Shown in pieces: positions 1-64,000 of a stretch of 64,000 nucleotides of DNA (position 1 is its first letter; each line of letters starts with the position of its first letter). The stretch comes from Occallatibacter gabretensis (GTDB lineage Bacteria; Acidobacteriota; Terriglobia; Terriglobales; Acidobacteriaceae). Location of the stretch: contig NZ_LAIJ01000009.1 in assembly GCF_001449115.1 (NCBI RefSeq), forward strand, positions 2,052,114-2,116,113. The letters are read 5' to 3'. Made by a program: the position numbers and the translations under genes. Below the pieces are notes generated by a model. That model was not told the origin of the DNA, searched no databases, and saw only the letters and a list, made by a program, of their open reading frames with translations.

Positions 1-1658
1 TGATATTGCAGGATGGCAGCCGGGGCGAAAACTACGCGAGCGTTTTATTCTCAAAGCCTGCGTACGTGCTTATGGCTCTTGCCGGCTTTGTTCTGCTGCT
101 GGCGTGCGCCAATCTTGCTAATTTGCTGCTTGCACGCGCGAGCAGCAGGCAGCGGGAGATGAGCGTACGTCTTGCCATGGGCGCGGGGCGTTCGCGGATT
201 CTGCGGCAGATGCTTACGGAGAGTTTGCTGCTTTCCTGTGCTGGAGGCCTTGCGGGGCTTGGGCTTGGTTACTGCGGCCGCAATATGATTCCGCATCTTT
301 TGTCTTCATCCTGGCATGCCTTCACATCCGATATTGAATTTGACTGGAAGATTTTCGGTTTTACCGCAGCCATCTCGATCCTGACCGGCCTTCTGTTTGG
401 ACTTGCGCCAGCATGGCATGCGTCGCGCACGCAGGTTTCGAGCGGACTCAAGGACAATGCACAATCGGTGACGCAGCGCAGTCGCAACGTGACAGGGAAG
501 ACGCTTGTGGTGGTGCAGGTAGCGCTATCGATGCTGTTGCTTGTGGGCGCGGGCCTCTTTGTGCGCACGCTGATGAACCTTAATGGCAGTCATCTCGGTT
601 TTCGTCCGGATGGGATTCTGCTCTTCAATCTTCAGCCGCCGCGCACTCGCTATTCCGAGCCGAAAGATCTTGCTTTTTATCACCGCGTGGAAGAACGGCT
701 CCGCTCGGTTCCCGGCGTGAGCGCGGTCACGCTCTCAGACATGACGCTGATTGCCAACAGCAACTCCGACACGGACTTTACGCCGGATGGATTGCCGAAG
801 AAGCCGAACGAGGAGGACCAGTCGGCCAATGTGATGTCTGTGGGGCAGGATTTCTTCTCGACGATGGGCATCCGCATCCTTGCGGGACGCGCCTTCAACG
901 CGACGGATACAGAGACCTCGCCGCTGGTGGCTATCGTCAATCAGACACTTGTGAAGGAATTTTTTCCATCCAACATCAATCCCGTTGGTAGAACTTTCAC
1001 ACAAGACAAGCAGCACATCACGATTGTGGGCATTGCAGGCGACGCCAAGTACAGCAACTTGCACGCAGATCCTCCGGCCACTTTCTATTTGCCTTACCGG
1101 CAACAGTTGAGCGGCAAGCAGAGCATGACCTACGAAATTTCCACCCGTATGAAGCCCGCGGCGATTGTGCCCGCACTGCGCAGTGCCGTTGCGTCGGTGG
1201 ATAAGGACGTTCCACTGCTTGACGTGCGCACACAGCAGGAACAGATTGATGACACGACCAAGCAACAGCGCATCTTTGCCTCGCTTACCAGCGGCTTTGG
1301 TGTGCTGGCGCTGATCCTGGCTTGCATCGGGATCTACGGGATCATGGCTTATTCAATCTCGCGGCGCACGAATGAGATTGGTATCCGCATGGCGCTGGGA
1401 GCACAGCCAGGCCGTGTGCAGCGGATGGTGCTGCGAGAGGCGTGGTGGATGGCGCTGATTGGCGTGGCTGCGGGATTGGGCGCGGCGCTGGCGATGGGGC
1501 GGCTGATTGCTTCCATGCTGTATGGGCTGAAGCCGTGGGACCCGGTGACGCTGGGCGTTGCAGCGCTGCTACTTGTAGCAGTGGCGCTTGCTGCAAGTTG
1601 GGTTCCGGCGCTGCGGGCAGCGAGCGTGGAGCCTATGGAAGCGTTGCGGCACGAGTAG
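1..1658 (+). CDS. ADOP/MacB-type ABC transporter permease, C-terminal part (left edge truncated)
   Basis: The reading frame is open to the left edge, so the start lies outside the window and about 550 residues of the C-terminal part are present. It shows two FtsX-like permease units. Near the start is a membrane segment followed by an SRQREMSVRLAMGAGR-type cytoplasmic loop; near the end is the matching IGIRMALGAQPGR loop, with a MacB-type periplasmic region between them and a final ASVEPMEALRHE tail. The next gene has the same architecture and begins 51 bp later, so this is the upstream member of a tandem pair. ADOP proteins are large permeases common in acidobacteria and usually lack an adjacent ATPase, and none is seen here. 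The substrate is unknown. The family call is firm; the function is inferred from the family. Confidence 0.88.
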   Translation, partial: ILQDGSRGENYASVLFSKPAYVLMALAGFVLLLACANLANLLLARASSRQREMSVRLAMGAGRSRILRQMLTESLLLSCAGGLAGLGLGYCGRNMIPHLLSSSWHAFTSDIEFDWKIFGFTAAISILTGLLFGLAPAWHASRTQVSSGLKDNAQSVTQRSRNVTGKTLVVVQVALSMLLLVGAGLFVRTLMNLNGSHLGFRPDGILLFNLQPPRTRYSEPKDLAFYHRVEERLRSVPGVSAVTLSDMTLIANSNSDTDFTPDGLPKKPNEEDQSANVMSVGQDFFSTMGIRILAGRAFNATDTETSPLVAIVNQTLVKEFFPSNINPVGRTFTQDKQHITIVGIAGDAKYSNLHADPPATFYLPYRQQLSGKQSMTYEISTRMKPAAIVPALRSAVASVDKDVPLLDVRTQQEQIDDTTKQQRIFASLTSGFGVLALILACIGIYGIMAYSISRRTNEIGIRMALGAQPGRVQRMVLREAWWMALIGVAAGLGAALAMGRLIASMLYGLKPWDPVTLGVAALLLVAVALAASWVPALRAASVEPMEALRHE

Positions 1659-1709
1659 CGACGAAGGACGAGTGACGAAGGACGAACGGACGATTGCGAG
1701 GTGGGGTGG

Positions 1710-4448
1710 ATGATTTCGGAACTGAAGTCGTGGATGCGGGCGATGACGCAGCGGGGCAGGCTTGAGGCGGAGATGGAGACGGAGCTTGCGGAACATGTGG
1801 CTCATCGCACAGAGGACCTGATGCGGGCGGGCATGACGAGAGATGACGCGGCGCGGCAGGCACGCGTGGAGCTGGGACCGATGTTGATGCATAAGGAAGA
1901 GATGCGGACTTCGCTGGGATTGAAGTGGTTTGATGAGTTGGCGAGCGACCTACGTTATGCGCTACGGCTGCTGCGGAAGAGTCCTGGGTTCACGTTGATT
2001 GCGGCGGGATCGCTGGCGCTGGCGATTGGGGCGAATTCGACGATCTTTGCTGTGGGACGACAACTGCTGTTTGGGCGCGTGACGGTTCCGCACCCGGAGG
2101 AACTGCGGAATTTGAACTGGCTTGGCGGTAAGCACACGCCGGGTTTCGGCATGTGGGGCGAGTGGTCTCCGGCGCCGGAGGGAGGAACAATAGCGCCGAT
2201 CTTTTCCTATCCCATGTATCAGCAGTTGAAGGCTGAGAATCATGAGATTGGAGACCTGGTAGCGTTCAAGGGAGACAGTATGAATGCTACGGTGCATGGG
2301 GATGCACAGCGGGCCGATGTGGTCCTGGTATCGGGAAATTTCTACGAGCAGATGCAGGTGCGCGTGCAACTGGGCCGGCCGCTTGAGCCCGCTGACGATG
2401 TGAAGGAGGGCGCGGGGACGGTCGTAGTGATCAGCGATGGGCTCTGGACCCGGAAGTATGGGCGCTCGCCGGCTGTGCTTGGACAGATTGTGCGGGTGAA
2501 TCAGCAACTGATGACGATTGTGGGCGTAAATCCACGCGGGTTTACGGGCATTAAAGGAGCGATGGACTCGCCGGATCTGTTTGTGCCGATCACCATGCTG
2601 CCCGTGATCGATCCCAAAAACTGGGGCAAGCAGCCAGTGATGACAGATCCGAATATGTTATGGGTGAATATTGCGGCGCGAACCAAACCCGGGATTAAGG
2701 ATGATGCTGCGCAGGCAACGCTGGGGGCGAAGTACGAGTCGGCTCTGCGCGGGACGGTGAAGTTGAAGGATGGGGAGACGCTGCCGAAACTTGTGTTGGC
2801 GGATGGAAGCCGCGGTCTTCACATGATGGATGAAGAGATTGAGAAGCCGATTTATGTGCTGTTTGGGTTTACGGTGCTGCTGCTGCTGCTGGCGTGTGTG
2901 AATGTAGCGAATCTGCTTTTGGCGCGTGGCGCACAGAGGCAGCGCGAAATCAACGTGCGCATGGCGATGGGCGCGCGGCGGGGAAGGATTGTGCGGCAGC
3001 TGTTTACGGAGAGCCTGCTGCTGGCAGGGTTGGGCGGTGTTGGCGGACTGATGTTGAGCATTGCTGGACGCAACCTGCTGCCGCGGCTAATGGAGAATCC
3101 GTGGGAGACGGACACGGCGCAGATTCCGTTCGACTGGCTCGCATTTGGATTTACGCTGCTGGTGACGTTTGCTACGGCTACAATCTTCGGGCTGCTGCCG
3201 GCGTGGCTGGCGGCGCGGAATGAAGTGAGCAGCCAGCTTAAGGAGAGCGGGCACCAGGCTACGCGGCGTCGCAAGGCATGGAGTGGCAAGGGGATTGTGG
3301 CGCTGCAGATTGCGCTTTCTACTGTGCTGGTGATTGGCGCGGGCGTGTTTCTGAGAACGGTGCTGCAACTCAATTCGGTGGACCTTGGATTCGATCCGAA
3401 TCATGTGCTGATGTTTGATGTTCAGCCGCCGGCGAAGAAGTACGCGGATGGCAGAGACGTGCTGTTGCATAAACAACTGGAGCAGAAGATCGCGGCTGTG
3501 CCTGGCGCAGAGTCCGTGTCGCCGGCGTGGATGCCGCTTGCATCCGGCAATATGATGAATTCGGACTTTGTAACCGAAGATAAGCCAGCAGATGGCAAGA
3601 ACCCGCCGGAATTCCTGAATGCGGTGGGCAATGATTACTTCCATACAATGCGAATTCCGATGATTACGGGACGGGCATTTGGTCCGCAAGATACGAGCAG
3701 CTCCGTGAAGGTGGCGGTGATCAATCAGGCGCTGTCGAAGAAGCGGTTCCCGAATGGCAATCCAATCGGCAAGCGCTTTCGCACGGATGATCCACCGAAG
3801 GGCGAGTGGATTCAGGTGGTGGGTATTTGCGCGGATACGCGGTATGCGCAGCTGAAGGATGAACCGCCGCCGGTGTTTTATCTGCCGTATGTGCAGCAGA
3901 AGGAGGTGGGCGGAATGACGTACCAGATTCGCACGCATACGTCTGCTGCTGCGCTGGCGCCTTCGATACAGAGGATTGTGCAGGGGCTTGATCCGGATCT
4001 GCCGATGATCGACATTCGTACTGAGCGGGAGCAGATTGACGCGACGATGCAGATGGAGCGAACGCTGGCGACGTTGACAACAGGGTTTGGCTTGATGGCG
4101 CTGATACTGGCTTCCGTGGGGATTTACGGGATTATGGCGTACACGGTGTCACAGCGGACGAATGAGATTGGGATTCGGCTGGCGCTGGGTGCGGAGCGAG
4201 GGCAGATTCGCGGAATGATTCTTGGCGAGAGCACGTGGATCACGGCGACGGGTCTGGTGGCGGGCGTTGCGGGAGCGCTGGGGCTGGTGCGACTGGTGAA
4301 GTCGATGCTGTTCGGGATTGCGCCGTATGATCCGGTGACGCTGGGTTGCGCTGTGACGGTAATGCTGGGAGTGGCGGTGATGGCGAGCTGGATTCCGGCG
4401 GGGCGTGCGGCAGGCGTGGAGCCGATGGAGGCATTAAGGCATGAGTGA
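1710..4448 (+). CDS. ADOP-type ABC transporter permease, full length
   Basis: This 912-residue permease begins with a soluble region of about 80 residues (AEMETELAEHVAHRTEDL) typical of ADOP proteins. It is followed by a membrane helix, a MacB-like periplasmic domain, a three-helix FtsX core near residues 380-490, a second periplasmic domain and a second FtsX core near residues 780-900. It ends in GVEPMEALRHE, nearly the same as its upstream neighbour, which points to tandem duplication. An in-frame GTG lies nine bases upstream at 1701. The ATG at 1710 is preferred because a GAGGTGG ribosome-binding sequence sits just before it. No ATPase gene is nearby, so the partner and substrate are unknown. 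Confidence 0.9.
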   Translation: MISELKSWMRAMTQRGRLEAEMETELAEHVAHRTEDLMRAGMTRDDAARQARVELGPMLMHKEEMRTSLGLKWFDELASDLRYALRLLRKSPGFTLIAAGSLALAIGANSTIFAVGRQLLFGRVTVPHPEELRNLNWLGGKHTPGFGMWGEWSPAPEGGTIAPIFSYPMYQQLKAENHEIGDLVAFKGDSMNATVHGDAQRADVVLVSGNFYEQMQVRVQLGRPLEPADDVKEGAGTVVVISDGLWTRKYGRSPAVLGQIVRVNQQLMTIVGVNPRGFTGIKGAMDSPDLFVPITMLPVIDPKNWGKQPVMTDPNMLWVNIAARTKPGIKDDAAQATLGAKYESALRGTVKLKDGETLPKLVLADGSRGLHMMDEEIEKPIYVLFGFTVLLLLLACVNVANLLLARGAQRQREINVRMAMGARRGRIVRQLFTESLLLAGLGGVGGLMLSIAGRNLLPRLMENPWETDTAQIPFDWLAFGFTLLVTFATATIFGLLPAWLAARNEVSSQLKESGHQATRRRKAWSGKGIVALQIALSTVLVIGAGVFLRTVLQLNSVDLGFDPNHVLMFDVQPPAKKYADGRDVLLHKQLEQKIAAVPGAESVSPAWMPLASGNMMNSDFVTEDKPADGKNPPEFLNAVGNDYFHTMRIPMITGRAFGPQDTSSSVKVAVINQALSKKRFPNGNPIGKRFRTDDPPKGEWIQVVGICADTRYAQLKDEPPPVFYLPYVQQKEVGGMTYQIRTHTSAAALAPSIQRIVQGLDPDLPMIDIRTEREQIDATMQMERTLATLTTGFGLMALILASVGIYGIMAYTVSQRTNEIGIRLALGAERGQIRGMILGESTWITATGLVAGVAGALGLVRLVKSMLFGIAPYDPVTLGCAVTVMLGVAVMASWIPAGRAAGVEPMEALRHE

Positions 4449-4583
4449 GGCAGGGGAAAAGGTACAGAGGGACTAAGGGACTTAGGGACCTACGAACTGA
4501 CATAGGGGCAAGGTTGCGGAGGATTGCGGCCTTGTTGTTGCACTAAAAATGGGGCAAAGTGAGAAAATGGAAAAATCAATGTA

Positions 4584-4607
4584 ACAACTTACATTTAAAT
4601 AAGTTGT
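4584..4607. repeat. AT-rich inverted repeat, possible operator or weak terminator
   Basis: Two perfect 8-base arms, ACAACTTA and TAAGTTGT, are separated by 8 bases. The element lies between the end of the ADOP gene and the end of the small minus-strand gene. The stem is AT-rich and no clean T-tract follows, so an intrinsic terminator is uncertain. Nothing else coding is seen between 4449 and 4659, apart from a run of degenerate AGGGACT units at 4460-4490. Confidence 0.45.
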
Positions 4608-4659
4608 CTATATTCTTTTACTTGTACGCGATGGTTACTGAAGTTCGCAGAAATTTTTT

Positions 4660-5019
4660 TCAAGTCGCGCTGCTTGATTGCAGGCTGGTTTCGGCTCTCA
4701 GTACGGCCTTTTCTGCTGCTGAAAAGCATTGGCTGGCGATGCGGGCGGCGGCGAGCAGTTTTGCGGCTTCATCCTGATCAATGGCTCGGACGAGGATGCC
4801 GCGACCGACGCACGCTATGAAGTCCTGAACCTCGGCAAGTCCAGTCAGATCAGGCATGGCATCGCGATAGGCATCATGAGCAGCTTTGCTGGCGAAGTAC
4901 TCCTGTGTGCCTCGGGAGATGGCCTTGTCGTAGGCCTCCTTCCATATTTCGAGGCAGAACTGAACGGCCTCGTTGGAAGTTGGCCGCTTGATGGCTTTGA
5001 AAGAGACTCCAGTGGTCAT
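4660..5019 (-). CDS. hypothetical protein, 119 aa
   Basis: I do not recognise this family. The ATG at 5019 is chosen because a strong AAGGAG ribosome-binding site lies about 7 bases upstream; a longer frame reaches 5115 but its extra residues look unlike protein. The product is mostly helical and begins MTTGVSFKAIKRPTSNEA. Its middle part contains aromatic and charged residues (EIWKEAYDKAIS) and its end is Ala-rich and helical. No signal peptide or membrane segment is seen. It lies 284 bp downstream of the S24-type repressor gene on the same strand, so the two might be co-regulated, but there is no direct evidence for a shared function. Confidence 0.6.
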   Translation of the reverse strand: MTTGVSFKAIKRPTSNEAVQFCLEIWKEAYDKAISRGTQEYFASKAAHDAYRDAMPDLTGLAEVQDFIACVGRGILVRAIDQDEAAKLLAAARIASQCFSAAEKAVLRAETSLQSSSAT

Positions 5020-5128
5020 AGAAATAGCTCCTTGCCGACCGCGAGGCCGGACGAAAAACGTGTGACTTTTTCGGGATATTTCAAGTATCGCAGAAACGGG
5101 GATAATTCTACGCAAATTGAGCCAAGTT

Positions 5129-5180
5129 TTTTTGTCTTTAGAATGAGCGGGTTAGAAAATATTTTATGGAAAAGGGCTTG
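5129..5180. repeat. dispersed intergenic repeat, copy 1
   Basis: About 40 bases (TTTTTGTCTTTAGAATGAGC, then GGTTAGAAAATATTTT, then a TTGACA) recur with few changes at 62419-62474. Both copies lie upstream of minus-strand genes in the same plus-strand orientation. It could be a promoter-associated motif or a small mobile repeat. Confidence 0.55.
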
Positions 5181-5228
5181 ACAAAAGATTTCCACAGGGC
5201 AGAAAACGGAGTTCGGGTTGGTGATCCC

Positions 5229-5252
5229 ATCCTTCCATAAACGTGGAAGGAT
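5229..5252. repeat. inverted repeat in the repressor-downstream gap
   Basis: Perfect 8-base arms ATCCTTCC and GGAAGGAT are separated by 8 bases, between the stop of the S24 repressor gene and the start of the small gene at 5019. There is no T-tract on the minus strand after it, so an operator or RNA hairpin is as likely as a terminator. Confidence 0.4.
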
Positions 5253-5303
5253 CGGCTACCGGGTATCGGGTGGGATGAAAATGAAGAACGGGATTGAGAA
5301 AAC

Positions 5304-6077
5304 TTATCCGCTTGCAGAATCTTTCGACAGCCACCACACGACCTCGCCGACCGCTTTCCATGCGGATGAATCGGTCACGTCGACGGGCAAGCAGTGATAG
5401 TTTGCGGAGACCATAATGTCCGCGGCGGAGACACGACGTAGGCGCGCTACCTTGAAACCGTGGTCGCGGTGAGAGAAGACGGCGATCTTGCGGTTCAGCT
5501 GTTCGCGATCTGTTATTGCGGTATCCACGCAGATGATGGAATCATCCGGAATGAGCGGCATCATGGAATGGCCGGAGAGCTTCATGCAGAGAGCATGTTC
5601 CGGGTGCGGGCACCAGCTTGCAGGAGCGATGAAGAGATCAACGATCTCGGCTTTTGCGATGGTTATGTGAGGTCCAGGAGGATACTCGTCGCCATAGGCT
5701 TTAATGTTGAACAGCGGTACGAGGACCATCTCATGCGGTTGATTGAGGATTTCCCTGCTTCTCTTTCCCGCGAGGAAGATCCTGAAGTCCTTGAGGCTGA
5801 CCTTAAGCGATGAGAGTGTGGCGTTGAGTTTGTTTCCTGAGAGATTGGCTGGATCGAGCCCGGCTCTTTCCCAAAAGTAGGCTCCGCCGGGAAGTCCGAG
5901 CAGGTTTCCCATCGCCATATAAGAAGCCGCAGTGGGTTCGTGGGTTCCGTTAAGCCAGCGAGTCACGGTCGGAGGGGATACGCCTACAAGTGCGGCCAGG
6001 CGCTTCTGCGACAGATCCAGCTTACCGAGGAGCGACCGGACCTCTTGCGACCACTGCGATTTTTCCTGCTTGGCCAT
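5304..6077 (-). CDS. XRE-family transcriptional regulator with S24/LexA-like peptidase domain
   Basis: A 257-residue regulator. Residues 10-60 form an XRE-type helix-turn-helix (LSQKRLAALVGVSPPTVTRWL). The C-terminal half is an S24/LexA-like domain with GHSMMPLIPDDS holding the predicted nucleophile Ser171, and Lys209 in HGFKVARL; their 38-residue spacing matches LexA-type Ser/Lys dyads. LexA and phage CI relatives cleave themselves at an Ala-Gly bond about 35 residues before the Ser. Here the nearest Ala-Gly is at 103-104, much farther away, so self-cleavage is uncertain. Two tandem palindromes lie 22-51 bases upstream of the start, which fits autoregulation. It resembles phage or stress repressors, but no phage genes are seen nearby. 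Confidence 0.9.
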   Translation of the reverse strand: MAKQEKSQWSQEVRSLLGKLDLSQKRLAALVGVSPPTVTRWLNGTHEPTAASYMAMGNLLGLPGGAYFWERAGLDPANLSGNKLNATLSSLKVSLKDFRIFLAGKRSREILNQPHEMVLVPLFNIKAYGDEYPPGPHITIAKAEIVDLFIAPASWCPHPEHALCMKLSGHSMMPLIPDDSIICVDTAITDREQLNRKIAVFSHRDHGFKVARLRRVSAADIMVSANYHCLPVDVTDSSAWKAVGEVVWWLSKDSASG

Positions 6078-6098
6078 GTCGTCCTGTCTGTCGCCGGA

Positions 6099-6128
6099 TT
6101 TTCATTGGTGCAATTTCACTAATGAAAT
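6099..6128. promoter_or_regulatory. tandem candidate operators of the S24-type repressor
   Basis: The 16-mer at 6113-6128 is a dyad with arms ATTTCA and TGAAAT around CTAA. The 16-mer at 6099-6114 (TTTTCATTGGTGCAAT) matches the reverse complement of the first at 13 of 16 positions. Two abutting sites just upstream of an XRE regulator are a usual autoregulatory arrangement. The binding itself is inferred. Confidence 0.6.
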
Positions 6129-6337
6129 CAATAACTTATAGCAACATGAGTAATGCTACCAGCATCGAAAAGGTCGTAGCTAGAGGTTTCATAATTTGTG
6201 ACGAGATGGAATTAGCGGATGTGATTTAACCTCATCGATTGCATTTGTGCTGTTTGGAAATATCGCCTTCGAGGTTCTCTCCTTCCCAATTGCGTTTCCG
6301 TTCTGTCCTAGATGAGCTTGGGAAAACAGGTGTTCCA

Positions 6338-6742
6338 ATGGCGAGTGAAGCAGGTGCTGCCAAGATTCTGGTGGTGGAGGACGAAGAGACGATCGCAGAA
6401 ACTCTTCAGAAGATATTTGCCATTGCCGGATACGAATGTCATACATTTTTTTCGGCAGAGAAATTCCTGGATCAGGAAGACGCAGGCTGGATTCCTGACT
6501 TTGCGTTGCTAGATGTAATTCTTCCAGGAATGGATGGTCTGGAACTCGCTTTCCGCTTGCAGAGCCGCTATCCGAAGACCAGGATTACGCTCTTTTCCGG
6601 ACATACTCAAACAGAAATGATTCTGAAAGAGGCCAAGAAGCGAGGCCACGATTTTCATATCGTTGCCAAGCCGATCCATCCCGATGCGTTGTTGGAGTTG
6701 ATTTGTAACGCACTGGCGGGAAAAGAAGAAAAGCGAGTATAA
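6338..6742 (+). CDS. stand-alone response regulator receiver protein
   Basis: A 134-residue single receiver (CheY-like) domain with no output domain. The acidic pocket is in VVEDEE near residues 13-17. The phosphoacceptor is Asp59 in LLDVILPGMDG, the conserved Ser/Thr is in LFSGHT near residue 87, and the conserved Lys111 is in VAKPIHP. The frame extends upstream to 6239, but ATG 6338 matches the normal receiver start. No histidine kinase is adjacent, so the partner is unknown. It is read divergently from the repressor gene, with about 260 bp between the two starts, including the candidate operators. Confidence 0.88.
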   Translation: MASEAGAAKILVVEDEETIAETLQKIFAIAGYECHTFFSAEKFLDQEDAGWIPDFALLDVILPGMDGLELAFRLQSRYPKTRITLFSGHTQTEMILKEAKKRGHDFHIVAKPIHPDALLELICNALAGKEEKRV

Positions 6743-6834
6743 GGCCGTCTTTGTCGCGGCAGAACCGGCTTAGCGACTGTCAACGATGCGTGCGGGGAAT
6801 CTGCGGGTTTCCTTGCAGCGAGAGATGAGGGCTG

Positions 6835-7218
6835 TTATGCGTTGATGCCGACGGGGAGTTGCGGGATGTTGCCTTCGGATTTGGCTTCGTCGACTACGGC
6901 GTCGAGGTGTGAGAGGACTTCTTCAACGGTCATGGTGTAGATCTCGCGGCGGGAGTCGTAGCCCTCGCCGATGATTTGCTTAAGGTAGCGTCCGGCGATC
7001 TGCGCGGCGAGCTGATCGGTGATGACTTTGCCGGTGCGCTTCTTCTGCTCGACCCAGGCGATGGCGGGCATGGCGATCCACATGGGGCGATCGTTGACGT
7101 CGAAACGGATGTCTATGGCGTCGGCGTGGCGCGTGGCGATGGCGACGATGTTAGCCTTCCAGCGGCAGTGCAGGTCTTCGCTCGTCCAGCGGTCAGAAAC
7201 GTGGAAGTCTTCGTACAT
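6835..7218 (-). CDS. hypothetical protein, 127 aa
   Basis: The family is not recognised. The sequence is a compact soluble alpha/beta protein with no signal peptide. The first part (DIRFDVNDRPMWIAMPAIAW) reads like alternating strands and the second half is helical and acidic (MTVEEVLSHLDAVVDEAKSEG). The ATG at 7218 has no strong ribosome-binding site. It stands alone on the minus strand between two plus-strand genes. Codon use resembles the neighbours, so I take it as a real gene of unknown function. Confidence 0.6.
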   Translation of the reverse strand: MYEDFHVSDRWTSEDLHCRWKANIVAIATRHADAIDIRFDVNDRPMWIAMPAIAWVEQKKRTGKVITDQLAAQIAGRYLKQIIGEGYDSRREIYTMTVEEVLSHLDAVVDEAKSEGNIPQLPVGINA

Positions 7219-7343
7219 GAGTTAAGCGTATCGCTCCGGGTGGCTTAGCGCAACTAAAGACGAGGGGCGAAAAAACAGGAAACTGATTCTCTGAGGTTGA
7301 TTTCTTTTCGATAAAGGACATCCAAGCTTTTGAGGCGAAATTG

Positions 7344-7805
7344 ATGATTTATCGGCTGGAGAGAGTGACATTCATTCCAAGATCGAAAAGAGAAGTGTTT
7401 GCGTTTTTTTCAGAGGCGCACAACCTGGAACGGATTACGCCGCCGTTTCTGAAGTTTCACATCCTTACGCCAGGGCCGATTGCGATGCAGGCGGGGACGT
7501 TGATCGATTATGAACTGACGCTGCATGGCCTGCAGATGAGATGGAGGACGCGAATCGAGGAGTTCGTGGATGGCTCGTATTTTGCGGATGTGCAGTTGAA
7601 AGGGCCGTACCGGATGTGGCGGCACAGGCATGATTTTGAAGATGCGGAAGGCGGCACGCAGATGACGGACCGCGTGGGTTATGAGCTGCCCTTTGGGCCG
7701 CTGGGGCAGTTCGCACGATGGCTGTTTGTGCGGCGGCAGGTGGAGCAGATTTTCAACTATAGGAACGAAGTGATTGTGAAGGAGTTTGGGAGTGCGGCGG
7801 CTTAG
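7344..7805 (+). CDS. SRPBCC family protein
   Basis: A 153-residue protein with the START/Bet v1-like SRPBCC pattern. It has an N-terminal strand (RLERVTFIPRSKREVFAFFS) and a helix with HNLERITPPFLKF. Central strands carry DYELTLHGLQMRWRTRI and the polar-to-hydrophobic pattern of a ligand cavity, and a long C-terminal helix is rich in Arg and aromatic residues. Such proteins bind hydrophobic ligands; the ligand here is unknown. The ATG at 7344 is chosen over TTG 7341 because GAGG lies at the right distance. No operon partner is evident. Confidence 0.85.
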   Translation: MIYRLERVTFIPRSKREVFAFFSEAHNLERITPPFLKFHILTPGPIAMQAGTLIDYELTLHGLQMRWRTRIEEFVDGSYFADVQLKGPYRMWRHRHDFEDAEGGTQMTDRVGYELPFGPLGQFARWLFVRRQVEQIFNYRNEVIVKEFGSAAA

Positions 7806-7943
7806 TGGTTGCCGGCTATATGGGGTGGGTGGACGCTCATTCTATCGCGCTGATAGACTAAACAGGTTGCATTGGCAGTGCCTTTCTACGTTGTTGGACC
7901 CGCCTGCACCGAATCCAGAGTAAGGAAAAGACAGAAACCGACC

Positions 7944-8648
7944 GTGGACACACAGACCCGTCATGCGCTGAAACAAGATAAGTTTGCCCAGGCTACCGCC
8001 AGTGGCGTGAGCTGGATTGGCGAGCATCGCTCCAGCGTTGTGCGCTGGGTGATTGCCGCTGTTGTGGTGCTGGTGGTAGTGGTTGGCGCGGTGATTTTCT
8101 GGACTGTGCAGTCGAACGCTGCGGAGAATGCTCTGGGCGCTGCGATGGATGCCTATTCGGCCCCGCTGAATACGCCGGGCGTGCCTGCGCAGACCGGGTT
8201 TTATAACACCGCAGCTGAGCGGTCAAAGGCTGCGAACCAGAAGTTTGCCGATGTGGCCAAGCAGTATGGCTACCTGCCGGTGGCAGCGAAGGCGCATTAC
8301 TTTGCCGGGATTACGTTTCAGGAGCTGAGTCAGACTGGTTCGGCGGAGACAGAGCTGAAGACCGCCGCAGGGGCGTGGGACAAGAACACGGCAAACCTGG
8401 CCAAGCTGGCGCTGGCGGGGCTTTATCATCAGACGGGCCGCGATAGCCAGGCGATTGACCTGTACAACGAGCTGGTCAGCAAGCCTTCTGCGACGGTGAC
8501 GGCTCCGGTGGCGCAACTGGCGTTGGCGGATCTATATGTGGCCGAGGGCAAGAAGGATCAGGCGCGCGCGTTGTGGGCGAAGATCAAGGACGGCGACAAG
8601 GATGGCATGGCGGGTTCGCTGGCTGGACAGAAGCTGGCGGGGCAGTAA
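7944..8648 (+). CDS. single-pass membrane TPR protein, YfgM-like
   Basis: The product has a short cytoplasmic N-terminus (TQTRHALKQDKFAQA), one membrane helix near residues 34-56 (WVIAAVVVLVVVVGAVIFW) and a periplasmic helical region with TPR-like repeats that ends in a Lys/Asp-rich tail. This matches the YfgM/TPR_21 type, whose members assist proteins leaving the Sec translocon. Homologous function is inferred only from architecture. The start is not certain: GTG 7944 gives a natural N-terminus, while an upstream TTG at 7872 would add 24 residues that look untranslated. Confidence 0.8.
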   Translation: MDTQTRHALKQDKFAQATASGVSWIGEHRSSVVRWVIAAVVVLVVVVGAVIFWTVQSNAAENALGAAMDAYSAPLNTPGVPAQTGFYNTAAERSKAANQKFADVAKQYGYLPVAAKAHYFAGITFQELSQTGSAETELKTAAGAWDKNTANLAKLALAGLYHQTGRDSQAIDLYNELVSKPSATVTAPVAQLALADLYVAEGKKDQARALWAKIKDGDKDGMAGSLAGQKLAGQ

Positions 8649-8650
8649 GA

Positions 8651-8745
8651 CAGGGACTAGAGAATAGGGACTAGGAAAAACATCCCTCGGGGGCTAAAGC
8701 CCCGCTCTATTTCCGGCGATTGTGGCAGGGCTAAAGCCATGCCCT
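8651..8745. repeat. AGGGACTA array plus REP-like hairpin doublet
   Basis: Degenerate AGGGACTAG units (8651-8676) are followed by the perfect palindrome GGGGCTAAAGCCCC at 8690-8703. About 20 bases later comes a second imperfect hairpin centred on GGGCTAAAGCC near 8731. The same doublet plan occurs at 29500-29556 in the grpE-dnaJ gap. It fits a repetitive extragenic palindrome that may also stop transcription after the TPR gene. Confidence 0.6.
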
Positions 8746-8851
8746 TTCAAAGCAAAGACAAGCTAGAATCGGAGGGGCTGCCTGAGGGCAGTCCTTTTCG
8801 CGTTTTCAGGCATGCGATGAGCAGGTATGCGGACTGTTGCGTCAAGTGTTT

Positions 8852-9475
8852 ATGAGCAGCGCCGGCCTGACAATGGGACCAGCATTTCTGCCAACATGGG
8901 CAGGAACGACCGGGAGCGCCGTGGGCGACGAGACGAACGAACAGGGCTCGAAAGAGATTTTGAGCGAACAGGCGCTTGCCGCCATGGTGGGGCAGTATGC
9001 CTCCACGCTTTACCGTGTTGCGTACTCCGTGCTGCGGAATGCCGAGGATGCCGAGGATGCGGTGCAGGAGGCGTTTCTGCGGGTGCTGCGTCACCGGGAC
9101 ACGCTGAGCGAGGTGCGTGATCATCGCGTGTGGCTGATCCGGATTGTATGGAACATTGTGCTGGACAAGAAGCGCCGGGTCAAGACGCGCCCTGAGACGG
9201 ATGATGTGGCAGAGCTGGAGCGGGTGCTGCCTGCGAGCGGGCTGACCGCGGAGGAGCGCGCGGCTGCGGCGCAGCATCACGGTCATGTGCTTGCACTGGT
9301 GGAGACTCTGCCGGGCAAGGAGCGCGAGGTGCTGGTTTTGTCAGCATTTGAAGAGCTTTCGAGTGTGGAGATTGCGACGGTTCTGGGGATTACGGAGTCG
9401 AGCGTGCGGTCGCGGCTATTTCGAGCGCGAAACCTGATGGCGGAGCTGCTGGAGCGGCCAAGGAGTGGACGATGA
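8852..9475 (+). CDS. ECF-type RNA polymerase sigma factor
   Basis: A sigma-70 family ECF factor. Region 2 is visible in MVGQYASTLYRVAYSVLR followed by AEDAVQEAFLRVLRH, and region 4 near the C-terminus in EVLVLSAFEELSSVEIATVL followed by ITESSVRSRLFRARNLM. Such factors direct RNA polymerase to a small regulon, often under control of a membrane anti-sigma factor. The stop codon overlaps the ATG of the next gene by four bases (ATGA), so the pair is translationally coupled. The start is uncertain: ATG 8852 is used, alternatives are TTG 8837 and ATG 8873, and none has a clear ribosome-binding site. Confidence 0.88.
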   Translation: MSSAGLTMGPAFLPTWAGTTGSAVGDETNEQGSKEILSEQALAAMVGQYASTLYRVAYSVLRNAEDAEDAVQEAFLRVLRHRDTLSEVRDHRVWLIRIVWNIVLDKKRRVKTRPETDDVAELERVLPASGLTAEERAAAAQHHGHVLALVETLPGKEREVLVLSAFEELSSVEIATVLGITESSVRSRLFRARNLMAELLERPRSGR

Positions 9476-9933
9476 ATAATTTGGATCGGAAAAAGCTGCA
9501 GGCTGGTTTTCAAGGTGAGGCAGATGCAACGTTACGGCTGATTGCGAGCCTTCCTGCGCCGGAGAAGCTGGTGGAGCGGGTGCGGGATGGGTTGCGTACG
9601 GGGGCTTCGCCCAGGGGCGCACGAGTGCTGGAATGGCCGGTAGCTGCGCGGCAAGGTTTCGATTGGCTGCGTGGAGCGGCGGCTGCGGCAATTGTCGGTG
9701 TGGTGGTGGGCGGTGCGTGGTGGATTTCCGCGAGCGCGCCTGCATCGGGTGGAAGCGCGGTTGCGACGCCGGTGCATGTGCGGCCAGCGGGCGGGTTCTC
9801 AAATGCGGGCGCGATGCGTACACCGGATACGCTAAACGGGCCAGTGCTGAAAAAACAAGGATCTAAGGACCCAGGGACAAGAGACAAGGGACAAGGGATA
9901 AACGCTCCGCAGGAGCTGAAGTCCCCTCGCTGA
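9472..9933 (+). CDS. single-pass membrane protein, candidate anti-sigma factor
   Basis: A 153-residue protein coupled by ATGA overlap to the ECF sigma gene. Residues 1-65 are a charged cytoplasmic region and residues 68-88 form one membrane helix (GAAAAAIVGVVVGGAWWI). The rest is a low-complexity outside segment. Position and topology suggest an anti-sigma or sigma-partner role, but no zinc-binding HxxxCxxC motif is present. The last 28 or so codons (LKKQGSKDPGTRDKGQG onward) are encoded by an AGGGACAA-type intergenic repeat, so the original stop seems to have been lost and the frame extended through repeat DNA. Confidence 0.65.
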   Translation: MNNLDRKKLQAGFQGEADATLRLIASLPAPEKLVERVRDGLRTGASPRGARVLEWPVAARQGFDWLRGAAAAAIVGVVVGGAWWISASAPASGGSAVATPVHVRPAGGFSNAGAMRTPDTLNGPVLKKQGSKDPGTRDKGQGINAPQELKSPR

Positions 9934-9945
9934 TCGGGTCAGCGG

Positions 9946-9971
9946 CGTACGGGCTTTAAAAAGCCCGTACG
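9946..9971. terminator. strong hairpin between convergent genes
   Basis: Perfect 11-base arms CGTACGGGCTT and AAGCCCGTACG surround a TAAA loop, between the plus-strand sigma/anti-sigma pair and the minus-strand membrane protein. No long T-tract follows on either strand, so it is either a bidirectional terminator or another REP-like element. Confidence 0.55.
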
Positions 9972-9985
9972 GTTCCAATTGTTGG

Positions 9986-10330
9986 CTATGCTTCTTTCAG
10001 GATGGCGCGGATAAGCATTCCCAGAAGCGCAAGAATGATAGCGCCGATGAAGGCCGGCAGCAGTCCCGTGACATGGAAACCGCGCACGATGCTGGATGCG
10101 GCGAGGATCATCAGGGCGTTGATGACGAGCAGGAACAGGCCCAGGGTGAGGATGCTGATGGGAAAGGTAATGATCTTCAGCACGAGCCCGAGGGTGGCGT
10201 TGAGTAACCCAATGACGAGCGCGGCTATGAGCGCAGCGGTTAAATTGCGGACTTCAAAGCCGGGAACCAGCTCCGCGGTGACGATAAGGGCTATGGCGCT
10301 CAGCAGCCAGTGAATCAGTAGTCTCAACAT
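9986..10330 (-). CDS. phage holin family (superfamily IV) membrane protein
   Basis: A 114-residue, very hydrophobic protein with four predicted membrane helices, including the typical GLLNATLGLVLKIITFPISI and TLGLFLLVINALMILAAS stretches of the mycobacterial-type holin family IV. Despite the name, most members are ordinary membrane proteins of unknown role and no lysis genes are nearby. ATG 10330 is chosen. An in-frame GTG at 10339 overlaps the spacing zone of the AAGGAG ribosome-binding site at 10341-10346. Confidence 0.85.
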   Translation of the reverse strand: MLRLLIHWLLSAIALIVTAELVPGFEVRNLTAALIAALVIGLLNATLGLVLKIITFPISILTLGLFLLVINALMILAASSIVRGFHVTGLLPAFIGAIILALLGMLIRAILKEA

Positions 10331-10419
10331 TACATGCACTCTCCTTGCGAAGCTATGTTAACCGAATCTCAGCGGATGGCAAGCGTCTATTCTGAGAGCA
10401 GCCTTTGGTGAATGCCTGG

Positions 10420-11259
10420 ATGCCGATGAGACGATTTACCGCTGCTTTCGCTGGATTTGTTTTGACCACCTGTTTACTTGCTGCGCAGGCGAGCGCGCCG
10501 TTGCCGGATGTGCACCAGTTGATGCGCGAGGTGGTCGAGCATCAGAAGCAGCTGGACAAGGTGCGCGAGAGCTATACCTATACTTCGCTGCAGACCACGC
10601 AGGACCTGGACGCCAATGGCAAGGTCACCAAGACCGAATCGACGGAGAATGAAGATTTCTTTGTGAATGGTCATGCCATTGAACGCGCGGTGAAGAAGGA
10701 CGGCCAGCCGCTGAGCCCAGGCGAAGAGAAAAAAGAGACCGAACGCATCACCAAGCTGGTAGAGAAGGCGGAGAAGACACCGGCCGATCAATCGCTTGAA
10801 GGGCAGACGGTAAGCATCAGTCATCTGCTGGAGGTTATGGATGTGAGCGCGCCGCGTCGCGAGAGCTATCGTGGCCGTCCGACGATTGTCTTTGATTTTG
10901 TGGGCCGCAAGGATGCGAAGACGCACGGGATGGTGGAGGATGCTTCGAAGAAGCTGAAGGGGTCGATCTGGATTGACGAGGCTGACCGGCAGGTGGCGCA
11001 TCTGGAGGTTGTGTTCGCGGATAACTTTCATGTAGCGGGCGGGCTGCTGGCGAATATCCAGAAGGGAACGACCTTTCACTTTGATCAAGCGCCGGTGGCG
11101 GACGGTCTTTGGCTGCCCACGGGCGGCGAGGCGATGGTGCAGGCCCGCGTGCTGCTGCTCAAAAACATGCGGCAGCACTTTATGGAGAAGGTGTACGGCT
11201 ATCAACGTTTCAAAGTAGAGACAGAGCAGGCGAAGGATGCGAAGGTGAAGAAAGACTAG
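10420..11259 (+). CDS. secreted outer-membrane lipoprotein-sorting-like protein
   Basis: A signal peptide (MRRFTAAFAGFVLTTCLLAA with cleavage after AQA) leads to a soluble domain of about 250 residues. That domain has an early helical region (LMREVVEHQKQLDKVRESYTY) followed by strand-rich sequence, with phrases such as RPTIVFDFVGR, LKGSIWIDEADRQVAHLEVV and LWLPTGGEAMV. This resembles the LolA/LolB-like fold found in many acidobacterial secreted proteins, suggesting lipid or lipoprotein handling in the periplasm; that is inference. The start may be ATG 10420 or 10426. The gene is followed by AGGGACAA-type repeats at 11257-11292. Confidence 0.72.
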   Translation: MPMRRFTAAFAGFVLTTCLLAAQASAPLPDVHQLMREVVEHQKQLDKVRESYTYTSLQTTQDLDANGKVTKTESTENEDFFVNGHAIERAVKKDGQPLSPGEEKKETERITKLVEKAEKTPADQSLEGQTVSISHLLEVMDVSAPRRESYRGRPTIVFDFVGRKDAKTHGMVEDASKKLKGSIWIDEADRQVAHLEVVFADNFHVAGGLLANIQKGTTFHFDQAPVADGLWLPTGGEAMVQARVLLLKNMRQHFMEKVYGYQRFKVETEQAKDAKVKKD

Positions 11260-11385
11260 GGATTAAGGGAACAAGGGACTGAGGGACAAGGTCTATATAT
11301 AAAAGGCAAGAATTATAGGCGGCTATAGATATACAAAGGACGCTCTTTGCGCCGTTCAAGATCACCACTGTATTTGCCTGCTGTA

Positions 11386-12918
11386 CTACGGATTCGTCGT
11401 GTTGCCGCAGGCGGCAAACATGGAGTTGAGTTCGGCGTCGGAGGGGTCGCGTCGTGCCGCGCGGCGCAGCGGGGTGATGGCCTGGGAACAGTCATGCGCG
11501 GCGAAGGCAGCGCGGGCCCAGTTGCGGTCTATACCGGGGAGAGACGGATTCCACTGGGCGGCGAGAGCAAATTGCTTTGCGGCTGTATCAAATTTTCCTG
11601 CCATGGCGGCGTGGACGCCGAGATTGTTATAGCTGCCGGCGATGAGAGGCGTGAGGTGCTGCAAAAATTCTTGAAATGCAGCGGTGTCCTGCGCTGAGGC
11701 GATGCGAGTTGTCGCGAGTTGATCAATGTCCACTTCGAGGCCTGTGATGCGCTGCTCCTGCTGTTTCCTGCTGCGGTCGAGTAACGATTGGGAGATGGAG
11801 AGCTCGCGCGCGGCTTCGTCCTGATTGCCTTTGGCAGACAGGATGCGTCCGAGCTGATAGTGGGCACGCTGAATCTCCCAGAAGTTGTGCTCGGGATTGA
11901 CGGTGAGCTCGATGGCGCGACGGAGGAGTGGCTCGGCATCCTGCGGACGGTTGAGATGAAAGTAGAGCGAACCAAGGTGCAGGAAGTTTGAGGAATTGCC
12001 GGGAGCGAGCTCGGTGGCGCGCAGAAAATCAAATTCAGCCTCTTTGTTGTCACCGCGCCGCTGAGCGATGAGACCGAGTTGCTGATAAGAGAGGGCGTCG
12101 TCTGGGTTGAGAGCCAGTTCTTTGCGGAATTCATTTTCCGCGAGGGCGACGTTGGCGTTCGTTTCGTCCATGTAAGCGGCGCCCAACGAGTAATGTGCGG
12201 TGGGTAAGGACGAGGCCAGCTCGAGAGCGCGCTGGAATTCGGGGACCGCGTCGTCCGGATACCTGCATAGACCGTAGGCTCGGCCGATGTCCATGTGATG
12301 GCGTGCGGAGTCTCCGTAGGTATTCAGAGCAGCGGCGAAGATGGGCTTTGCCTGAGTGTTGCCGCGAATGGAGAGCATGGCGACGGCGAGAGCGTACATG
12401 TTGTCATAGCTGGGATCAGAGTAGGCTGCAGCCAGGTAGGCATCGAGTGAAGCCTGATGATATCCCAGAGCATGGAGAGCCTGGGCGATGATTTTCTGCA
12501 CACGCGAGCGCTGAATTCGGGTGAGCGGTGCAGCACCGGGAGCGAGCACCGGTGTGAGAACCGCAAGCGTCTTACGCGGATCGTTACTGTCCATTGCGGC
12601 GCGAGCGTAATCGTAGATGAGCGAAAAATCCGCGGGCGCAAGGGTAAGCGCTTCGTTGTAGACTGGCGCGGCATGAGTGTAGTCGCCAATGTTGGCGTAG
12701 CCAGTGGCGACGCTTTCAAGCGCGGCGAGCAAAAAAGCAGTATGCTCCGCATCGGCCTGGGCGAGATCGCCCTGATCCTGCATGCGGTAGGCCAGTTCGT
12801 AGTGATGTTGCATACGACTGGTTGCATCTGTCGGGCCCGGCGGTGAATACGGCTGTTGCCCATAACAGCTTAAGAGCGTGACGCCAAGCAGGATGGGCAG
12901 CAGAGAACGAACCCACAC
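11386..12918 (-). CDS. TPR-repeat lipoprotein, paralog A
   Basis: A 510-residue protein starting with a lipoprotein signal (LLPILLGVTLLSC, lipobox LLSC). About ten tetratricopeptide-like repeats follow, for example AHYSLGAAYMDETN, ALSYQQLGLIAQRRGDNKEA and NFLHLGSLYFHLNRPQDAE. TPR lipoproteins act as periplasmic or outer-membrane scaffolds; the partner is unknown. It is arranged head-to-tail with paralog B 100 bp upstream. The C-terminal 68-residue block is almost identical in both, although the rest has diverged. The predicted start is GTG 12918, with a weak ribosome-binding site. Confidence 0.85.
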   Translation of the reverse strand: MWVRSLLPILLGVTLLSCYGQQPYSPPGPTDATSRMQHHYELAYRMQDQGDLAQADAEHTAFLLAALESVATGYANIGDYTHAAPVYNEALTLAPADFSLIYDYARAAMDSNDPRKTLAVLTPVLAPGAAPLTRIQRSRVQKIIAQALHALGYHQASLDAYLAAAYSDPSYDNMYALAVAMLSIRGNTQAKPIFAAALNTYGDSARHHMDIGRAYGLCRYPDDAVPEFQRALELASSLPTAHYSLGAAYMDETNANVALAENEFRKELALNPDDALSYQQLGLIAQRRGDNKEAEFDFLRATELAPGNSSNFLHLGSLYFHLNRPQDAEPLLRRAIELTVNPEHNFWEIQRAHYQLGRILSAKGNQDEAARELSISQSLLDRSRKQQEQRITGLEVDIDQLATTRIASAQDTAAFQEFLQHLTPLIAGSYNNLGVHAAMAGKFDTAAKQFALAAQWNPSLPGIDRNWARAAFAAHDCSQAITPLRRAARRDPSDAELNSMFAACGNTTNP

Positions 12919-13017
12919 AGCAATCTTCTTGCGCGTTTAGTTTCAGCTTGCGAACGACGCGGGCAAATAAAGACGGGAAAGTCTCTCGCGTGGGAATCGA
13001 GACTGTCAATCAATATT

Positions 13018-14544
13018 TCAATGGGCTGCATTGCAGGTGGCGAGCATGGAGCTGAGTTCCATGTCAGAGGGGGCTTGTTGTGCCGCGCGGCGCAGCGGCG
13101 TGATTGCCTGGGAACAGTCATGCGCGGCGAAGGCGGCGCGGGCCCAGTTGCGGTCTATGCCGGGGAGAGACGGATTCCACTGAGAGGCGAGTGCGAATTG
13201 CTTTGCGGCTGTGTCGAATTTTCCAGCCATGGCGGCGTGGACACCGAGGTTGTTGTAACTGCCGGCGATGAGCGGCGTGAGGTGCTCACGAAACTGCTGA
13301 AAGGCGGCGATGTCCTGCGCTGAGGCGATGCGGGTTTTCGCAAGCGGATCGGCAGTTACTTCAAGGCCTGAGATTCGCTGGTCCTGCTGGCTCTTGCGTT
13401 CGAGCATGGATTGCGAGATGGTGAATTCGCGCTCAGCTCCGGCCTGGTCGCCGCGTGTGGCGAGGATGCGTCCGAGAATGTAGTGTGCGCGCTGAATCTC
13501 CCAGTTATTGCGTGCTGGGTTCACTGTGAGCTCGATGGCGCGGCGGAAGGCAGCTTCGGCGTCCTGGGGGCGTTTGAGGTGATCGTAATAGAGCGACGCG
13601 AGGATCATGTAGTTGGATACGTTGTTGGGGGCAAGCTCGATGGCATGGCGGAAATCTAGCTCGGCTTCATGGTCGTCGTTGCGCGCAAGCGCGATGCGAC
13701 CGAGTTGCTGGTAGGAGAGAGAATCGTTGGGATTGAGGGCGAGCTCCTTGCGAAACTCTTTTTCGGCGAGTTCAGGAGGAGAGTTTCCGCTCATGTAGGC
13801 CGCGCCGAGCGAGTAATGCGCGCCGGGGAAAGAAGGATCGAATGCGAGAGCCCGCTTAAACTCCTCCACTGCATCGTCTGCATAATTGGTTTGGCCATAA
13901 ATGCGGCCTATATCCATGCGATGACGGGCTGAGTCGCCGTAGTTTCGCAGCAGTACAGCAAACAGGGGCTTTGCCGCATCGTCACCGCGAATGGCGACCG
14001 TGGCTGCGGCGAGTGAATACAGGTTTTCGTAGCTGGGCTCAGCATAAGCGACGGCCAGGAAGCCGTTGAGCGCGGGCTGAAAGTGGCCTTCTCCATAGAG
14101 CGCCTCAGCAATACTCTTCTGCGCCTGAATGATCTGGACACGAGTAAGCGAAGAAGCGCCTGGCGCGAGGAGGGGCTGGATAAGCGCGAGGGCTTTGCCG
14201 GAATCTTTCGCGTCGATCGCGGCGCGGGCGTAGTTGTAGCGGATGGTGAAATCGTTGGGCGCCAGGGTAAGCGCATCCTCATAGACGGGGGCTGCGTGGG
14301 CGTAGTCTCCGGTGTTTGCGTAGCCGGTGGCGACGCCTTCAAGAGCCTCAATGAGAAAAGCGGTATGTTCCGCGTCAGCGTGCGCGAAATCACCCTGCTC
14401 CTGCAGCCGATAGGCCGCTTCGTAGTGGAACTGCATGGGGCTGACGGTGTTTCGCTGGGCGGGGGGCGGGGAAGGCTTCTGCGCGTAACAGCTTGCGAGC
14501 ACGACGCCGAGCAGGACGGAAGGAATTGTGCGGAGCCTGATCAA
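13018..14544 (-). CDS. TPR-repeat lipoprotein, paralog B
   Basis: A second TPR lipoprotein of about 508 residues with the lipobox LASC in IPSVLLGVVLASC, followed by the same repeat series as paralog A in the same order. The frame extends to 14652, but that first codon lies in a TTGACA sequence that looks like a -35 box. TTG 14544, just before the hydrophobic signal and preceded by AGGG, is therefore the preferred start. The start is still uncertain. The two genes form a tandem duplication and are probably transcribed together, B before A. Confidence 0.83.
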   Translation of the reverse strand: MIRLRTIPSVLLGVVLASCYAQKPSPPPAQRNTVSPMQFHYEAAYRLQEQGDFAHADAEHTAFLIEALEGVATGYANTGDYAHAAPVYEDALTLAPNDFTIRYNYARAAIDAKDSGKALALIQPLLAPGASSLTRVQIIQAQKSIAEALYGEGHFQPALNGFLAVAYAEPSYENLYSLAAATVAIRGDDAAKPLFAVLLRNYGDSARHRMDIGRIYGQTNYADDAVEEFKRALAFDPSFPGAHYSLGAAYMSGNSPPELAEKEFRKELALNPNDSLSYQQLGRIALARNDDHEAELDFRHAIELAPNNVSNYMILASLYYDHLKRPQDAEAAFRRAIELTVNPARNNWEIQRAHYILGRILATRGDQAGAEREFTISQSMLERKSQQDQRISGLEVTADPLAKTRIASAQDIAAFQQFREHLTPLIAGSYNNLGVHAAMAGKFDTAAKQFALASQWNPSLPGIDRNWARAAFAAHDCSQAITPLRRAAQQAPSDMELSSMLATCNAAH

Positions 14545-14715
14545 TGTTGCCCTGTGCTTGCCGGTCAAAGCGTGTGGGGAACGCGGTTGGAACGAAAAAT
14601 AGGAAGATCGCTGTGCTTTTGCATGTTTCGCGTTCGGATGCCGAGTTGTCAACCGCTATTCGTTTGAGGGCGCTGCAATAGACCGGTTGCAGGATTGCTG
14701 AGTAGACTCGCTGGT

Positions 14716-15006
14716 ATGTTCGTGCGCAGGCTGGCGGTAGAGCGGGTGGATGCGACTGGGATGCGAGAGGCTTGCCCGGTAAAGTGGATCGACAACTTTG
14801 CGATGCGGAACTTTACGAACGACGCGATCTTTGACGATACGCTTCCGGTGGGCGATGGATTGCTGGAGGCAGGATTCCGCATTCCGCTGGACAATCTGAC
14901 TGTGGCGATGGAGGAGTGGTTTCGGCGCAAGGGATATTTGAAGGCCGGGGAACGGCTGGAGGTTCGGGAATTAGAGCGTGCGGTGGTTGGCCAGGGCGGG
15001 GACTGA
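14716..15006 (+). CDS. hypothetical protein, 96 aa
   Basis: An unrecognised small soluble protein. The sequence (CPVKWIDNFAMRNFTNDAIF, LEAGFRIPLDNLTVAMEEWF, RKGYLKAGERLEVRELER) has a natural residue mix with amphipathic helices and no signal peptide. The opposite-strand frame over the same bases is rich in Ser, Pro and Arg and looks like a shadow. It lies divergent from TPR paralog B and convergent with the secreted protein that follows. The ATG at 14716 has no clear ribosome-binding site. Confidence 0.5.
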   Translation: MFVRRLAVERVDATGMREACPVKWIDNFAMRNFTNDAIFDDTLPVGDGLLEAGFRIPLDNLTVAMEEWFRRKGYLKAGERLEVRELERAVVGQGGD

Positions 15007-15034
15007 GGGAATTTGAGCCGCCTTGGATGCCGAT

Positions 15035-15586
15035 TCACGGGGTTGAAGATGGGGTAGCGGATTGGGGCCGGGTCAGGCTCTGAAAGTCCTGCACGAGCCG
15101 GGCGATGGCGTCGTCGAGATTGCGGTCGTGGGTCTTCTGCAATAGAGCAACGTCCACTTCCTCAGAAAATGCCCAGAGAACATAATGACTGGGTCGGTCG
15201 TAGATTTTTACTGAGACGGTGGGCAGTGGATCTGCTGCGCCTTTTTGCTTGTTGGCGTTAGCGGGACCGAGCGGCGCCTGTACCTGGAACTCGAGGACAA
15301 GATCGGCTTCTGAGGGGTTGGAGACAATGTCGTACTGGCTCATGCCGCGAAAGGCGGAATAGAACTGATCGTAGCCGTGAGAGGTACTTCCGCTGAAGGG
15401 ACTGGGGAAGAGACCGGCATCGGCTCCACCATTTGCGATGAAGAGTTTTCGTGCGGAGAGGATTGTAGTTGGGACGGGAGCATGCGGCCCGGCAGGGGTT
15501 TGTGCATGATCGAATGTTGCAGTGAGGCAGGCTACGATGAGCGCGATTTTAAGTGCACTGTGAGAACCAAGACGAAAGGCTTGCAT
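15035..15586 (-). CDS. secreted protein of unknown function, 183 aa
   Basis: ATG 15586 is chosen because GAGG lies just upstream; the frame itself extends to 15715. Residues 1-28 form a signal peptide (LKIALIVACLTATFDHAQT). The mature part has ARKLFIANGGADAG, QFYSAFRGMSQYDIVSNPSE, DLVLEFQVQAPL and VSVKIYDRPSHYVLWAFSEE, a pattern seen in acidobacterial secreted proteins with alternating strands and helices. I cannot name a function. It is divergent from the RlpA-like gene, with a dyad in the shared upstream region. Confidence 0.62.
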   Translation of the reverse strand: MQAFRLGSHSALKIALIVACLTATFDHAQTPAGPHAPVPTTILSARKLFIANGGADAGLFPSPFSGSTSHGYDQFYSAFRGMSQYDIVSNPSEADLVLEFQVQAPLGPANANKQKGAADPLPTVSVKIYDRPSHYVLWAFSEEVDVALLQKTHDRNLDDAIARLVQDFQSLTRPQSATPSSTP

Positions 15587-15733
15587 GGGCGATCCTCTTT
15601 CGTTGATGAGGACGCTGGGCGGAGGGGGAAGGTTTCGCGGGCCGAGTGTCGGAGATTGTTTTTTGTGAGCTCGTTTCAGGCGATGAAAAAGGGAAAATAG
15701 AAGCGGCTGAGGCAAAAAAATCGCTCAAAAAGT

Positions 15734-15763
15734 AACTATATAACTCAAGTTATCTGAATAGTT
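15734..15763. promoter_or_regulatory. nested dyad in a divergent promoter region
   Basis: ATAACT-CA-AGTTAT (15740-15753) is nested inside outer arms AACTAT and ATAGTT. It lies about 90 bp before the RlpA-like gene and about 150 bp before the divergent secreted-protein gene. It is shaped like an operator, but no regulator is known. Confidence 0.4.
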
Positions 15764-15854
15764 TGCCGATATGGGATTGGCATTTTGGCCGGAAACGGAC
15801 AGTCTGGGGTTGCCAAGGGGTGTCTTTACACCCAGATTTCGATAAAATGGGGGG

Positions 15855-16412
15855 ATGGAAATTCGACGTGGTTCAGGAACCCCCAATCTGATGACTCCGC
15901 TCCGAATTTGGCTTCTGTCAGGTGTGACGGCGATTGCGTTCACTGCTGTGGCGGTGAACGTGTGGCTGGTTCCGGTGCATGCGAAGATCGCCCTGCCGAA
16001 TCCTGGTGCGACTTTGGCAGCTACCGCGCCAACGCTGCAACATGCGGCACCCGTGAAGCCAAAGTTGACGCTTGCTGAGCAGCGCAAGGCTTTATTGCGC
16101 GGAATTGCAAGCTGGTATGGCGATGCCTTTGACGGCCAGACGATGGCGAATGGAGAGACCTTCGACGAGACCAAGATGACAGCCTGCCATCCGACACTGC
16201 CTTTCGGTTCGGTGGTGAAGGTGAAGAACCTGCGGAATGGCCGCAGCGTGATTGTGCGGATTACGGACCGCGGCGCGCTGGCTGCCGGAAGGATTCTGGA
16301 TCTTTCTCATGCCGCGGCGGAGAAGCTGGCAATGAGCAACGCCGGACTCGCTCCGGTGGTGCTGGAAGTGCTTTCACGGGGCGACGGAGAACGGAGAGCG
16401 CCAAGTTATTGA
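15855..16412 (+). CDS. RlpA-like septal ring lytic transglycosylase family protein
   Basis: A 185-residue protein with an N-terminal membrane anchor or signal (residues 14-36, LRIWLLSGVTAIAFTAVAV). A double-psi beta-barrel RlpA domain spans about residues 82-173. Family marks are GIASWYGDAFDGQTMANGE, KMTACHPTLPFGSVVKV, VRITDRG and ILDLSHAAAEKLAM. RlpA proteins bind or cleave peptidoglycan lacking stem peptides, often at division sites. There is no SPOR domain, which is common in this short form. A strong intrinsic terminator follows directly. The symbol is withheld because short RlpA-like proteins are functionally diverse. Confidence 0.9.
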   Translation: MEIRRGSGTPNLMTPLRIWLLSGVTAIAFTAVAVNVWLVPVHAKIALPNPGATLAATAPTLQHAAPVKPKLTLAEQRKALLRGIASWYGDAFDGQTMANGETFDETKMTACHPTLPFGSVVKVKNLRNGRSVIVRITDRGALAAGRILDLSHAAAEKLAMSNAGLAPVVLEVLSRGDGERRAPSY

Positions 16413-16439
16413 ATCCCAGAAAAATTCTGTGACAGAACG

Positions 16440-16472
16440 GCCATCGCACAGCGCGATGGCTGTTTTGTTTTT
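16440..16472 (+). terminator. intrinsic terminator after the RlpA-like gene
   Basis: Arms GCCATCGC and GCGATGGC surround a five-base loop and are followed by TGTTTTGTTTTT on the plus strand, 28 bases after the stop codon. Confidence 0.8.
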
Positions 16473-16620
16473 GCGCTGATGGCTACGATTCTCCCGATTT
16501 CTTTCGATGAATTGCACGGGCATTTACAAAGCGGAGTACAAAAATATACATAATTCGTGCGATATAAAGTCCATAATCCATAAAAGGCCCATAATAGCTT
16601 TGCATCAGGAGACGTCCTCC

Positions 16621-17454
16621 ATGTCGCTCAACGCGGATCTGCCGCAACAACATGGTGTGTCCGACGCCGCATCGGTCAGCGCGGAACCAGTTGAATTACA
16701 GAAGCTGGAAAGCCTCGACGACGCGGCGGCGATCCAAGCCGCTTATTACAGACAGACAGCCGAGCGATATGATGCGATGCATAACTCCGAGGAGGGGCAT
16801 GAGCATAACATATCGCTTGCGTTTATCGATGCCATCAGCAGCCTGTATCAGTTGGAAACGTTTCTGGATGTGGGAGCAGGCACTGGTAGAGGAGTGGAGT
16901 TTCTTACCTCCTGCGGGAAGAGCGTGAAAGGTATTGAGCCCGTGGCGGAGCTGATTGCAGCTGGTGAGCGGCGCGGTGTGCCCATGGGTTCGATTCTTCA
17001 GGGGAGCGGAGCGAGCCTGCCTTTTGCAGATGTATCGGTGGACGCTGTGCTGGAGTGCGGAGTTCTGCACCATGTGCCGGAGCCGGAAAAGGTGATTGCA
17101 GAGATGATGCGGGTTGCGCGGAAGGCGGTATTTCTCTCCGATTGCAACCGTTTTGGACAGGGGAGGCCACTGGCACGGCTGGTCAAGCTGGCGCTCTACA
17201 AGGCGAATCTCTGGAATGCGGCGCGGTACGTTCAGACCAAAGGGAAGATGTACAGCATCTCGGAAGGCGATGGGCTGTATTACTCCTACAGCGTGTACGA
17301 TTCATACGCGCAACTGGCGGGCTGGGCGGACAAGATCTGGCTGATGCCGGCCCATGAAAGCGGAGCCAAGCAGGCCGGAAATTGGCTGCACCCGCTGCTG
17401 ACTTCATCGCATGTGCTTTTGTGCGCGGTGAAAAGCGACGCGCAAAAAGCGTGA
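16621..17454 (+). CDS. class I SAM-dependent methyltransferase
   Basis: A 277-residue methyltransferase of the Methyltransf_11 type. The SAM-binding glycine motif is FLDVGAGTGRGVEFL near residue 80. The acidic ribose-binding residue follows in VKGIEPVAEL, and the later motif is DAVLECGVLHHVPEPEKVI. The substrate is unknown. ATG 16621 is selected because AGGAG lies 9 bases upstream. The frame opens further upstream, but that part is AT-rich leader sequence with a likely promoter (16540-16600). It is convergent with the M1-like gene. Confidence 0.85.
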   Translation: MSLNADLPQQHGVSDAASVSAEPVELQKLESLDDAAAIQAAYYRQTAERYDAMHNSEEGHEHNISLAFIDAISSLYQLETFLDVGAGTGRGVEFLTSCGKSVKGIEPVAELIAAGERRGVPMGSILQGSGASLPFADVSVDAVLECGVLHHVPEPEKVIAEMMRVARKAVFLSDCNRFGQGRPLARLVKLALYKANLWNAARYVQTKGKMYSISEGDGLYYSYSVYDSYAQLAGWADKIWLMPAHESGAKQAGNWLHPLLTSSHVLLCAVKSDAQKA

Positions 17455-17505
17455 TCAACTGAGGTAGCCACGGTGCTCGCGTGCGTGCGGCCGGGTGATT
17501 TCGAG

Positions 17506-19500
17506 CTACTCGGTTTCGGGACGGATGTACGGTTTCTGAAGGTACAGGCGAGCTTCGTTCAGGGCGCCCTGGGTGTTGTCGTTGGTCTGGACGGCGAGTC
17601 GGTACTGTTCTACGGCGCGGTCGCGCTGGCCGGTGAGATCGAAGATTTTGCCGATCTCGATGTGGCTCCAGACTTCGGTCCAGCGGGGCTCGTCGTCGCC
17701 GCGAAGGGCGTCACGGTAGGAGTTGATGGCGGACTGGTAGTTGTGCTGGGTGAGAAGAACTTCGCCGATGCGATAGCTTGCGAGCGAGCTTTGCGGGTTG
17801 GCTTCGAGGGCCTTCTGATACTCATTGAGGCCGCCGGTGAGGTCGCCTTGGGCGACGAGCTGCTGGCCTTTGAGAATAGCGATGCGGACCTGGAGATCGG
17901 GCGTCGATTTCAGGAGCCAGTTCTGCGGGTCGATGGTGATGCGGCGCGGGCGGCCAAAGGTGTCGACGACGTACTGCGATTCAGTACCGACGACATCGAC
18001 GCGCTTGATCTCTGTCTTGCCTTCGGTTTCAACGCGCAGCTCGACGGGCATGCGGAAGAGATCGAGATCCTGGTTGATTTCGCCGATGGTACGGAAGCCT
18101 TTGTTATTGCCGAGGCGATAGACGGCGTATTTGTTCACGAATGTGGGCGCGCCGGTGCCATCGACCCACTGGGCGAAGAACGGCGTGAGGTTCTGGCCGG
18201 TCTGGGCTTCACAGACTTTGGTTAAATCAGAGGCGCGGATACCCTGGTCGGTGTATTGCGAGAGAGTGCCTTTGAGCGCGGCGAGGAATGGCTTGTCGCC
18301 GACTTCCCAGCGGAGCATGTGGAAGATCATGGCGCCCTTCCACTGCGTCTGGGACTGAAATTCGGGCGAGAAAGGGCTGAGGCGGCCCGCGGTGGAGAGC
18401 GGTGTGATGTCGTAGGCGAGCGCACCGGCTGCGACGTCCTGGAGAGCGGTATGCATGGCGCCCTTGCCCTGCTCATCTTCGACGTACATCAGCTCGGCGT
18501 AGCTGCTCATGCCGTTGGTGATCCATGCATCGGAGAGGGTTTTGGGGCTGACCTCAGAACCCCACCACTGACGGGCGAGGGTGTTGGCGAGAAGACGGAT
18601 CCCGGATTTGTCGCCTGTGCGAGAACCCATGATGGCGGCAATCTCGGGGGCCCAGAAGGCCGGGAGCGTGTCATCGGGCAGCTCGACAACATTGATATGG
18701 GTCGTTTCTGGCTGGCCGAAGCTATCGGTGAAGAAGTTGAGTTCCTTGGCGGCGGTCTGGGCTAGCTGCTCGGCTGCGGAGCGATGGGAAACGGTGAGAT
18801 AGACCTTGATGGGGCCGGCGGTGGCGGGGTCGACGTAGCGGCCGGCGATGACGGTGCCGGGAAAGCCAGGTTTGTTCCAGTTGAAGTCGTATTGGTCGCC
18901 GGGCTTGCCATTCGCCAGGCTCGCGCTATGCGGGGAGCCGGTCTGGCCGCTGGCGAAGACGCGCATACCCTGCGGGACGCGGATGTGCATCTGCGCTGTG
19001 AAACGGTTGGTCATGTAGCCGGTGGAGGGGAACCAGCGGGAGGGATAGAAGAGGTAGGTGATGGGCTCCTGAATGGCTGCGAGCTTGAGGCCTTCAATGG
19101 GGCCGTCTTCATTGCCGGTGATGACGCCCTCGTACTCAAAGGTCCAGTGGGCGGGGACGCCGGAGGAGACTGGAGAGTTGGGCACGATGCGGACGGAACC
19201 ATCCGCTGTGCGCTCGCCGGTGAGGATCTTGCCGGAGTCGTCGGTGATCTTGGAGATTTTGAGGGCTGGATGGAAGCCGAAGTTGATGAGATCGGAGTTA
19301 TCCGGCGCTGTGAAGGTGACGGTGACCCTGGCCTGCAGGTGGTGCGTGGCGGGGTCGATCTCGGCGTCAATGGTGTAGGCGGAAACGGTGAGGGTGGGAC
19401 GCTCGATACGCTGGGCCGCAAGGAAATCGGTGGACAGCAGGATGAGAACGGCGAGGAGTGCGGAGAAGCGGCGGGAAGACGTGATGGTCGAGCTGGTCAT
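17506..19500 (-). CDS. M1-peptidase-like protein with TPR tail, zinc site lost (pseudo-enzyme)
   Basis: A 664-residue secreted protein. A signal peptide (FSALLAVLILLSTDFLAAQ) is followed by an M1 aminopeptidase N-like beta domain (residues 30-215), a catalytic-domain homolog (220-470) and C-terminal TPR-like repeats (550-640). Where active M1 enzymes have HEXXH in a HELAHQWWG block, this protein has NTLARQWWG (about residues 306-314). The downstream Glu ligand block reads DAWITNGMSSY, with Asn where the usual Glu stands. All zinc ligands and the catalytic Glu are therefore replaced while the fold markers remain. ATG 19500 has AAGGA upstream. It follows lpxB by 38 bp on the same strand. The role is probably scaffolding or binding. 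Confidence 0.85.
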   Translation of the reverse strand: MTSSTITSSRRFSALLAVLILLSTDFLAAQRIERPTLTVSAYTIDAEIDPATHHLQARVTVTFTAPDNSDLINFGFHPALKISKITDDSGKILTGERTADGSVRIVPNSPVSSGVPAHWTFEYEGVITGNEDGPIEGLKLAAIQEPITYLFYPSRWFPSTGYMTNRFTAQMHIRVPQGMRVFASGQTGSPHSASLANGKPGDQYDFNWNKPGFPGTVIAGRYVDPATAGPIKVYLTVSHRSAAEQLAQTAAKELNFFTDSFGQPETTHINVVELPDDTLPAFWAPEIAAIMGSRTGDKSGIRLLANTLARQWWGSEVSPKTLSDAWITNGMSSYAELMYVEDEQGKGAMHTALQDVAAGALAYDITPLSTAGRLSPFSPEFQSQTQWKGAMIFHMLRWEVGDKPFLAALKGTLSQYTDQGIRASDLTKVCEAQTGQNLTPFFAQWVDGTGAPTFVNKYAVYRLGNNKGFRTIGEINQDLDLFRMPVELRVETEGKTEIKRVDVVGTESQYVVDTFGRPRRITIDPQNWLLKSTPDLQVRIAILKGQQLVAQGDLTGGLNEYQKALEANPQSSLASYRIGEVLLTQHNYQSAINSYRDALRGDDEPRWTEVWSHIEIGKIFDLTGQRDRAVEQYRLAVQTNDNTQGALNEARLYLQKPYIRPETE

Positions 19501-19538
19501 TATTGGGATCCTTACGGCGCACAATCCTTGCGGGAATC

Positions 19539-20762
19539 TTAACTCTTTTGGGCGACAGCAGTGGCAGAGGGCGTAAGGGAGAGCTGTTGAAGGACGATTT
19601 CTGCGACGCGGTCGATGGCTGTCTGACCGTGAGGTGGATGAAGCATGCCCCGAAGAGCGGCTAGCCCCTGCATCATGGACGCTCGTTCGGGGCCATCGGA
19701 TAGCAAGGGACGTAACTCCGTCACGATATTGGACGCGGTGAAGTCGTTCTGGATGAGTTCGGGGACGAGACGCTTGCCGGCGATGAGGTTGGCCATAGCA
19801 ACGTGAGGGACAGTGACGACGCGCTTGGCGATGGCGTAGGTGAGCGGAGAAACACGGTAGACGACGACGAAGGGATTGCCGATGAGGGCGGCTTCTACGG
19901 TGGCTGTGCCGCTGGCGACGATAGCGGCGCGGGCGTGGAATAGAGCGGCGCGGGCGTCGGAGACGAGATGGACGGGCAGGCCGGGCGTATGTGCGGTGAT
20001 GATCTGGTGGACTTCTTCACGCTGAATGGCGGTTAGCGTGGGAGCGAGTGGGAGAAGGAATTCCGGCTCGGGGTACTGGAGGCCGAGGCGCGCGTTTTCG
20101 GCGTAATCGTCGTAGAGGAAGAAAGCGGCTTTGAGCATCTCGGGGAGATTGGCGCGGATTTCCTTGATGCGGCTGCCGGGAAGTAGGCCGATCCATTGCT
20201 TGGCGGGATCGAGGGTATTTTCGGCGGCGAACTTTTCTCTGGTTTCAGTTGGGAGCGGTAAATCCGCTAACGGGTGGCCTACGAATTCTGCGTTGACCTT
20301 GTGCTCGCGGTAGAAAGGTTCTTCGAAGGGAAAGATGACGAGCATCTTGTCGATGTATTTCTGGACGAGTTTGATGCGGTGCTTCTTCCAGGCCCAGAGC
20401 TGGGGGCTGACGAAGAAGATGACCGGGATGCCAAGGCGGTGGAATTCCTTGGCGAGGGCGAAGTGGATGTCGGGGAAGTCGATGAGGATAGCGAGGTCTG
20501 GTTTGCGGCGGCGGATGGATGCTTTGAGCTTGCGGAATTCGGCGTAGATGCGCGGCAGGTGGCGGACGATTTCCGTGATGCCCATGACGGCTACGTCTTC
20601 TGCGCGGACGATGCGGTCCAGGCCCGATTCCACCATGCGCGGGCCGCCCATGCCTATGAAGTTCAGTTTAGTAGGGGACTGCTTGCGGAGGGATTCCATG
20701 AGCATTGCACCGTAGTGTTCGCCGCTGGCTTCGCCTGCCGAGATGAAAAGCGTTGGGGGCAT
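19539..20762 (-). CDS. lpxB: lipid-A-disaccharide synthase
   Basis: The 407-residue sequence is LpxB along its full length, a GT19 enzyme. It joins UDP-2,3-diacylglucosamine and lipid X to make the lipid A disaccharide on the cytoplasmic face of the inner membrane. Marks include SAGEASGEHYGAMLME at the N-terminus, IGMGGPRM, LIDFPDIHFALA, VSPQLWAWKKHRI, GHPLAD, GLLPGSRIKEI and the C-terminal IVASGTATVEAALIGNPFVV. The ATG at 20762 is the natural start. It shares an upstream region with the divergent VOC gene and probably forms an operon with the M1-like gene downstream. Confidence 0.97.
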   Translation of the reverse strand: MPPTLFISAGEASGEHYGAMLMESLRKQSPTKLNFIGMGGPRMVESGLDRIVRAEDVAVMGITEIVRHLPRIYAEFRKLKASIRRRKPDLAILIDFPDIHFALAKEFHRLGIPVIFFVSPQLWAWKKHRIKLVQKYIDKMLVIFPFEEPFYREHKVNAEFVGHPLADLPLPTETREKFAAENTLDPAKQWIGLLPGSRIKEIRANLPEMLKAAFFLYDDYAENARLGLQYPEPEFLLPLAPTLTAIQREEVHQIITAHTPGLPVHLVSDARAALFHARAAIVASGTATVEAALIGNPFVVVYRVSPLTYAIAKRVVTVPHVAMANLIAGKRLVPELIQNDFTASNIVTELRPLLSDGPERASMMQGLAALRGMLHPPHGQTAIDRVAEIVLQQLSLTPSATAVAQKS

Positions 20763-20875
20763 GGTGCTTAGGTGATGATAGCGGAGCTGGTAAGAGGAAT
20801 GGTTGCGGAGGTCTTATTTATCGCTGGCAATGGCTGGGGGTAAAGTTGTTGGATCGGTATGGAGGTGGATGGGGT

Positions 20876-21280
20876 ATGACGGAGTGGTTTGCGCGCACTA
20901 TTTTTCATGTGAGAGATGTTGAGGCTTCGCTTCGGTTTTATGTGGATCAGCTTGGGTTTACGAGTCCCTGGCGGTATGACGAGGATGGAAAGGCGCGCGT
21001 GGCGCAGGTGGATCGGCAGGGGGCTGCGTTGATTCTTACGAGCACCTGGGCTGATACCTCGCCGGAGAAGGTTGGCAAAGGGCTGCTCTTTATTTCGCTG
21101 AATACGGAGCCGGAGACGCCTGAAGCCGGGATTGCTGCGATTGATGCGGTGCGCGCGGAGCTAGAGGCTAAGGGCGTTCCGGTGAAGGATGGTTCGTGGG
21201 GATATCGGTTGATTGTGGTGGATGATTTGGATGGGAATCAGATCTTGTTTAATTATCCGCATGAGGAAGTTAGTGGTTAG
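20876..21280 (+). CDS. VOC family (glyoxalase/bleomycin resistance-like) protein
   Basis: A 134-residue vicinal oxygen chelate protein with two beta-alpha-beta-beta-beta units. The first is FARTIFHVRDVEASLRFYV with LGFTSPWRYD; the second ends in VVDDLDGNQILFNYP. Metal-ligand positions would be His in the first unit and Glu/Asp or Asn near the end. Function within the superfamily (lyase, dioxygenase or drug binding) cannot be told. ATG 20876 has GGAGG at 20861-20865. The frame continues upstream across the lpxB start but is not natural there. Confidence 0.85.
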   Translation: MTEWFARTIFHVRDVEASLRFYVDQLGFTSPWRYDEDGKARVAQVDRQGAALILTSTWADTSPEKVGKGLLFISLNTEPETPEAGIAAIDAVRAELEAKGVPVKDGSWGYRLIVVDDLDGNQILFNYPHEEVSG

Positions 21281-21423
21281 TGGTTCGGAAAAGCTGGTTC
21301 TTCGCTTCCGCTAAAGAAAGGCTTCGTTCAGGACGGCACGGTCTGCTTCCCAGGTCCGAACACACGGAGCTGGGGCACCGAAGGCCGTGCTGAATTAACG
21401 AAAGGCAAAAGCAAGAACAACCA

Positions 21424-21476
21424 CAGGTCCTTCGACTCGTTTGGCGCGGGCGCGCCAAATTTCGCTCAGGATGACA
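21424..21476. repeat. AGGTCCTTCG...CTCAGGATGACA dispersed repeat, copy 1
   Basis: The element has the ends AGGTCCTTCGACTCG and TTCGCTCAGGATGACAG, with a perfect palindrome inside (TTTGGCGCG-GG-CGCGCCAAA at 21440-21459). Related copies are at 23274-23360 and 28753-28798. It lies between the convergent VOC and DAHP synthase genes; no coding sequence is seen in 21281-21495. Confidence 0.6.
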
Positions 21477-21495
21477 GCTTGATTCATCGATCTAG

Positions 21496-22608
21496 CTATT
21501 TTGCGAGGGCTGAGGCGGTGGTGTCGGCGGGCTGAAGCTGGGTGGCGGTGCGGCGGGAGCGGACTGCGGCTGCTAGCTCGGTGAGCATGCCGTGGGTGGT
21601 GGGCCAGTCGACGCAGCCGTCGGTGATACTTTGGCCGTAGACGAGATCACTGAGGGGCTTGCCGGCGATGAGCTTCTGGGTGCCTGCGACCAGATTGCTT
21701 TCGATCATGACGCCGAGGATGTCTCGGTTTCCTGCGGAAACCTGTTCGGCGATCTCATGGCAGACGATGGGCTGGCGGTTGTAGTCCTTGCTGCTGTTGG
21801 CGTGGCTGCAGTCGATCATGATGCGCGGGTCGAGACCGGCGGCGATCATGCGGCGGCTGACTTCATTGACACTGGCGGCGTCGTAGTTAGTAGTATTGCG
21901 GCCGCCGCGCAGGATGATGTGCGTGTCTCGGTTGCCGGTGGTGCGGAAGATGGCGGACTGGCCGTTCTTGGTGTGCCCAAGGAAAGTGTGCGAGATGGCG
22001 GCGGAGAGAAGCGCGTCAATGGCGATCTGGACATTGCCGGAGGTGCCGTTTTTGAAGCCGACGGGGCAGGAGATGCCGCTGACCAGCTCGCGGTGGCCCT
22101 GGCTTTCGGTGGTGCGGGCTCCGATGGCTCCCCAGGCGACGAGGCCGGCGAGGTACTGCGGCGAGATCATGTCGAGAAATTCGGTGCCGGATGGGACGCC
22201 CATCTCGTTGAGATCGAGGAGCAGATTGCGGGCAAGGCGCAGGCCGTCGTTAATCTGGAAGGATTCGTTGAGAAACGGGTCGTTGATGAGACCCTTCCAG
22301 CCGACGGTGGTGCGGGGCTTCTCAAAGTAGACGCGCATGACGATGCGGAGATCGCGTCCGAATTCCTTGATGGCGTTTTGCAGGAGACCGGCGTACTCGA
22401 CGGCGGCCTTGGTGTCATGGATGGAACAGGGACCGACGAGAACCAGCAGGCGCGAATCGCGCTTGGCGAGGATCTGCGTGATGTCGATGCGGGAATTGAA
22501 GATGGTGGCGGCGGCGTTTTCCGAGACCGACCGCTCTTCCTCGAGGAAAATCGGGGGTAGGACTACTTTGTTGGAGAGAATCCGGAGGTCTTCAATTAGC
22601 GGCTGCAT
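21496..22608 (-). CDS. 3-deoxy-7-phosphoheptulonate synthase, class I
   Basis: A 370-residue type I DAHP synthase (AroF/AroG/AroH family). It condenses phosphoenolpyruvate and erythrose 4-phosphate in the first step of aromatic amino acid synthesis. Marks include LLVLVGPCSIHD, VMRVYFEKPRTTVGWKG, WGAIGARTTESQGHRELVSG, PVGFKNGT, RGGRNTTNYD, IDCSHANSSKDY and SITDGCVDW. ATG 22608 is chosen; the frame runs to 22668 but those residues are not part of the family. It stands alone, so the isozyme type and feedback inhibitor cannot be assigned. Confidence 0.96.
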   Translation of the reverse strand: MQPLIEDLRILSNKVVLPPIFLEEERSVSENAAATIFNSRIDITQILAKRDSRLLVLVGPCSIHDTKAAVEYAGLLQNAIKEFGRDLRIVMRVYFEKPRTTVGWKGLINDPFLNESFQINDGLRLARNLLLDLNEMGVPSGTEFLDMISPQYLAGLVAWGAIGARTTESQGHRELVSGISCPVGFKNGTSGNVQIAIDALLSAAISHTFLGHTKNGQSAIFRTTGNRDTHIILRGGRNTTNYDAASVNEVSRRMIAAGLDPRIMIDCSHANSSKDYNRQPIVCHEIAEQVSAGNRDILGVMIESNLVAGTQKLIAGKPLSDLVYGQSITDGCVDWPTTHGMLTELAAAVRSRRTATQLQPADTTASALAK

Positions 22609-23408
22609 GGCGCAAGTTCCTGACTCTAATGTACCAGTAATCGAGGGCGGCACGGGGCCTGGAAGCACTGCCGGGCAGCCAAAGAACAGCGGTTCTTCGT
22701 TCGCCGGGGTGATGAGGCGAGGAATTCACATTTGCTGACTCCCTTGCCCGGATACAGATTTACAGAACCTGTGGGGAAGAATGGAGATGCGAAGATGTTA
22801 TCCATTTATTTTTCATAGGTTTAAGCTCCTGCGAGACTTACAGATTTACAGAATTACAGATTCTGTGAGGAGCGAAAATCATGCATGTTCTGTTTGATTG
22901 ATTCTGTAAGTTGTTTATATTCATGTATTTAATGGAGATTTTTCGCGGATATAAGGGTGCGAAAATGCAGTCAAAATGCGGTGAAAATGGCAATTCTTGA
23001 ACTCCAATTCATGCGGAGATGCTCGCTGGGAGATCATTTTCGGCTGAAAAAATACGAAGGCCCGGTTCTTGAAGACCGGGCCTTTTTGACTTCAGAAAAG
23101 AGTATGGCACAGATGACGGTAATTTTGTGCAAACTATCTTTTGGCGTTTTGCACGAAAGGACAATGGACGAAAGTAATGTGTTGCTGAGGGACAAGGGAG
23201 CAGGGACAAGACAAAGGCGGCAAGTTGGCGCTGCGCGTGGCGAGTTGGCGGGTTAGCGGAAAGGCAACAGCAGGTCCTTCGCTTTCCACCCCAGCAAGCG
23301 AAGATCGCTTGCCGGGGCCCCGGCTCTCCGCCTGAAAGACGGCTACGGTCACGATGACGGTCGTTGCCGGGTGTGGGGACGATTCTGCTTGGGATGACAG
23401 CCGGATTT
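22609..23408. other. 800-bp non-coding region with repeats, hairpins and a terminator
   Basis: No convincing protein frame is present. It contains two ACAGATTTACAGAA units (near 22755 and 22841), a 9-base inverted pair TTACAGAAT/ATTCTGTAA (22848-22856 and 22901-22909), an AT-rich stretch with possible promoter sequence near 22895-22935, and a strong hairpin at 23057-23087. It ends with AGGGACAA units (23186-23218) and a copy of the AGGTCCTTCG repeat (23274-23360). A small RNA ending at the hairpin is possible. Confidence 0.45.
23057..23087 (+). terminator. strong intrinsic terminator in a gene-free region
   Basis: Arms AAGGCCCGGT and ACCGGGCCTT with an eight-base loop are followed by TTT on the plus strand. 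On the minus strand the mirror hairpin is followed by a slightly more distant TATTTTTTC, so it could also serve the minus-strand DUF1684 gene 320 bp upstream. No plus-strand gene precedes it. Confidence 0.72.
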
Positions 23409-24347
23409 CTAGTGGGAGTAGCGCTGCTCGCCGGCCTCAATGGGGATAGTGAGGCGGTTTTGCGGAGGCGGGAGCGGGCAGGTGGCGTAGGGGGTGTAGG
23501 CGCAGGGCGGGTTGTAGAGCTGGTTGAAGTCGAGGATGAGGGTTCCGGGCTTGTCGAGGCCGTGATCGGGGAATGGGGTGCGGAGGAAACGCGCGGCTTC
23601 GTAGGTGGTGGTCTTGCTGGTGTCGTCGCGGAGGATGAAGAAAAGAGTGGAGTCGTGCGGGTCTTCAATGACGGGCTCGAGACGAAGGGTTTTGCCGTTG
23701 AGGGTGAATTCAGCGAGGCCGGGCGCGGGCAGGTTGAGCGTGGTGCCGATGATGGTGGGGATCTTTTCGGTGTGCCCAGGCGGATAGGGGATCCATTTGG
23801 CTTCGACGGCGTAGTTGAGGTCCGGAGCGTACCAGTGGAGGCCGTTGAAGCCAGTACGGGCGGGCGAGTTGGCGTCCTTGATGCGAAGGGCGTAGCGGTC
23901 GCCTCGCGCGAGGACAACCATGGTGATTCCGTGCCAGGTCATGGTGGAGGGGTTATCGCCGTCGGTCGTGAGCTGGCCTTCGCGGGCCGGTTTGCCGTTG
24001 ATCTGAAAATCGGCGGGGAACCCGGTGGGGTAGGAGAGAAGCTGAATGGTTTTGCCGGAGACAGTGAGGATGCCGAAGTGCTCCGGGGCCTGAGCTTTGA
24101 TGGGGACGGAATTGTCGGCTGCGGCGCCGAAGCTGTTGCCGCCGGATTTAAGCCATTCGAGGCCGATGAGCGTGAGCCAGCCGTCGGGCGCGGAGAGCTC
24201 TTTGTCGCGTTGCGCGCGCCAGACGGCGATGCGCTGCTTCCATTGGGCGGAGGCGTCGGCGGCGGTTTTGGGCGCGGCGGAGGTCTGCGCGAATGCTGCG
24301 GCGGTGGAAGCGAGGAGGGTAACGGCCAGGATTGAGCGCTTTAGCAT
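23409..24347 (-). CDS. DUF1684 domain-containing secreted protein
   Basis: A 312-residue protein with a signal peptide (MLKRSILAVTLLASTAAAFA) and one DUF1684 domain over most of the mature part. Typical marks are WRAQRDKELSAPDGWLTLIG, GLEWLKSGGNSFG, NGLHWYAPDLNY and the C-terminal DFNQLYNPPCAYTPYATCPL with PPPQNRLTIPI. DUF1684 proteins are secreted and their activity is unknown. It lies 58 bp downstream of the VWFA gene on the same strand and may be co-transcribed with it. ATG 24347 is the natural start. Confidence 0.9.
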   Translation of the reverse strand: MLKRSILAVTLLASTAAAFAQTSAAPKTAADASAQWKQRIAVWRAQRDKELSAPDGWLTLIGLEWLKSGGNSFGAAADNSVPIKAQAPEHFGILTVSGKTIQLLSYPTGFPADFQINGKPAREGQLTTDGDNPSTMTWHGITMVVLARGDRYALRIKDANSPARTGFNGLHWYAPDLNYAVEAKWIPYPPGHTEKIPTIIGTTLNLPAPGLAEFTLNGKTLRLEPVIEDPHDSTLFFILRDDTSKTTTYEAARFLRTPFPDHGLDKPGTLILDFNQLYNPPCAYTPYATCPLPPPQNRLTIPIEAGEQRYSH

Positions 24348-24369
24348 GGCGTTTCTATTATGACGCTTT

Positions 24370-24404
24370 AAGCGGTACGGCGCAGGCCGGGAAGACGCAC
24401 AAGT
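24370..24404 (-). pseudogene. possible relic of an acyltransferase 3' end
   Basis: Read on the minus strand, this gap encodes KLVRLPGLRRTA then a stop. It matches the last codons of the acyltransferase gene at 26264 (LVRLPGLRRIV then stop), with about 20 nearly identical bases. It could be the leftover of a deleted tandem copy, but it is very short and may be chance or recombination. Confidence 0.3.
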
Positions 24405-26192
24405 TTATTTGCCGGCCTGGTGCGGCGGGGCGACATTGAGAGGGATTTCGATGGAACCGGAGCGATTGCCGCTTTCGTCCACGATGGCGGCGCGGAGGAA
24501 GACGTAGCCGCTGGGGAGATCGATCTCCTGATGAAACTGGAGGCCGGAGGCAAGGTATTTCTGGTACTGCGCGGGATCGAGGGCGATGTCACCGCCGTCT
24601 TTGGCCTGATTGAGTAGCTTTCCGGCGGTGTCATAGGCGACGAGCACGAGCGAGAAGGCACCTTTGCGTGAGCCGTCCGCCTGCTGCGTGAAAGGGATGC
24701 CGTGGAGATCGACCGTCCAGTTGATGCTGTAGGGCGTGGTGGCGGCGTTGGCGGCGGGTTGGGCGTCTTCTTTGGGTGTGGCGCGGAGCTTGAAGAGGAT
24801 TTGTGTCGATGAGGGTGCGCCGTGGAGCAGGGCGAAGGAGACTTCTGTTGGAGCGGGCATTCTGGCGGTAGATGGCAGCCTGGTGGGGTCTTCTGCGAAA
24901 TAGCCGCGGCGGTAATCGAGGCGCGCTTTGGGGGAATCGACTTTGATGGCGATCTTGCGGAATTTGCCGTCGTAGGAGGTGTTGGTGGGGGCGTAGGCGA
25001 TGGTGTAGTAGTGCGCGCCGAGCTGCTGTACGGAGCGGATGGCTGCGCCGAGATCGGTACTGGAATAGAAGGCACGGCCGCCGGTCTGGTCGGCGATGAC
25101 GTTCATGGTTTCGTGGGCGCTGATTTCGTCATCGGCAGGGGTAGAAGCCCGCTCGAGAACGCCATTGGGGTCAGTGGGGGAGTTGTGCGGCGCACCATTC
25201 AACTGACGATCCACGTCAAAGTGGCTGTTCACGGATGGTCCGCCGGCGAGGACGGGGTAGATGGCTGCGCGAGCTTGATCCAGCATTTTGCTGGCAGCGG
25301 TCACTTTGTCGGAGTAATTGCGTGCGTCGGAGATGCTGGTGCTCAGTGTTGCCTGCCCTTGCCGGATTGTGTCCTGGGTGGTGACCGCGAGCGGAAAAGA
25401 GCCGGAAAACCAGATGACACTTTTGCGGCCCGGTAAGGCGCCAAGGTAGGTGGCAAGGCTGCCAAAGGTTGCGAGCGTTAACTCCATGCGGGCATCGGCG
25501 CGATAGGACCCTTCATTCGCCACATAATTTGCCTGCAGGCCCTGGGCTTCTGCCGCTATGCCGCTGCTGCCACCGCCGCCGAAGTTGGGCTTGGGGATGG
25601 AATCGGCGTAAGAGTCGTGGCCGGGATCATCCGTGAGGCGGGATTGCTTGGGCTTGGCATCAAGCTGTTTCAGCGCGGCGGTGAGGACGGCGGGATCTGT
25701 GTTGAAGCCCTGGACCATGCTGAGGTGTTCGTTGAGGGCGAAGATGGCGATCTGAATTCCCGGCGGGATCTGGTGGAGGTATTGGAGCATTGCGAGGCGC
25801 ACCTTTGCCTGGTCGGCTAAGGGCGTATTGAGGGAGTCCATGAGCAGGATAAGAAGCGGACCGCGGGCGGGTGCTGATTGGAAGTTGGAGTAGACGTTGG
25901 GTGGGAGCTGGAGAGGCGCGGGTGGTGCGGGTGTGTTGGCTACGGGTGCGTCGTTGTGTTCCTCGAAGAATGCGATGGTTTGTGGCGCGCTGTTTTCGGT
26001 GATATGGAATTGATCTTTTGTAAGGCCCTGGATGGGCTGGCCGTTTTTGTCGGTGACGACGATGTCTACGAGGACATTGTTGACGGTCTGTTTGAGGATG
26101 GTTTGATTGTCAGGTGATGGGGGAGGCGCTTGGGCAGTGGAGAGCGAGGCAGCGACTAAGAAAGGAATGAGCGAGCCTGAGTGTTTCCGCAT
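24405..26192 (-). CDS. VWFA-related acidobacterial domain protein
   Basis: A 595-residue secreted protein of the VWFA-related acidobacterial domain family (TIGR03436). A signal peptide (SLIPFLVAASLSTAQA) is followed by the family opening VNNVLVDIVVTDKNGQPIQG. The von Willebrand A core comes next, with LLILLMDSLNTPLADQ in place of the metal-site DxSxS, and later GRKSVIWFSGSFPL and ADQTGGRAFYSSTDLG. The C-terminal third is beta-rich (VDLHGIPFTQQADGS). The protein is exported and likely binds partner proteins; the role is unknown. Its stop is 58 bp before the DUF1684 start. Confidence 0.93.
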   Translation of the reverse strand: MRKHSGSLIPFLVAASLSTAQAPPPSPDNQTILKQTVNNVLVDIVVTDKNGQPIQGLTKDQFHITENSAPQTIAFFEEHNDAPVANTPAPPAPLQLPPNVYSNFQSAPARGPLLILLMDSLNTPLADQAKVRLAMLQYLHQIPPGIQIAIFALNEHLSMVQGFNTDPAVLTAALKQLDAKPKQSRLTDDPGHDSYADSIPKPNFGGGGSSGIAAEAQGLQANYVANEGSYRADARMELTLATFGSLATYLGALPGRKSVIWFSGSFPLAVTTQDTIRQGQATLSTSISDARNYSDKVTAASKMLDQARAAIYPVLAGGPSVNSHFDVDRQLNGAPHNSPTDPNGVLERASTPADDEISAHETMNVIADQTGGRAFYSSTDLGAAIRSVQQLGAHYYTIAYAPTNTSYDGKFRKIAIKVDSPKARLDYRRGYFAEDPTRLPSTARMPAPTEVSFALLHGAPSSTQILFKLRATPKEDAQPAANAATTPYSINWTVDLHGIPFTQQADGSRKGAFSLVLVAYDTAGKLLNQAKDGGDIALDPAQYQKYLASGLQFHQEIDLPSGYVFLRAAIVDESGNRSGSIEIPLNVAPPHQAGK

Positions 26193-26263
26193 GAGTGAGA
26201 ACAGCCTTCCGGACTCAAGAGATTGCCGGCTTCCATTATGACGTCAAAGAGCAACTACAAGTT

Positions 26264-27394
26264 TTAGACGATGCGGCGCAGGCCGGGGAGGCGGACGAGT
26301 GGGTCGCTTAGTAGCCAGCAGGCGACGATGGTGAGCGAGCCCGTGGCGGTGAATTTGATGAGCGCGGGGGCTGCCCAGCCATGAAGGAGCAGTGAAATGA
26401 GGACCAGAATTACAGGATGGATGATGTAGACGGCGTAGGCGCGGCGGCCGAGCCAGGACCACAGATTGGAGGGCTGGTTTTGCCATTTGCGGAAGGCCAG
26501 AAGCCATGCGGCGATGAGTCCCCAGGCTACTAATGGTTCCCAGAAGGCGTAGAAGATGGCGGACACGGAGAGGCCGCTGGGGACGTTGGATTTGCCGCTG
26601 CCGCCGCCGCTATGCGTGGCGAGGAAGTAGGTGGCGACGGGCATGGCAATCCAGAAGAGGGTGGCGCGGAGGATGGACAAGCGGGAGTTTTTCCATGTGA
26701 GCTGGCGGAGCCAGTCATGGCGCCATGCGGCGATGCCGAGGGCGAAGAGGAAGATGTAGCTGGAGAAGTAGGCGAGCTGGAGTCCCCATACATTGACGCC
26801 GACGGGTACGAACTGGCGGATGAGAAGCGCTATTGCTCCGACGGCGATGGCGCTGATGATCCACCAGATGTTGGATGGGACTAGTTTGGGTGCGCGTTCG
26901 GATTGGGTGAGCGGCGCACCGGCTAGTTTGCGCCAGAGGCAGTAGGCGAGGGAGAAGATGAGCAGAGCCTGTGCGAACCAGAGTGGGCCGTTGATGAATT
27001 GCTTGTGATTCCAGAGCCAGACGAAGGTGCCCCAGAAGCTGCGGCCCTGGAATGCTTCGACGATGGCGGCGGTGAGAGGGCCGAGGAAGAGACCGAAGGC
27101 CAACAGTGGGATGCCGAGGCGGAGGAAGCGATCGCAGAGGAAGCGGGCGTAGCCTTTGCGCTCCAGCGAGAGCGGCGTGAAGTAGCCGGCGAGCAGGAAG
27201 AAGAAACCCATGAAGTAGGCCTGATTGGTGGTGCAGAAGAGAATCAGCAGGCGGCTTGAAACGGAGGCGGAGGGATCGAGTTCACGCCAGAACCAGCCGC
27301 CGATAGCACCGTAGGTGAGGGCGGTGTGGTGCAGGATGACGAGGGCTGTCATGACTACTCGCAGGCGGTCGATGTAGAGCTCGCGTCCCGGCAT
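26264..27394 (-). CDS. acyltransferase family 3 membrane protein
   Basis: A 376-residue integral membrane acyltransferase (Acyl_transf_3, OpgC/MdoC-like) with about ten membrane helices. Near the N-terminus is RELYIDRLRVVMTALVILHH, with the conserved His of this family, and further on FFFLLAGYFTPLSLERKG. Late in the protein are the conserved RRAYAVYIIHPVILVL and a C-terminal LVRLPGLRRIV. Members move acyl groups onto sugars of glucans, lipopolysaccharide or antibiotics; the substrate here is unknown. It is upstream of the VWFA gene on the same strand with a 71-bp gap. Confidence 0.92.
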   Translation of the reverse strand: MPGRELYIDRLRVVMTALVILHHTALTYGAIGGWFWRELDPSASVSSRLLILFCTTNQAYFMGFFFLLAGYFTPLSLERKGYARFLCDRFLRLGIPLLAFGLFLGPLTAAIVEAFQGRSFWGTFVWLWNHKQFINGPLWFAQALLIFSLAYCLWRKLAGAPLTQSERAPKLVPSNIWWIISAIAVGAIALLIRQFVPVGVNVWGLQLAYFSSYIFLFALGIAAWRHDWLRQLTWKNSRLSILRATLFWIAMPVATYFLATHSGGGSGKSNVPSGLSVSAIFYAFWEPLVAWGLIAAWLLAFRKWQNQPSNLWSWLGRRAYAVYIIHPVILVLISLLLHGWAAPALIKFTATGSLTIVACWLLSDPLVRLPGLRRIV

Positions 27395-27436
27395 TGGCCT
27401 ATCCTACACGGAAATAGGCTAAACTCTATGCACACC

Positions 27437-27466
27437 TTGACAGTAACAGGCGCAGATTTTTACACT
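27437..27466 (+). promoter_or_regulatory. candidate sigma-70 promoter of the hrcA operon
   Basis: TTGACA at 27437-27442 is followed after 18 bases by TACACT at 27461-27466, about 90 bp before the hrcA start. No CIRCE element (TTAGCACTC-N9-GAGTGCTAA), the usual HrcA target, is seen between 27395 and 27555. The promoter is inferred from the boxes only. Confidence 0.4.
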
Positions 27467-27555
27467 TATAGAGGATATCTTCATCTATATTTCGGCCAAG
27501 TTTATTATTTTGTTGTGCTTAGGCTGGGATTGGGAGGAAGCGAGGGTGTGGCGCG

Positions 27556-28722
27556 ATGAGTGAGACGCGCGTCAGTACGCGAGAGCGGCTGGTGCTGACG
27601 GCCATCATCGAACTCTATATTGCTACCGGCGAGCCAGTGGCCTCGCAGGCGGTTGCACACGTTTTTGCGGACCGTGAGGGGATGAGCTCGGCGACTATCC
27701 GGAATGTGATGGCGGCGCTGGCTGATGCGAGACTGCTGGAGCAGCCGCATACTTCGGCGGGACGAGTGCCGACGGCGGCAGCATTTCGCTATTACGTGGA
27801 ACAGATTACGCAGACAGGGCGCGTGGCTGCGGGAGGCGTGGCGGGCAGCGAGCCGGAGCGGAATGCTTTGACTCCCAACACGCTGAACGCGAATTCACTG
27901 AGTCAGGAGCGGCGCGAGCAGATTGAGGACAGCTTTGCCGGGGTTTCGAGCACGAATGATTACCTGCAGCGGACCTCGCAGATGCTGGCGCTGCTTTCTG
28001 GTGGACTTGGTGTGGCGCTGGCGAGCACGTCAGGAATACAGATACTGGAGCATATTCATTTTTCGCGGTTGGCCGCCGGGCGCGTACTGGCAGTGCTGGT
28101 AACGCAGGCCGGGGCGGTACACGACCGCGTGCTGACGCTGGATCGGGAGATGGCGCATGTGGAGCTGGAGACGGCGGCGCGGTATCTCAACGAGAGTTTT
28201 CGCGGCTGGCCGGTGGAGCGGATTCGGGTAGAGGTAACGAAGCGCATGGAGGCTGAGCGCGAGGTGTATCGCGCGCTGCTGACCAGCGTGGAAGAGCTTT
28301 GCCGGAAGGGTGCGCTGACGAGTGATTCGGGGCCGACACTGTTTGTGGAGGGGATGGCAAACCTCATTGCGGCGGAGGTGGATCGCGAGCGGTTGCGGCA
28401 GATGCTTATGGCTCTTGAAGCCAAGCAGCGGCTGGTGGAGCTGTTGACGGCGTACGTGGACGGGCGGGAGCAGGAGGTTCGCGTGGTGGTGGGCCTGGAT
28501 TCGGCTTTGCCTGGAAGGGATGCGACATCGCCCGCGATGCCGCATGCCATGCAGGATCTTGTGCTGATTGGCTCACAGGCGCGGCTGGGCGATGCGAGTC
28601 AGGGCTCGGTTTTGGGAACGGTGGCGCTAATTGCGCCGACGCGCATCCAATACCAGGAGATGATTCATGCGGTGCGGTACATTGCGCAGCTCTCGGAGAG
28701 AATTGTTGGAACGAGGGAATAA
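27556..28722 (+). CDS. hrcA: heat-inducible transcription repressor HrcA
   Basis: A 388-residue HrcA. The N-terminal winged helix has ERLVLTAIIELYIATGEPVA, then MSSATIRNVMAALADARLLE and QPHTSAGRVPTAAAFRYYVE, diagnostic of the family. The C-terminal GAF-like domain follows (STSGIQILEHIHFSRLAAGR, QDLVLIGSQARLGD). HrcA represses chaperone genes by binding CIRCE and is released when GroE is saturated. It heads the hrcA-grpE-dnaJ cluster. No CIRCE is visible upstream of it, so its target here is unclear. A linker of about 40 residues (EPERNALTPNTLNANSLSQE) is longer than I expect for the family. Confidence 0.95.
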   Translation: MSETRVSTRERLVLTAIIELYIATGEPVASQAVAHVFADREGMSSATIRNVMAALADARLLEQPHTSAGRVPTAAAFRYYVEQITQTGRVAAGGVAGSEPERNALTPNTLNANSLSQERREQIEDSFAGVSSTNDYLQRTSQMLALLSGGLGVALASTSGIQILEHIHFSRLAAGRVLAVLVTQAGAVHDRVLTLDREMAHVELETAARYLNESFRGWPVERIRVEVTKRMEAEREVYRALLTSVEELCRKGALTSDSGPTLFVEGMANLIAAEVDRERLRQMLMALEAKQRLVELLTAYVDGREQEVRVVVGLDSALPGRDATSPAMPHAMQDLVLIGSQARLGDASQGSVLGTVALIAPTRIQYQEMIHAVRYIAQLSERIVGTRE

Positions 28723-28752
28723 GGAACTGAAATCAGGGATCAGAAAAACAAA

Positions 28753-28798
28753 GCAGGTCCTTCGCTACGCCTGATAACGGCTGCGCTCAGGATGACAC
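28753..28798. repeat. AGGTCCTTCG...CTCAGGATGACA dispersed repeat, copy 3
   Basis: Begins GCAGGTCCTTCGCTACGC and ends GCGCTCAGGATGACAC, matching the element at 21424-21476 at both ends but with a different middle. It lies in the hrcA-grpE gap. Confidence 0.55.
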
Positions 28799-28888
28799 TT
28801 ATTTGTGGAAACCACGGCGAAGAGATGGAATCTATCCTTGAAACAACGAAGAAATATTGGTGAACAACTAGGGAAGTTTTGGAAACGT

Positions 28889-29494
28889 ATGCCTGAACAG
28901 GAAATAGACGTGAAGGAAGCTGAAGCAAAAATGGGTGAGATGCAACCTGAGGGGCTGGAAACTTCGGCGGAGGCTGATGCGATTCAGCAGGCCGGAGATG
29001 AGAGTGTGCCTCGCACGGAGCTCGAGCAAGCGAAGGGCGAACTGGCGCAGATGAAGGGCGAGCGGGATCAGTTGCTGGATCGGCTGGCGCGGCTGCAGGC
29101 CGAGTTTGAGAATGCGCGCAAAAGGGCCGAGCGCGAGAAGACAGAGTTTCGGGATTTTGCAACGGGCAACGTGGTGGAGCAGTTTCTGCCGGTGCTGGAT
29201 AACTTTGAGCTGGCGTTGAAATCGACGGGTTCGACGGAGCAACTGCGGAGCGGCGTGGAGCTGATTGTGAAGCAGATGGAAGAGGCTTTGCAGAAATTGC
29301 AGGTGACGGCGATTCCGACCGTGGGCGAGCCGTTTGATCCGCGGGTGCATGAGGCCCTGGGTCAGGTGGAACGCGAAGATCTGCCGGATGAACATGTGGC
29401 TGAGGAGATTCGGCGCGGGTACAAGATTCGTGAGCGGATGCTGAGGCCGGCGATGGTGCGTGTGGTGTCGAACCCCAAACAGGTAGCGGATTAG
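28889..29494 (+). CDS. grpE: nucleotide exchange factor GrpE
   Basis: A 201-residue GrpE. The acidic, flexible N-terminus is followed by a long coiled coil ([32 protein letters not shown]). The DnaK-binding beta domain ends with [20 protein letters not shown] and [19 protein letters not shown]. GrpE releases ADP from DnaK. ATG 28889 is used; the frame starts upstream at 28805, but those residues are not part of the family. dnaK is not between grpE and dnaJ and must be elsewhere. Confidence 0.94.
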
Positions 29495-29499
29495 GCACT

Positions 29500-29556
29500 G
29501 GGGCTAAAGCCCCATCATCTGCCGAGCTTATTGGCACGACTCTAAAGTCGCGCCCT
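29500..29556. repeat. REP-like hairpin doublet in the grpE-dnaJ gap
   Basis: The palindrome GGGGCTAAAGCCCC (29500-29513) is followed after about 20 bases by a second hairpin, GGCACGACT-CTAA-AGTCGCGCC, near 29533-29553. Same plan as the doublet at 8690-8745. Being inside an operon, it might lower dnaJ expression relative to grpE. Confidence 0.6.
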
Positions 29557-29607
29557 GATACAAAACCGGATCATCCGGACAAAAGTAACGTTTGCGGAAG
29601 AGAGACA

Positions 29608-30747
29608 GTGGCAACAGTGGCGAAAGCGGATTATTACGAGGTGCTGGGCGTCTCCCGTGAGGCGACCGAGCAGGAGCTGAAGAGCGCGTACCGGAAGCAG
29701 GCGCTGAAATATCACCCTGACCGCAATCCGGGGGATCATGCGGCCGAGGAGAAGTTCAAAGAGGCCAGCGAGGCTTACCAGGTACTGTGCGACGCGGACA
29801 AGCGCGCGGCGTATGACCGTTATGGTCATGCGGGAGTGAATGGGCCTGCGGCCGGCGGACCCTTTGGAGGAGGTTTTTCAGGTGCTGTCGATCTGGGGGA
29901 CATCTTTGGCGATCTGTTTGGCGAGATGTTCGGAGGGGGCGGCCAGGCGCGTGGAAATGGACGCACGCGAGTGCATCGCGGCGATGATTTACGCGTGGAC
30001 CTGACGATCAATTTCGAGGATGCGATCTTTGGCCATGAGACGGAAGTGAGGCTCCGCCGGCTGGAGGCGTGCGAAACATGCCATGGAAGCGGGAGCGCAT
30101 CCGGGCGCGGGCCAGTGACCTGCCAGCAGTGCCAGGGGCGCGGGCAGATCCGGTATCAGCAGGGGTTTTTCTCCGTGGCGCGCACTTGCTCAGCATGCGG
30201 AGGGGCGGGAAGCGTGGTGGTCGATCCCTGCACAACCTGCCGTGGGGAGACGCGCGTGAGCCGGGAGCTGAAGCTGAATGTGAAGGTTCCCAAGGGCGTG
30301 GAAGATGGGACGCGAATCCGCTACTCCGAAGAGGGCGATGCGGGGCGCAGCGGCGGGCCGAAGGGCGATTTGTATGTGGTGCTGTCGATTCGCGCTCATG
30401 ATGTGTTTGAGCGCGAGGGCAACGACTTGAAGTGCGTGGTGCCGATCAGTTTTCCGCAGGCGGCGCTTGGAGCGGATATCGAGATTGACGGCATTGACGG
30501 GCCTGTGAGCCTGAAGGTTCCTGAAGGCACACAGAGCAGCAGGGAGTTGCGCGTGCGCGGGCGCGGCGTGCCGATGCTGAACGGCAAAGGCAATGGCGAT
30601 CTGCTGATAACGGTGGTGGTGCAGGTGCCCAAGAAGCTGAGCAAAGTACAGCGCGAGCTGATGCGGCAACTGGAGGATTCGCTGAAGGTGGAAAACAAGC
30701 CTGCGGCGCCCTCGTTCATGGACAAGATGAAGGACCTGTTCAGCTAG
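29608..30747 (+). CDS. dnaJ: molecular chaperone DnaJ
   Basis: A full 379-residue type I DnaJ. It has a J domain (residues 1-75) with the HPD tripeptide in [10 protein letters not shown], a Gly/Phe-rich region, and a zinc-binding region with four CxxCxGxG-type motifs ([32 protein letters not shown]). C-terminal substrate-binding domains follow. The fourth motif has CRGE instead of the usual CxGxG end. DnaJ delivers unfolded proteins to DnaK and stimulates its ATPase. The start is GTG 29608 with an AAGAGAG ribosome-binding sequence. A strong terminator follows. Confidence 0.96.
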
Positions 30748-30776
30748 CTCAAATGCGACATTGACAATGAAATGAC

Positions 30777-30806
30777 AGCCCGGCGGGCATCCTGCCGGGC
30801 TTTTTT
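30777..30806 (+). terminator. intrinsic terminator of the hrcA-grpE-dnaJ operon
   Basis: Arms AGCCCGGC and GCCGGGCT with a nine-base loop are followed by six T on the plus strand, 29 bp after dnaJ. Confidence 0.88.
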
Positions 30807-30865
30807 GTGTCCATTGGGCATAGCATCAAACTGTACATGCAAGACCTTTCAGGAGAACGTACAGG

Positions 30866-31936
30866 ATGACGACAGCACATATTCATCGCATTGCCACAGC
30901 GGTTCCACCGAACGATGTGCACCGGCCGTTTGTGGAATTTGCGGAAACGATGCTGCCGGAGGGAACGGTGCGGAGCTTATTCAGGCGCATGGCAAGAATG
31001 TCGGCAATTGAGCACAGGTACTCGTTTGTGGAGCCGGTGGAGAACGGGGATGCGACGTGGCGCGACCGCGACGGGCTCTATGTGACGGGGGCGTTTCCGA
31101 CGACGGCGCGACGGATGGAGGCATATGAAAAATTTGCGCCGCGGCTGGCAGAGAATGCGCTGGACAGGCTGGCTCTGAGCGAGGAAGAACGGCGCAGCGT
31201 AACGCATGTGATTGTGACTTCCTGCACGGGTTTGTATGCGCCGGGACTGGATTTCGATATTGTGCGGCATCTGGGACTGAGCACCTCCGTAGAGCGGACA
31301 ATGATCGGGTTCATGGGTTGTTATGCGGCGATCAATGCGCTGAAGGCAGCGCATCACATTGTGCGATCGGAGCCAAAATCCAAGGTGCTGATGATGAACC
31401 TGGAGCTTTGCACGCTGCATTTGCAGGAGACTGAGAATATTGAGCAGCTACTCTCGTTTCTGCTCTTTGCCGATGGGTGTGCGGCGTGCCTGATTGGCGC
31501 GGAGCCTCAGGGGCTGGCGATCGACAGCTTTCTGGCGGTGAATCTGCCGCAGACGAGCGGGTTGATTACGTGGAAGATCCGCGATGGCGGCTTTGATATG
31601 CATCTTTCCGGGCAGGTGCCTGGGGAGATCAAGCGCGGGCTGAAGGATGTGAGCCGCGAGGTGTTGCGCGGAAAAGAGATTGCGGATGTGGACTTGTGGG
31701 CAGTACATCCGGGAGGTCGCACGGTGCTGGATGCCGTGGAGCATGCGATGGAACTGCCGGAAGAAGCGCTGCGCTTTTCACGGAGCGTGCTGGGACAATT
31801 TGGGAATATGTCGTCGGCGACGGTGATGTTTGTGCTGGCGGATGTGCTGGCGCAGGCGCAGGCGGGGCAGCAGGGCTGCGCGATGTCGTTTGGGCCAGGT
31901 GTGACGGCGGAAACGATGTTATTTCATGCTGCGTGA
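30866..31936 (+). CDS. type III polyketide synthase (chalcone/alkylpyrone synthase-like)
   Basis: A 356-residue type III PKS with the complete catalytic triad: Cys152 in GFMGCYAA, His281 in AVHPGGRT, and Asn314 in FGNMSSAT. Other family marks are VTSCTGLYAPGLDFDIVRHL and the C-terminal FGPGVTAETMLF. Such enzymes extend an acyl-CoA with malonyl-CoA and cyclise it to pyrones or resorcinols without an ACP. It is the first gene of an overlapping operon with a methyltransferase and an FAD oxidoreductase. That order matches known phenolic-lipid operons of the srsABC kind. Starter and ring type cannot be read from the sequence. ATG 30866 follows an AGGAG ribosome-binding site. Confidence 0.92.
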   Translation: MTTAHIHRIATAVPPNDVHRPFVEFAETMLPEGTVRSLFRRMARMSAIEHRYSFVEPVENGDATWRDRDGLYVTGAFPTTARRMEAYEKFAPRLAENALDRLALSEEERRSVTHVIVTSCTGLYAPGLDFDIVRHLGLSTSVERTMIGFMGCYAAINALKAAHHIVRSEPKSKVLMMNLELCTLHLQETENIEQLLSFLLFADGCAACLIGAEPQGLAIDSFLAVNLPQTSGLITWKIRDGGFDMHLSGQVPGEIKRGLKDVSREVLRGKEIADVDLWAVHPGGRTVLDAVEHAMELPEEALRFSRSVLGQFGNMSSATVMFVLADVLAQAQAGQQGCAMSFGPGVTAETMLFHAA

Positions 31937-32663
31937 TACGTTGACGCATTCAGGTGAGTTGGACTTCAGCCGCAGGGCGCAGTTGCGCGAAATCATGGAT
32001 GAGCCGTGCGAGCGCGAGATGCTGCGCGAGTATCTCAAAGCCCTGGCACAGGTGAACCGGTGGTTTCTGGCGATGCGGCCGACTTTTGCATGGCTGGATA
32101 GTTTGCAGTTGCCGCAGGATCGCGGGCCGGTACGAATTCTGGATGTGGGCTGCGGATATGGCGATGGGCTGCGGCGCATTGAGCGGTGGGCGCGTGAGCG
32201 AGGGATTCACGTGCAACTGACGGGGCTGGATCTGAATCCGGATGCGACGGCGATTGCAGCAGAGGCCACGGGAGCCGAGAGCGAGATCGAATGGGTGACG
32301 GGAGATGTGCTTGCCTATGTGCCACAGCAGCGCGTGGACATTGTGGTGAGTGCGCTGTTTACGCATCATTTGAGCGATGAAGAGGTGGTGCGGTTTGTGC
32401 GCTGGATGGAGCGCCATTGTGTGATGGGGTGGTTCATCAACGATTTGTCGCGGTCAGCGGCGTCGTATTACCAATTCAAATGGTTTGCGCGATTGGCCGG
32501 TCTGCATCCGGGTGTGCAGCATGACGGACCGGTGTCAATCAGGCGAGCGTTTGTGGCGAGCGACTGGCGGAACTTATGTGCCCTTGCGGGATTGAGCGTG
32601 CAGGACGTGACGATTGCCGGATGGAAGCCTGCGCGGCTGTGCGTTGGCCGAAGGAAGCCGTGA
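31926..32663 (+). CDS. class I SAM-dependent methyltransferase, PKS-associated
   Basis: A 245-residue methyltransferase overlapping the type III PKS gene by 11 bases. The SAM motif ILDVGCGYGDGLRRI is near residue 72 and LTGLDLNPDA supplies the acidic residue. DIVVSALFTHHLSDEEVVRF fits Methyltransf_25/11-type enzymes of polyketide operons. It probably methylates the pyrone or resorcinol product on oxygen or carbon, which is inferred from its place between the PKS and the oxidoreductase genes. Confidence 0.88.
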   Translation: MLRDTLTHSGELDFSRRAQLREIMDEPCEREMLREYLKALAQVNRWFLAMRPTFAWLDSLQLPQDRGPVRILDVGCGYGDGLRRIERWARERGIHVQLTGLDLNPDATAIAAEATGAESEIEWVTGDVLAYVPQQRVDIVVSALFTHHLSDEEVVRFVRWMERHCVMGWFINDLSRSAASYYQFKWFARLAGLHPGVQHDGPVSIRRAFVASDWRNLCALAGLSVQDVTIAGWKPARLCVGRRKP

Positions 32664-33817
32664 TGAGCAGGGTCGAATGCCTGGTGATTGGCGGCGGCTT
32701 GGCCGGCGCGATGGCGGCGATGCGGCTGGCGCAAGCGGGGCGAGAGGTTTTGCTGATAGAGAAGGAACATGCAACGCAGCACAAGGTGTGCGGGGAGTTT
32801 TTGAGCCCGGAGGCGGTGGTTTATTTGCGCGAAGCGGGCGTGGAGCCGCTGAAGCTGGGCGCGGAGCGGTTGCTGCGAGTAAGGTTGGGGGCCGGAGAAA
32901 AGATTGTCGAAACGGCACTGCCGTTTACGGCGCTGTCGCTTTCACGCAAGGCGCTGGATGAGGCGTTGCTGAGGAAGACGGCAGCGGCTGGATGCGTGGT
33001 TCGGCGGGGCGCCGCCGTGGAGCGTCTGGCACAGGACGGAGATGGATGGCGCGTGGAGCTTGCGGATGGAGCATCTGTGCGAGCCGCGAAGGTATTTCTT
33101 GCAACGGGGAAGCATGATCTGCGTGGGTGGAATCGCAGGCCGGAACGTGGTGCAGCGCAGAGCGATTTTGTGGGATTCAAAATGCACTGGAAACTGTCGT
33201 CGGCGGCTGCAGAAAAGTTGCGGGACACGATGGAGATGTTTCTCTTTCGCGGAGGGTATGGCGGGATTTCGTTGATTGAAGATGGGGCGGCGAATCTGTG
33301 CCTGGTGGTAAGGCGAGCGATATTGCATGCCGCGGGCGGATGGACAGGGCTGATGGCGGGGATTTGTGCGGGGAACAGCTTACTGCGCGAGCGGCTGGAT
33401 GGCTCTGAGCCCAGGTGGGAGCGACCGCTGGCCGTGGGATGGATTCCGTATGGGTATCTGGCGCATGAGCCTGATGGAGTGTGGAGGCTGGGAGATCAGG
33501 CCGCGGTGATTCCGTCCTTTACCGGCGATGGGATGGCAATTGCACTGCACTCGGGCGTACTTGCGGCGGAGATGTACCTGACGGGAGCGAGTGAGGCGGA
33601 GTATCAGTGCAAGCTGGCGGGGCAATTGCGGCAGGGAATGAGGCTGGCGACAGCGGTTTCGAGAGTCATGGTGAATCCTGTGGCGCAGGGAATGGCGCCT
33701 GGGCTTCTGCCGGTGCTGCCGTACGCGATGAGCTGGATTGCCGCGGTGACGCGTATACCGCGGCGGGCGCTGGTTACTCAGCCCGCCTTTTCCGTTAGCT
33801 CGGCCCAGCGCGCGTAA
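32663..33817 (+). CDS. FAD-dependent oxidoreductase (geranylgeranyl reductase/hydroxylase-like)
   Basis: A 384-residue flavoprotein. ATG 32663 overlaps the previous stop by one base (TGATG), so translation is coupled; the longer frame from 32576 is not needed. The FAD-binding Rossmann motif is LVIGGGLAGAMAAMRLAQAG, followed by the cofactor Glu in LIEKE and HKVCGEFLSPEA. A later GDQAAVIPSFTGDGMAIAL matches the GD motif. It probably hydroxylates or oxidises the methylated polyketide to a quinone-type product, by analogy to flavoprotein partners of bacterial type III PKS genes. Its 3' end overlaps the convergent ABC-F gene by 40 bases. Confidence 0.87.
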   Translation: MSRVECLVIGGGLAGAMAAMRLAQAGREVLLIEKEHATQHKVCGEFLSPEAVVYLREAGVEPLKLGAERLLRVRLGAGEKIVETALPFTALSLSRKALDEALLRKTAAAGCVVRRGAAVERLAQDGDGWRVELADGASVRAAKVFLATGKHDLRGWNRRPERGAAQSDFVGFKMHWKLSSAAAEKLRDTMEMFLFRGGYGGISLIEDGAANLCLVVRRAILHAAGGWTGLMAGICAGNSLLRERLDGSEPRWERPLAVGWIPYGYLAHEPDGVWRLGDQAAVIPSFTGDGMAIALHSGVLAAEMYLTGASEAEYQCKLAGQLRQGMRLATAVSRVMVNPVAQGMAPGLLPVLPYAMSWIAAVTRIPRRALVTQPAFSVSSAQRA

Positions 33818-35577
33818 AGCGTATCGATTGCATGCTGAGCTGCTTCGAGTTCGGCGAGTGCTTGCTGGAGTGCTGTTGCGTCGATGGCTACGGTCGGATC
33901 TTCAACACGCGCGTGGGCTGCTATGAGCCGTGCGTCGGCTTCTTCTACGCGCTGCTCGATGGTTGCGAACTCGCGCGCTTCCAGATAGGACAGCTTCTTT
34001 TTGGATTCCTGTTTCAGAGCAGTCGCGGAATCAGCTTTGGGAGCGGTCGTTGACTGTGGAGTCTCGGACTCTGCCTGCCAGTCTTCCCATTGCGAGTAGC
34101 TGGCGAATTGTTCCGCGCTGCCATTGCCATTGAGGCCGAGCACGGTTGTGGAGATGCGGTCGAGAAGATAACGATCGTGGGTGACAAGCACGAGCGCGCC
34201 GGGGAACTCGAGGAGGCTTTCTTCGAGGATGTCGAGCGTGGGGATGTCGAGATCGTTGGTTGGTTCGTCGAGGAGAAGAAGATCGGCGGGTTCAAGCATG
34301 AGGCGGGCGATGAGCACGCGTGCACGCTCGCCGCCGCTGAGACGATCGACAGGCTGATTGAGCTGTTCCCCAGTGAAGAGGAAGCGCGCGGCCCAGCTTG
34401 CGACGTGGATCTGGCGGCCCTGATAGATGACGGCATCGCCATCGGGGGCGAGAGCGCGGCGAAGGGTGAGTGAGGAATCGATTTCGCGGAGCTGGCTAAA
34501 ATAAACGGTCTTGAGAAACTCGGCGCGTTGAATTGTGCCTGAGGTTGGTTCGATCTCTCCACGCAACAAGCGCAGCAGCGTGGTTTTGCCGCTGCCATTT
34601 GCGCCGACGAGACCGACGCGCGTGCCGGCGGTGAAGACGAAGTTGAGATTTTCGAAAAGTGTGCGACCGCCAATTTTGCAGGAGACGTCTTCGAGCGTGA
34701 TGAGGCGCTTGGTTTTGCGGTCGCTGGCCTGGAAATCGATGCCTGCATTGTTGACGGTGGAGCGCGAGTCCATGTCGGCGAGCTTGCGAATCATTCCATG
34801 GGCCGTGTCGATGCGGGCTTTGCTCTTGGTGGTGCGAGCTTTGGGGCCGCGTCGCAGCCATTCGATTTCTGTGCGCACTCGGTTGCGCAGGCTCTCCTGT
34901 TCACGCGAGTTTGCTTCAAGCCAGGACTGGCGCTCTTCGAGGAAGCGGCTGAACTTTCCGCGCACACGCAGCAGGCCGTCCGGGTAGATGCGGTTCAGCT
35001 CAACGATTTCATTGGCGACATTTTCGAGGAAGTAGCGGTCGTGGCTGACGATGACGGTTGCGAAGCCGGCATCTTCGAGAAGCTCTTCGAGCCAGCGGAT
35101 TCCGGCGAGATCGAGATGGTTGGTTGGTTCATCGAGAAGAAGCACATCGGGAGAGAGTACTAGGGCTTCCGCGATGGCGAGACGTTTGCGCCAGCCACCG
35201 GAGAGGGATGCGGCCTGGGCGGTGAGATCGATGAAGCCGGTGCGGCCGGCAAGCTCGCGAAGACGGCCTTCATGATCGTTTTCGGCAACATGTGCTTCAG
35301 TAAGCGCGCGTTCGAGCACGTCGCGTACGTTGAGGCCGCCCGGATAGAACGAATCCTGCGCGACATAGGCGACCCGCGCACGTTTGCGTGTTGCTACTTC
35401 TCCAGAGTCAGGCGACTGAATTCCGGCGAGCACAGAGAGTAGAGTCGATTTTCCCGCACCATTCGGGCCGATGAGTCCGATGCGGTCGCCTTCATTTACG
35501 GTGAGCGAGATGTTACGGAAGAGAGGCGCGGCACCGAAGGCTTTAGAGATAGTTTGAGCGTTAAGAATTGGAGGCAT
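33778..35577 (-). CDS. ABC-F family ATP-binding cassette protein
   Basis: A 599-residue soluble protein with two ABC ATPase domains and no membrane part. Walker A motifs are GPNGAGKST and GANGSGKTT; the signatures are LSGGWRKRLAIAEALV and LSGGERARVLIARLML. A linker of about 80 residues joins the halves and a C-terminal coiled coil follows, as in Uup-type ABC-F proteins. ABC-F members act on the ribosome; some protect it from antibiotics, others are housekeeping. Its start overlaps the stop of the phosphopantetheinyl transferase gene by one base, so the two are coupled. A resistance role in the adjoining biosynthetic locus is possible but not shown. Confidence 0.9.
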   Translation of the reverse strand: MPPILNAQTISKAFGAAPLFRNISLTVNEGDRIGLIGPNGAGKSTLLSVLAGIQSPDSGEVATRKRARVAYVAQDSFYPGGLNVRDVLERALTEAHVAENDHEGRLRELAGRTGFIDLTAQAASLSGGWRKRLAIAEALVLSPDVLLLDEPTNHLDLAGIRWLEELLEDAGFATVIVSHDRYFLENVANEIVELNRIYPDGLLRVRGKFSRFLEERQSWLEANSREQESLRNRVRTEIEWLRRGPKARTTKSKARIDTAHGMIRKLADMDSRSTVNNAGIDFQASDRKTKRLITLEDVSCKIGGRTLFENLNFVFTAGTRVGLVGANGSGKTTLLRLLRGEIEPTSGTIQRAEFLKTVYFSQLREIDSSLTLRRALAPDGDAVIYQGRQIHVASWAARFLFTGEQLNQPVDRLSGGERARVLIARLMLEPADLLLLDEPTNDLDIPTLDILEESLLEFPGALVLVTHDRYLLDRISTTVLGLNGNGSAEQFASYSQWEDWQAESETPQSTTAPKADSATALKQESKKKLSYLEAREFATIEQRVEEADARLIAAHARVEDPTVAIDATALQQALAELEAAQHAIDTLYARWAELTEKAG

Positions 35578-36341
35578 TACATATCTAGTGTAGTTTCTGA
35601 TTGCGACGTGGCGATATCTGGCCGGAGCGCGGGGGCATTTCCAGGTGGTTGAGCTTCCCATATTTGCAGGCGGGGATCAATTTTGCTCTCGACGGCAAGG
35701 GCAACGCGGTGTTCCACAAGATTGAAGAGGCGAAACTGCCAGCGCGCCGGATCGTCGTCGTCGAGGACGCGATCTATTTCAAGATGGAATTTGTTTGATT
35801 TGTCATAAACGAAGGAAAAGTGCTTGAGCGGCAGGGAGAGACCAAGCCCTCGCGCCTTGATGTAAGACTCCTTCAGCGTCCACAACGATAATGCACGAGC
35901 TGGTCTTTCCGGATCGGACAAATCCTCGAGCTGTGCCAATTCGCGAGGCGAAAAGACATCAGAGGCGAGCTTTACTATGTCTGGTGCACGATCCAGCGGC
36001 TCAATGTCGACACCGAGTTCAACATCTTTGGCGATAAGACAAACGACTAACTCCGTGCAGTTGGATAAATTGAAGCGCAGACCGCAATCCGGGTCGGTGG
36101 CGGGTTTTTCGTAGGGGTTTGTCTGAAACTTCCACGCATGCGGAGGAAGTGGATGATAGTAGGACAGTGCGTTGCGCACCAGGAGCCGGGTAGCCAGATA
36201 TTCACGACGATGTCTTTCAAATCGAAAGGTTTTGCTGCGCAAGAGCTCTTCTTCGCTGAGAATTCGTTCGGAATCCTCAGCGATTGTCTGTGCAGAAATA
36301 TCCTCCGGACGGGTATACCAGAGGTTCAATGCAGTTCCCAT
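35577..36341 (-). CDS. Sfp-type 4'-phosphopantetheinyl transferase
   Basis: A 254-residue enzyme that attaches the phosphopantetheine arm to carrier domains. Marks are NPYEKPATDP, FNLSNCTELVVC, the metal-binding GVDIEPLDR and WTLKESYIKARGLGLSL. It is divergently transcribed from the NRPS operon, 425 bp away, and is the obvious activator of its six carrier domains. ATG 36341 is chosen; the frame extends five codons further. The stop TAA overlaps the ABC-F start ATG (TAATG). Confidence 0.93.
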   Translation of the reverse strand: MGTALNLWYTRPEDISAQTIAEDSERILSEEELLRSKTFRFERHRREYLATRLLVRNALSYYHPLPPHAWKFQTNPYEKPATDPDCGLRFNLSNCTELVVCLIAKDVELGVDIEPLDRAPDIVKLASDVFSPRELAQLEDLSDPERPARALSLWTLKESYIKARGLGLSLPLKHFSFVYDKSNKFHLEIDRVLDDDDPARWQFRLFNLVEHRVALAVESKIDPRLQIWEAQPPGNAPALRPDIATSQSETTLDM

Positions 36342-36766
36342 CCGGAAATCCCCCAAGCTATCTTTGGACAGCAGCTAATAGCACTATAGAACCATGGTAA
36401 CTGAGCCAGTGGACGGCAGGAGATGTTACTAAGTGGGTATCGAAATGGCCCTGGAGTGCTAAAGTCACGGTAATGAAAGATTGCTAACATGATGATTGCC
36501 TTGGTGGTTGTCTGACGAATTGAACCAATTATTCCCAGTGTCTGCACGGCCGTAATGGGCCGTTGCAGTTTTGCCGGGTGGATTCGTAGACAAGGCGCAG
36601 CTCTTAATTCTTTCCATGCGGCCGATGAAGCTCATGAGCCGGCAGGAGGAATTGCTGATAGAAGCGTCAGAAGGAAGCTACGTCGACCACCGCTGACGAT
36701 ATGTGCACGATCCCGGCAGGGCTCTATGCCCGATGTTTTTCCTGGCGGGATACCAGACGAGACAAC
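36342..36766. promoter_or_regulatory. divergent regulatory region of the biosynthetic locus
   Basis: 425 bp with no convincing gene, upstream of both the minus-strand transferase/ABC-F pair and the plus-strand NRPS operon. It must hold both promoters; I cannot place them with confidence. A stem-loop with TTTT is at 36542-36572. Confidence 0.5.
36542..36572 (+). terminator. stem-loop plus T-tract in the NRPS leader, possible attenuator
   Basis: Arms CTGCACGGCC and GGCCGTTGCAG pair with one bulged base around a short loop and are followed by TTTT, about 195 bp before the NRPS1 start. No gene on the plus strand ends upstream, which suggests leader attenuation. Confidence 0.42.
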
Positions 36767-39700
36767 ATGGTCAGCTCTGTGGAGCATTTGAGTACCGTAC
36801 AGTTCTTATCGGAACTTCGCCGGCTTGACATTCATGTGAGTGTCGAGGGTGGGAGACTGCGCTGTAACGCCCCAGCGGGGCGCCTTACGAAAGAACTGGA
36901 AAAGGCTCTTGTCGAGCACAAAGCAGAGATCATCCAGACTCTCCGCGCTTCGAATGCATCCTCTTCTATTCCCAGACGATACGAACCAAACAAGCGAATG
37001 CCTCTGTCCTTTGCCCAGGAGCGCTTGTGGTTTCAGCAAAATCTAAAACCGGAGAGCACAGCTCACAACATCACTGCCAGGCGCCGTTTGCAGGGTGCGG
37101 TGAATGCGGAATTGCTGGAACGTGCTTTGCGTACCCTCGTGCGGAGGCACGAGATTCTGCACACGCGTGTTGTAGAAGCAGATGGAGTTCCTGCTCAAGA
37201 AGTGCAACAGGATCTGTTGCCCACTGTTGAGGTTTATGACCTATCTCATCTTGCAGGAACTGAGCAGATGACGGCGGCGGAGTCAACGATACGGAAGTTC
37301 TCAGCACGACGGTTCAATTTTGCAAGCGGAGGTCTCTTCCGCGTGGCCCTCATTCGTCTTTCCAGCGATGATTGCCAACTCGTAATGGCTGCCCACCATA
37401 TCATCTGCGACGGCTGGTCTCTGGGCATCTTTTTTACGGAGCTCTGCTCACTGTATGAAGCGGGGCAGCGCGGACAGGCGATCGAATTAGCGGGGCTTCC
37501 GATTCAGTATGGCGATTACGCGCTATGGGAGCGGGAGCGGATGAACTCGATGTCGCTGGCTCCTCAGCTCAAATACTGGAAGGACAAGCTGAAGGGAGCA
37601 CCTGCTTCTCTTGAGATTCCTCTGGACCATCCGCGTTCAGCATCGCTTGAATACAAGTCGCGACTCGGTTCATTTCAATTGGATGAAGTCACCTCGGAAT
37701 CCCTGAGACGACTGGCTCGAGAGAGCGCCGCAACTCCCTTCATGATGTTGCTGGCGATTTTCAAAGCGCTGCTGGCCCGGTATACCGAACAGGGCGATAT
37801 TGTTGTCGGCACTCCAGTGTCGACGCGAACCTTGCCGGAACTGGAAGGGCTGATTGGATGCTTCATCAATACACAACTGCTTAGAACCGCGGTAGCCCAG
37901 AGTATTACAGCAAGAGAACTGGTCAACCGTGTCCGCACCACGGTGCTCGAATCGCTGAGCCATGCGGATGTTCCTTTTGAGGTATTGGTTCGGGAGCTTG
38001 TGACCAAGCGTGATCTGTCCCGTTCCCCGCTTTTTCAGATTGCGTTCGTTCTGCTCAATACGCCCCGGGCACAGGAATATGAGGTAGTAAGCGGCGGGAC
38101 CGATCTGGACATGACGCTGTACATGTGGGAGGCAGAAGGCAAATTTTATGGTTCCCTGGAGTACGATGGCGCGCTCTTCGATCCTGCTACTATTTCGTGC
38201 TTCACAGGCTGCTTTCAAACTTTAGCCGCGCAGATGGCGTCTGAGCCCGATACACAGCTCATGGATCTTGCCCTGGTGTCTTCCGACCAGGCCGAGGAGT
38301 GGTTTTCCGGGCAGAACGGTCCATCCGTGCCGCTACCTGCCGACACTGCACATGAATGGGTGCGGCGACAGGCGGAAGCGTCTCCGGAAAAGATTGCGGT
38401 TGTCTGCGGCAAGGAGCAGCTGAGTTTTCGAGACCTGTGGGCCAGGGCGGGCAAGCTGGCTTATCAGCTGCGGCTGCTGGGCGTGGGCCCCGGAAGCCGG
38501 GTTGCACTTTGCCTGAATCGAACAGTGGATCTGGTTGTCGCTCCACTTGCGGTCTGGCAGGCCGGCGCGGCGTATGTTCCGCTTGATCCTGACTATCCCG
38601 CGGGCCGGCTGGCATACATGCTCCGAGATGCCGGGGTTTCCGTTCTGGTGACTGAGAGCGATCTGCTGAAGCGCTTACCCAGCGCCCTGCCTTCATTTAT
38701 CTGCCTGGATCGAGAACGGCACGGGCATCTGAGTGAGGCTGAAAGTCTGCCTCCGGTTTCTGTGAAACCTGACGACCTTGCATATGTCATATATACGTCC
38801 GGATCGACCGGAAATCCGAAGGGAGTCGAAATCCGCCATCGGTCGCTGGTCAACCTTCTGGCCTCAATGATGCAGGAGCCAGGAATTGCCCATGCGGATC
38901 GGCTGCTGGCAGTGACAACCTTGTCTTTTGATATAGCCGGCCTGGAATTGTTTCTACCGCTGGTGAGCGGAGCTCAAGTGGTGGTCGCGCCAAGGAGTGC
39001 GGTTGCTGACGGAGCTGCTTTGGCTCGGCTGCTGACAGAATTCAAGATTACTGTGATGCAAGCTACGCCGGTGACCTGGCGTCTGCTTCTGCAGTCCGGC
39101 TGGAAGGGAAAACCGGGATTCAAGATTCTCTGCGGCGGTGAAGCACTTCCGCGCGATCTGGCGGAGCAACTGCTGGAGACCGGCGCAGAACTGTGGAACC
39201 TTTACGGCCCGACTGAGACTACCATCTGGTCTACCGTACAGCGTATTGAGGCTCCCGTTGATCGAATCGCCATTGGTCATCCTATTGCCAATACGCAGAT
39301 ATGCGTTCTCGATGAGGGCGGTCGTCCGCTGCCGCCTGGTTTGACGGGTGAGCTCTTCATCGGCGGAGCGGGGCTGGCAAGGGGCTATTGGAATCGTGAG
39401 GATCTGACGTCGGAACGGTTTGTGGCTGGACAAGACCGCTATTCAGGAACGCGTATGTATCGGACTGGCGACCTGGTGCGAAGGCTGTCTGGCGGCAATG
39501 TGGAATATGTCACTCGAGCGGATGATCAGGTGAAGTTCCGCGGCCATCGCATCGAACTGGGCGAGGTGGAGACCACGCTGGGACGCCATCCGAGTGTGGC
39601 GCAGGCGATTGTTACGGTTCGCGAAGATAAGCCGGGAGATAAAAAACTCATCGCTTATTGGACAATGCGTGGCCACGGAAAGGTCGATGCCGCTGAACTT

Positions 39701-41008
39701 CGCAAGAACCTGCGCAGACAGTTGCCAGACGTAATGATTCCCGCAGTATTCATCAAGCTTGATAGCTTTCCTCTGACTCCGAATAATAAGGTCGATCGAA
39801 AGGCTCTCGCCAGTTCCAAGTTTCGGTCGATGCTGGAAGAAAATGGGAATGGCAAACGGGGGCGTAGTGAGGCGCTTCCGGTTGAGGGATGGATCACGCC
39901 TGAGCGCGTCATGCCAAGCAATTATGTGGAGGCTGTTCTAGAGGAGATCTGGCGCGGGGTGCTGCAGGTCGAGCAGATTTCCGTACACGACAATTTCTTT
40001 GAACTTGGGGGAGATTCTCTCACTACGGCGCGAGCTGTCTCGGATATTCGAGCCGAGTTGGATATGGATTTACCTCTGCGATCGATCTTTGTTTATCCGA
40101 CGATCGCCAGTCTTGCGAGCCACATTTCTTTTGAGCCATCCACTCGCCGATACAGTTATACGAGCGAGCAGACGCACTGGCAGCGCCTGGTGCCCGCGCA
40201 ACCACGCGGCAGCCGCGCGCCGTTCTTCTTCCTTGCCGGATTTTATAGACCGGATGGCCCACTGCTTGTTCTTGCCCATTTGATTCCTCACCTCGGCAAG
40301 GATCAACCGGTCTTTGGATTCCAGCCGCGCTGGATGGAGGAGGGCGGAACCGACTATGACAACGTGGAGGAACTGGCGCGTGAATATATAGCGGAATTGC
40401 GCAAGGTTCAGCCAACGGGGCCTTACTTGCTGGGTGGCAACTGCGTGGATGGCATCGCGGTTTTGGAGATGGCAAGGCTTCTGGAAGAGGCAGGCGAGGA
40501 AGTCAGACGGGTGGTGCTGTTAGATACTGTACGGCCATCCTCGCGGCGGCTATTACAGATGGATCTGTTTTTCTTCAAGAAGAGGCTGGAACACATCCGC
40601 GACGTGCTTTTCGGAATTGTGAGCGCCAGAAACGGAGAACGGCTCCGCATGTTTCGCCAGGTGGCGAATCGAAAACTGGGAGTTGCAATATCCTCGGAAG
40701 ACCGCGAGATGGGTCGTTTCGACAAGCGGAGAGATCGCTATCGGCGATTGCTGAGCAGACACAAGCTCAAGAGCTGGTCCGGACGCATCACTCTGATCAG
40801 GAATGAAGAGGAATTTAACCTTGGCCACGACTTTGGCTGGACTGGCTTTTCTGACGCAGGATACGATGTTCACGTCGTTCCAGGGGAACATGAAACGATG
40901 CTGAGCGAGCACGGAAAAGAGGTTGCGCAGATCATCCGCCGATGCCTGGACGAGACTACGGCTGAGCGTTCCGAAGTGAGGGAATATAGAGAGGCCGGAG
41001 TTTTGTGA
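36767..41008 (+). CDS. NRPS1: docking-C-A-PCP-TE, predicted terminal module
   Basis: A 1413-residue module. In order: a TubC-type N-terminal docking domain (about 5-60, TVQFLSELRRLDIHVSVEGG); a condensation domain with HHIICDG at 210-216; an adenylation domain (A3 YTSGSTGNPKG at 676-686, YGPTETTIW later); a PCP with Ser1084 in LGGDSL; and a thioesterase (1120-1390). The pocket code read by hand is D-I-L-Q-L-G-L-I-W, a glycine-type code. The thioesterase has GGNCVDG with Cys1226 in the usual Ser position, and His1375 in PGEHETM. It is the first gene of the operon but carries the releasing domain. ATG 36767 is used; the frame opens at 36701. Confidence 0.93.
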   Translation: MVSSVEHLSTVQFLSELRRLDIHVSVEGGRLRCNAPAGRLTKELEKALVEHKAEIIQTLRASNASSSIPRRYEPNKRMPLSFAQERLWFQQNLKPESTAHNITARRRLQGAVNAELLERALRTLVRRHEILHTRVVEADGVPAQEVQQDLLPTVEVYDLSHLAGTEQMTAAESTIRKFSARRFNFASGGLFRVALIRLSSDDCQLVMAAHHIICDGWSLGIFFTELCSLYEAGQRGQAIELAGLPIQYGDYALWERERMNSMSLAPQLKYWKDKLKGAPASLEIPLDHPRSASLEYKSRLGSFQLDEVTSESLRRLARESAATPFMMLLAIFKALLARYTEQGDIVVGTPVSTRTLPELEGLIGCFINTQLLRTAVAQSITARELVNRVRTTVLESLSHADVPFEVLVRELVTKRDLSRSPLFQIAFVLLNTPRAQEYEVVSGGTDLDMTLYMWEAEGKFYGSLEYDGALFDPATISCFTGCFQTLAAQMASEPDTQLMDLALVSSDQAEEWFSGQNGPSVPLPADTAHEWVRRQAEASPEKIAVVCGKEQLSFRDLWARAGKLAYQLRLLGVGPGSRVALCLNRTVDLVVAPLAVWQAGAAYVPLDPDYPAGRLAYMLRDAGVSVLVTESDLLKRLPSALPSFICLDRERHGHLSEAESLPPVSVKPDDLAYVIYTSGSTGNPKGVEIRHRSLVNLLASMMQEPGIAHADRLLAVTTLSFDIAGLELFLPLVSGAQVVVAPRSAVADGAALARLLTEFKITVMQATPVTWRLLLQSGWKGKPGFKILCGGEALPRDLAEQLLETGAELWNLYGPTETTIWSTVQRIEAPVDRIAIGHPIANTQICVLDEGGRPLPPGLTGELFIGGAGLARGYWNREDLTSERFVAGQDRYSGTRMYRTGDLVRRLSGGNVEYVTRADDQVKFRGHRIELGEVETTLGRHPSVAQAIVTVREDKPGDKKLIAYWTMRGHGKVDAAELRKNLRRQLPDVMIPAVFIKLDSFPLTPNNKVDRKALASSKFRSMLEENGNGKRGRSEALPVEGWITPERVMPSNYVEAVLEEIWRGVLQVEQISVHDNFFELGGDSLTTARAVSDIRAELDMDLPLRSIFVYPTIASLASHISFEPSTRRYSYTSEQTHWQRLVPAQPRGSRAPFFFLAGFYRPDGPLLVLAHLIPHLGKDQPVFGFQPRWMEEGGTDYDNVEELAREYIAELRKVQPTGPYLLGGNCVDGIAVLEMARLLEEAGEEVRRVVLLDTVRPSSRRLLQMDLFFFKKRLEHIRDVLFGIVSARNGERLRMFRQVANRKLGVAISSEDREMGRFDKRRDRYRRLLSRHKLKSWSGRITLIRNEEEFNLGHDFGWTGFSDAGYDVHVVPGEHETMLSEHGKEVAQIIRRCLDETTAERSEVREYREAGVL

Positions 41009-41847
41009 CAACAGCGAACGCGCCCTCTGCCACGATCTCGGATAGTTGCCAGGGCGAATCCCCACTCATTGCGGTTGAGAATGTGACGATGCGTTTTCCT
41101 ATCCCGAAGCGGTATCGGGAATGGGTGCTGGCGCCCCACCGGAGACGGCGTGTGTGTACTGCGCTTTCCAATGCGAACCTTGAGGTGCAAACCGGCGATC
41201 GCATTGCGGTGATGGGGCCGAACGGCGCCGGCAAGACAACTCTGCTTAAGCTGATTGCAGGAGCTTTGCTGCCCACTGAGGGGAAAGTGTTTGTGAATGG
41301 GCATAGCACACTTGAGCAGAGCGCGGCCGCACGGAGATCGGTGGGATTTGTCTTTAACGAAGAGCGCAGTTTTTTCTGGCGATTAACGGGCGTGCAGAAT
41401 CTTGAATTTTTCGGAGTACTCGACAACCTCTACGGGAGACAACTGCGCGAACGCATTGATCATGTCCTGGAGCTTGTGGGTCTGTCGGACGCTAGAGACA
41501 AAGCGGTCTACACATACAGCAGCGGGATGAAGCAGCGTCTGGCAATTGCACGAGTGCTGATTGCGGAACCGGATGTGTTGATTCTGGACGAGCCTACCCG
41601 CGCACTCGATCCGGTGGCCTGCGATCAACTCGTTGAACTGATTCTGTCGACCATTCATCGCAATTCACGGAAGACTCTGTTAATCGCCACGCATCGGCCC
41701 GAAGAAGCTTCGTTGCTGTGCAACAAGGTTCTGGTTGTCGGGGGCGGAAACATCCTGGGCAGGGAATCCATTGGCGGACTCGATGCAAAGGGAACTACTG
41801 TGCTTGAGTATTACCGGCAGCTCATGGTGAGCGGAGAGCGCTCATGA
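41005..41847 (+). CDS. ABC transporter ATP-binding protein, DrrA-like
   Basis: A 280-residue ATPase. Walker A is GPNGAGKTT, the signature YSSGMKQRLAIARVL, Walker B VLILDEP, and a switch His follows in LIATHRPEE. The N-terminus has an unusual 60-residue lead with KRYREWVLAPHRRRRV before the nucleotide domain. GTG 41005 overlaps the NRPS1 stop by four bases. With the permease that follows it forms a two-gene exporter likely to pump out the NRPS-PKS product; this is inferred from position and the ABC-2 type. Confidence 0.92.
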   Translation: MTTANAPSATISDSCQGESPLIAVENVTMRFPIPKRYREWVLAPHRRRRVCTALSNANLEVQTGDRIAVMGPNGAGKTTLLKLIAGALLPTEGKVFVNGHSTLEQSAAARRSVGFVFNEERSFFWRLTGVQNLEFFGVLDNLYGRQLRERIDHVLELVGLSDARDKAVYTYSSGMKQRLAIARVLIAEPDVLILDEPTRALDPVACDQLVELILSTIHRNSRKTLLIATHRPEEASLLCNKVLVVGGGNILGRESIGGLDAKGTTVLEYYRQLMVSGERS

Positions 41848-42659
41848 TGCAATTGCTAAGAAAAGCCTTCGCATTCATCCGACGCGATTTTTGCATAGAG
41901 TCCGGCTATCAGGCCTCGTTTGTGATGGGCTTGATGGAATCTTTGATGCTGCTGATCATTCTGCGCTTTGTGGGCCGGCTGGTCTCCCCAACGGCGTCAG
42001 GCACCCTTAGCCATTCGGGATTGGCCTACTTTCCCTTTGCGCTTGTTGGGGTGGCATTCGCCCGCTACTTTGACCTGATGCTGAGAATGTTTTCCGATTC
42101 GATTCGTACGGCTCAAGTCACGGGCTGCTTAGAGGCAATGCTGTGCAGCCAAACGGACAGTATCACAATCGTGATGCTGTCATCGCTCTACAGCTTGATT
42201 TCCGGAGGAATACAACTACTGCTCATTCTGCTGGGCGGAGCATTTCTGTTCGGAGTGGATCTGCGGCATGTGGATGTGCCTGCGACTTTGCTTGTGCTGC
42301 TGGTCTCGGTTGCAATTTTCATAGCATTCGGAGTGCTCTCGGCAGCTGCGATTGTGTGGCTAAAGAAGGGCGATCCGGTCACGTGGGTTCTGGGCGGACT
42401 AGGCAGCATTCTGGGCGGAGCTTATTTTCCGATTGATGTGATGCCGGCCTGGATGCAGAAGATCTCCTTTCTGATTCCAGTGACGTATTCTTTGCAAGCG
42501 CTGCGGCTCACCATGCTCAAGGGTGCATCGCTGGCCGAGGTGGCGAAACCTGTTAGCACACTTGCGATCATTGCTGTGGTGATTCTGCCGGCCAGCGCTG
42601 TCATATTTGCTGCCACTATACGACGGGGCAGAAAAGAAGGCACTTTAACGCAGTACTAA
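41844..42659 (+). CDS. ABC-2 type transporter permease
   Basis: A 271-residue membrane protein with six predicted helices and the ABC-2 pattern, including the late VLGGLGSILGGAYFPIDVMP and SFLIPVTYSLQALR motifs. ATG 41844 overlaps the ATPase gene by four bases (ATGA). Permease and ATPase form the export unit of the biosynthetic operon. Confidence 0.92.
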   Translation: MMQLLRKAFAFIRRDFCIESGYQASFVMGLMESLMLLIILRFVGRLVSPTASGTLSHSGLAYFPFALVGVAFARYFDLMLRMFSDSIRTAQVTGCLEAMLCSQTDSITIVMLSSLYSLISGGIQLLLILLGGAFLFGVDLRHVDVPATLLVLLVSVAIFIAFGVLSAAAIVWLKKGDPVTWVLGGLGSILGGAYFPIDVMPAWMQKISFLIPVTYSLQALRLTMLKGASLAEVAKPVSTLAIIAVVILPASAVIFAATIRRGRKEGTLTQY

Positions 42660-42683
42660 CTACCTTGGCCACCGGCGGGATAT

Positions 42684-43451
42684 ATGCTCAGGCGAACTCG
42701 ATATCGGGACAATTCAGCTGTTCAGCTGTTCTGCGTCCCGCACGCCGGAAATGGCCCTGCCGTATTTCGTGGATGGGCAGACCGATTAGCTCCCGAGATT
42801 GAAACTGTCGTCGTCGAACTGCCCGGACGAGAGTCGCGCTTCTATGACGTACCCTATCAGCGCATGGAGCCGCTTGTGAATGACCTCGCGGACGCGGTGA
42901 TCGACTGCTTGTCAGCTGATCGGCCGTTTGCGTTTTTCGGTAACAGCATGGGAAGCGTAATTGCATTTGAGACATTGCACGAGATACACCGGCGGACCGG
43001 ACGCGAGGCTCTGCACCTGTTCGTATCGGCTTGTGGCGCTCCGCATTGTCGATCTATTCTGCCGCCGATGGGCCACCTGGAAGATGAAGAGCTAATTCGT
43101 GAAGTGGACACACGCTACGGAGGCATTCCTGCACCCGTTTTGGCCGACAAAGAATTCCTTGCGCTGGCCCTACCCACTTTACGTGCCGATATCTGTGTGC
43201 TCGAAGCGTATCGACAGGATGAGCCTCAACCGCTGAAGTGCCCGATCACGGCCTTCGCCGGCAGGTTCGATGCAACTATACCTTTGGAGCAGGTGGAAGC
43301 ATGGTGCGAGCAGACTTCAGCCACGTTCCAAAGTTTTGTCCTGGAGGAGGGACATCTTTATCTGGATAGCGCGCGTGATGTACTGTTGCGCAATCTGAGC
43401 CAGGCTTTGCTGGTTTCCGCCGCGTGCGAGAGAGAGGTTCCCAGTGACTAG
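42684..43451 (+). CDS. type II thioesterase (GrsT-like)
   Basis: A 255-residue alpha/beta hydrolase of the external editing thioesterase family. The nucleophile is Ser88 in FFGNSMGSVIAFE; AGRFDATIPLEQV holds the acid and EEGHLYLD the catalytic His. The N-terminal FCVPHAGNGPAVFRGWADRL is typical. Such enzymes clear mis-primed carrier domains. The gene begins 25 bp after the permease gene and overlaps PKS1 by eight bases. Unlike the integrated thioesterase of NRPS1, it keeps the normal Ser. Confidence 0.93.
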   Translation: MLRRTRYRDNSAVQLFCVPHAGNGPAVFRGWADRLAPEIETVVVELPGRESRFYDVPYQRMEPLVNDLADAVIDCLSADRPFAFFGNSMGSVIAFETLHEIHRRTGREALHLFVSACGAPHCRSILPPMGHLEDEELIREVDTRYGGIPAPVLADKEFLALALPTLRADICVLEAYRQDEPQPLKCPITAFAGRFDATIPLEQVEAWCEQTSATFQSFVLEEGHLYLDSARDVLLRNLSQALLVSAACEREVPSD

Positions 43452-46400
43452 TAGTGACCAGCGCCGGGAACCGATTGCCATCCTTGGAATGGCTCTGCGG
43501 CTTCCGGGCGAAGTTTCATCGCCGGAACAGTTCTGGGAGGCGCTTGAGAAAGGCCAGGATCTGATAGGCACGGTTCCACCGGAGCGCTGGAACGCTTCTT
43601 CCTTTCAAGGCTCTGACCCTGATGAAATCGGCACGATGTACGACATTCATGGCGGGTTTATTTCAGCCGTCGATGCCTTCGATGCGAGCTTTTTTGAGAT
43701 GCATCCTCGCGAGGCCTCGAAAGCTGATCCCCAGCAGCGGCTGCTGTTGGAGCTCACATGGGAGGCGCTCGAGCGGTCATCCATCAATGCGCAGAGCCTG
43801 GCTCGCTCCGAGACTGGAATATGGGTCGGGATATCCAACAATGACTGGGCGCGGATACTGGTGGAAGATCCGCGGAAGATTGATGGTTATACAGGTATTG
43901 GCGGCTCAGGGAGTGTTGCGGCTGGGCGGATTGCACACTTTCTGGGGACCTATGGTCCGGCCGAGGTGATCGATACGGCGTGCTCCTCATCGCTGGTTGC
44001 CATTCATCACGCGGTGCAAAGTCTGCGCCTGGGAGAGACGAATCTCGCAATCGTTGGGGGCGCGAATCTGATCCTTTCTCCGGATCTGCACATTTGTTTC
44101 GCACGCAGCGGCATGTTATCGCGCAGCGGGCGGTGCAGTACGTTTGATAATGCCGCCGACGGCTATGTGCGTAGCGAGGGTTGCTGTGTCGTTGTATTGA
44201 AACGGCTGAGCGATGCACGGCGCGATGGCGACCCGGTACTGGCAGTCATCCACGGAACGGCTGTGAATCAAGATGGACGCAGCGCCCGCCTCACAGCACC
44301 GAATATTCGGGCGCAACAGAAGGTGATGCGATCGGCGTTGGCGGACGCTGGAGTTGAAGCCACTGCGGTGAATTATGTTGAAGCGCATGGGACGGGCACG
44401 CCGCTTGGCGATCCGATGGAGTTTCTCTCGATAGGGGCGATCTACGGCGAGAAGCGCAGCACACTCAGTCCACTTCGCATCGGATCGGTGAAGACGAATC
44501 TGGGCCATGGCGAAGGCGTATCGGGTCTGACCAGCCTGATCAAGGTCGTTCTGATGCTACAGTCAGGCCATTGCATTGCACCGCATCTTCATTGTTCTTC
44601 GCCGAATTCCCGCATTGACTGGAAGCGTTGGCCGATCGAAATCCCTCATACATTGACGCCCTGGCCGGAAGAGGATGGCGTTCATTTTGCCGGCGTCAGT
44701 TCATTCGGTTTTAGTGGAACGAATGCCCATGTGATTGTGGGTTCTGTCGAGCAAACGACGGATGCTGTGCCGGTTGTCGTAGCGCCTTCATCCCAGGAGG
44801 CGCTGCTTTGCATTTCTGCGGCCAGCCCGCAGGCGTTGCGGTTGCTGGCCGCGAGTTATATCGAATTTTTGCGAAAGACGGATGAGAGCTTTGATGGTAT
44901 CTGCGAGAGCGCGTTGCGTACACGTGCCAGGCTGACGCAGCGCCTGGCAGTGAGAGCTTCCAACGCATTGGCCGCAGCAGATTCCCTGGAGAAGTGGCTT
45001 GCCGGAGATGCGGCTTGCGGAGTGGCGACAGGAAGCAATGGCGCGATTGAAAATGCTGCGTCTGATGATGCTTTGGCGCGGTTCGCCATGGAGTTTTTAA
45101 CGGGCGAGAAGCTGCGGATTGAGTCTGCAAATTCAGGACGCATTGCATTGCCGCTCTATTCGTTCCAGAGGCAACGGTTCTGGTTTGGAGAGGCTCCGGA
45201 GATTCAATGGAGGCGTGAACGGGAGCAGGTTTGGCAAGCGGTTTGCGCTGAGGCAACGCGACAGAGCTTCCTGGGTCCTCTGGGATGGAAGCCGGAGAGT
45301 TATCCCGAGCGTTGGGCGGCGCTTGAGCGGCTGACTATAGCGTATGCGCGCAATGTTCTTTTTCGTGCCGGTGCATTCCCTGAGGGAGCCGCTGCAACGG
45401 TGAGCGATGTGATGGGGAGCTGCGGCTTTCAGCCCATCTATCGCAGGCTGGTTGGCCGATGGCTGAAGAATCTGGCTATCGCTGGAGTGCTTGCCGAGTC
45501 GAATGAGCGATATAGCCCAGTGGGGAAACTGGTCCCTGTTGCGCTGGAAGAGCTTTGGCGCGATGTGGAGAAAACACTCGGGGCAGAGCCTGGGCAGCTG
45601 ACCTATTTCCGGCGCTGCGGAGATCTTCTGGGAGATGTGCTGGTGGGGAGAAGCAGCCCACTGGAAACGCTTTTTCCCGCTGGGTCGTTCGATTTGGCGG
45701 AAGCGCTCTATCAACAATCCCTGGAGGCACGATACAACAACGCCATTGTGGCGAATGGTATTCGCACCGCGGTACAGGGTTGGGGAAAAAAGCGCAATGT
45801 ACGCATTCTGGAGATAGGAGCAGGAACAGGAGGTACCACATCCGCTGTGGCGCCTTTGTTGTCGCCTGAGGAGACGGAATATTGGTTTACAGATGTCTCT
45901 GAGATGTTCCTGCGTCGTGCGCGGCAAAATTTCGCACAGTTTCCATTTATTCGTTACGGTCATTTCAATCTTGACCGCGAGCCCGAGCAACAGAATGTGC
46001 CGGTCGGCTACTTTGATGTGGTTGTGGCAGCGAATGCTCTACACGCTTGCCGCAATCTTCCTCTGTCCCTAGGCCGAATTCAGCGAATGCTTTCGCCGGG
46101 CGGCATCCTTATCTTGATCGAGACGACGGTTCACCAGACGTGCTTTGACATGTCGATCGGCCTGATCGAAGGATGGCAGCATTTCGAAGATTCAGAACGC
46201 GCCGAAAATCCGCTGCTCTCCGAGAGCAGATGGTGCGAGGTTCTGATGGAGAACGGATTTGAGCATGCGATAAGCTTTCCGGGGAAGGATTCGCCGGCGT
46301 TTTTTGTGGGTCAGCATGTGGTGCTGGCGCAACGCCATTTCGGATCTTCGCATGATGATTCCCATGTTGCGGTTGGCGACCGCGTAACCGGAAAAGATGC

Positions 46401-46857
46401 AGACGGGCAACCGCAGGCAAGCGCGCCAGCTTTGTTCGCGGAATTGGGTGAACGCACGGAGGCTCGATGCGCAGATGCGGTTGACGGCGTTGTGCGTCAG
46501 GTGATTTGCAGGGTGTGCCGACTAACTATTTCTCCGGAGGAATTGAACGATCGGGATCGATTGGGCGATCTGGGAATGGATTCTTTAATCGCACTGGAGC
46601 TTCGCAATGAATTAGGCAAGGCTCTGGGGCTGGAAGGAAAGATTTCGGCGACGGTTGCTTTTGACACCGGCACTGTGGGGGAATTAACAAATTTGCTGGT
46701 GAGTCTTGTATCTCCAGTGATAGCGTCCGCTTCTCCGGCAAGAGGGCCGGAGAGCATTGCGGCTGCTCAGTCGAAGATAGTAAGTGCTGAGGCTTTGGAG
46801 GACATGACAGATGCCGAAGTGGAAGAGCTACTGAGGGAGCGATTGGCGGAACGATGA
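43444..46857 (+). CDS. PKS1: KS-MT-ACP without acyltransferase, predicted first module
   Basis: A 1137-residue protein. The ketosynthase (residues 9-430) has active Cys180 in DTACSSSL, His315 in EAHGTGT and His355 in NLGHGEG. A linker of about 150 residues ends in PLYSFQRQRFWF, the place where an AT normally sits before this motif; no AT is present. A carbon-methyltransferase domain follows (SAM motif ILEIGAGTGG at 788-797), then an ACP with Ser1047 in GMDSLIAL. The C-terminal [19 protein letters not shown] is a helical docking tail. There is no N-terminal docking helix, consistent with a first module. The ACP must be loaded in trans. GTG 43444 is the start. Confidence 0.93.
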   Translation: MTSSDQRREPIAILGMALRLPGEVSSPEQFWEALEKGQDLIGTVPPERWNASSFQGSDPDEIGTMYDIHGGFISAVDAFDASFFEMHPREASKADPQQRLLLELTWEALERSSINAQSLARSETGIWVGISNNDWARILVEDPRKIDGYTGIGGSGSVAAGRIAHFLGTYGPAEVIDTACSSSLVAIHHAVQSLRLGETNLAIVGGANLILSPDLHICFARSGMLSRSGRCSTFDNAADGYVRSEGCCVVVLKRLSDARRDGDPVLAVIHGTAVNQDGRSARLTAPNIRAQQKVMRSALADAGVEATAVNYVEAHGTGTPLGDPMEFLSIGAIYGEKRSTLSPLRIGSVKTNLGHGEGVSGLTSLIKVVLMLQSGHCIAPHLHCSSPNSRIDWKRWPIEIPHTLTPWPEEDGVHFAGVSSFGFSGTNAHVIVGSVEQTTDAVPVVVAPSSQEALLCISAASPQALRLLAASYIEFLRKTDESFDGICESALRTRARLTQRLAVRASNALAAADSLEKWLAGDAACGVATGSNGAIENAASDDALARFAMEFLTGEKLRIESANSGRIALPLYSFQRQRFWFGEAPEIQWRREREQVWQAVCAEATRQSFLGPLGWKPESYPERWAALERLTIAYARNVLFRAGAFPEGAAATVSDVMGSCGFQPIYRRLVGRWLKNLAIAGVLAESNERYSPVGKLVPVALEELWRDVEKTLGAEPGQLTYFRRCGDLLGDVLVGRSSPLETLFPAGSFDLAEALYQQSLEARYNNAIVANGIRTAVQGWGKKRNVRILEIGAGTGGTTSAVAPLLSPEETEYWFTDVSEMFLRRARQNFAQFPFIRYGHFNLDREPEQQNVPVGYFDVVVAANALHACRNLPLSLGRIQRMLSPGGILILIETTVHQTCFDMSIGLIEGWQHFEDSERAENPLLSESRWCEVLMENGFEHAISFPGKDSPAFFVGQHVVLAQRHFGSSHDDSHVAVGDRVTGKDADGQPQASAPALFAELGERTEARCADAVDGVVRQVICRVCRLTISPEELNDRDRLGDLGMDSLIALELRNELGKALGLEGKISATVAFDTGTVGELTNLLVSLVSPVIASASPARGPESIAAAQSKIVSAEALEDMTDAEVEELLRERLAER

Positions 46858-49085
46858 ATTATCCGGATCAACCAAGGGAACCGCTCTCTCCAGTGAAGCT
46901 GGCGTTTCTGAAACTACAGGAGGCGGAGGCGCGCATTCGCGAGCTGGAAGCTGAGCAGTCGGGTCCAATAGCAATTGTCGGGATTGGCTGCCGCTTTCCC
47001 GATGCTGAAGAGGGGCCTGATTCCTATTGGCGTCTTCTCAGCGATCGTCATTGCGCGATCTCCGATGGAATGCAAGATCGATTGCGTACTACGGATGGCG
47101 TGGTGCAGTTGCCGGATTCAGCACGTGGCGCGGCACTGCTAAAGCAAGTCGATCTGTTCGATCCGCAACACTTTGGAATCTCGCCCCGCGAAGCGGCTGC
47201 CATGGATCCGCAGCAAAGACTTTTGCTTGAGGTGAGCTGGGAAGCGCTGGAGCATGCGGGTATTGATCCCTTCTCGCTCTACCAGACCAGGGCGGGAGTT
47301 TATATCGGAATTACTTCGCATGATTATGCGCAGCTGCAGACAAGAGGCGGCAATCTCAAAGAGCTTCATCCGCACTCCGCGGTCGGGGTGGCATCGAGTA
47401 TTGCCGCCGGCCGGATTGCCTATACTTTGGGGCTGCATGGCCCGGCGATTTCAATCGACACTGCATGCTCATCGTCACTGGTTGCGGTGCATCTGGCGTC
47501 CGAGGCCTTGCGACGGCAGGAGTGCTCGATGGCTCTGGCCGGAGGCGTGAACCTGATCCTTGCACCAGAAGCGTCTGTAGCGTTTGCTCAGGCAGGTATG
47601 CTATCGGCAAGCGGCACCTGTGCTCCGTTTCTTAGTTCAGCAGACGGATTCGTGCGTGGCGAAGGCTGCGGCATTGTTGTGTTGAAGCGACTGAAGGACT
47701 CCGAAGCAGCCGGTGATCGAATCCTCGCGGTTATTCTCGGGTCTGCAGTCAACCAGGATGGACCGTCGAGCGGCTTGACGGCGCCGAATGGTTTGGCTCA
47801 ACAAGCGCTGTTGCGTGAGGCACACCGCCGTGCCGGTATTGCGCCAGAGGAAGTGAGATATGTGGAGGCGCACGGCACCGGCACAAAGCTTGGAGACCCA
47901 GTGGAAAGTGAAGCTCTAGGAGCTGTATTTGCGGGAAGATCGGAAAAACTCGCTATCGGTTCTGTGAAGGCAAACGTCGGGCATCTGGAGGCGGCTGCAG
48001 GAGTGGCTGGACTGATCAAGCTGGTATTGAGCCTGGTGCATGGAGAGATTCCGGGGCAACTTATGAGACGCGGCTTGAGCGAGTACATTCGGTGGGATGA
48101 GCTTCCGCTTGAATTACCGGCGGAGACAAGCGCCTGGATGCCCATAGCAGGGCGCCGCATCGGCGGAGTGAGTTCGTTCGGATTCAGCGGCACCAATGCA
48201 CATGTAGTGGTGGAGGGATGGTCGAGCGAAGAAGATCAACGTGAAGTGCCTGAGGGATCTGACGTTTTGATGATCTCGGCACGAACTGAAGGTTCACTGC
48301 GGCGGTTGGCTGAGAAATATTCGATGTATTTGAGAGAAACAACGTGGAACTGGAGCGAGATTTGCCACACTGCGAGCGTAGGGCGCGCGGCGCTGGCGGA
48401 GCGGCTAGCTGTGGTTGCGGGCAGTCGAGACGAGGCCGCCGAGAAGCTGTCGGACTGGCTGAGTGGGAAAGCGGCAAACGGAGTTTACCGAGGGCATGTA
48501 AAAGCTGCGCGCCGCGGAAATCAGGGGCAAACGGATGAGTTGACTCCAGAAGCTTTCGCGGAACTTTTTGCCCAGGGCGGCGATGTGAATTGGAAGCGGC
48601 GCGGAGCCGGTAAAGGACTGCGCAGGGCGGAGTTGCCAATATATCCGTTTGAGCGAGAGCGCTACTGGTTCAAGGAGCGGAGTCTGGATCGCGAAGAAGC
48701 GCCAATGATTTCGCTTGGATCGACGGAGGCTAAACCGCACCTGGAGGATCTTCGATTCCTCCTCACAGATGCATCTGACGAGGAACGATTGGGAATCATC
48801 CGTAATTTTCTGCGCGGCGAGATTGCAAAAGTTTTGGAAATGAATGTGAGTGCAGAGCTGAGGGAAGACAAGCCTCTGGCGGAAATGGGTATGGATTCAC
48901 TGATGGCGCTGGAGCTGAAACACAGCGTCCAGCAATCTTCCGGAGTGATGCTGCCTGCCAACTTCATGTTTGAATATCCCACAATTCAACAGGCCGCTGC
49001 ATATTTGAATGCAATGATCGGGTCAAATCAGAAAGAGCCACGTTCGCTGACTCACTCTGCCGACTATGAGGACATCGCGCTATGA
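46854..49085 (+). CDS. PKS2: KS-ACP without acyltransferase
   Basis: A 743-residue module. An N-terminal coiled-coil docking helix ([20 protein letters not shown]) precedes a ketosynthase with Cys205 in DTACSSSL, His340 in EAHGTGT and His377 in [11 protein letters not shown] linker ending [12 protein letters not shown] follows, with no AT, KR, DH or ER, then an ACP with Ser682 in GMDSLMAL. The C-terminal tail [10 protein letters not shown] is acidic, like the short partner motif of TubC-type docking domains. It should add one unreduced two-carbon unit if loaded in trans. ATG 46854 overlaps PKS1 and its own stop overlaps NRPS2, each by ATGA. Confidence 0.93.
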
Positions 49086-52000
49086 GATCGCTGATCGAGA
49101 TGCTTTCCGATTTGCGCTCGCGCGGAGTGGTCCTGTCAATGGAAGGAGACCGCCTGCAATGCAATGCGCCGAAGGGAGTGATCACCTCGGAAATTCGCAG
49201 CGAGCTAGCTGCGCGAAAAGAAGAGATTCTCAACCTGCTAAAGACTTCGCTTGAAAACAACAGCCATGAGTCCAACGTGGACGCGGCTGAATTTTCACTG
49301 TCGAGTTCACAGCGCAGGCTCTGGTTTATTCAAAAGATGGATCCGCAGAATCCGGTTTATCACATGGCAGTGGCCATTCAGATGACCGGTGAATTGCAAT
49401 GGGGTGCTCTCGAGAATAGTCTTCGCATTCTTGTCAACCGGCATGAATCTCTTCGAACTGCTTTTCATGAGAGCGATGGCAAACCATTCGCACGGATCAT
49501 AGAGAGCAATACGTGGAATCCTGCTTTCGTTGATCTTGCTTATCTGGAGCCCAAGGCTGCCCAAGACGAAGCGACTCGGCGGGCGGTTGAAGAAGCTCGG
49601 ACGCCTTTCGTGCTGGAGCAAGCACCGCTTTTTCGCGCAACTCTTTATCGCACCGACTCTGATCATCATTTGTTGATGCTGGTGATGCATCACATCATTT
49701 CCGATGGATGGTCGCTTGGCATTCTCGCGCGCGAGCTTGGGATGATTTATTCCGACCTGCGCTCTGGTAAAGAGCCATCGCTTCCGCCTCTAATCTCACG
49801 ATTTCGCGATTTCGTACGGTTGGAGAGTGATGCGGTGCAGCGAAATTCCGAGGCTCATCTCGGGTACTGGCTGGAGCGCCTCAGAGGACCTTTGCCGCTC
49901 TCGCAGCTTTCCGGCCGACGCAGACCTGCCGTGCCGAGCTTTCGCGGACAGCATTCCTCCGTGACGATCGATGCATATCTGCGTGATTCAGTTGAAGAGC
50001 TTTGTCGTGACAACGACGTCACTCCATTTATGTTTCTGCTCGCTGTCTTTGAAGTGTTGCTCTACCGCTACACGCGACAGACGGACCTATTGGTAGGAAC
50101 TGCGAATTCCAATCGATCGCGAGGGGAGTTTTCTTCGGTCGTTGGATTTTTTGTCGACAATCTGGTCCTCCGTTGTGACATGAGCGGTAATCCGCGATTT
50201 CAGGACCTGCTGCGGCAGGTTCGGCGCGTTGCGCATGAGTCTTATGCTCATGAGGAGCTTCCATTCAGCGTGTTGATGGAAAGGCTGCAACCGGCCAGGG
50301 AATTGAGTCGAAATCCTCTGTTTCAGATTGCCTTCATCATGCAGAATGTCCCATTGGAGCCTATCCAGCTAGAGGGCCTTCGAATTGATGCGAAGCCACT
50401 CGACATTGGTATTTCTCCAATGGACCTCTCGATCGCAGTATGGCCAGAGGGCGGTGCGTACCGCCTCGATCTGGAGTATTGCACAGATCTTTTCGATAAA
50501 GAGTTTATTCATGACCTTCAGTCACAATACTTGAATCTGCTGCGACAGTTGTTGGACGATCCCAGGCAGCAGATTGACGATGTGCAGCTTGTGACGGAAG
50601 TGGAAAGCCGCAGGTTACTTGTCGATCTGAATGTTACAGCGCATCCGTATCCGTCTTCGCCCGTACATTCTGTTTTCGAAGAGTTCGTGCGGACACAGGG
50701 AAACGCGACAGCTTTGACGTTTGCCGACGGCGAATTCAGCTACGAGGAACTGAATCAGAAGGCGAATGCGATCGGCGCATGGCTTTCAGAGTACGGTCTC
50801 AATGCTGGATCCTTTGTGGCGGTGTGTGCGCCTGGAAGTCCGCTCGGCATTGCTGCCTTCCTCGGCATACTCAAAGCTGGGTGCGCGTACTTTCCGGTCG
50901 CACCGAGCGATCCACCTGAACGGCTCAGAAAGATGATGCAAGATGCGGGGACAACAGTTCTTCTGACCACCGCTGCTTTTCGAGAACGATTGATTTTACC
51001 CGAGGCCGTGTCTACCGCTTTGCTTGAAGAGATTTCCGCAAAACCCTGCGCTGAGTTTGCCGGCCCGGCTATCCATTCCGATGATCCCGCGTGTCTGCTG
51101 TTCACTTCCGGATCTACGGGGAGGCCGAAAGGGGTTGTGGTTCCGCATCGGAGTATCATGCGGCTGGTGCGAGGAACAGACTACGCGCGGTTTGCGTCCG
51201 ATGAAGTCTTTCTGCAAGCTTGTACGCTGTCTTTTGATGCTTCAACTGCAGAGATTTGGGGAGCACTGTTGAATGGGGCGCGACTTGTGCTTATTGACTC
51301 GGAGCGGCCCAGTGTTGAGGAAATCAGTCGAGCGATTCGTGATCACGGCGTGACAACGTTGTTTATCACAACGGCTTTTTTTCATCATTTCGCCGCCTAT
51401 CATCCAGACGCGATTGCTTCTTTAAATCAGGTTATTGTTGGCGGAGATGTTCTCTCGCCCACTCACGCAGCCCAGTTGCTTTATAAGTCGCCTGATATTC
51501 ATCTAGTGAATGGTTATGGTCCGACGGAGAACGGGACGTTCACGACGACTTGTAAAGTGAAACTTGATTCGCTGGATGGAAGTGCCATCCCGATCGGGCG
51601 TCCAATTTGCAACACTCGTGTTTTTCTACTGGATGCAAATCGAAAACCCGTTCCTGTTGGTGCGACCGGTGAGTTATATACAGCCGGTGACGGCCTTGCG
51701 CTCGGCTATTTAAATGCGCCCAAAGAAATAGAATCACCTTTTGTGACGCTGAATTTTGATGAGGTGGGAACTGTACGGGCGTATCGTACCGGCGATCTGG
51801 CGCGCTATCGGTCGGACGGTATGTTGGAGTTTCTGGGACGAACGGACAAGCAGGTAAAGGTGCAAGGTTACCGTGTTGAGCCTGCAGAAGTGGAAGAAGC
51901 GCTGCTCTCGATTGATCGCGTCAGAGCCGTAGTGGTTTCGACGCGTATAGCAGCAGATGATAGTAAGCAGTTGGTTGCCTACGTTATCAGTCAATCCGAA

Positions 52001-55000
52001 TCTGTTTTGTCTTCGGGTGATTTGCAACTTCAACTTCGCCGGGTTTTACCTCGCCATCAGATTCCTTCAACGTTTTTATTCATCGAGGAGATTCCGCATA
52101 CTCCAAATGGCAAGATCGACTATGCGGCGCTTGACGCGCTTCCTCTTGAGTCAAAGATGGAAGGACGCGAGGTTCGCCTGCCGTCGGGTGAAATAGAGAA
52201 GAAACTTCTTGGCGATTTCAAGGACTTGCTCCACGCCAATGCGGCGACGGTTGAGGATGATTTGTTCTCTTTGGGCGGACATTCTCTGCTTGCGATGCAG
52301 CTTCTGTCGCGCATCACAGCCGCTTTCGGGGTGACCCTGTCTGTAGCAGATATTTTTCAGAACCCCACAGTGGAAGGGCTGGCGGCTCGCGTTCAGGCTG
52401 CGGGCGGAGTACCGGCGAAGGCACCATCCAAGAACACGAGAGTAAAAGATCCAGTCAATAGCAAAGAGCATGGGCTATCGCGTGCGCAACGGCGGTTATG
52501 GTTCCTCGATCAGATGGATCCCGGCAATCCCGTTTATAACATCGCGATTGCGCTCCGTCTTGATGGCCCACTTGACCGCGTTGCTTTTGAAGAGACATTA
52601 CAAACGATCGTCAGCAGGCACGAATCGTTGCGCGCGCGGTTTTTGCAGCGGGATGGCTTGCCCTATGTCGATGTCGATGATACGCAGAGATTGTCCATTG
52701 ACTTCGTCGATCTAGCCTCCCTTGCTTCAGAAGCCCAAGAGGATCAACTGAAGCAGTTGTTTTCCGTCGAATCTCAACGCCCCTACGTGCTCGACCAGGG
52801 GCAGCTATGCCGTGTATCGCTCTATCGGAAGAATCATCGTGAGCATGTGGTTCTGCTGGGAATGCATCACATCATTTCTGATGGCTGGTCCATTGGTGTA
52901 TTGGCGCAGGAGCTTGGTCGTATTTACGAAGCAACAGTCAGGCGGCTGCCATGTCCATTGCCTCCACTGCCGATTCAATTCCGTGATTTTGTTCAATGGG
53001 AGTCGGAGCAGGAGAAACTATCATCTGGCAACGATCTGACATATTGGCGGAATCAACTCGGTGGTGAATTACCTTTCCTGGAATTGCCAGCCGATCGCCT
53101 CAGAGCGCCTGTGCAGGCTTTTCAAGGACAGCGGATTTTTGTTGATATTGATGCGGGCCTTGAAGAAAAGCTACAAAAAATAGCACGAGAACACAACGCC
53201 ACATTCTTTATGGTCCTGCTTGCTGGCTTTAGCGTGATGTTACATCGCTACTCACGGCAGACGGATATTCTGATTGGCACCCCAACCGCCGGACGTACGA
53301 AGAGCAGCTTCGAAGGGCTGATCGGATTTTTTGTAAACAATCTGGTCTTACGAATTGGTTTGGCAGACAATCCCAGCTTTTCAGAATTGTTAAGCCACGT
53401 ACGCAGCGTGGCGCTGGAAGCGTTCGAGCATCAAAGCACGCCATTCGATCAACTGGTGGAAATACTGCAACCGGAGCGAAATCTCGATCGAAGCCCCATA
53501 TTCCAGGTTCTCTTTACTCTGCAGAATACGATGATGCCGCGCCTGCAGTTCGATGAGATGGTCATGGCGCCATTAGAGATTGAGCGGCTTCATGCTCGCT
53601 ATGACCTTGCTGTGGATATTTATCCGCATGAAGGTCATTTCCGTTGTAGTTTCGAATTCAACACTGACATTTTTGAAGAGACATCCATTCGGCAGATGCT
53701 GCGGCACTACATTCGCATTCTTGAGATGGTTTGCGATAACGCACAACAGCAGATCGGCAACCTGCATTTGCTCGATGACGCAGAGCGGTGTCAGCTTATC
53801 CATGATTGGAATCGCACTGCGATGCCCGCGCCCGCTTATTCCAACGTGCCATCATGGTTCCGGGCGCAGGCTCGCACCAGTCCTGAAGCAATAGCTGTTG
53901 AGATGGGCGATCGTTCGCTCACATATCAGGATCTTGATATTGAATCCGACAGGGTCGCCGCCGATTTGCGCTCAGGTGGCATCGGACGCGGAACTATCGT
54001 TGGGATCTATATGCAGCGCAGTTCTAATATGGTGGTCGGACTGTTGGGCATCCTTAAGGCCGGGGCGGCTTACCTTCCTCTTGATCCAGCGCTGCCTTCC
54101 CACCGAATTGAGTTCATGCTTTCAGACGCGCAGGTTCCTCTCATCCTGACAGAGCGCGAACTACGCGATACCTTGCCGGCAACCGCTGCGGTGATTTGGC
54201 CGATTGAAGATGTGAGTAAGGAAGGCGATGCGCAGGTTCCTGATGATGTATGCAGTTCGGATCTTGCGTATCTGATCTATACCTCCGGATCAACCGGGAA
54301 TCCGAAAGGAACAGAGATTCAACACGAGGCCTTTGTGAATCTCTTGCGATCCATGCTGAAAGATCCTGGCTTGAGAAAAGAAGATACGCTGGTGGCGATC
54401 ACTACGATTTCGTTCGACATTGCGGGACTGGAGATATTTGGTCCCCTGATGTGCGGCGCGAAATTGGTGCTAGCTACGCGAGAACAGACTGTTGACCCTG
54501 AGCTACTGGCCGAGCTGCTGAACTCGACAGGCGCCACGGTTGTGCAGGCGACTCCGTCGACCTGGCGCATGCTAGTTGAGTCCGGATGGACGGGCAGGCC
54601 AATGCTGCGCATGTGGTGCGGCGGCGAGGCGCTATCGTTGAACCTTGCCGAGAGCTTGCTGGCGCGCGGCAGTGAGCTTTGGAATCTCTATGGTCCTACT
54701 GAAACGACGATCTGGTCATCGGTACATCGCATTCGAAGCGGTGAGACACAAATTTTGATCGGACGTCCAATTACAAATACCCAAATGTACATTCTGGATG
54801 ACAATCTTGAACCGGCCCCGCCGGGCGTTGCAGGAGAGTTGCATATCAGTGGGGACGGAGTGGCCCGGGGATACTGGCGACGCCCCGAACTCACCGCGAG
54901 CCGTTTTCTGCCTGATCCTTTCGATACGATCGACGCTCGCAGAATGTATCGAACGGGTGATCTTGCGCGCTATCGCCGTGACGGTCAGATCCAATTACTT

Positions 55001-55597
55001 GGGCGAACGGACCATCAAATCAAGTTGCGCGGACACAGAATTGAGCCTGGCGAGATCGAGATTGCAATGGAACGGCATCCGGCTGTTCGGCAGGCAGTGG
55101 TTGTGTTGGATGGTGAGGGTATTGAACAGCGGCTGGTTGCATACGTTCGTTTTGAAGGCTCGGACGATGCCGATCAGCTTCGATCCTGGCTGCACCCAAT
55201 CCTGCCGGACTACATGGTTCCTTCCATGATTGTGCCGCTTCAAGAAGTGCCTTTGACTCCTAATGGCAAGATTGATCGCAAACGCCTGCCCGCTCTGCGG
55301 GGAACATTGCCCGATCGGAGCGTCGACTCTATTTCAGCCCGAAACCGTACCGAACAGAGACTGAGCGAACTTTGGTCTGATCTTCTGCATGTCGAAAGGC
55401 CGGGCATCCGAGAGAATTTCTTTGATCTTGGAGGGCATTCGCTTTTACTGGTTCAACTCCACGCACAATTAAAACGTGAATTCAGCGCTAACATTGCTGT
55501 TGTGGATTTGTTTCGTTATCCCACAATCGAGGCACTCGCGTCGTTTTTAGACCGCAGAAGTGCCGAAGTCTCGTTGCCTGTGGGAGCTAATGCTTGA
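49082..55597 (+). CDS. NRPS2: docking-C-A-PCP-C-A-PCP, two-module synthetase
   Basis: A 2171-residue protein. A TubC-type docking domain (1-58, LIEMLSDLRSRGVVLSMEGD) is followed by C1 (HHIISDG, 203-209), A1 (TSGSTGRPKG 675-684, YGPTEN), PCP1 (Ser1068), C2 (HH at 1262-1263), A2 (YTSGSTGNPKG near 1733) and PCP2 (Ser2120). Hand-read pocket codes: A1 D-A-A-F-I-G-G-T-F, resembling valine-type codes; A2 D-I-L-Q-W-G-L-I-W, resembling glycine but with Trp at the fifth position. There is no epimerase or thioesterase. The C-terminus passes the chain to PKS3, whose ATG overlaps this stop (TGATG). Confidence 0.94.
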   Translation: MRSLIEMLSDLRSRGVVLSMEGDRLQCNAPKGVITSEIRSELAARKEEILNLLKTSLENNSHESNVDAAEFSLSSSQRRLWFIQKMDPQNPVYHMAVAIQMTGELQWGALENSLRILVNRHESLRTAFHESDGKPFARIIESNTWNPAFVDLAYLEPKAAQDEATRRAVEEARTPFVLEQAPLFRATLYRTDSDHHLLMLVMHHIISDGWSLGILARELGMIYSDLRSGKEPSLPPLISRFRDFVRLESDAVQRNSEAHLGYWLERLRGPLPLSQLSGRRRPAVPSFRGQHSSVTIDAYLRDSVEELCRDNDVTPFMFLLAVFEVLLYRYTRQTDLLVGTANSNRSRGEFSSVVGFFVDNLVLRCDMSGNPRFQDLLRQVRRVAHESYAHEELPFSVLMERLQPARELSRNPLFQIAFIMQNVPLEPIQLEGLRIDAKPLDIGISPMDLSIAVWPEGGAYRLDLEYCTDLFDKEFIHDLQSQYLNLLRQLLDDPRQQIDDVQLVTEVESRRLLVDLNVTAHPYPSSPVHSVFEEFVRTQGNATALTFADGEFSYEELNQKANAIGAWLSEYGLNAGSFVAVCAPGSPLGIAAFLGILKAGCAYFPVAPSDPPERLRKMMQDAGTTVLLTTAAFRERLILPEAVSTALLEEISAKPCAEFAGPAIHSDDPACLLFTSGSTGRPKGVVVPHRSIMRLVRGTDYARFASDEVFLQACTLSFDASTAEIWGALLNGARLVLIDSERPSVEEISRAIRDHGVTTLFITTAFFHHFAAYHPDAIASLNQVIVGGDVLSPTHAAQLLYKSPDIHLVNGYGPTENGTFTTTCKVKLDSLDGSAIPIGRPICNTRVFLLDANRKPVPVGATGELYTAGDGLALGYLNAPKEIESPFVTLNFDEVGTVRAYRTGDLARYRSDGMLEFLGRTDKQVKVQGYRVEPAEVEEALLSIDRVRAVVVSTRIAADDSKQLVAYVISQSESVLSSGDLQLQLRRVLPRHQIPSTFLFIEEIPHTPNGKIDYAALDALPLESKMEGREVRLPSGEIEKKLLGDFKDLLHANAATVEDDLFSLGGHSLLAMQLLSRITAAFGVTLSVADIFQNPTVEGLAARVQAAGGVPAKAPSKNTRVKDPVNSKEHGLSRAQRRLWFLDQMDPGNPVYNIAIALRLDGPLDRVAFEETLQTIVSRHESLRARFLQRDGLPYVDVDDTQRLSIDFVDLASLASEAQEDQLKQLFSVESQRPYVLDQGQLCRVSLYRKNHREHVVLLGMHHIISDGWSIGVLAQELGRIYEATVRRLPCPLPPLPIQFRDFVQWESEQEKLSSGNDLTYWRNQLGGELPFLELPADRLRAPVQAFQGQRIFVDIDAGLEEKLQKIAREHNATFFMVLLAGFSVMLHRYSRQTDILIGTPTAGRTKSSFEGLIGFFVNNLVLRIGLADNPSFSELLSHVRSVALEAFEHQSTPFDQLVEILQPERNLDRSPIFQVLFTLQNTMMPRLQFDEMVMAPLEIERLHARYDLAVDIYPHEGHFRCSFEFNTDIFEETSIRQMLRHYIRILEMVCDNAQQQIGNLHLLDDAERCQLIHDWNRTAMPAPAYSNVPSWFRAQARTSPEAIAVEMGDRSLTYQDLDIESDRVAADLRSGGIGRGTIVGIYMQRSSNMVVGLLGILKAGAAYLPLDPALPSHRIEFMLSDAQVPLILTERELRDTLPATAAVIWPIEDVSKEGDAQVPDDVCSSDLAYLIYTSGSTGNPKGTEIQHEAFVNLLRSMLKDPGLRKEDTLVAITTISFDIAGLEIFGPLMCGAKLVLATREQTVDPELLAELLNSTGATVVQATPSTWRMLVESGWTGRPMLRMWCGGEALSLNLAESLLARGSELWNLYGPTETTIWSSVHRIRSGETQILIGRPITNTQMYILDDNLEPAPPGVAGELHISGDGVARGYWRRPELTASRFLPDPFDTIDARRMYRTGDLARYRRDGQIQLLGRTDHQIKLRGHRIEPGEIEIAMERHPAVRQAVVVLDGEGIEQRLVAYVRFEGSDDADQLRSWLHPILPDYMVPSMIVPLQEVPLTPNGKIDRKRLPALRGTLPDRSVDSISARNRTEQRLSELWSDLLHVERPGIRENFFDLGGHSLLLVQLHAQLKREFSANIAVVDLFRYPTIEALASFLDRRSAEVSLPVGANA

Positions 55598-58500
55598 TGA
55601 GTTCGTCCAATGAAATCAATCCATTGATGTCAGCCACATTTTCAGAGTCCATATCGAATTCGGAACGGTGGCCCGATGGCATTGCCATCATCGGCATGAG
55701 TGCGCGCTTTCCGCAATCACGCAATGTGCAGGAATTCTGGCAACATCTGGTTGCCGGTGACTCACTGATCGTAAATTTCAGTGAGGATGAGCTTCATCAG
55801 GCTGGCATTGATCAGGCAATGCTCAGAGATGCGAACTATGTTCGGCGCGGCAATGTCATTGAGGATGCAGATCAGTTCGATGCCGGCTTCTTCGGTCTGA
55901 GCCGCCGCGAAGCAGAAATCCTCGATCCACAGCAGAGGATATTTCTCGAGTGTGCCTGGGAAGCTCTGGAGAACGCAGGCCATACCGGCGAGGGTGAGCG
56001 CGTCGGTGTCTTTGCAGGCGTGGGAATGAACACCTACGTTCTTCAATTACTGCGGAATCCGGGAGTGCTGGCGAGCGTGGGCGAGTACCAGATGATGCTG
56101 GCCAGCGATAAGGATTATCTTGCTACACGCGTTGCGTACAAGCTTGATCTGCGCGGGCCCGCTGTTACGGTGCAGACTGCCTGCTCCACATCGCTTGCCG
56201 CTGTGCATCTTGCCTGCCGCAGCCTTTTGAGCCGCGAGTGTTCGATGGCACTCGCCGGCGGAGTTTCGATCTCTTTTCCGCAGGGAATTGGTTATTCCTA
56301 TATTCCTGGCATGATTCTTTCGCCGGATGGGCACTGTCGCCCATTTGACGCGAATGCAGAAGGAACTGTGCCCGGACGCGGCGCCGGCATTGTCGTTCTG
56401 AAGCGGCTGTCAGAGGCAATTGCCGATGGAGATTCAATTATTGCGGTTATCCGAGGCTCCGCCTGGAATAACGATGGAGCCGGTAAGGTAGGCTACACGG
56501 CACCCAGCGTCGACGGGCAGACAGAGGTCATACGAGCAGCGCAAGCCGCGGCGGGTATTGATGGCGCACGCGTGGGATACGTAGAAACGCATGGCACGGC
56601 GACTGAACTGGGGGATGCGATTGAGTTCTCCGCTCTCACTCAGGTCTTCGCTACTGAGGAGCGCAAGCATCCTCTTGTGCTCAGCGCCGTGAAGGCGAAT
56701 ATGGGGCATGCAGATGCAGCGGCGGGCATTGCTGGTTTGATCAAAGCTGCGCTTGCAGTGGACACCGGAATCATTCCGCCTACTCCGGGATTCGAGATCC
56801 CCAATCCAGCGCTCGGAATTGAGAAGACGCCCTTTGTAATCAGTTCTTCTTCTCTAGATTGGGCGGGCGATGCAGAGCGTTGGGCGGGCGTCAGCTCCTT
56901 CGGAATCGGAGGCACCAACGTACATGTTGTCTTGAGTGCAGCGCCTGCGGCTGCAAGCAGCAATGCAGAACCGGTGCGATCACATATCTTTCCCGTCTCG
57001 GCGAAGAGCGCCTCTGCATTAAGCACTGCGTGCGAGCAGTTGTCGCAACGGCTGGCAGCAGAGAGTGACTTATCGGCCTCTGATGTTGCTACAACACTTC
57101 AATTGGGCCGGCGATCCTTCGGATTCAGGCGAGCAGTGGTTGCAGACAACTGCAGCGAAGCTGCAAAGCTTTTGATCAAGCCCGCCAGAAAACTCGAGCC
57201 AGGGACCCATTTGGACCGGGATGTCATATTTCTCTTTCCTGGACAGGGGCAGCAATTTCCGGGCATGGTCGAGGACCTGTATCGCAAAGACAGCGTCTTC
57301 CGGCGGACGATCGATGCAGGGTGCGACTTCCTGAAGGAATATGCAGAACTGGATGTGCGTTCACTTCTTGTAAACGGGGAGAGGACGTCAGAATCGTCCA
57401 CCCGTCTGCGCGATACGCAGGTTGCACAGCCTGTGCTGATGCTTGTGGAATACGCTTTAGCAGAACGGTTGCGCTCTCTGGGAGTAGAGCCAGCCGGTTT
57501 ACTTGGGCATAGCATTGGCGAACTCACTGCGGCCTGTGTTGCAGGTGTGTTTTCCTTTGAAGACGGCCTTCGACTTGCCGTCGAACGCGGCCGTCTCATG
57601 GCGCAGACTCCACCGGGAATCATGCTGGCTGTGATGCTGCCTCCTGAAGATCTGGCGCGCTATCTCGATCATGGTCTTTGGCTCGCTGCTGAAAACGGCC
57701 CGAAAATGTCAGTGGCATCAGGGCTTGTGGATGCGGTGGAAGAGCTTGAACGCAGGTTGGCGGTCGAGAGAGTGGCGACTATTCGCCTTGCCTCAAAAAA
57801 TGCATTTCATACGCCGCTTATGGCCGAACCCGCAAAGACATTCCGGGGAATCGTAGCTGCTACTGTTCGCCATGCGCCCAGTATTCCGTGGGTTTCCAAT
57901 GTGAGCGGCGGCTGGATCGGATTGGCGGAGGCGCAGGACCCGCAATACTGGGCAAATCAGATTATTTCGCCGGTGCGCTTCACTCGTTGTCTGGCGACCC
58001 TGGCTGAGCGTCGCAGGCTGCTGATCGAGGCAGGGCCAGGCGAAGCTCTGATCGGGATCGCGCGACAGCAGTTGTCGACCAGTGTCCTGATTCCTGTTCT
58101 GGGGGCAGATAATCGCAGGGCAACGGATGGTGTAATTTTCCATCAGGCTGTGGCCACTGCGTGGGAATGCGGCGTTAACATCCAATGGGAACGACTCAGT
58201 CCTAAACCAGCGGGACGACGGGTTCCTCTTCCGACGTATCCTTTTGAACGGCAGCGCTATTGGGTCGAGCCCGCATCTTCTGTTAACGAGACCGCGGTTT
58301 CGACAGCGACGCCACTCCTATCTCCTTTGCCCGCTTCCGATAGCGATTCTCCGGCGAAGCACGAAGACATCTCGAAGTGGTTTTATGCTCCCTGTTGGCA
58401 AGGGACGCCACCGGCCGGCAATGTTTTGCGTGCACGAAGCAAATCTGTTGAATGCTGGCTGGCGTTGGATGGGGAAGATCCACTTAGCAATGCATTGGTT

Positions 58501-60186
58501 TCGTCTCTTCGCGCGCAGGGATCAAAGGTCATCTGCGTGAAAGCGGGCGAACAGTTTCACTGGCAGGACGGAGACGTACGTGTAAATCCGTCCAGTCCGG
58601 CCGATCTGAAGACGCTGTGGGAGCAGATTGAGGCTGCAGGACTACGACCGGATGGGCTTCTATGTCTTCCCAGGTCCGGGCTCGAAGGTAACAAGGGATC
58701 TCGCTATGATTTCATTCTTCAGCTTCTGCAGATGGCTGGTACGCGCCAGCGATATCTGCGAAGGTTTGAGTTCATTACGAACTCGTTGGTAAGTGTGAAT
58801 GGAGAGCCTGTCACGAATCGGGAAGATGGTGAACTGCTGGGCCTGGCGCGTGCACTGCGGGCTGAACTGGTTGGCGTGGAGTGTCGCTCTATTGATATCG
58901 AACTGCCTGAGGGCAACGTTGAGCCGTTGGTGCAGAACGTTCTCGACGAACTGTCTACATCTGGTCCGGGCCTCTCAATCGCTTATCGGCGCGGGCAGCG
59001 CTGGCAGAAGATATGGACGCAGGCAGCTCTGAAGGCAGACGCTAAGTCGCCGTTCCGGAGCGGCGGCGTTTATCTGATTACGGGTGGCGTGGGCGGCATT
59101 GGTTATGTTGCGGCGAAACATCTGTTGCAGGACCACGGTGCCCGTGTGGTTGTTGTGGGGCGGACCATACTTCCAGACCGGAGTGAATGGGAGTCCTGGG
59201 TTTCCGCACATGGAGAAGATCATGCAACATCGCGACGTATTCGCAGGATGCAGGAGCTTGAAGGCGCCGGTGGAGAGGTACTGTTTATGGCTGCGGATGT
59301 TGCTGATCGCGATGCCATGAAGGCTGTCATAGACCAGACACAAGCGAAGTTCGGACCAATTCATGGAGTGATCCACTCGGCGGGCGTTGCCGGCGGAAGC
59401 AGGATATTGTCCCAGCCAGTTGAAGAGGCTCGTGAGATTCGCAAGCCGAAGATAGAAGGGTCGCGCGTGCTTGCTGAGTTGCTACGCGATAGCGGCATTG
59501 ATTTTCTTCTCTTCTGTTCTTCTATCAGTGCCAACTTTCCGCCTGCTTCGCAGAGCGCATATTCTTCTGCGAATGCTTTCCAAAACAGCTTTGCTGAATA
59601 TTGTCGCGGAAGCTTGAAGATTCCTGCGTTTGCCATCGGATTTGATGCCTGGCGAGAAGTGGGAATGATGGCCGAGCTAGTGCTTCCTGAAGGGATGGAA
59701 TCCTTCCGCGAGCAGGGAATGCGTCGTGCTATGACGAACGCTGAGGGTATCGAAGTCATTAGCCGTGTATTGGGGCAATGGCGTGGAGCGCACATTCTTG
59801 TGAGCACCTGTGATCTGGATGCTTCGGTCAACTCGACTACTCCCGCTGCTGTCGAGTTGCCGGATTCCGACGATGCGGTTTCCGCGGTTATTGACTCCAG
59901 TGAGTTGAGTGTCATTCTTGAGATATGGAAGGATTTGCTGGGCACCGATGCCATTGATCCGTCCGATAATTTCTTCAACCTCGGCGGGCATTCGCTCATG
60001 GCTACGATGATGATCTCGCGGATTCGGGAGCGGCTGGGCGTTACGCTTTCGCTGAAGGGTATCTTTGAAGCGCAGACGCCTGCGGCCCTGGCTGAGCTTG
60101 TGCAGATTGTGAGCGGACAACCGGCTGCCGGAGAGCATTCGGAAGCGCCGACGGAGGGTGAGGAGCGGGAGATATTTGAGATCTGA
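55597..60186 (+). CDS. PKS3: KS-AT-KR-ACP
   Basis: A 1529-residue module. The KS has Cys196 in QTACSTSL, His332 in ETHGTATELG and His371 in NMGHADAAAG; the CST and ETHGTAT variants are common in KS domains that take chains from an NRPS. The AT has Ser639 in GHSIGE and AFH at 736-738, both pointing to malonyl-CoA. The KR has NADPH motif TGGVGGIG at 1162-1169, Ser1308/1309 and Tyr1322 (AYSSAN). The ACP has Ser1466 in GGHSL. There is no DH, so a beta-hydroxy unit is expected. The acidic tail EGEEREIFEI could pair with the docking domain of NRPS1. The only AT of the locus is here. ATG 55597 is preferred to TTG 55594. Confidence 0.94.
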   Translation: MSSSNEINPLMSATFSESISNSERWPDGIAIIGMSARFPQSRNVQEFWQHLVAGDSLIVNFSEDELHQAGIDQAMLRDANYVRRGNVIEDADQFDAGFFGLSRREAEILDPQQRIFLECAWEALENAGHTGEGERVGVFAGVGMNTYVLQLLRNPGVLASVGEYQMMLASDKDYLATRVAYKLDLRGPAVTVQTACSTSLAAVHLACRSLLSRECSMALAGGVSISFPQGIGYSYIPGMILSPDGHCRPFDANAEGTVPGRGAGIVVLKRLSEAIADGDSIIAVIRGSAWNNDGAGKVGYTAPSVDGQTEVIRAAQAAAGIDGARVGYVETHGTATELGDAIEFSALTQVFATEERKHPLVLSAVKANMGHADAAAGIAGLIKAALAVDTGIIPPTPGFEIPNPALGIEKTPFVISSSSLDWAGDAERWAGVSSFGIGGTNVHVVLSAAPAAASSNAEPVRSHIFPVSAKSASALSTACEQLSQRLAAESDLSASDVATTLQLGRRSFGFRRAVVADNCSEAAKLLIKPARKLEPGTHLDRDVIFLFPGQGQQFPGMVEDLYRKDSVFRRTIDAGCDFLKEYAELDVRSLLVNGERTSESSTRLRDTQVAQPVLMLVEYALAERLRSLGVEPAGLLGHSIGELTAACVAGVFSFEDGLRLAVERGRLMAQTPPGIMLAVMLPPEDLARYLDHGLWLAAENGPKMSVASGLVDAVEELERRLAVERVATIRLASKNAFHTPLMAEPAKTFRGIVAATVRHAPSIPWVSNVSGGWIGLAEAQDPQYWANQIISPVRFTRCLATLAERRRLLIEAGPGEALIGIARQQLSTSVLIPVLGADNRRATDGVIFHQAVATAWECGVNIQWERLSPKPAGRRVPLPTYPFERQRYWVEPASSVNETAVSTATPLLSPLPASDSDSPAKHEDISKWFYAPCWQGTPPAGNVLRARSKSVECWLALDGEDPLSNALVSSLRAQGSKVICVKAGEQFHWQDGDVRVNPSSPADLKTLWEQIEAAGLRPDGLLCLPRSGLEGNKGSRYDFILQLLQMAGTRQRYLRRFEFITNSLVSVNGEPVTNREDGELLGLARALRAELVGVECRSIDIELPEGNVEPLVQNVLDELSTSGPGLSIAYRRGQRWQKIWTQAALKADAKSPFRSGGVYLITGGVGGIGYVAAKHLLQDHGARVVVVGRTILPDRSEWESWVSAHGEDHATSRRIRRMQELEGAGGEVLFMAADVADRDAMKAVIDQTQAKFGPIHGVIHSAGVAGGSRILSQPVEEAREIRKPKIEGSRVLAELLRDSGIDFLLFCSSISANFPPASQSAYSSANAFQNSFAEYCRGSLKIPAFAIGFDAWREVGMMAELVLPEGMESFREQGMRRAMTNAEGIEVISRVLGQWRGAHILVSTCDLDASVNSTTPAAVELPDSDDAVSAVIDSSELSVILEIWKDLLGTDAIDPSDNFFNLGGHSLMATMMISRIRERLGVTLSLKGIFEAQTPAALAELVQIVSGQPAAGEHSEAPTEGEEREIFEI

Positions 60187-60213
60187 TAAGCGCTTGGTTG
60201 TGGTGTTCGATTG

Positions 60214-60633
60214 CGGATGCATCGCACGCTAAAAGGGGACACGACGAAACCACCTTCGGCATCCCTCCGCGCACAGCAGAGCCGCTTCGATAACTTTCGC
60301 TATGTGTTTAATAACGAACGTCCGCATGAGGGCCTGAACAACCAAGTCCCAGCGAGCCTCTACCACCCCAGCTCGGTCCGACTACCACGCAAGTTACCGG
60401 ATTTTACGTACCCGAAGAGTCTCCTTCTGCGACGGGTGAACAATAGCGGCGACATCAGCGGGCACAAAAACAGAGTCTTCATCCGCGAGGTATTTCGCTT
60501 CGAAGAGTTGGCGTTCGAGTTGATCACACCAGGGTTTTATAGAGTCTTCTTTCGAGACATGGAGATCGGAGAATTCAATGCGAACGAACTTCGTTTTAGA
60601 GCTGCACGACGAGTGGTCCGAGTTTGCCGATGA
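60214..60633 (+). pseudogene. IS481-like transposase, C-terminal remnant
   Basis: About 139 residues of the C-terminal part of an IS481-family integrase-core transposase. Marks are MHRTLKGDTTKPPSASLRAQ, the conserved FNNERPHEGLNNQVPASLY and FTYPKSLLLRRV. The catalytic DDE core and N-terminal HTH are absent, and no flanking inverted repeats are obvious. It begins about 28 bp after the PKS3 stop. It is a decayed insertion at the downstream border of the biosynthetic operon. Confidence 0.85.
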
Positions 60634-60685
60634 GCGCATTGGCCTGAATCGATGCGTTGGCGCAGGCTTGGAAACCGAGGACTCC

Positions 60686-60714
60686 AGCCGCAAGAGGCGG
60701 CTTTCATTTTATTT
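60686..60714 (+). terminator. intrinsic terminator downstream of the operon and IS remnant
   Basis: Arms AGCCGC and GCGGCT with a five-base loop are followed by TTCATTTTATTT on the plus strand. It also overlaps the end of the minus-strand beta-lactamase-like gene. Confidence 0.5.
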
Positions 60715-62175
60715 GAGTTTTGCGAGAGCCGTCCGCGCATGTTCGTTCGTCGGGTCTAGCGAAAGCGCCCTTTCGTAATTTGTCTTGGCTGCTTTCGTAT
60801 CGCCGTTTACTTCGTAAGCCTCGGCAAGGCTATCGAAAGCATTGGACGACGAAGGATGCTCCTTGGCGTTGAGTTCGAACACCTTGATGGCATCAGCTCC
60901 CTTGTGGTCGGCGTACAAAACTCGGTAGCCGAGCGTGTTCAGCTCTCCTTCAGAGAGATCGTAATCTTGGATCGATTTCTGTTTTAGCGTCTGATAGGTG
61001 GCGAGGACGCCAGCTATCCCGGAGGATCGGTATACACCCTCCAACTCCACTGCTCCGGAGCGCTTCGGATAGGTGAACGGCGACCCATCGAGAATGTTAT
61101 TGATCGCGGCGCTAATCTCGATCCTCTTGCTGTTCCCTATGTTTGTGAGCATGATGACGACGCGACGGTTCGCGAGCCGTCGCTCAAAATAGGCTCTGAA
61201 GCCGGCCGTGCTCCCTGTGTGCCAGACTCGTTTACCTGGTCCGGTATCCTCGATATTCCAGCCTAACCCGTAGGTTGTGGATCCCTTCCGCACCGTTGCT
61301 GGTGTGAACATCTCATCAAGCGTCGTCTGAGTGACCAGACTGCCACGGTACAAGGCTCGGTCGAACAGATAGAGATCTTCTACCGTGGAGTACATCCCTC
61401 CATCCCCTGTGACAAACTCGGCATAATCATCGAGGTCCCCGAAATCGTTATAGGCCTTAGCCGTTCCGCGAGTTTTCTGTCCTTCGTGTGTCAGAACGAA
61501 TGTTTGCTTCATCCCGACCGGCTGCAAAATGCGCGTACTAAGAAACTGGGGGAAGGGCATCCCCGACGCCTTTGCAACCGCTGCTCCGAGCAATACGTAG
61601 CCCGAGTTGCTGTAGCTATATTGTTGTCCTTGTGGGAACTCAAGGTGATCGAGCGTGCGGAGTGCGTGGAGAACCTCCTCGGTCGTAACGTCAGGATGTT
61701 CAATGTTGGTATTTCCATAGTCAGGAATACCAGAGGTATGGTTGAGGAGCTGCCTAATGGTCACGCTCGCAATAGGCTCCTTTAGACCATCGACGTATTT
61801 CGAAACCGGGTCGTCAAGCCGAAGAGAGCCATCTTGTACAAGCATCATTATGGCAAGCGCTGTAAAAGGCTTCGACACAGATGCGAGGCAGGACTGCGTT
61901 TCAGTCGTGAACTTCGTCCCGGCTGGGCGATCAGCTTGACCAAAAGCTGCCTCGTACAGAATTCCATTCTTGTCGCCAACCAAGATCGCACCATTGAACT
62001 GTCCGCGTTCGTGCAAGGTGCGCAAGAAGTGATCGATTTCCTGCCTGGAATCATCGCTGGACGAATGAGGAACGCCACAGACGCCAGGTAAGCCACAGGC
62101 AAGAAAGAGGACCGGAAGAGCCAGACGAAACCACCAACGATTCCGCCAACCGTTGCATACGCATTCCGAGACCAT
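60709..62175 (-). CDS. serine beta-lactamase-family hydrolase with TPR-like tail
   Basis: A 488-residue exported protein with a signal sequence (RNRWWFRLALPVLFLACGLP). The class C beta-lactamase/DD-peptidase-like domain has Ser99 and Lys102 in SVSK, YSN at 188-190, and HTG in VWHTGSTAGF. Residues after about 400 form helical repeats, including FDSLAEAYEVNGDTKAAKTN and NYERALSLDPTNEHA, a TPR pattern. The family covers esterases, peptidases and antibiotic-cleaving enzymes; which one this is cannot be told. ATG 62175 is preferred because AAGGAGA lies upstream; the frame opens 78 codons earlier. It is convergent with the biosynthetic operon. Confidence 0.9.
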   Translation of the reverse strand: MVSECVCNGWRNRWWFRLALPVLFLACGLPGVCGVPHSSSDDSRQEIDHFLRTLHERGQFNGAILVGDKNGILYEAAFGQADRPAGTKFTTETQSCLASVSKPFTALAIMMLVQDGSLRLDDPVSKYVDGLKEPIASVTIRQLLNHTSGIPDYGNTNIEHPDVTTEEVLHALRTLDHLEFPQGQQYSYSNSGYVLLGAAVAKASGMPFPQFLSTRILQPVGMKQTFVLTHEGQKTRGTAKAYNDFGDLDDYAEFVTGDGGMYSTVEDLYLFDRALYRGSLVTQTTLDEMFTPATVRKGSTTYGLGWNIEDTGPGKRVWHTGSTAGFRAYFERRLANRRVVIMLTNIGNSKRIEISAAINNILDGSPFTYPKRSGAVELEGVYRSSGIAGVLATYQTLKQKSIQDYDLSEGELNTLGYRVLYADHKGADAIKVFELNAKEHPSSSNAFDSLAEAYEVNGDTKAAKTNYERALSLDPTNEHARTALAKLK

Positions 62176-62595
62176 AATTGACTGATCTCCTTGATCCGGG
62201 TACGCAGGGAGTCTTGTCTTGGTTCCGGGGTTTTCGCCGCTGTAGAAGGGATAGTGGGCGATGCGGAGGCCGCCGGATGGATTCTGGGATTGCGCTAAAT
62301 CACCACTAAACTCATTGACGCGATGAGCATCTCGCGGCGAGTGTGGCACATTGAACTGGAGCCAGCATATCGGTTTATCCAGCACTTCCATCCGCGAAAT
62401 AATGTGCAAGGTGCGAAGGTTTTTGTATTTAGAATAAGCGAGTTAGAAACTATTTTGCACCGGCCCCTTTGACAAGAAAGGCGGAGGCAAGGGAATCGGG
62501 GGTGTGAAATCCGGTTTCTTATTCCCGCGTTTCGGTCGATTCTCGAACGGGCAATTTGCCGGTTCCTGGCATCCAAGCGGACAGAGGTATGGGAT
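62176..62595. other. 420-bp non-coding gap with dispersed repeat copy 2
   Basis: No convincing gene. It holds the upstream region of both the minus-strand beta-lactamase-like gene and the plus-strand repeat protein. The second copy of the repeat seen at 5129 (TTTTTGTATTTAGAATAAGC, then GAGTTAGAAACTATTTT) is at 62419-62474. An open frame on the minus strand reads through 62176-62409, but its residues look unlike a signal or domain. Confidence 0.5.
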
Positions 62596-63117
62596 ATGAA
62601 CGTTGAGCTAGCTGAGGAACTGGTGGATGCGCTGGGATCGTCTCTGGAAGATCTCGAAGCCAGTCAGGCCGCCCTTATTCAATTTCTGAAAGATCAAGGC
62701 ATCGTTACTGATGAGCAATTTGCCGCTTATCTAAAGCAGGCCGGCAAGGCGAGCAGCGTGAGGTGGCGTGCTGCCCGCGTCAGGCTCCAGCACCTTATTG
62801 AGGGTGAAAAGGCAAGAGAGGAAAAAGCTGCCGAAGAGAAAAAGCGAGAGGAGCAGGAAGAAGAGAAGAAAAAGAAGGAAGAGAAGGCTCCCATGAGTGA
62901 TGGCGGCGACAGTGCCGCACCGAGGTCTGATCCGCCGAAGGACAACGCTTCCGCGCAGCCTGATCAGGCCAAGGACGATGCCTCAGCGAAGCTGGATGCG
63001 CCAAAGGATAATGCCGCTCCTCAACGTGAGCAGGCTAAAAACGATGGAGCCAAGGCGGAAGGGCAAAGCGCCGATGCGCAATCCAATTCCGCGAAAGATA
63101 AAACGGACCAAAAGTAA
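62596..63117 (+). CDS. coiled-coil and repeat-rich acidic/basic protein, 173 aa
   Basis: Unrecognised family. Residues 1-75 look folded and helical (LAEELVDALGSSLEDLEASQ), residues 76-98 are a Lys/Glu-rich run, and residues 100-173 are a disordered tail. The tail has an approximate 20-residue repeat built on PKDNA, DQAKDDASAK and REQAKNDGAK. No signal peptide or membrane segment is seen. ATG 62596 is used. The gene lies between the beta-lactamase-like gene and the arabinofuranosidase, and its role is unknown. Confidence 0.65.
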   Translation: MNVELAEELVDALGSSLEDLEASQAALIQFLKDQGIVTDEQFAAYLKQAGKASSVRWRAARVRLQHLIEGEKAREEKAAEEKKREEQEEEKKKKEEKAPMSDGGDSAAPRSDPPKDNASAQPDQAKDDASAKLDAPKDNAAPQREQAKNDGAKAEGQSADAQSNSAKDKTDQK

Positions 63118-63198
63118 AACCTCAGGTGGATGCCTGAAGGCGCGGAACCTCTGTTGAGGTGTAGAATTGCGCCGATTTGATTTGCGTGCGGAGGCTCG

Positions 63199-64000
63199 AT
63201 GCTTATTCGGAATCGTCGGCTCACTTTGGTTCTTGGATTGTTGTGCTTCTTTTCACTCATTCCTGTTCAGTCGCAGCCGAAAGCAACTGCGTCGAAAAAG
63301 CCTTGTGATATTTATCAGGCCGCGCGTACACCGTGCGTGGCTGCGATCAGCACTACTCGCGCACTGTACTCGGCTTATTCCGGGCCGCTGTATCAGGTGA
63401 CGCGCGAGTCCGACAAAACTACCAAGGATATCCGAGTCCTTCCAGATGGATATGCAGATGCGGTCAAGCAGGATAGCTTCTGCGCGAAGACGGCCTGTAC
63501 GATCACAAAAATTTACGATCAATCCCCGAGACACAATGACCTTACTGTTGCTCCTGCGGGCGGGGCTGCTCGTGGCAAAGGTCCAGATGGCCAGGATCTG
63601 CCCGCAGTTGCAGATGCACTGCCGATCATTGCTGGCGGGCACAAGGTATATGGCGTTTATATTGCGGCGGGAATGGGCTACCGGAACGATAAGACCTCAG
63701 GCATTGCGGTGAATGGGCAGCCTGAGGGAGTGTACATGGTTAGCTCGGGCACGCACGTCAACAGCGGATGCTGCTTTGACTTTGGAAATGCCGAGACGAA
63801 CAACCTTGATAATCGTTCGGGTCATATGGACGCGATCAGTCTGATGTGTGACAAGGACAATGCTTGCAATCCACATGTTGGACTCGATATGGAGGACGGA
63901 ATCTATCCTCCTTTTCCGGTGCCTGCGAAGCTGGCGTTTGTAACGGCTATGGGCGCAAACGATGGCCAGCACAAATATGTCCTTTACGGGGGTGACTCAC
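63199..64000 (+). CDS. GH54-like alpha-L-arabinofuranosidase, N-terminal part (right edge truncated)
   Basis: The frame is open from ATG 63199 to the right edge, 267 codons. GGAGG lies four bases upstream. A signal peptide (LVLGLLCFFSLIPVQSQ) is followed by the alpha-L-arabinofuranosidase B catalytic domain of GH54 type. Marks are KKPCDIYQAARTPCVAAIS, ALYSAYSGPLYQVTRESD, CTITKIYDQSPRHNDLTVA, GHKVYGVYIAAGMGYRND and GCCFDFGNAETN. The many conserved Cys residues and the GCCFDFGNAET block with its catalytic Glu are present. It would remove arabinose from plant polysaccharides outside the cell. The C-terminal arabinose-binding domain, if present, is beyond the window. Confidence 0.9.
   Translation, partial: MLIRNRRLTLVLGLLCFFSLIPVQSQPKATASKKPCDIYQAARTPCVAAISTTRALYSAYSGPLYQVTRESDKTTKDIRVLPDGYADAVKQDSFCAKTACTITKIYDQSPRHNDLTVAPAGGAARGKGPDGQDLPAVADALPIIAGGHKVYGVYIAAGMGYRNDKTSGIAVNGQPEGVYMVSSGTHVNSGCCFDFGNAETNNLDNRSGHMDAISLMCDKDNACNPHVGLDMEDGIYPPFPVPAKLAFVTAMGANDGQHKYVLYGGDS

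Follow-up and report, generated by a model that had tools for sequence, protein, structure and literature searches.

Given that the first gene of a hybrid NRPS-PKS operon in Occallatibacter gabretensis seems to encode the last module of its assembly line, we asked in which order the encoded proteins might act, and how two of its PKS modules, which have no acyltransferase (AT) domain, might be supplied with extender units. We did so by analyzing a stretch of 64,000 nucleotides (the window) from contig C2 of this soil bacterium, whose genome spans 5.35 Mb.

Layout of the operon

Positions 36767 to 60186 of the window hold eight genes on the same strand. At six of the seven junctions between them the neighbours share 4 or 8 bases, and at the remaining one they are 24 bases apart, a tightness that would suit a single transcript. 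Pfam placed KS/ACP and C/A/PCP modules together with a release domain in this one operon, i.e., the make-up of a modular hybrid NRPS-PKS. We took the cluster to consist of these eight genes and a divergent 4'-phosphopantetheinyl transferase (PPTase) gene, since exactly these are held in common with locus L035 of MAG SZAS-3 (JAFDVQ010000005.1), whose PPTase orthologue (49% identity) has a matching location. The features, with the evidence for each, are:

35577-36356, minus strand: PPTase, divergent neighbour and cluster member (Pfam ACPS)
36767-41008, plus strand: NRPS1, TubC_N-C-A-PCP-TE (Pfam; orthologues in L035 and S8)
36791-36943, plus strand: TubC-type (beta-hairpin) docking domain of NRPS1 (Pfam TubC_N, 8.5e-18)
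40433-40453, plus strand: TE nucleophile motif GGNCVDG, Cys replacing Ser (sequence, alignment)
41005-41847, plus strand: ABC transporter ATPase (Pfam ABC_tran)
41844-42659, plus strand: ABC-2 type membrane subunit (Pfam ABC2_membrane)
42684-43451, plus strand: type II thioesterase (TEII) with serine motif GNSMGS (Pfam Thioesterase)
43444-46857, plus strand: PKS1, KS-cMT-ACP without AT (Pfam, sequence, KS tree)
46810-46854, plus strand: C-terminal helical docking tail of PKS1 (sequence; similar tails in three relatives)
46854-49085, plus strand: PKS2, KS-ACP without AT (Pfam, KS tree, ACP comparison)
46884-46958, plus strand: N-terminal coiled-coil docking segment of PKS2 (sequence)
49056-49082, plus strand: acidic tail of PKS2, SADYEDIAL (SLiM type), putatively for the NRPS2 docking domain (sequence)
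49082-55597, plus strand: NRPS2, TubC_N-C-A-PCP-C-A-PCP (Pfam)
49088-49240, plus strand: TubC-type docking domain of NRPS2 (Pfam TubC_N, 6.9e-18)
55594-60186, plus strand: PKS3, KS-AT-KR-ACP, with the sole AT in the cluster (Pfam, genome AT search)
60154-60183, plus strand: acidic tail of PKS3, EGEEREIFEI (SLiM type), putatively for the NRPS1 docking domain (sequence)

The original prediction held that NRPS1, although encoded first, should receive a chain rather than start one, and it derived an order for the line from the protein ends. The observations on which it was built were borne out: NRPS1 carries the operon's only integrated TE, the TEII being a separate gene, and begins with a TubC-type docking domain (an alternative ATG start at 36701 is possible); all of the terminal motifs that it quoted, i.e., the ends of PKS1, PKS2 and PKS3 and the PKS2 coil, were found in the sequence; and the genes of NRPS2 and PKS3 overlap. 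It had also described the PKS3 KS as carrying variants typical of a KS that follows an NRPS. We found TACSTS and ETHGTAT in this domain, and in our KS tree it falls within a clade of 11, ten of which could be seen to follow an NRPS carrier directly (the remaining member is L087). ClbC and ClbK, which are among its best solved relatives, are presumably NRPS-fed KSs.

Non-collinear gene order is ordinary in such assembly lines, many of which are not collinear, and a last-module gene in first position is ordinary in itself; the AT-less block of cis-type modules and the probably chimeric PKS2 described below are more telling.

As for the surroundings of the cluster, the ABC-F gene on its left had matches in 15 of 21 genomes of the genus and a type III PKS (30866-31936) in 16 of the 21, the window genome being counted in both cases, and the beta-lactamase-like gene on its right was found in one, the window genome itself. 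A search with PKS3 in 58 other genomes of the genus returned one match with 62% identity (G399, which seems to be the L035 genome, to judge from where the matches lie) and 13 more at 38-50%. Together with the neighbour-gene counts, this search indicates that the cluster is patchy within the genus. We considered the type III PKS, a methyltransferase and an FAD enzyme as starter suppliers and found no support for them: the type III PKS, like the ABC-F gene, has matches in most of the genus genomes searched, and no match to it was present in the stretches examined around the L035 cluster.

Related clusters and docking ends

A PKS1 search of the phylum, covering 396 genomes and scoring no more than two candidates in each, turned up one full-length homologue besides that of the window (G036, 53%). 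Scanning the cMT-ACP part against genome contigs yielded 38 loci, all of which were domain-scanned; the three nearest that bear a name belong to Acidobacteriota. An AT-less KS-cMT-ACP was present in three (L035, L036 and L037) and another kind of AT-less module with a cMT in two (L063, at a contig end, and L065). KS-AT-cMT was present in 21 (L038-L058), nearly always followed by a detected ACP; these AT-keeping loci come from Pseudomonadota, Myxococcota, Gemmatimonadota and Verrucomicrobiota, along with three from Acidobacteriota (L053, L055 and L056). In all, the AT-less KS-cMT-ACP is common to five genomes, i.e., those of the window, L035, S8, G398 and G036.

The L035 cluster runs in the same order as that of the window (PPTase, NRPS1-TE, ABC pair, TEII, AT-less KS-cMT-ACP, NRPS2-type module, PKS3), yet it has no PKS2 and one NRPS2 module fewer, and a single gene fuses the KS-cMT-ACP of PKS1 type to a TubC-C-A-PCP of NRPS2 type. 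L035 thus supports passage from a PKS1-type ACP to an NRPS2-type C domain, not PKS2 as such. The cluster of Acidobacterium sp. S8 (L073, L037, L074 and L080) shares the last modules and tail classes and has an AT-less four-module block, but its line is longer, with modules 1-6 before the NRPS part, followed by TubC-C, A-PCP and PKS3; the ABC pair and TubC-C-A-PCP-TE lie after PKS3 on the opposite strand. We rejected the reading of S8 module 7 as two separate genes (C and A-PCP in different frames), as ten Ns stand between them.

In G036 and G398, the cluster is distributed over more than one contig, which weakens what these two genomes can say for the predicted order. On a single strand, G036 has KS-AT-cMT-KR-ACP, TubC-C-A-PCP and KS-AT-KR-ACP, then A-PCP-TE and TubC-C, so that its split terminal module sits after the PKS3 homologue, as the predicted order requires; the TE module of G398 is encoded on the other strand, next to the TEII gene. 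In G398, moreover, C1 and C2 stand side by side with no first A-PCP between them (identity to the window is 48% over docking domain and C1 together and 58% over C2), and NRPS2 of the window has an extra C-A-PCP relative to its counterparts. In all five genomes an NRPS2-type module directly precedes PKS3. From the gene arrangements in L035, S8, G036 and G398, it appears that the terminal module moves while the remaining order stays. The terminal A domains of L035 and S8 are 69% and 63% identical to that of NRPS1, and those of G036 and G398 only 44% and 48%; given the latter values, the terminal module may be a replacement in G036 and G398, whose terminal C domains are 33% and 34% identical to that of NRPS1, and this weighs against the reading that we favor below.

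It is chiefly these clusters, in four other acidobacterial genomes, that make the predicted order well supported at the level of sequence. The reading we favor, at a probability of about 0.8, is that of a shortened acidobacterial hybrid line which would proceed PKS1-PKS2-NRPS2-PKS3-NRPS1, with PKS1 and PKS2 fed in trans. The same clusters bear on the reading in which gene order equals biosynthetic order and NRPS1 starts the chain. NRPS1 is indeed the product of the operon's first gene, yet it opens with a receiving domain of TubC type and is the sole protein of the operon with an integrated TE. In G036, the corresponding module follows PKS3, and in S8 it is encoded on the opposite strand; we consider this reading extremely improbable.

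The protein ends have the features of SLiM/beta-hairpin pairs, with TubC_N on both NRPSs and short charged tails after the ACPs of PKS2 and PKS3. Two tail types recur with the same partners. Before NRPS2 stands a YE[ED][IL]xL/I ending, as in SEYEELSI of G036, with tails of the same class in the window, S8 and G398; L035 is fused at the PKS1/NRPS2 point, and no tail of this type was seen in its linker. Before NRPS1 stands a REEFEI-like ending, the PKS3 homologues terminating in EEREIFEI (window and L035), EEREEFEI (S8), ESREEFEI (G398) and ADREEFSF (G036). Over their last eight residues, the five PKS3 orthologues (window included) are 69% identical pairwise, compared to 12% in the preceding 12, and the four tails before NRPS2-type docks 46%, compared to 7%; across the classes, identity over eight residues is 0.29, as opposed to 0.69 and 0.46 within them. 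With the nine tails split 5 + 4, the observed labelling was the only one among 126 possible that separated them this well. Neither ending was found in 27 further carrier-ended entries from the same loci, except for S8 PKS3 itself in an overlapping locus. The PKS1-type tail and the N-terminal coil of the next KS were likewise alike in all four pairs compared, judging by sequence alone. In class 2 docking domains of cis-AT PKSs, two helices at the C-terminus meet a coiled coil at the N-terminus of the next protein, and the PKS1 and PKS2 ends may be of this kind.

Charged residues of strand beta-2 are described as contacts with the tail (PMC9113145). This strand reads RLR in three of the five terminal docks, RLQ in G398 and QLQ in G036; in the five NRPS2-type docks it reads RLQ, RLS, KLT, RLI or RIV. 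The strands of the G398 and G036 terminal docks would speak against a simple beta-2 code. That these two docks are without the RLR of the other three also counts against the reading we favor.

With two acidic tails and two beta-hairpin docks in one cell, the line could be branched or iterative, such that PKS2 would also deliver to NRPS1 (giving a short product), or PKS3 back to NRPS2 (giving a repeat loop). We regard this as unlikely, as the two tail classes stay separate across four or five genomes; the RLR strand of three terminal docks, as against the other strands of the NRPS2-type docks, is a weak argument in the same direction, since the G398 and G036 terminal docks depart from it. What speaks for such a line is that the NRPS1 and NRPS2 docks are clearly of one family, that pairs of this kind are described as promiscuous and able to cross-talk, including those of iterative rhabdopeptide synthetases (PMC9113145), and that cross-talk between noncognate lines has been described (PMC13324335). 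In the unbranched line that we favor, PKS1 would contact PKS2 via helical docking ends, and two different acidic-tail/beta-hairpin pairs would join PKS2 to NRPS2 and PKS3 to NRPS1. As these two pairs would set the contacts, it would not matter where in the operon NRPS1 is encoded.

The AT-less modules and their malonyl supply

PKS1 and PKS2 have no AT by Pfam. What is left between their KS and the ACP or cMT includes a match to the KS-side linker and a short motif, which we take to be the one that usually follows an AT. To place the KSs, we used 179 KS domains of at least 380 aa, of which 14 rows were dropped as disrupted, near-duplicate or remote (L059, L060, L061, L070 and L071), and added three PDB references, giving a tree of 168 rows; partial KSs were left out (L030 1-1089, L036 6466-7407 and L032). 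In this tree, which was made by a quick method with SH-aLRT support only and midpoint root, KS1 groups with four other AT-less KS-cMT-ACP modules (support 100), beside the AT-containing KS-AT-cMT modules of two other Acidobacteriota (a modest 83), and KS2 is sister to the KS of S8 module 5 (98; 65% identity). CurL and EryAI accompany both of them on the cis-AT side, which a split of support 100 separates from 7zma, the trans-AT-like lines of G029/G386 and the NRPS-fed clade that includes KS3. In line with this, CurL scored 488 and 505 bits as a solved relative of KS1 and KS2, versus 343 for PksJ and 397 for 6mhk (PksL, 395). We assume PksJ, 6mhk and PksL (single-KS chains) and 7zma (a two-KS chain) to be trans-AT. 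The last was set aside as a best KS match, since two KS domains add up in its score; singly, they reached 313-380 bits where such values were given.

On the tree, the AT-less label was not clustered relative to the other labelled rows: it required 11 changes, compared to a mean of 11.5 after shuffling, and 232 of 500 shuffles required no more. The reason is that the AT-less KSs comprise cis-type and true trans-AT ones. AT-less modules with a cis-type KS also occur elsewhere in the phylum, e.g., in G213, as read by eye from the KS and AT lists of 21 genomes (for KSs, among the matches listed), so that the trend of AT loss is wider than the window's cluster.

PKS2 appears to have a composite origin. 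The best three matches of its ACP are the module-6 ACPs of G398, S8 and G036 (49, 48 and 44%; the next is at 37%), and it ends in a tail of module-6 type. PKS2 is thus a probable natural chimera of the module-5 KS and the module-6 ACP of longer relatives, as would result if the stretch between KS5 and ACP6 had been deleted. The missing ATs, and a reductive loop that PKS2 lacks although its nearest relative by KS has one, could alternatively mean that PKS1 and PKS2 are decaying modules by which the chain is no longer extended. This we find quite unlikely, given that the KS, cMT and ACP motifs and the reading frames are intact and that the AT-less KS-cMT-ACP is kept in five genomes.

A further alternative is an ordinary trans-AT PKS whose dedicated AT gene lies elsewhere in the genome, which would fit the lack of AT domains in PKS1 and PKS2. 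The genome AT search returned three AT domains, namely that of PKS3 and two discrete ones far from the cluster, which exceed the NCBIfam cut-offs for the FabD and MdcH models; the MdcH-type protein, as a second discrete AT besides FabD, is a conceivable loader. However, the window genome has no ATs beyond these three, KS1 and KS2 group among cis-AT KSs, and each relative has just one AT outside a PKS-length frame: of 18 AT matches in the four relatives, one per genome lies in a short frame of 320-417 aa, called FabD-like by length alone, as discrete ATs were classified in the window genome only, and the others lie in frames of at least 1063 aa. Of the traits of a trans-AT PKS, we found AT-less modules, and neither a discrete dedicated AT in or near the cluster nor a KS1 or KS2 in the trans-AT clade; an ordinary trans-AT system is, in our view, very unlikely.

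Since no obvious dedicated trans-AT emerged when the five genomes were searched for ATs, FabD or the AT of PKS3 is the probable malonyl supplier. The latter carries the motifs GHSIGE and NAFH, which we take as malonyl type. Most likely, then, the ACPs of PKS1 and PKS2 would receive malonyl from the housekeeping FabD or from the PKS3 AT in trans; we tentatively rank FabD first and the PKS3 AT second, and the MdcH-type AT is also conceivable. In S8, modules 2-5 are AT-less and modules 1, 6 and 8 have ATs. FabD is indicated as the trans-AT of the AT-less barnesin NRPS-PKS, where omitting the native FabD from expression in E. coli cut production only slightly, which the authors credit to the E. 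coli homologue (PMC13096860), and E. coli FabD substitutes for inactivated cis-ATs in vitro (PMC10204065, PMC11411704). In the accessible portion of a paper on Ca. Angelobacter (PMC9723581), the terms 'acyltransferase' and 'trans-AT' do not occur.

At even odds, we propose that a block derived from cis-AT modules shed its ATs in Acidobacteriota and runs in trans, with housekeeping FabD or the ATs of adjacent modules as suppliers. Loading in trans would then have arisen twice, here apart from the classical trans-AT lineage, and the freedom so gained would have let simple deletions fuse modules, as in PKS2 with the KS of one and the ACP of the next.

Proposed steps and known systems

We next assigned substrates from the A-domain pockets, reading nine letters from the alignment and appending the tenth, K, by convention. 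The NRPS1 pocket, DILQLGLIW, is identical in L035 and S8, and the terminal modules of G036 and G398 have DILQLGMVW; the second NRPS2 module has DILQWGLIW, as in all five genomes, and the first, present only in the window, DAAFIGGTF. PDB 5u89, which we take to be the glycine-activating DhbF module, yields nine letters identical to those of NRPS1. It is from this match and that identity that we infer glycine for NRPS1; both NRPS1 and the second NRPS2 module probably take glycine, judging by these letters. None of the six A-domain code strings occurred in the literature searched.

The TE nucleophile is Cys in all five terminal modules aligned, and the closest solved TE by sequence, that of AB3403 (PDB 4zxh), also has Cys in its motif. 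The AB3403 TE has a nucleophilic cysteine and its catalytic Asp in position I, whereas SulM and ObiF, which form beta-lactams and beta-lactones, have Asp in position II, after strand beta-7 (PMC11298585). In our alignment the Asp of VLLDT falls on that of AB3403 VMIDT, i.e., in position I, and we rejected a TE of the beta-lactone/beta-lactam type of ObiF/SulM on this basis, although the Cys is shared.

In the favored line, PKS1, probably the first extension module, would take up an acyl starter, extend it with malonyl and C-methylate it. PKS2 would add one further malonyl unit, left unreduced, and NRPS2 one amino acid (by the DAAFIGGTF module) and then probably glycine. PKS3 would add malonyl and convert the ketone to a hydroxyl, and NRPS1 would add glycine and release the chain by its cysteine-type TE. 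PKS1 has no N-terminal docking coil in its sequence. No partner for loading its starter was visible, which counts against this reading.

The five genomes form a natural series of how lines lose ATs, drop or fuse modules and move their terminal module, while docking tails would keep the order. Engineers could take junctions from this series as they stand, and it would make a clean case for testing whether FabD feeds cis-AT-type modules in nature. The operon should suit heterologous expression, as it is small, comes with a PPTase, a TEII and an exporter, and has a cysteine TE at the end of its line.

The original prediction did not recognise the set as a known pathway. We found no characterised relative among the sequences and literature searched, and no matching cluster among the titles of papers on Acidobacteria clusters, trans-AT/AT-less PKSs and Acidobacteriota products; the statement holds to that extent and no further. 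In parts, however, the line resembles known systems. The AB3403 module (4zxh) is the best solved relative of the TE and of the A-pocket region, other chains scoring higher for the whole A domain. The PKS-NRPS interfaces of epothilone, tubulysin, enacyloxin and the HDAC inhibitor likewise combine a short C-terminal tail with an N-terminal TubC dock (PMC9113145, PMC13324335); the window differs in that a single operon encodes two putative pairs of this kind, whose tail classes are kept distinct in its relatives. The barnesin A synthetase is also an NRPS-PKS hybrid with an AT-less PKS module, a PPTase in the cluster and FabD indicated as trans-AT, yet it has one PKS module and its TE on the PKS, and the available text notes no docking-tail pairs (PMC13096860).

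Terminal module and NRPS2

When the five terminal modules were aligned, all were found to share a cysteine as the nucleophile of the terminal thioesterase (TE; window 40433-40453). The terminal module is split in two of the relatives: in G036, a free-standing TubC-C protein adjoins A-PCP-TE (locus L086, 1074-5275), and in G398, such a protein adjoins C-A-PCP-TE (L081, 5058-10241). A simple motif search revealed no HHxxxDG in the C domains of these split modules. G398 also carries a tandem pair of C domains ahead of a single A domain (L082, 9789-14519), apparently the remnant of a two-module NRPS2.

Neighbours of the cluster

Two features of the window were considered here:
60709-62409, beta-lactamase-family protein with TPR repeats, adjoining the cluster
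30866-33817, set comprising a type III PKS, a methyltransferase and an FAD enzyme

The beta-lactamase-family protein had no match in 20 other genomes of the genus, nor in the flanks of the cluster in MAG SZAS-3 (L035). Matches to the type III PKS are widespread among its members, occurring in 16 of 21 genus genomes, that of the window included.

PKS modules lacking an acyltransferase

A contiguous block of modules without an acyltransferase (AT), whose ketosynthases (KSs) are of the cis-AT type, occupies window 43444-49085, and its counterpart in Acidobacterium sp. S8 (L037, 111-17394) is likewise contiguous and AT-less, with cis-AT-type KSs. AT searches identified no obvious dedicated trans-AT gene for these modules in the five genomes. 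PKS2 (46854-49085) seems to combine the KS of one ancestral module with the ACP of the next.

Other Acidobacteriota harbour trans-AT-like PKS frames of great length, 14052 and 17277 aa (loci L088 and L089 on contig C40 of genome G029, and L090 on contig C31 of G386), each giant frame sharing its contig with a shorter frame that contains an AT.
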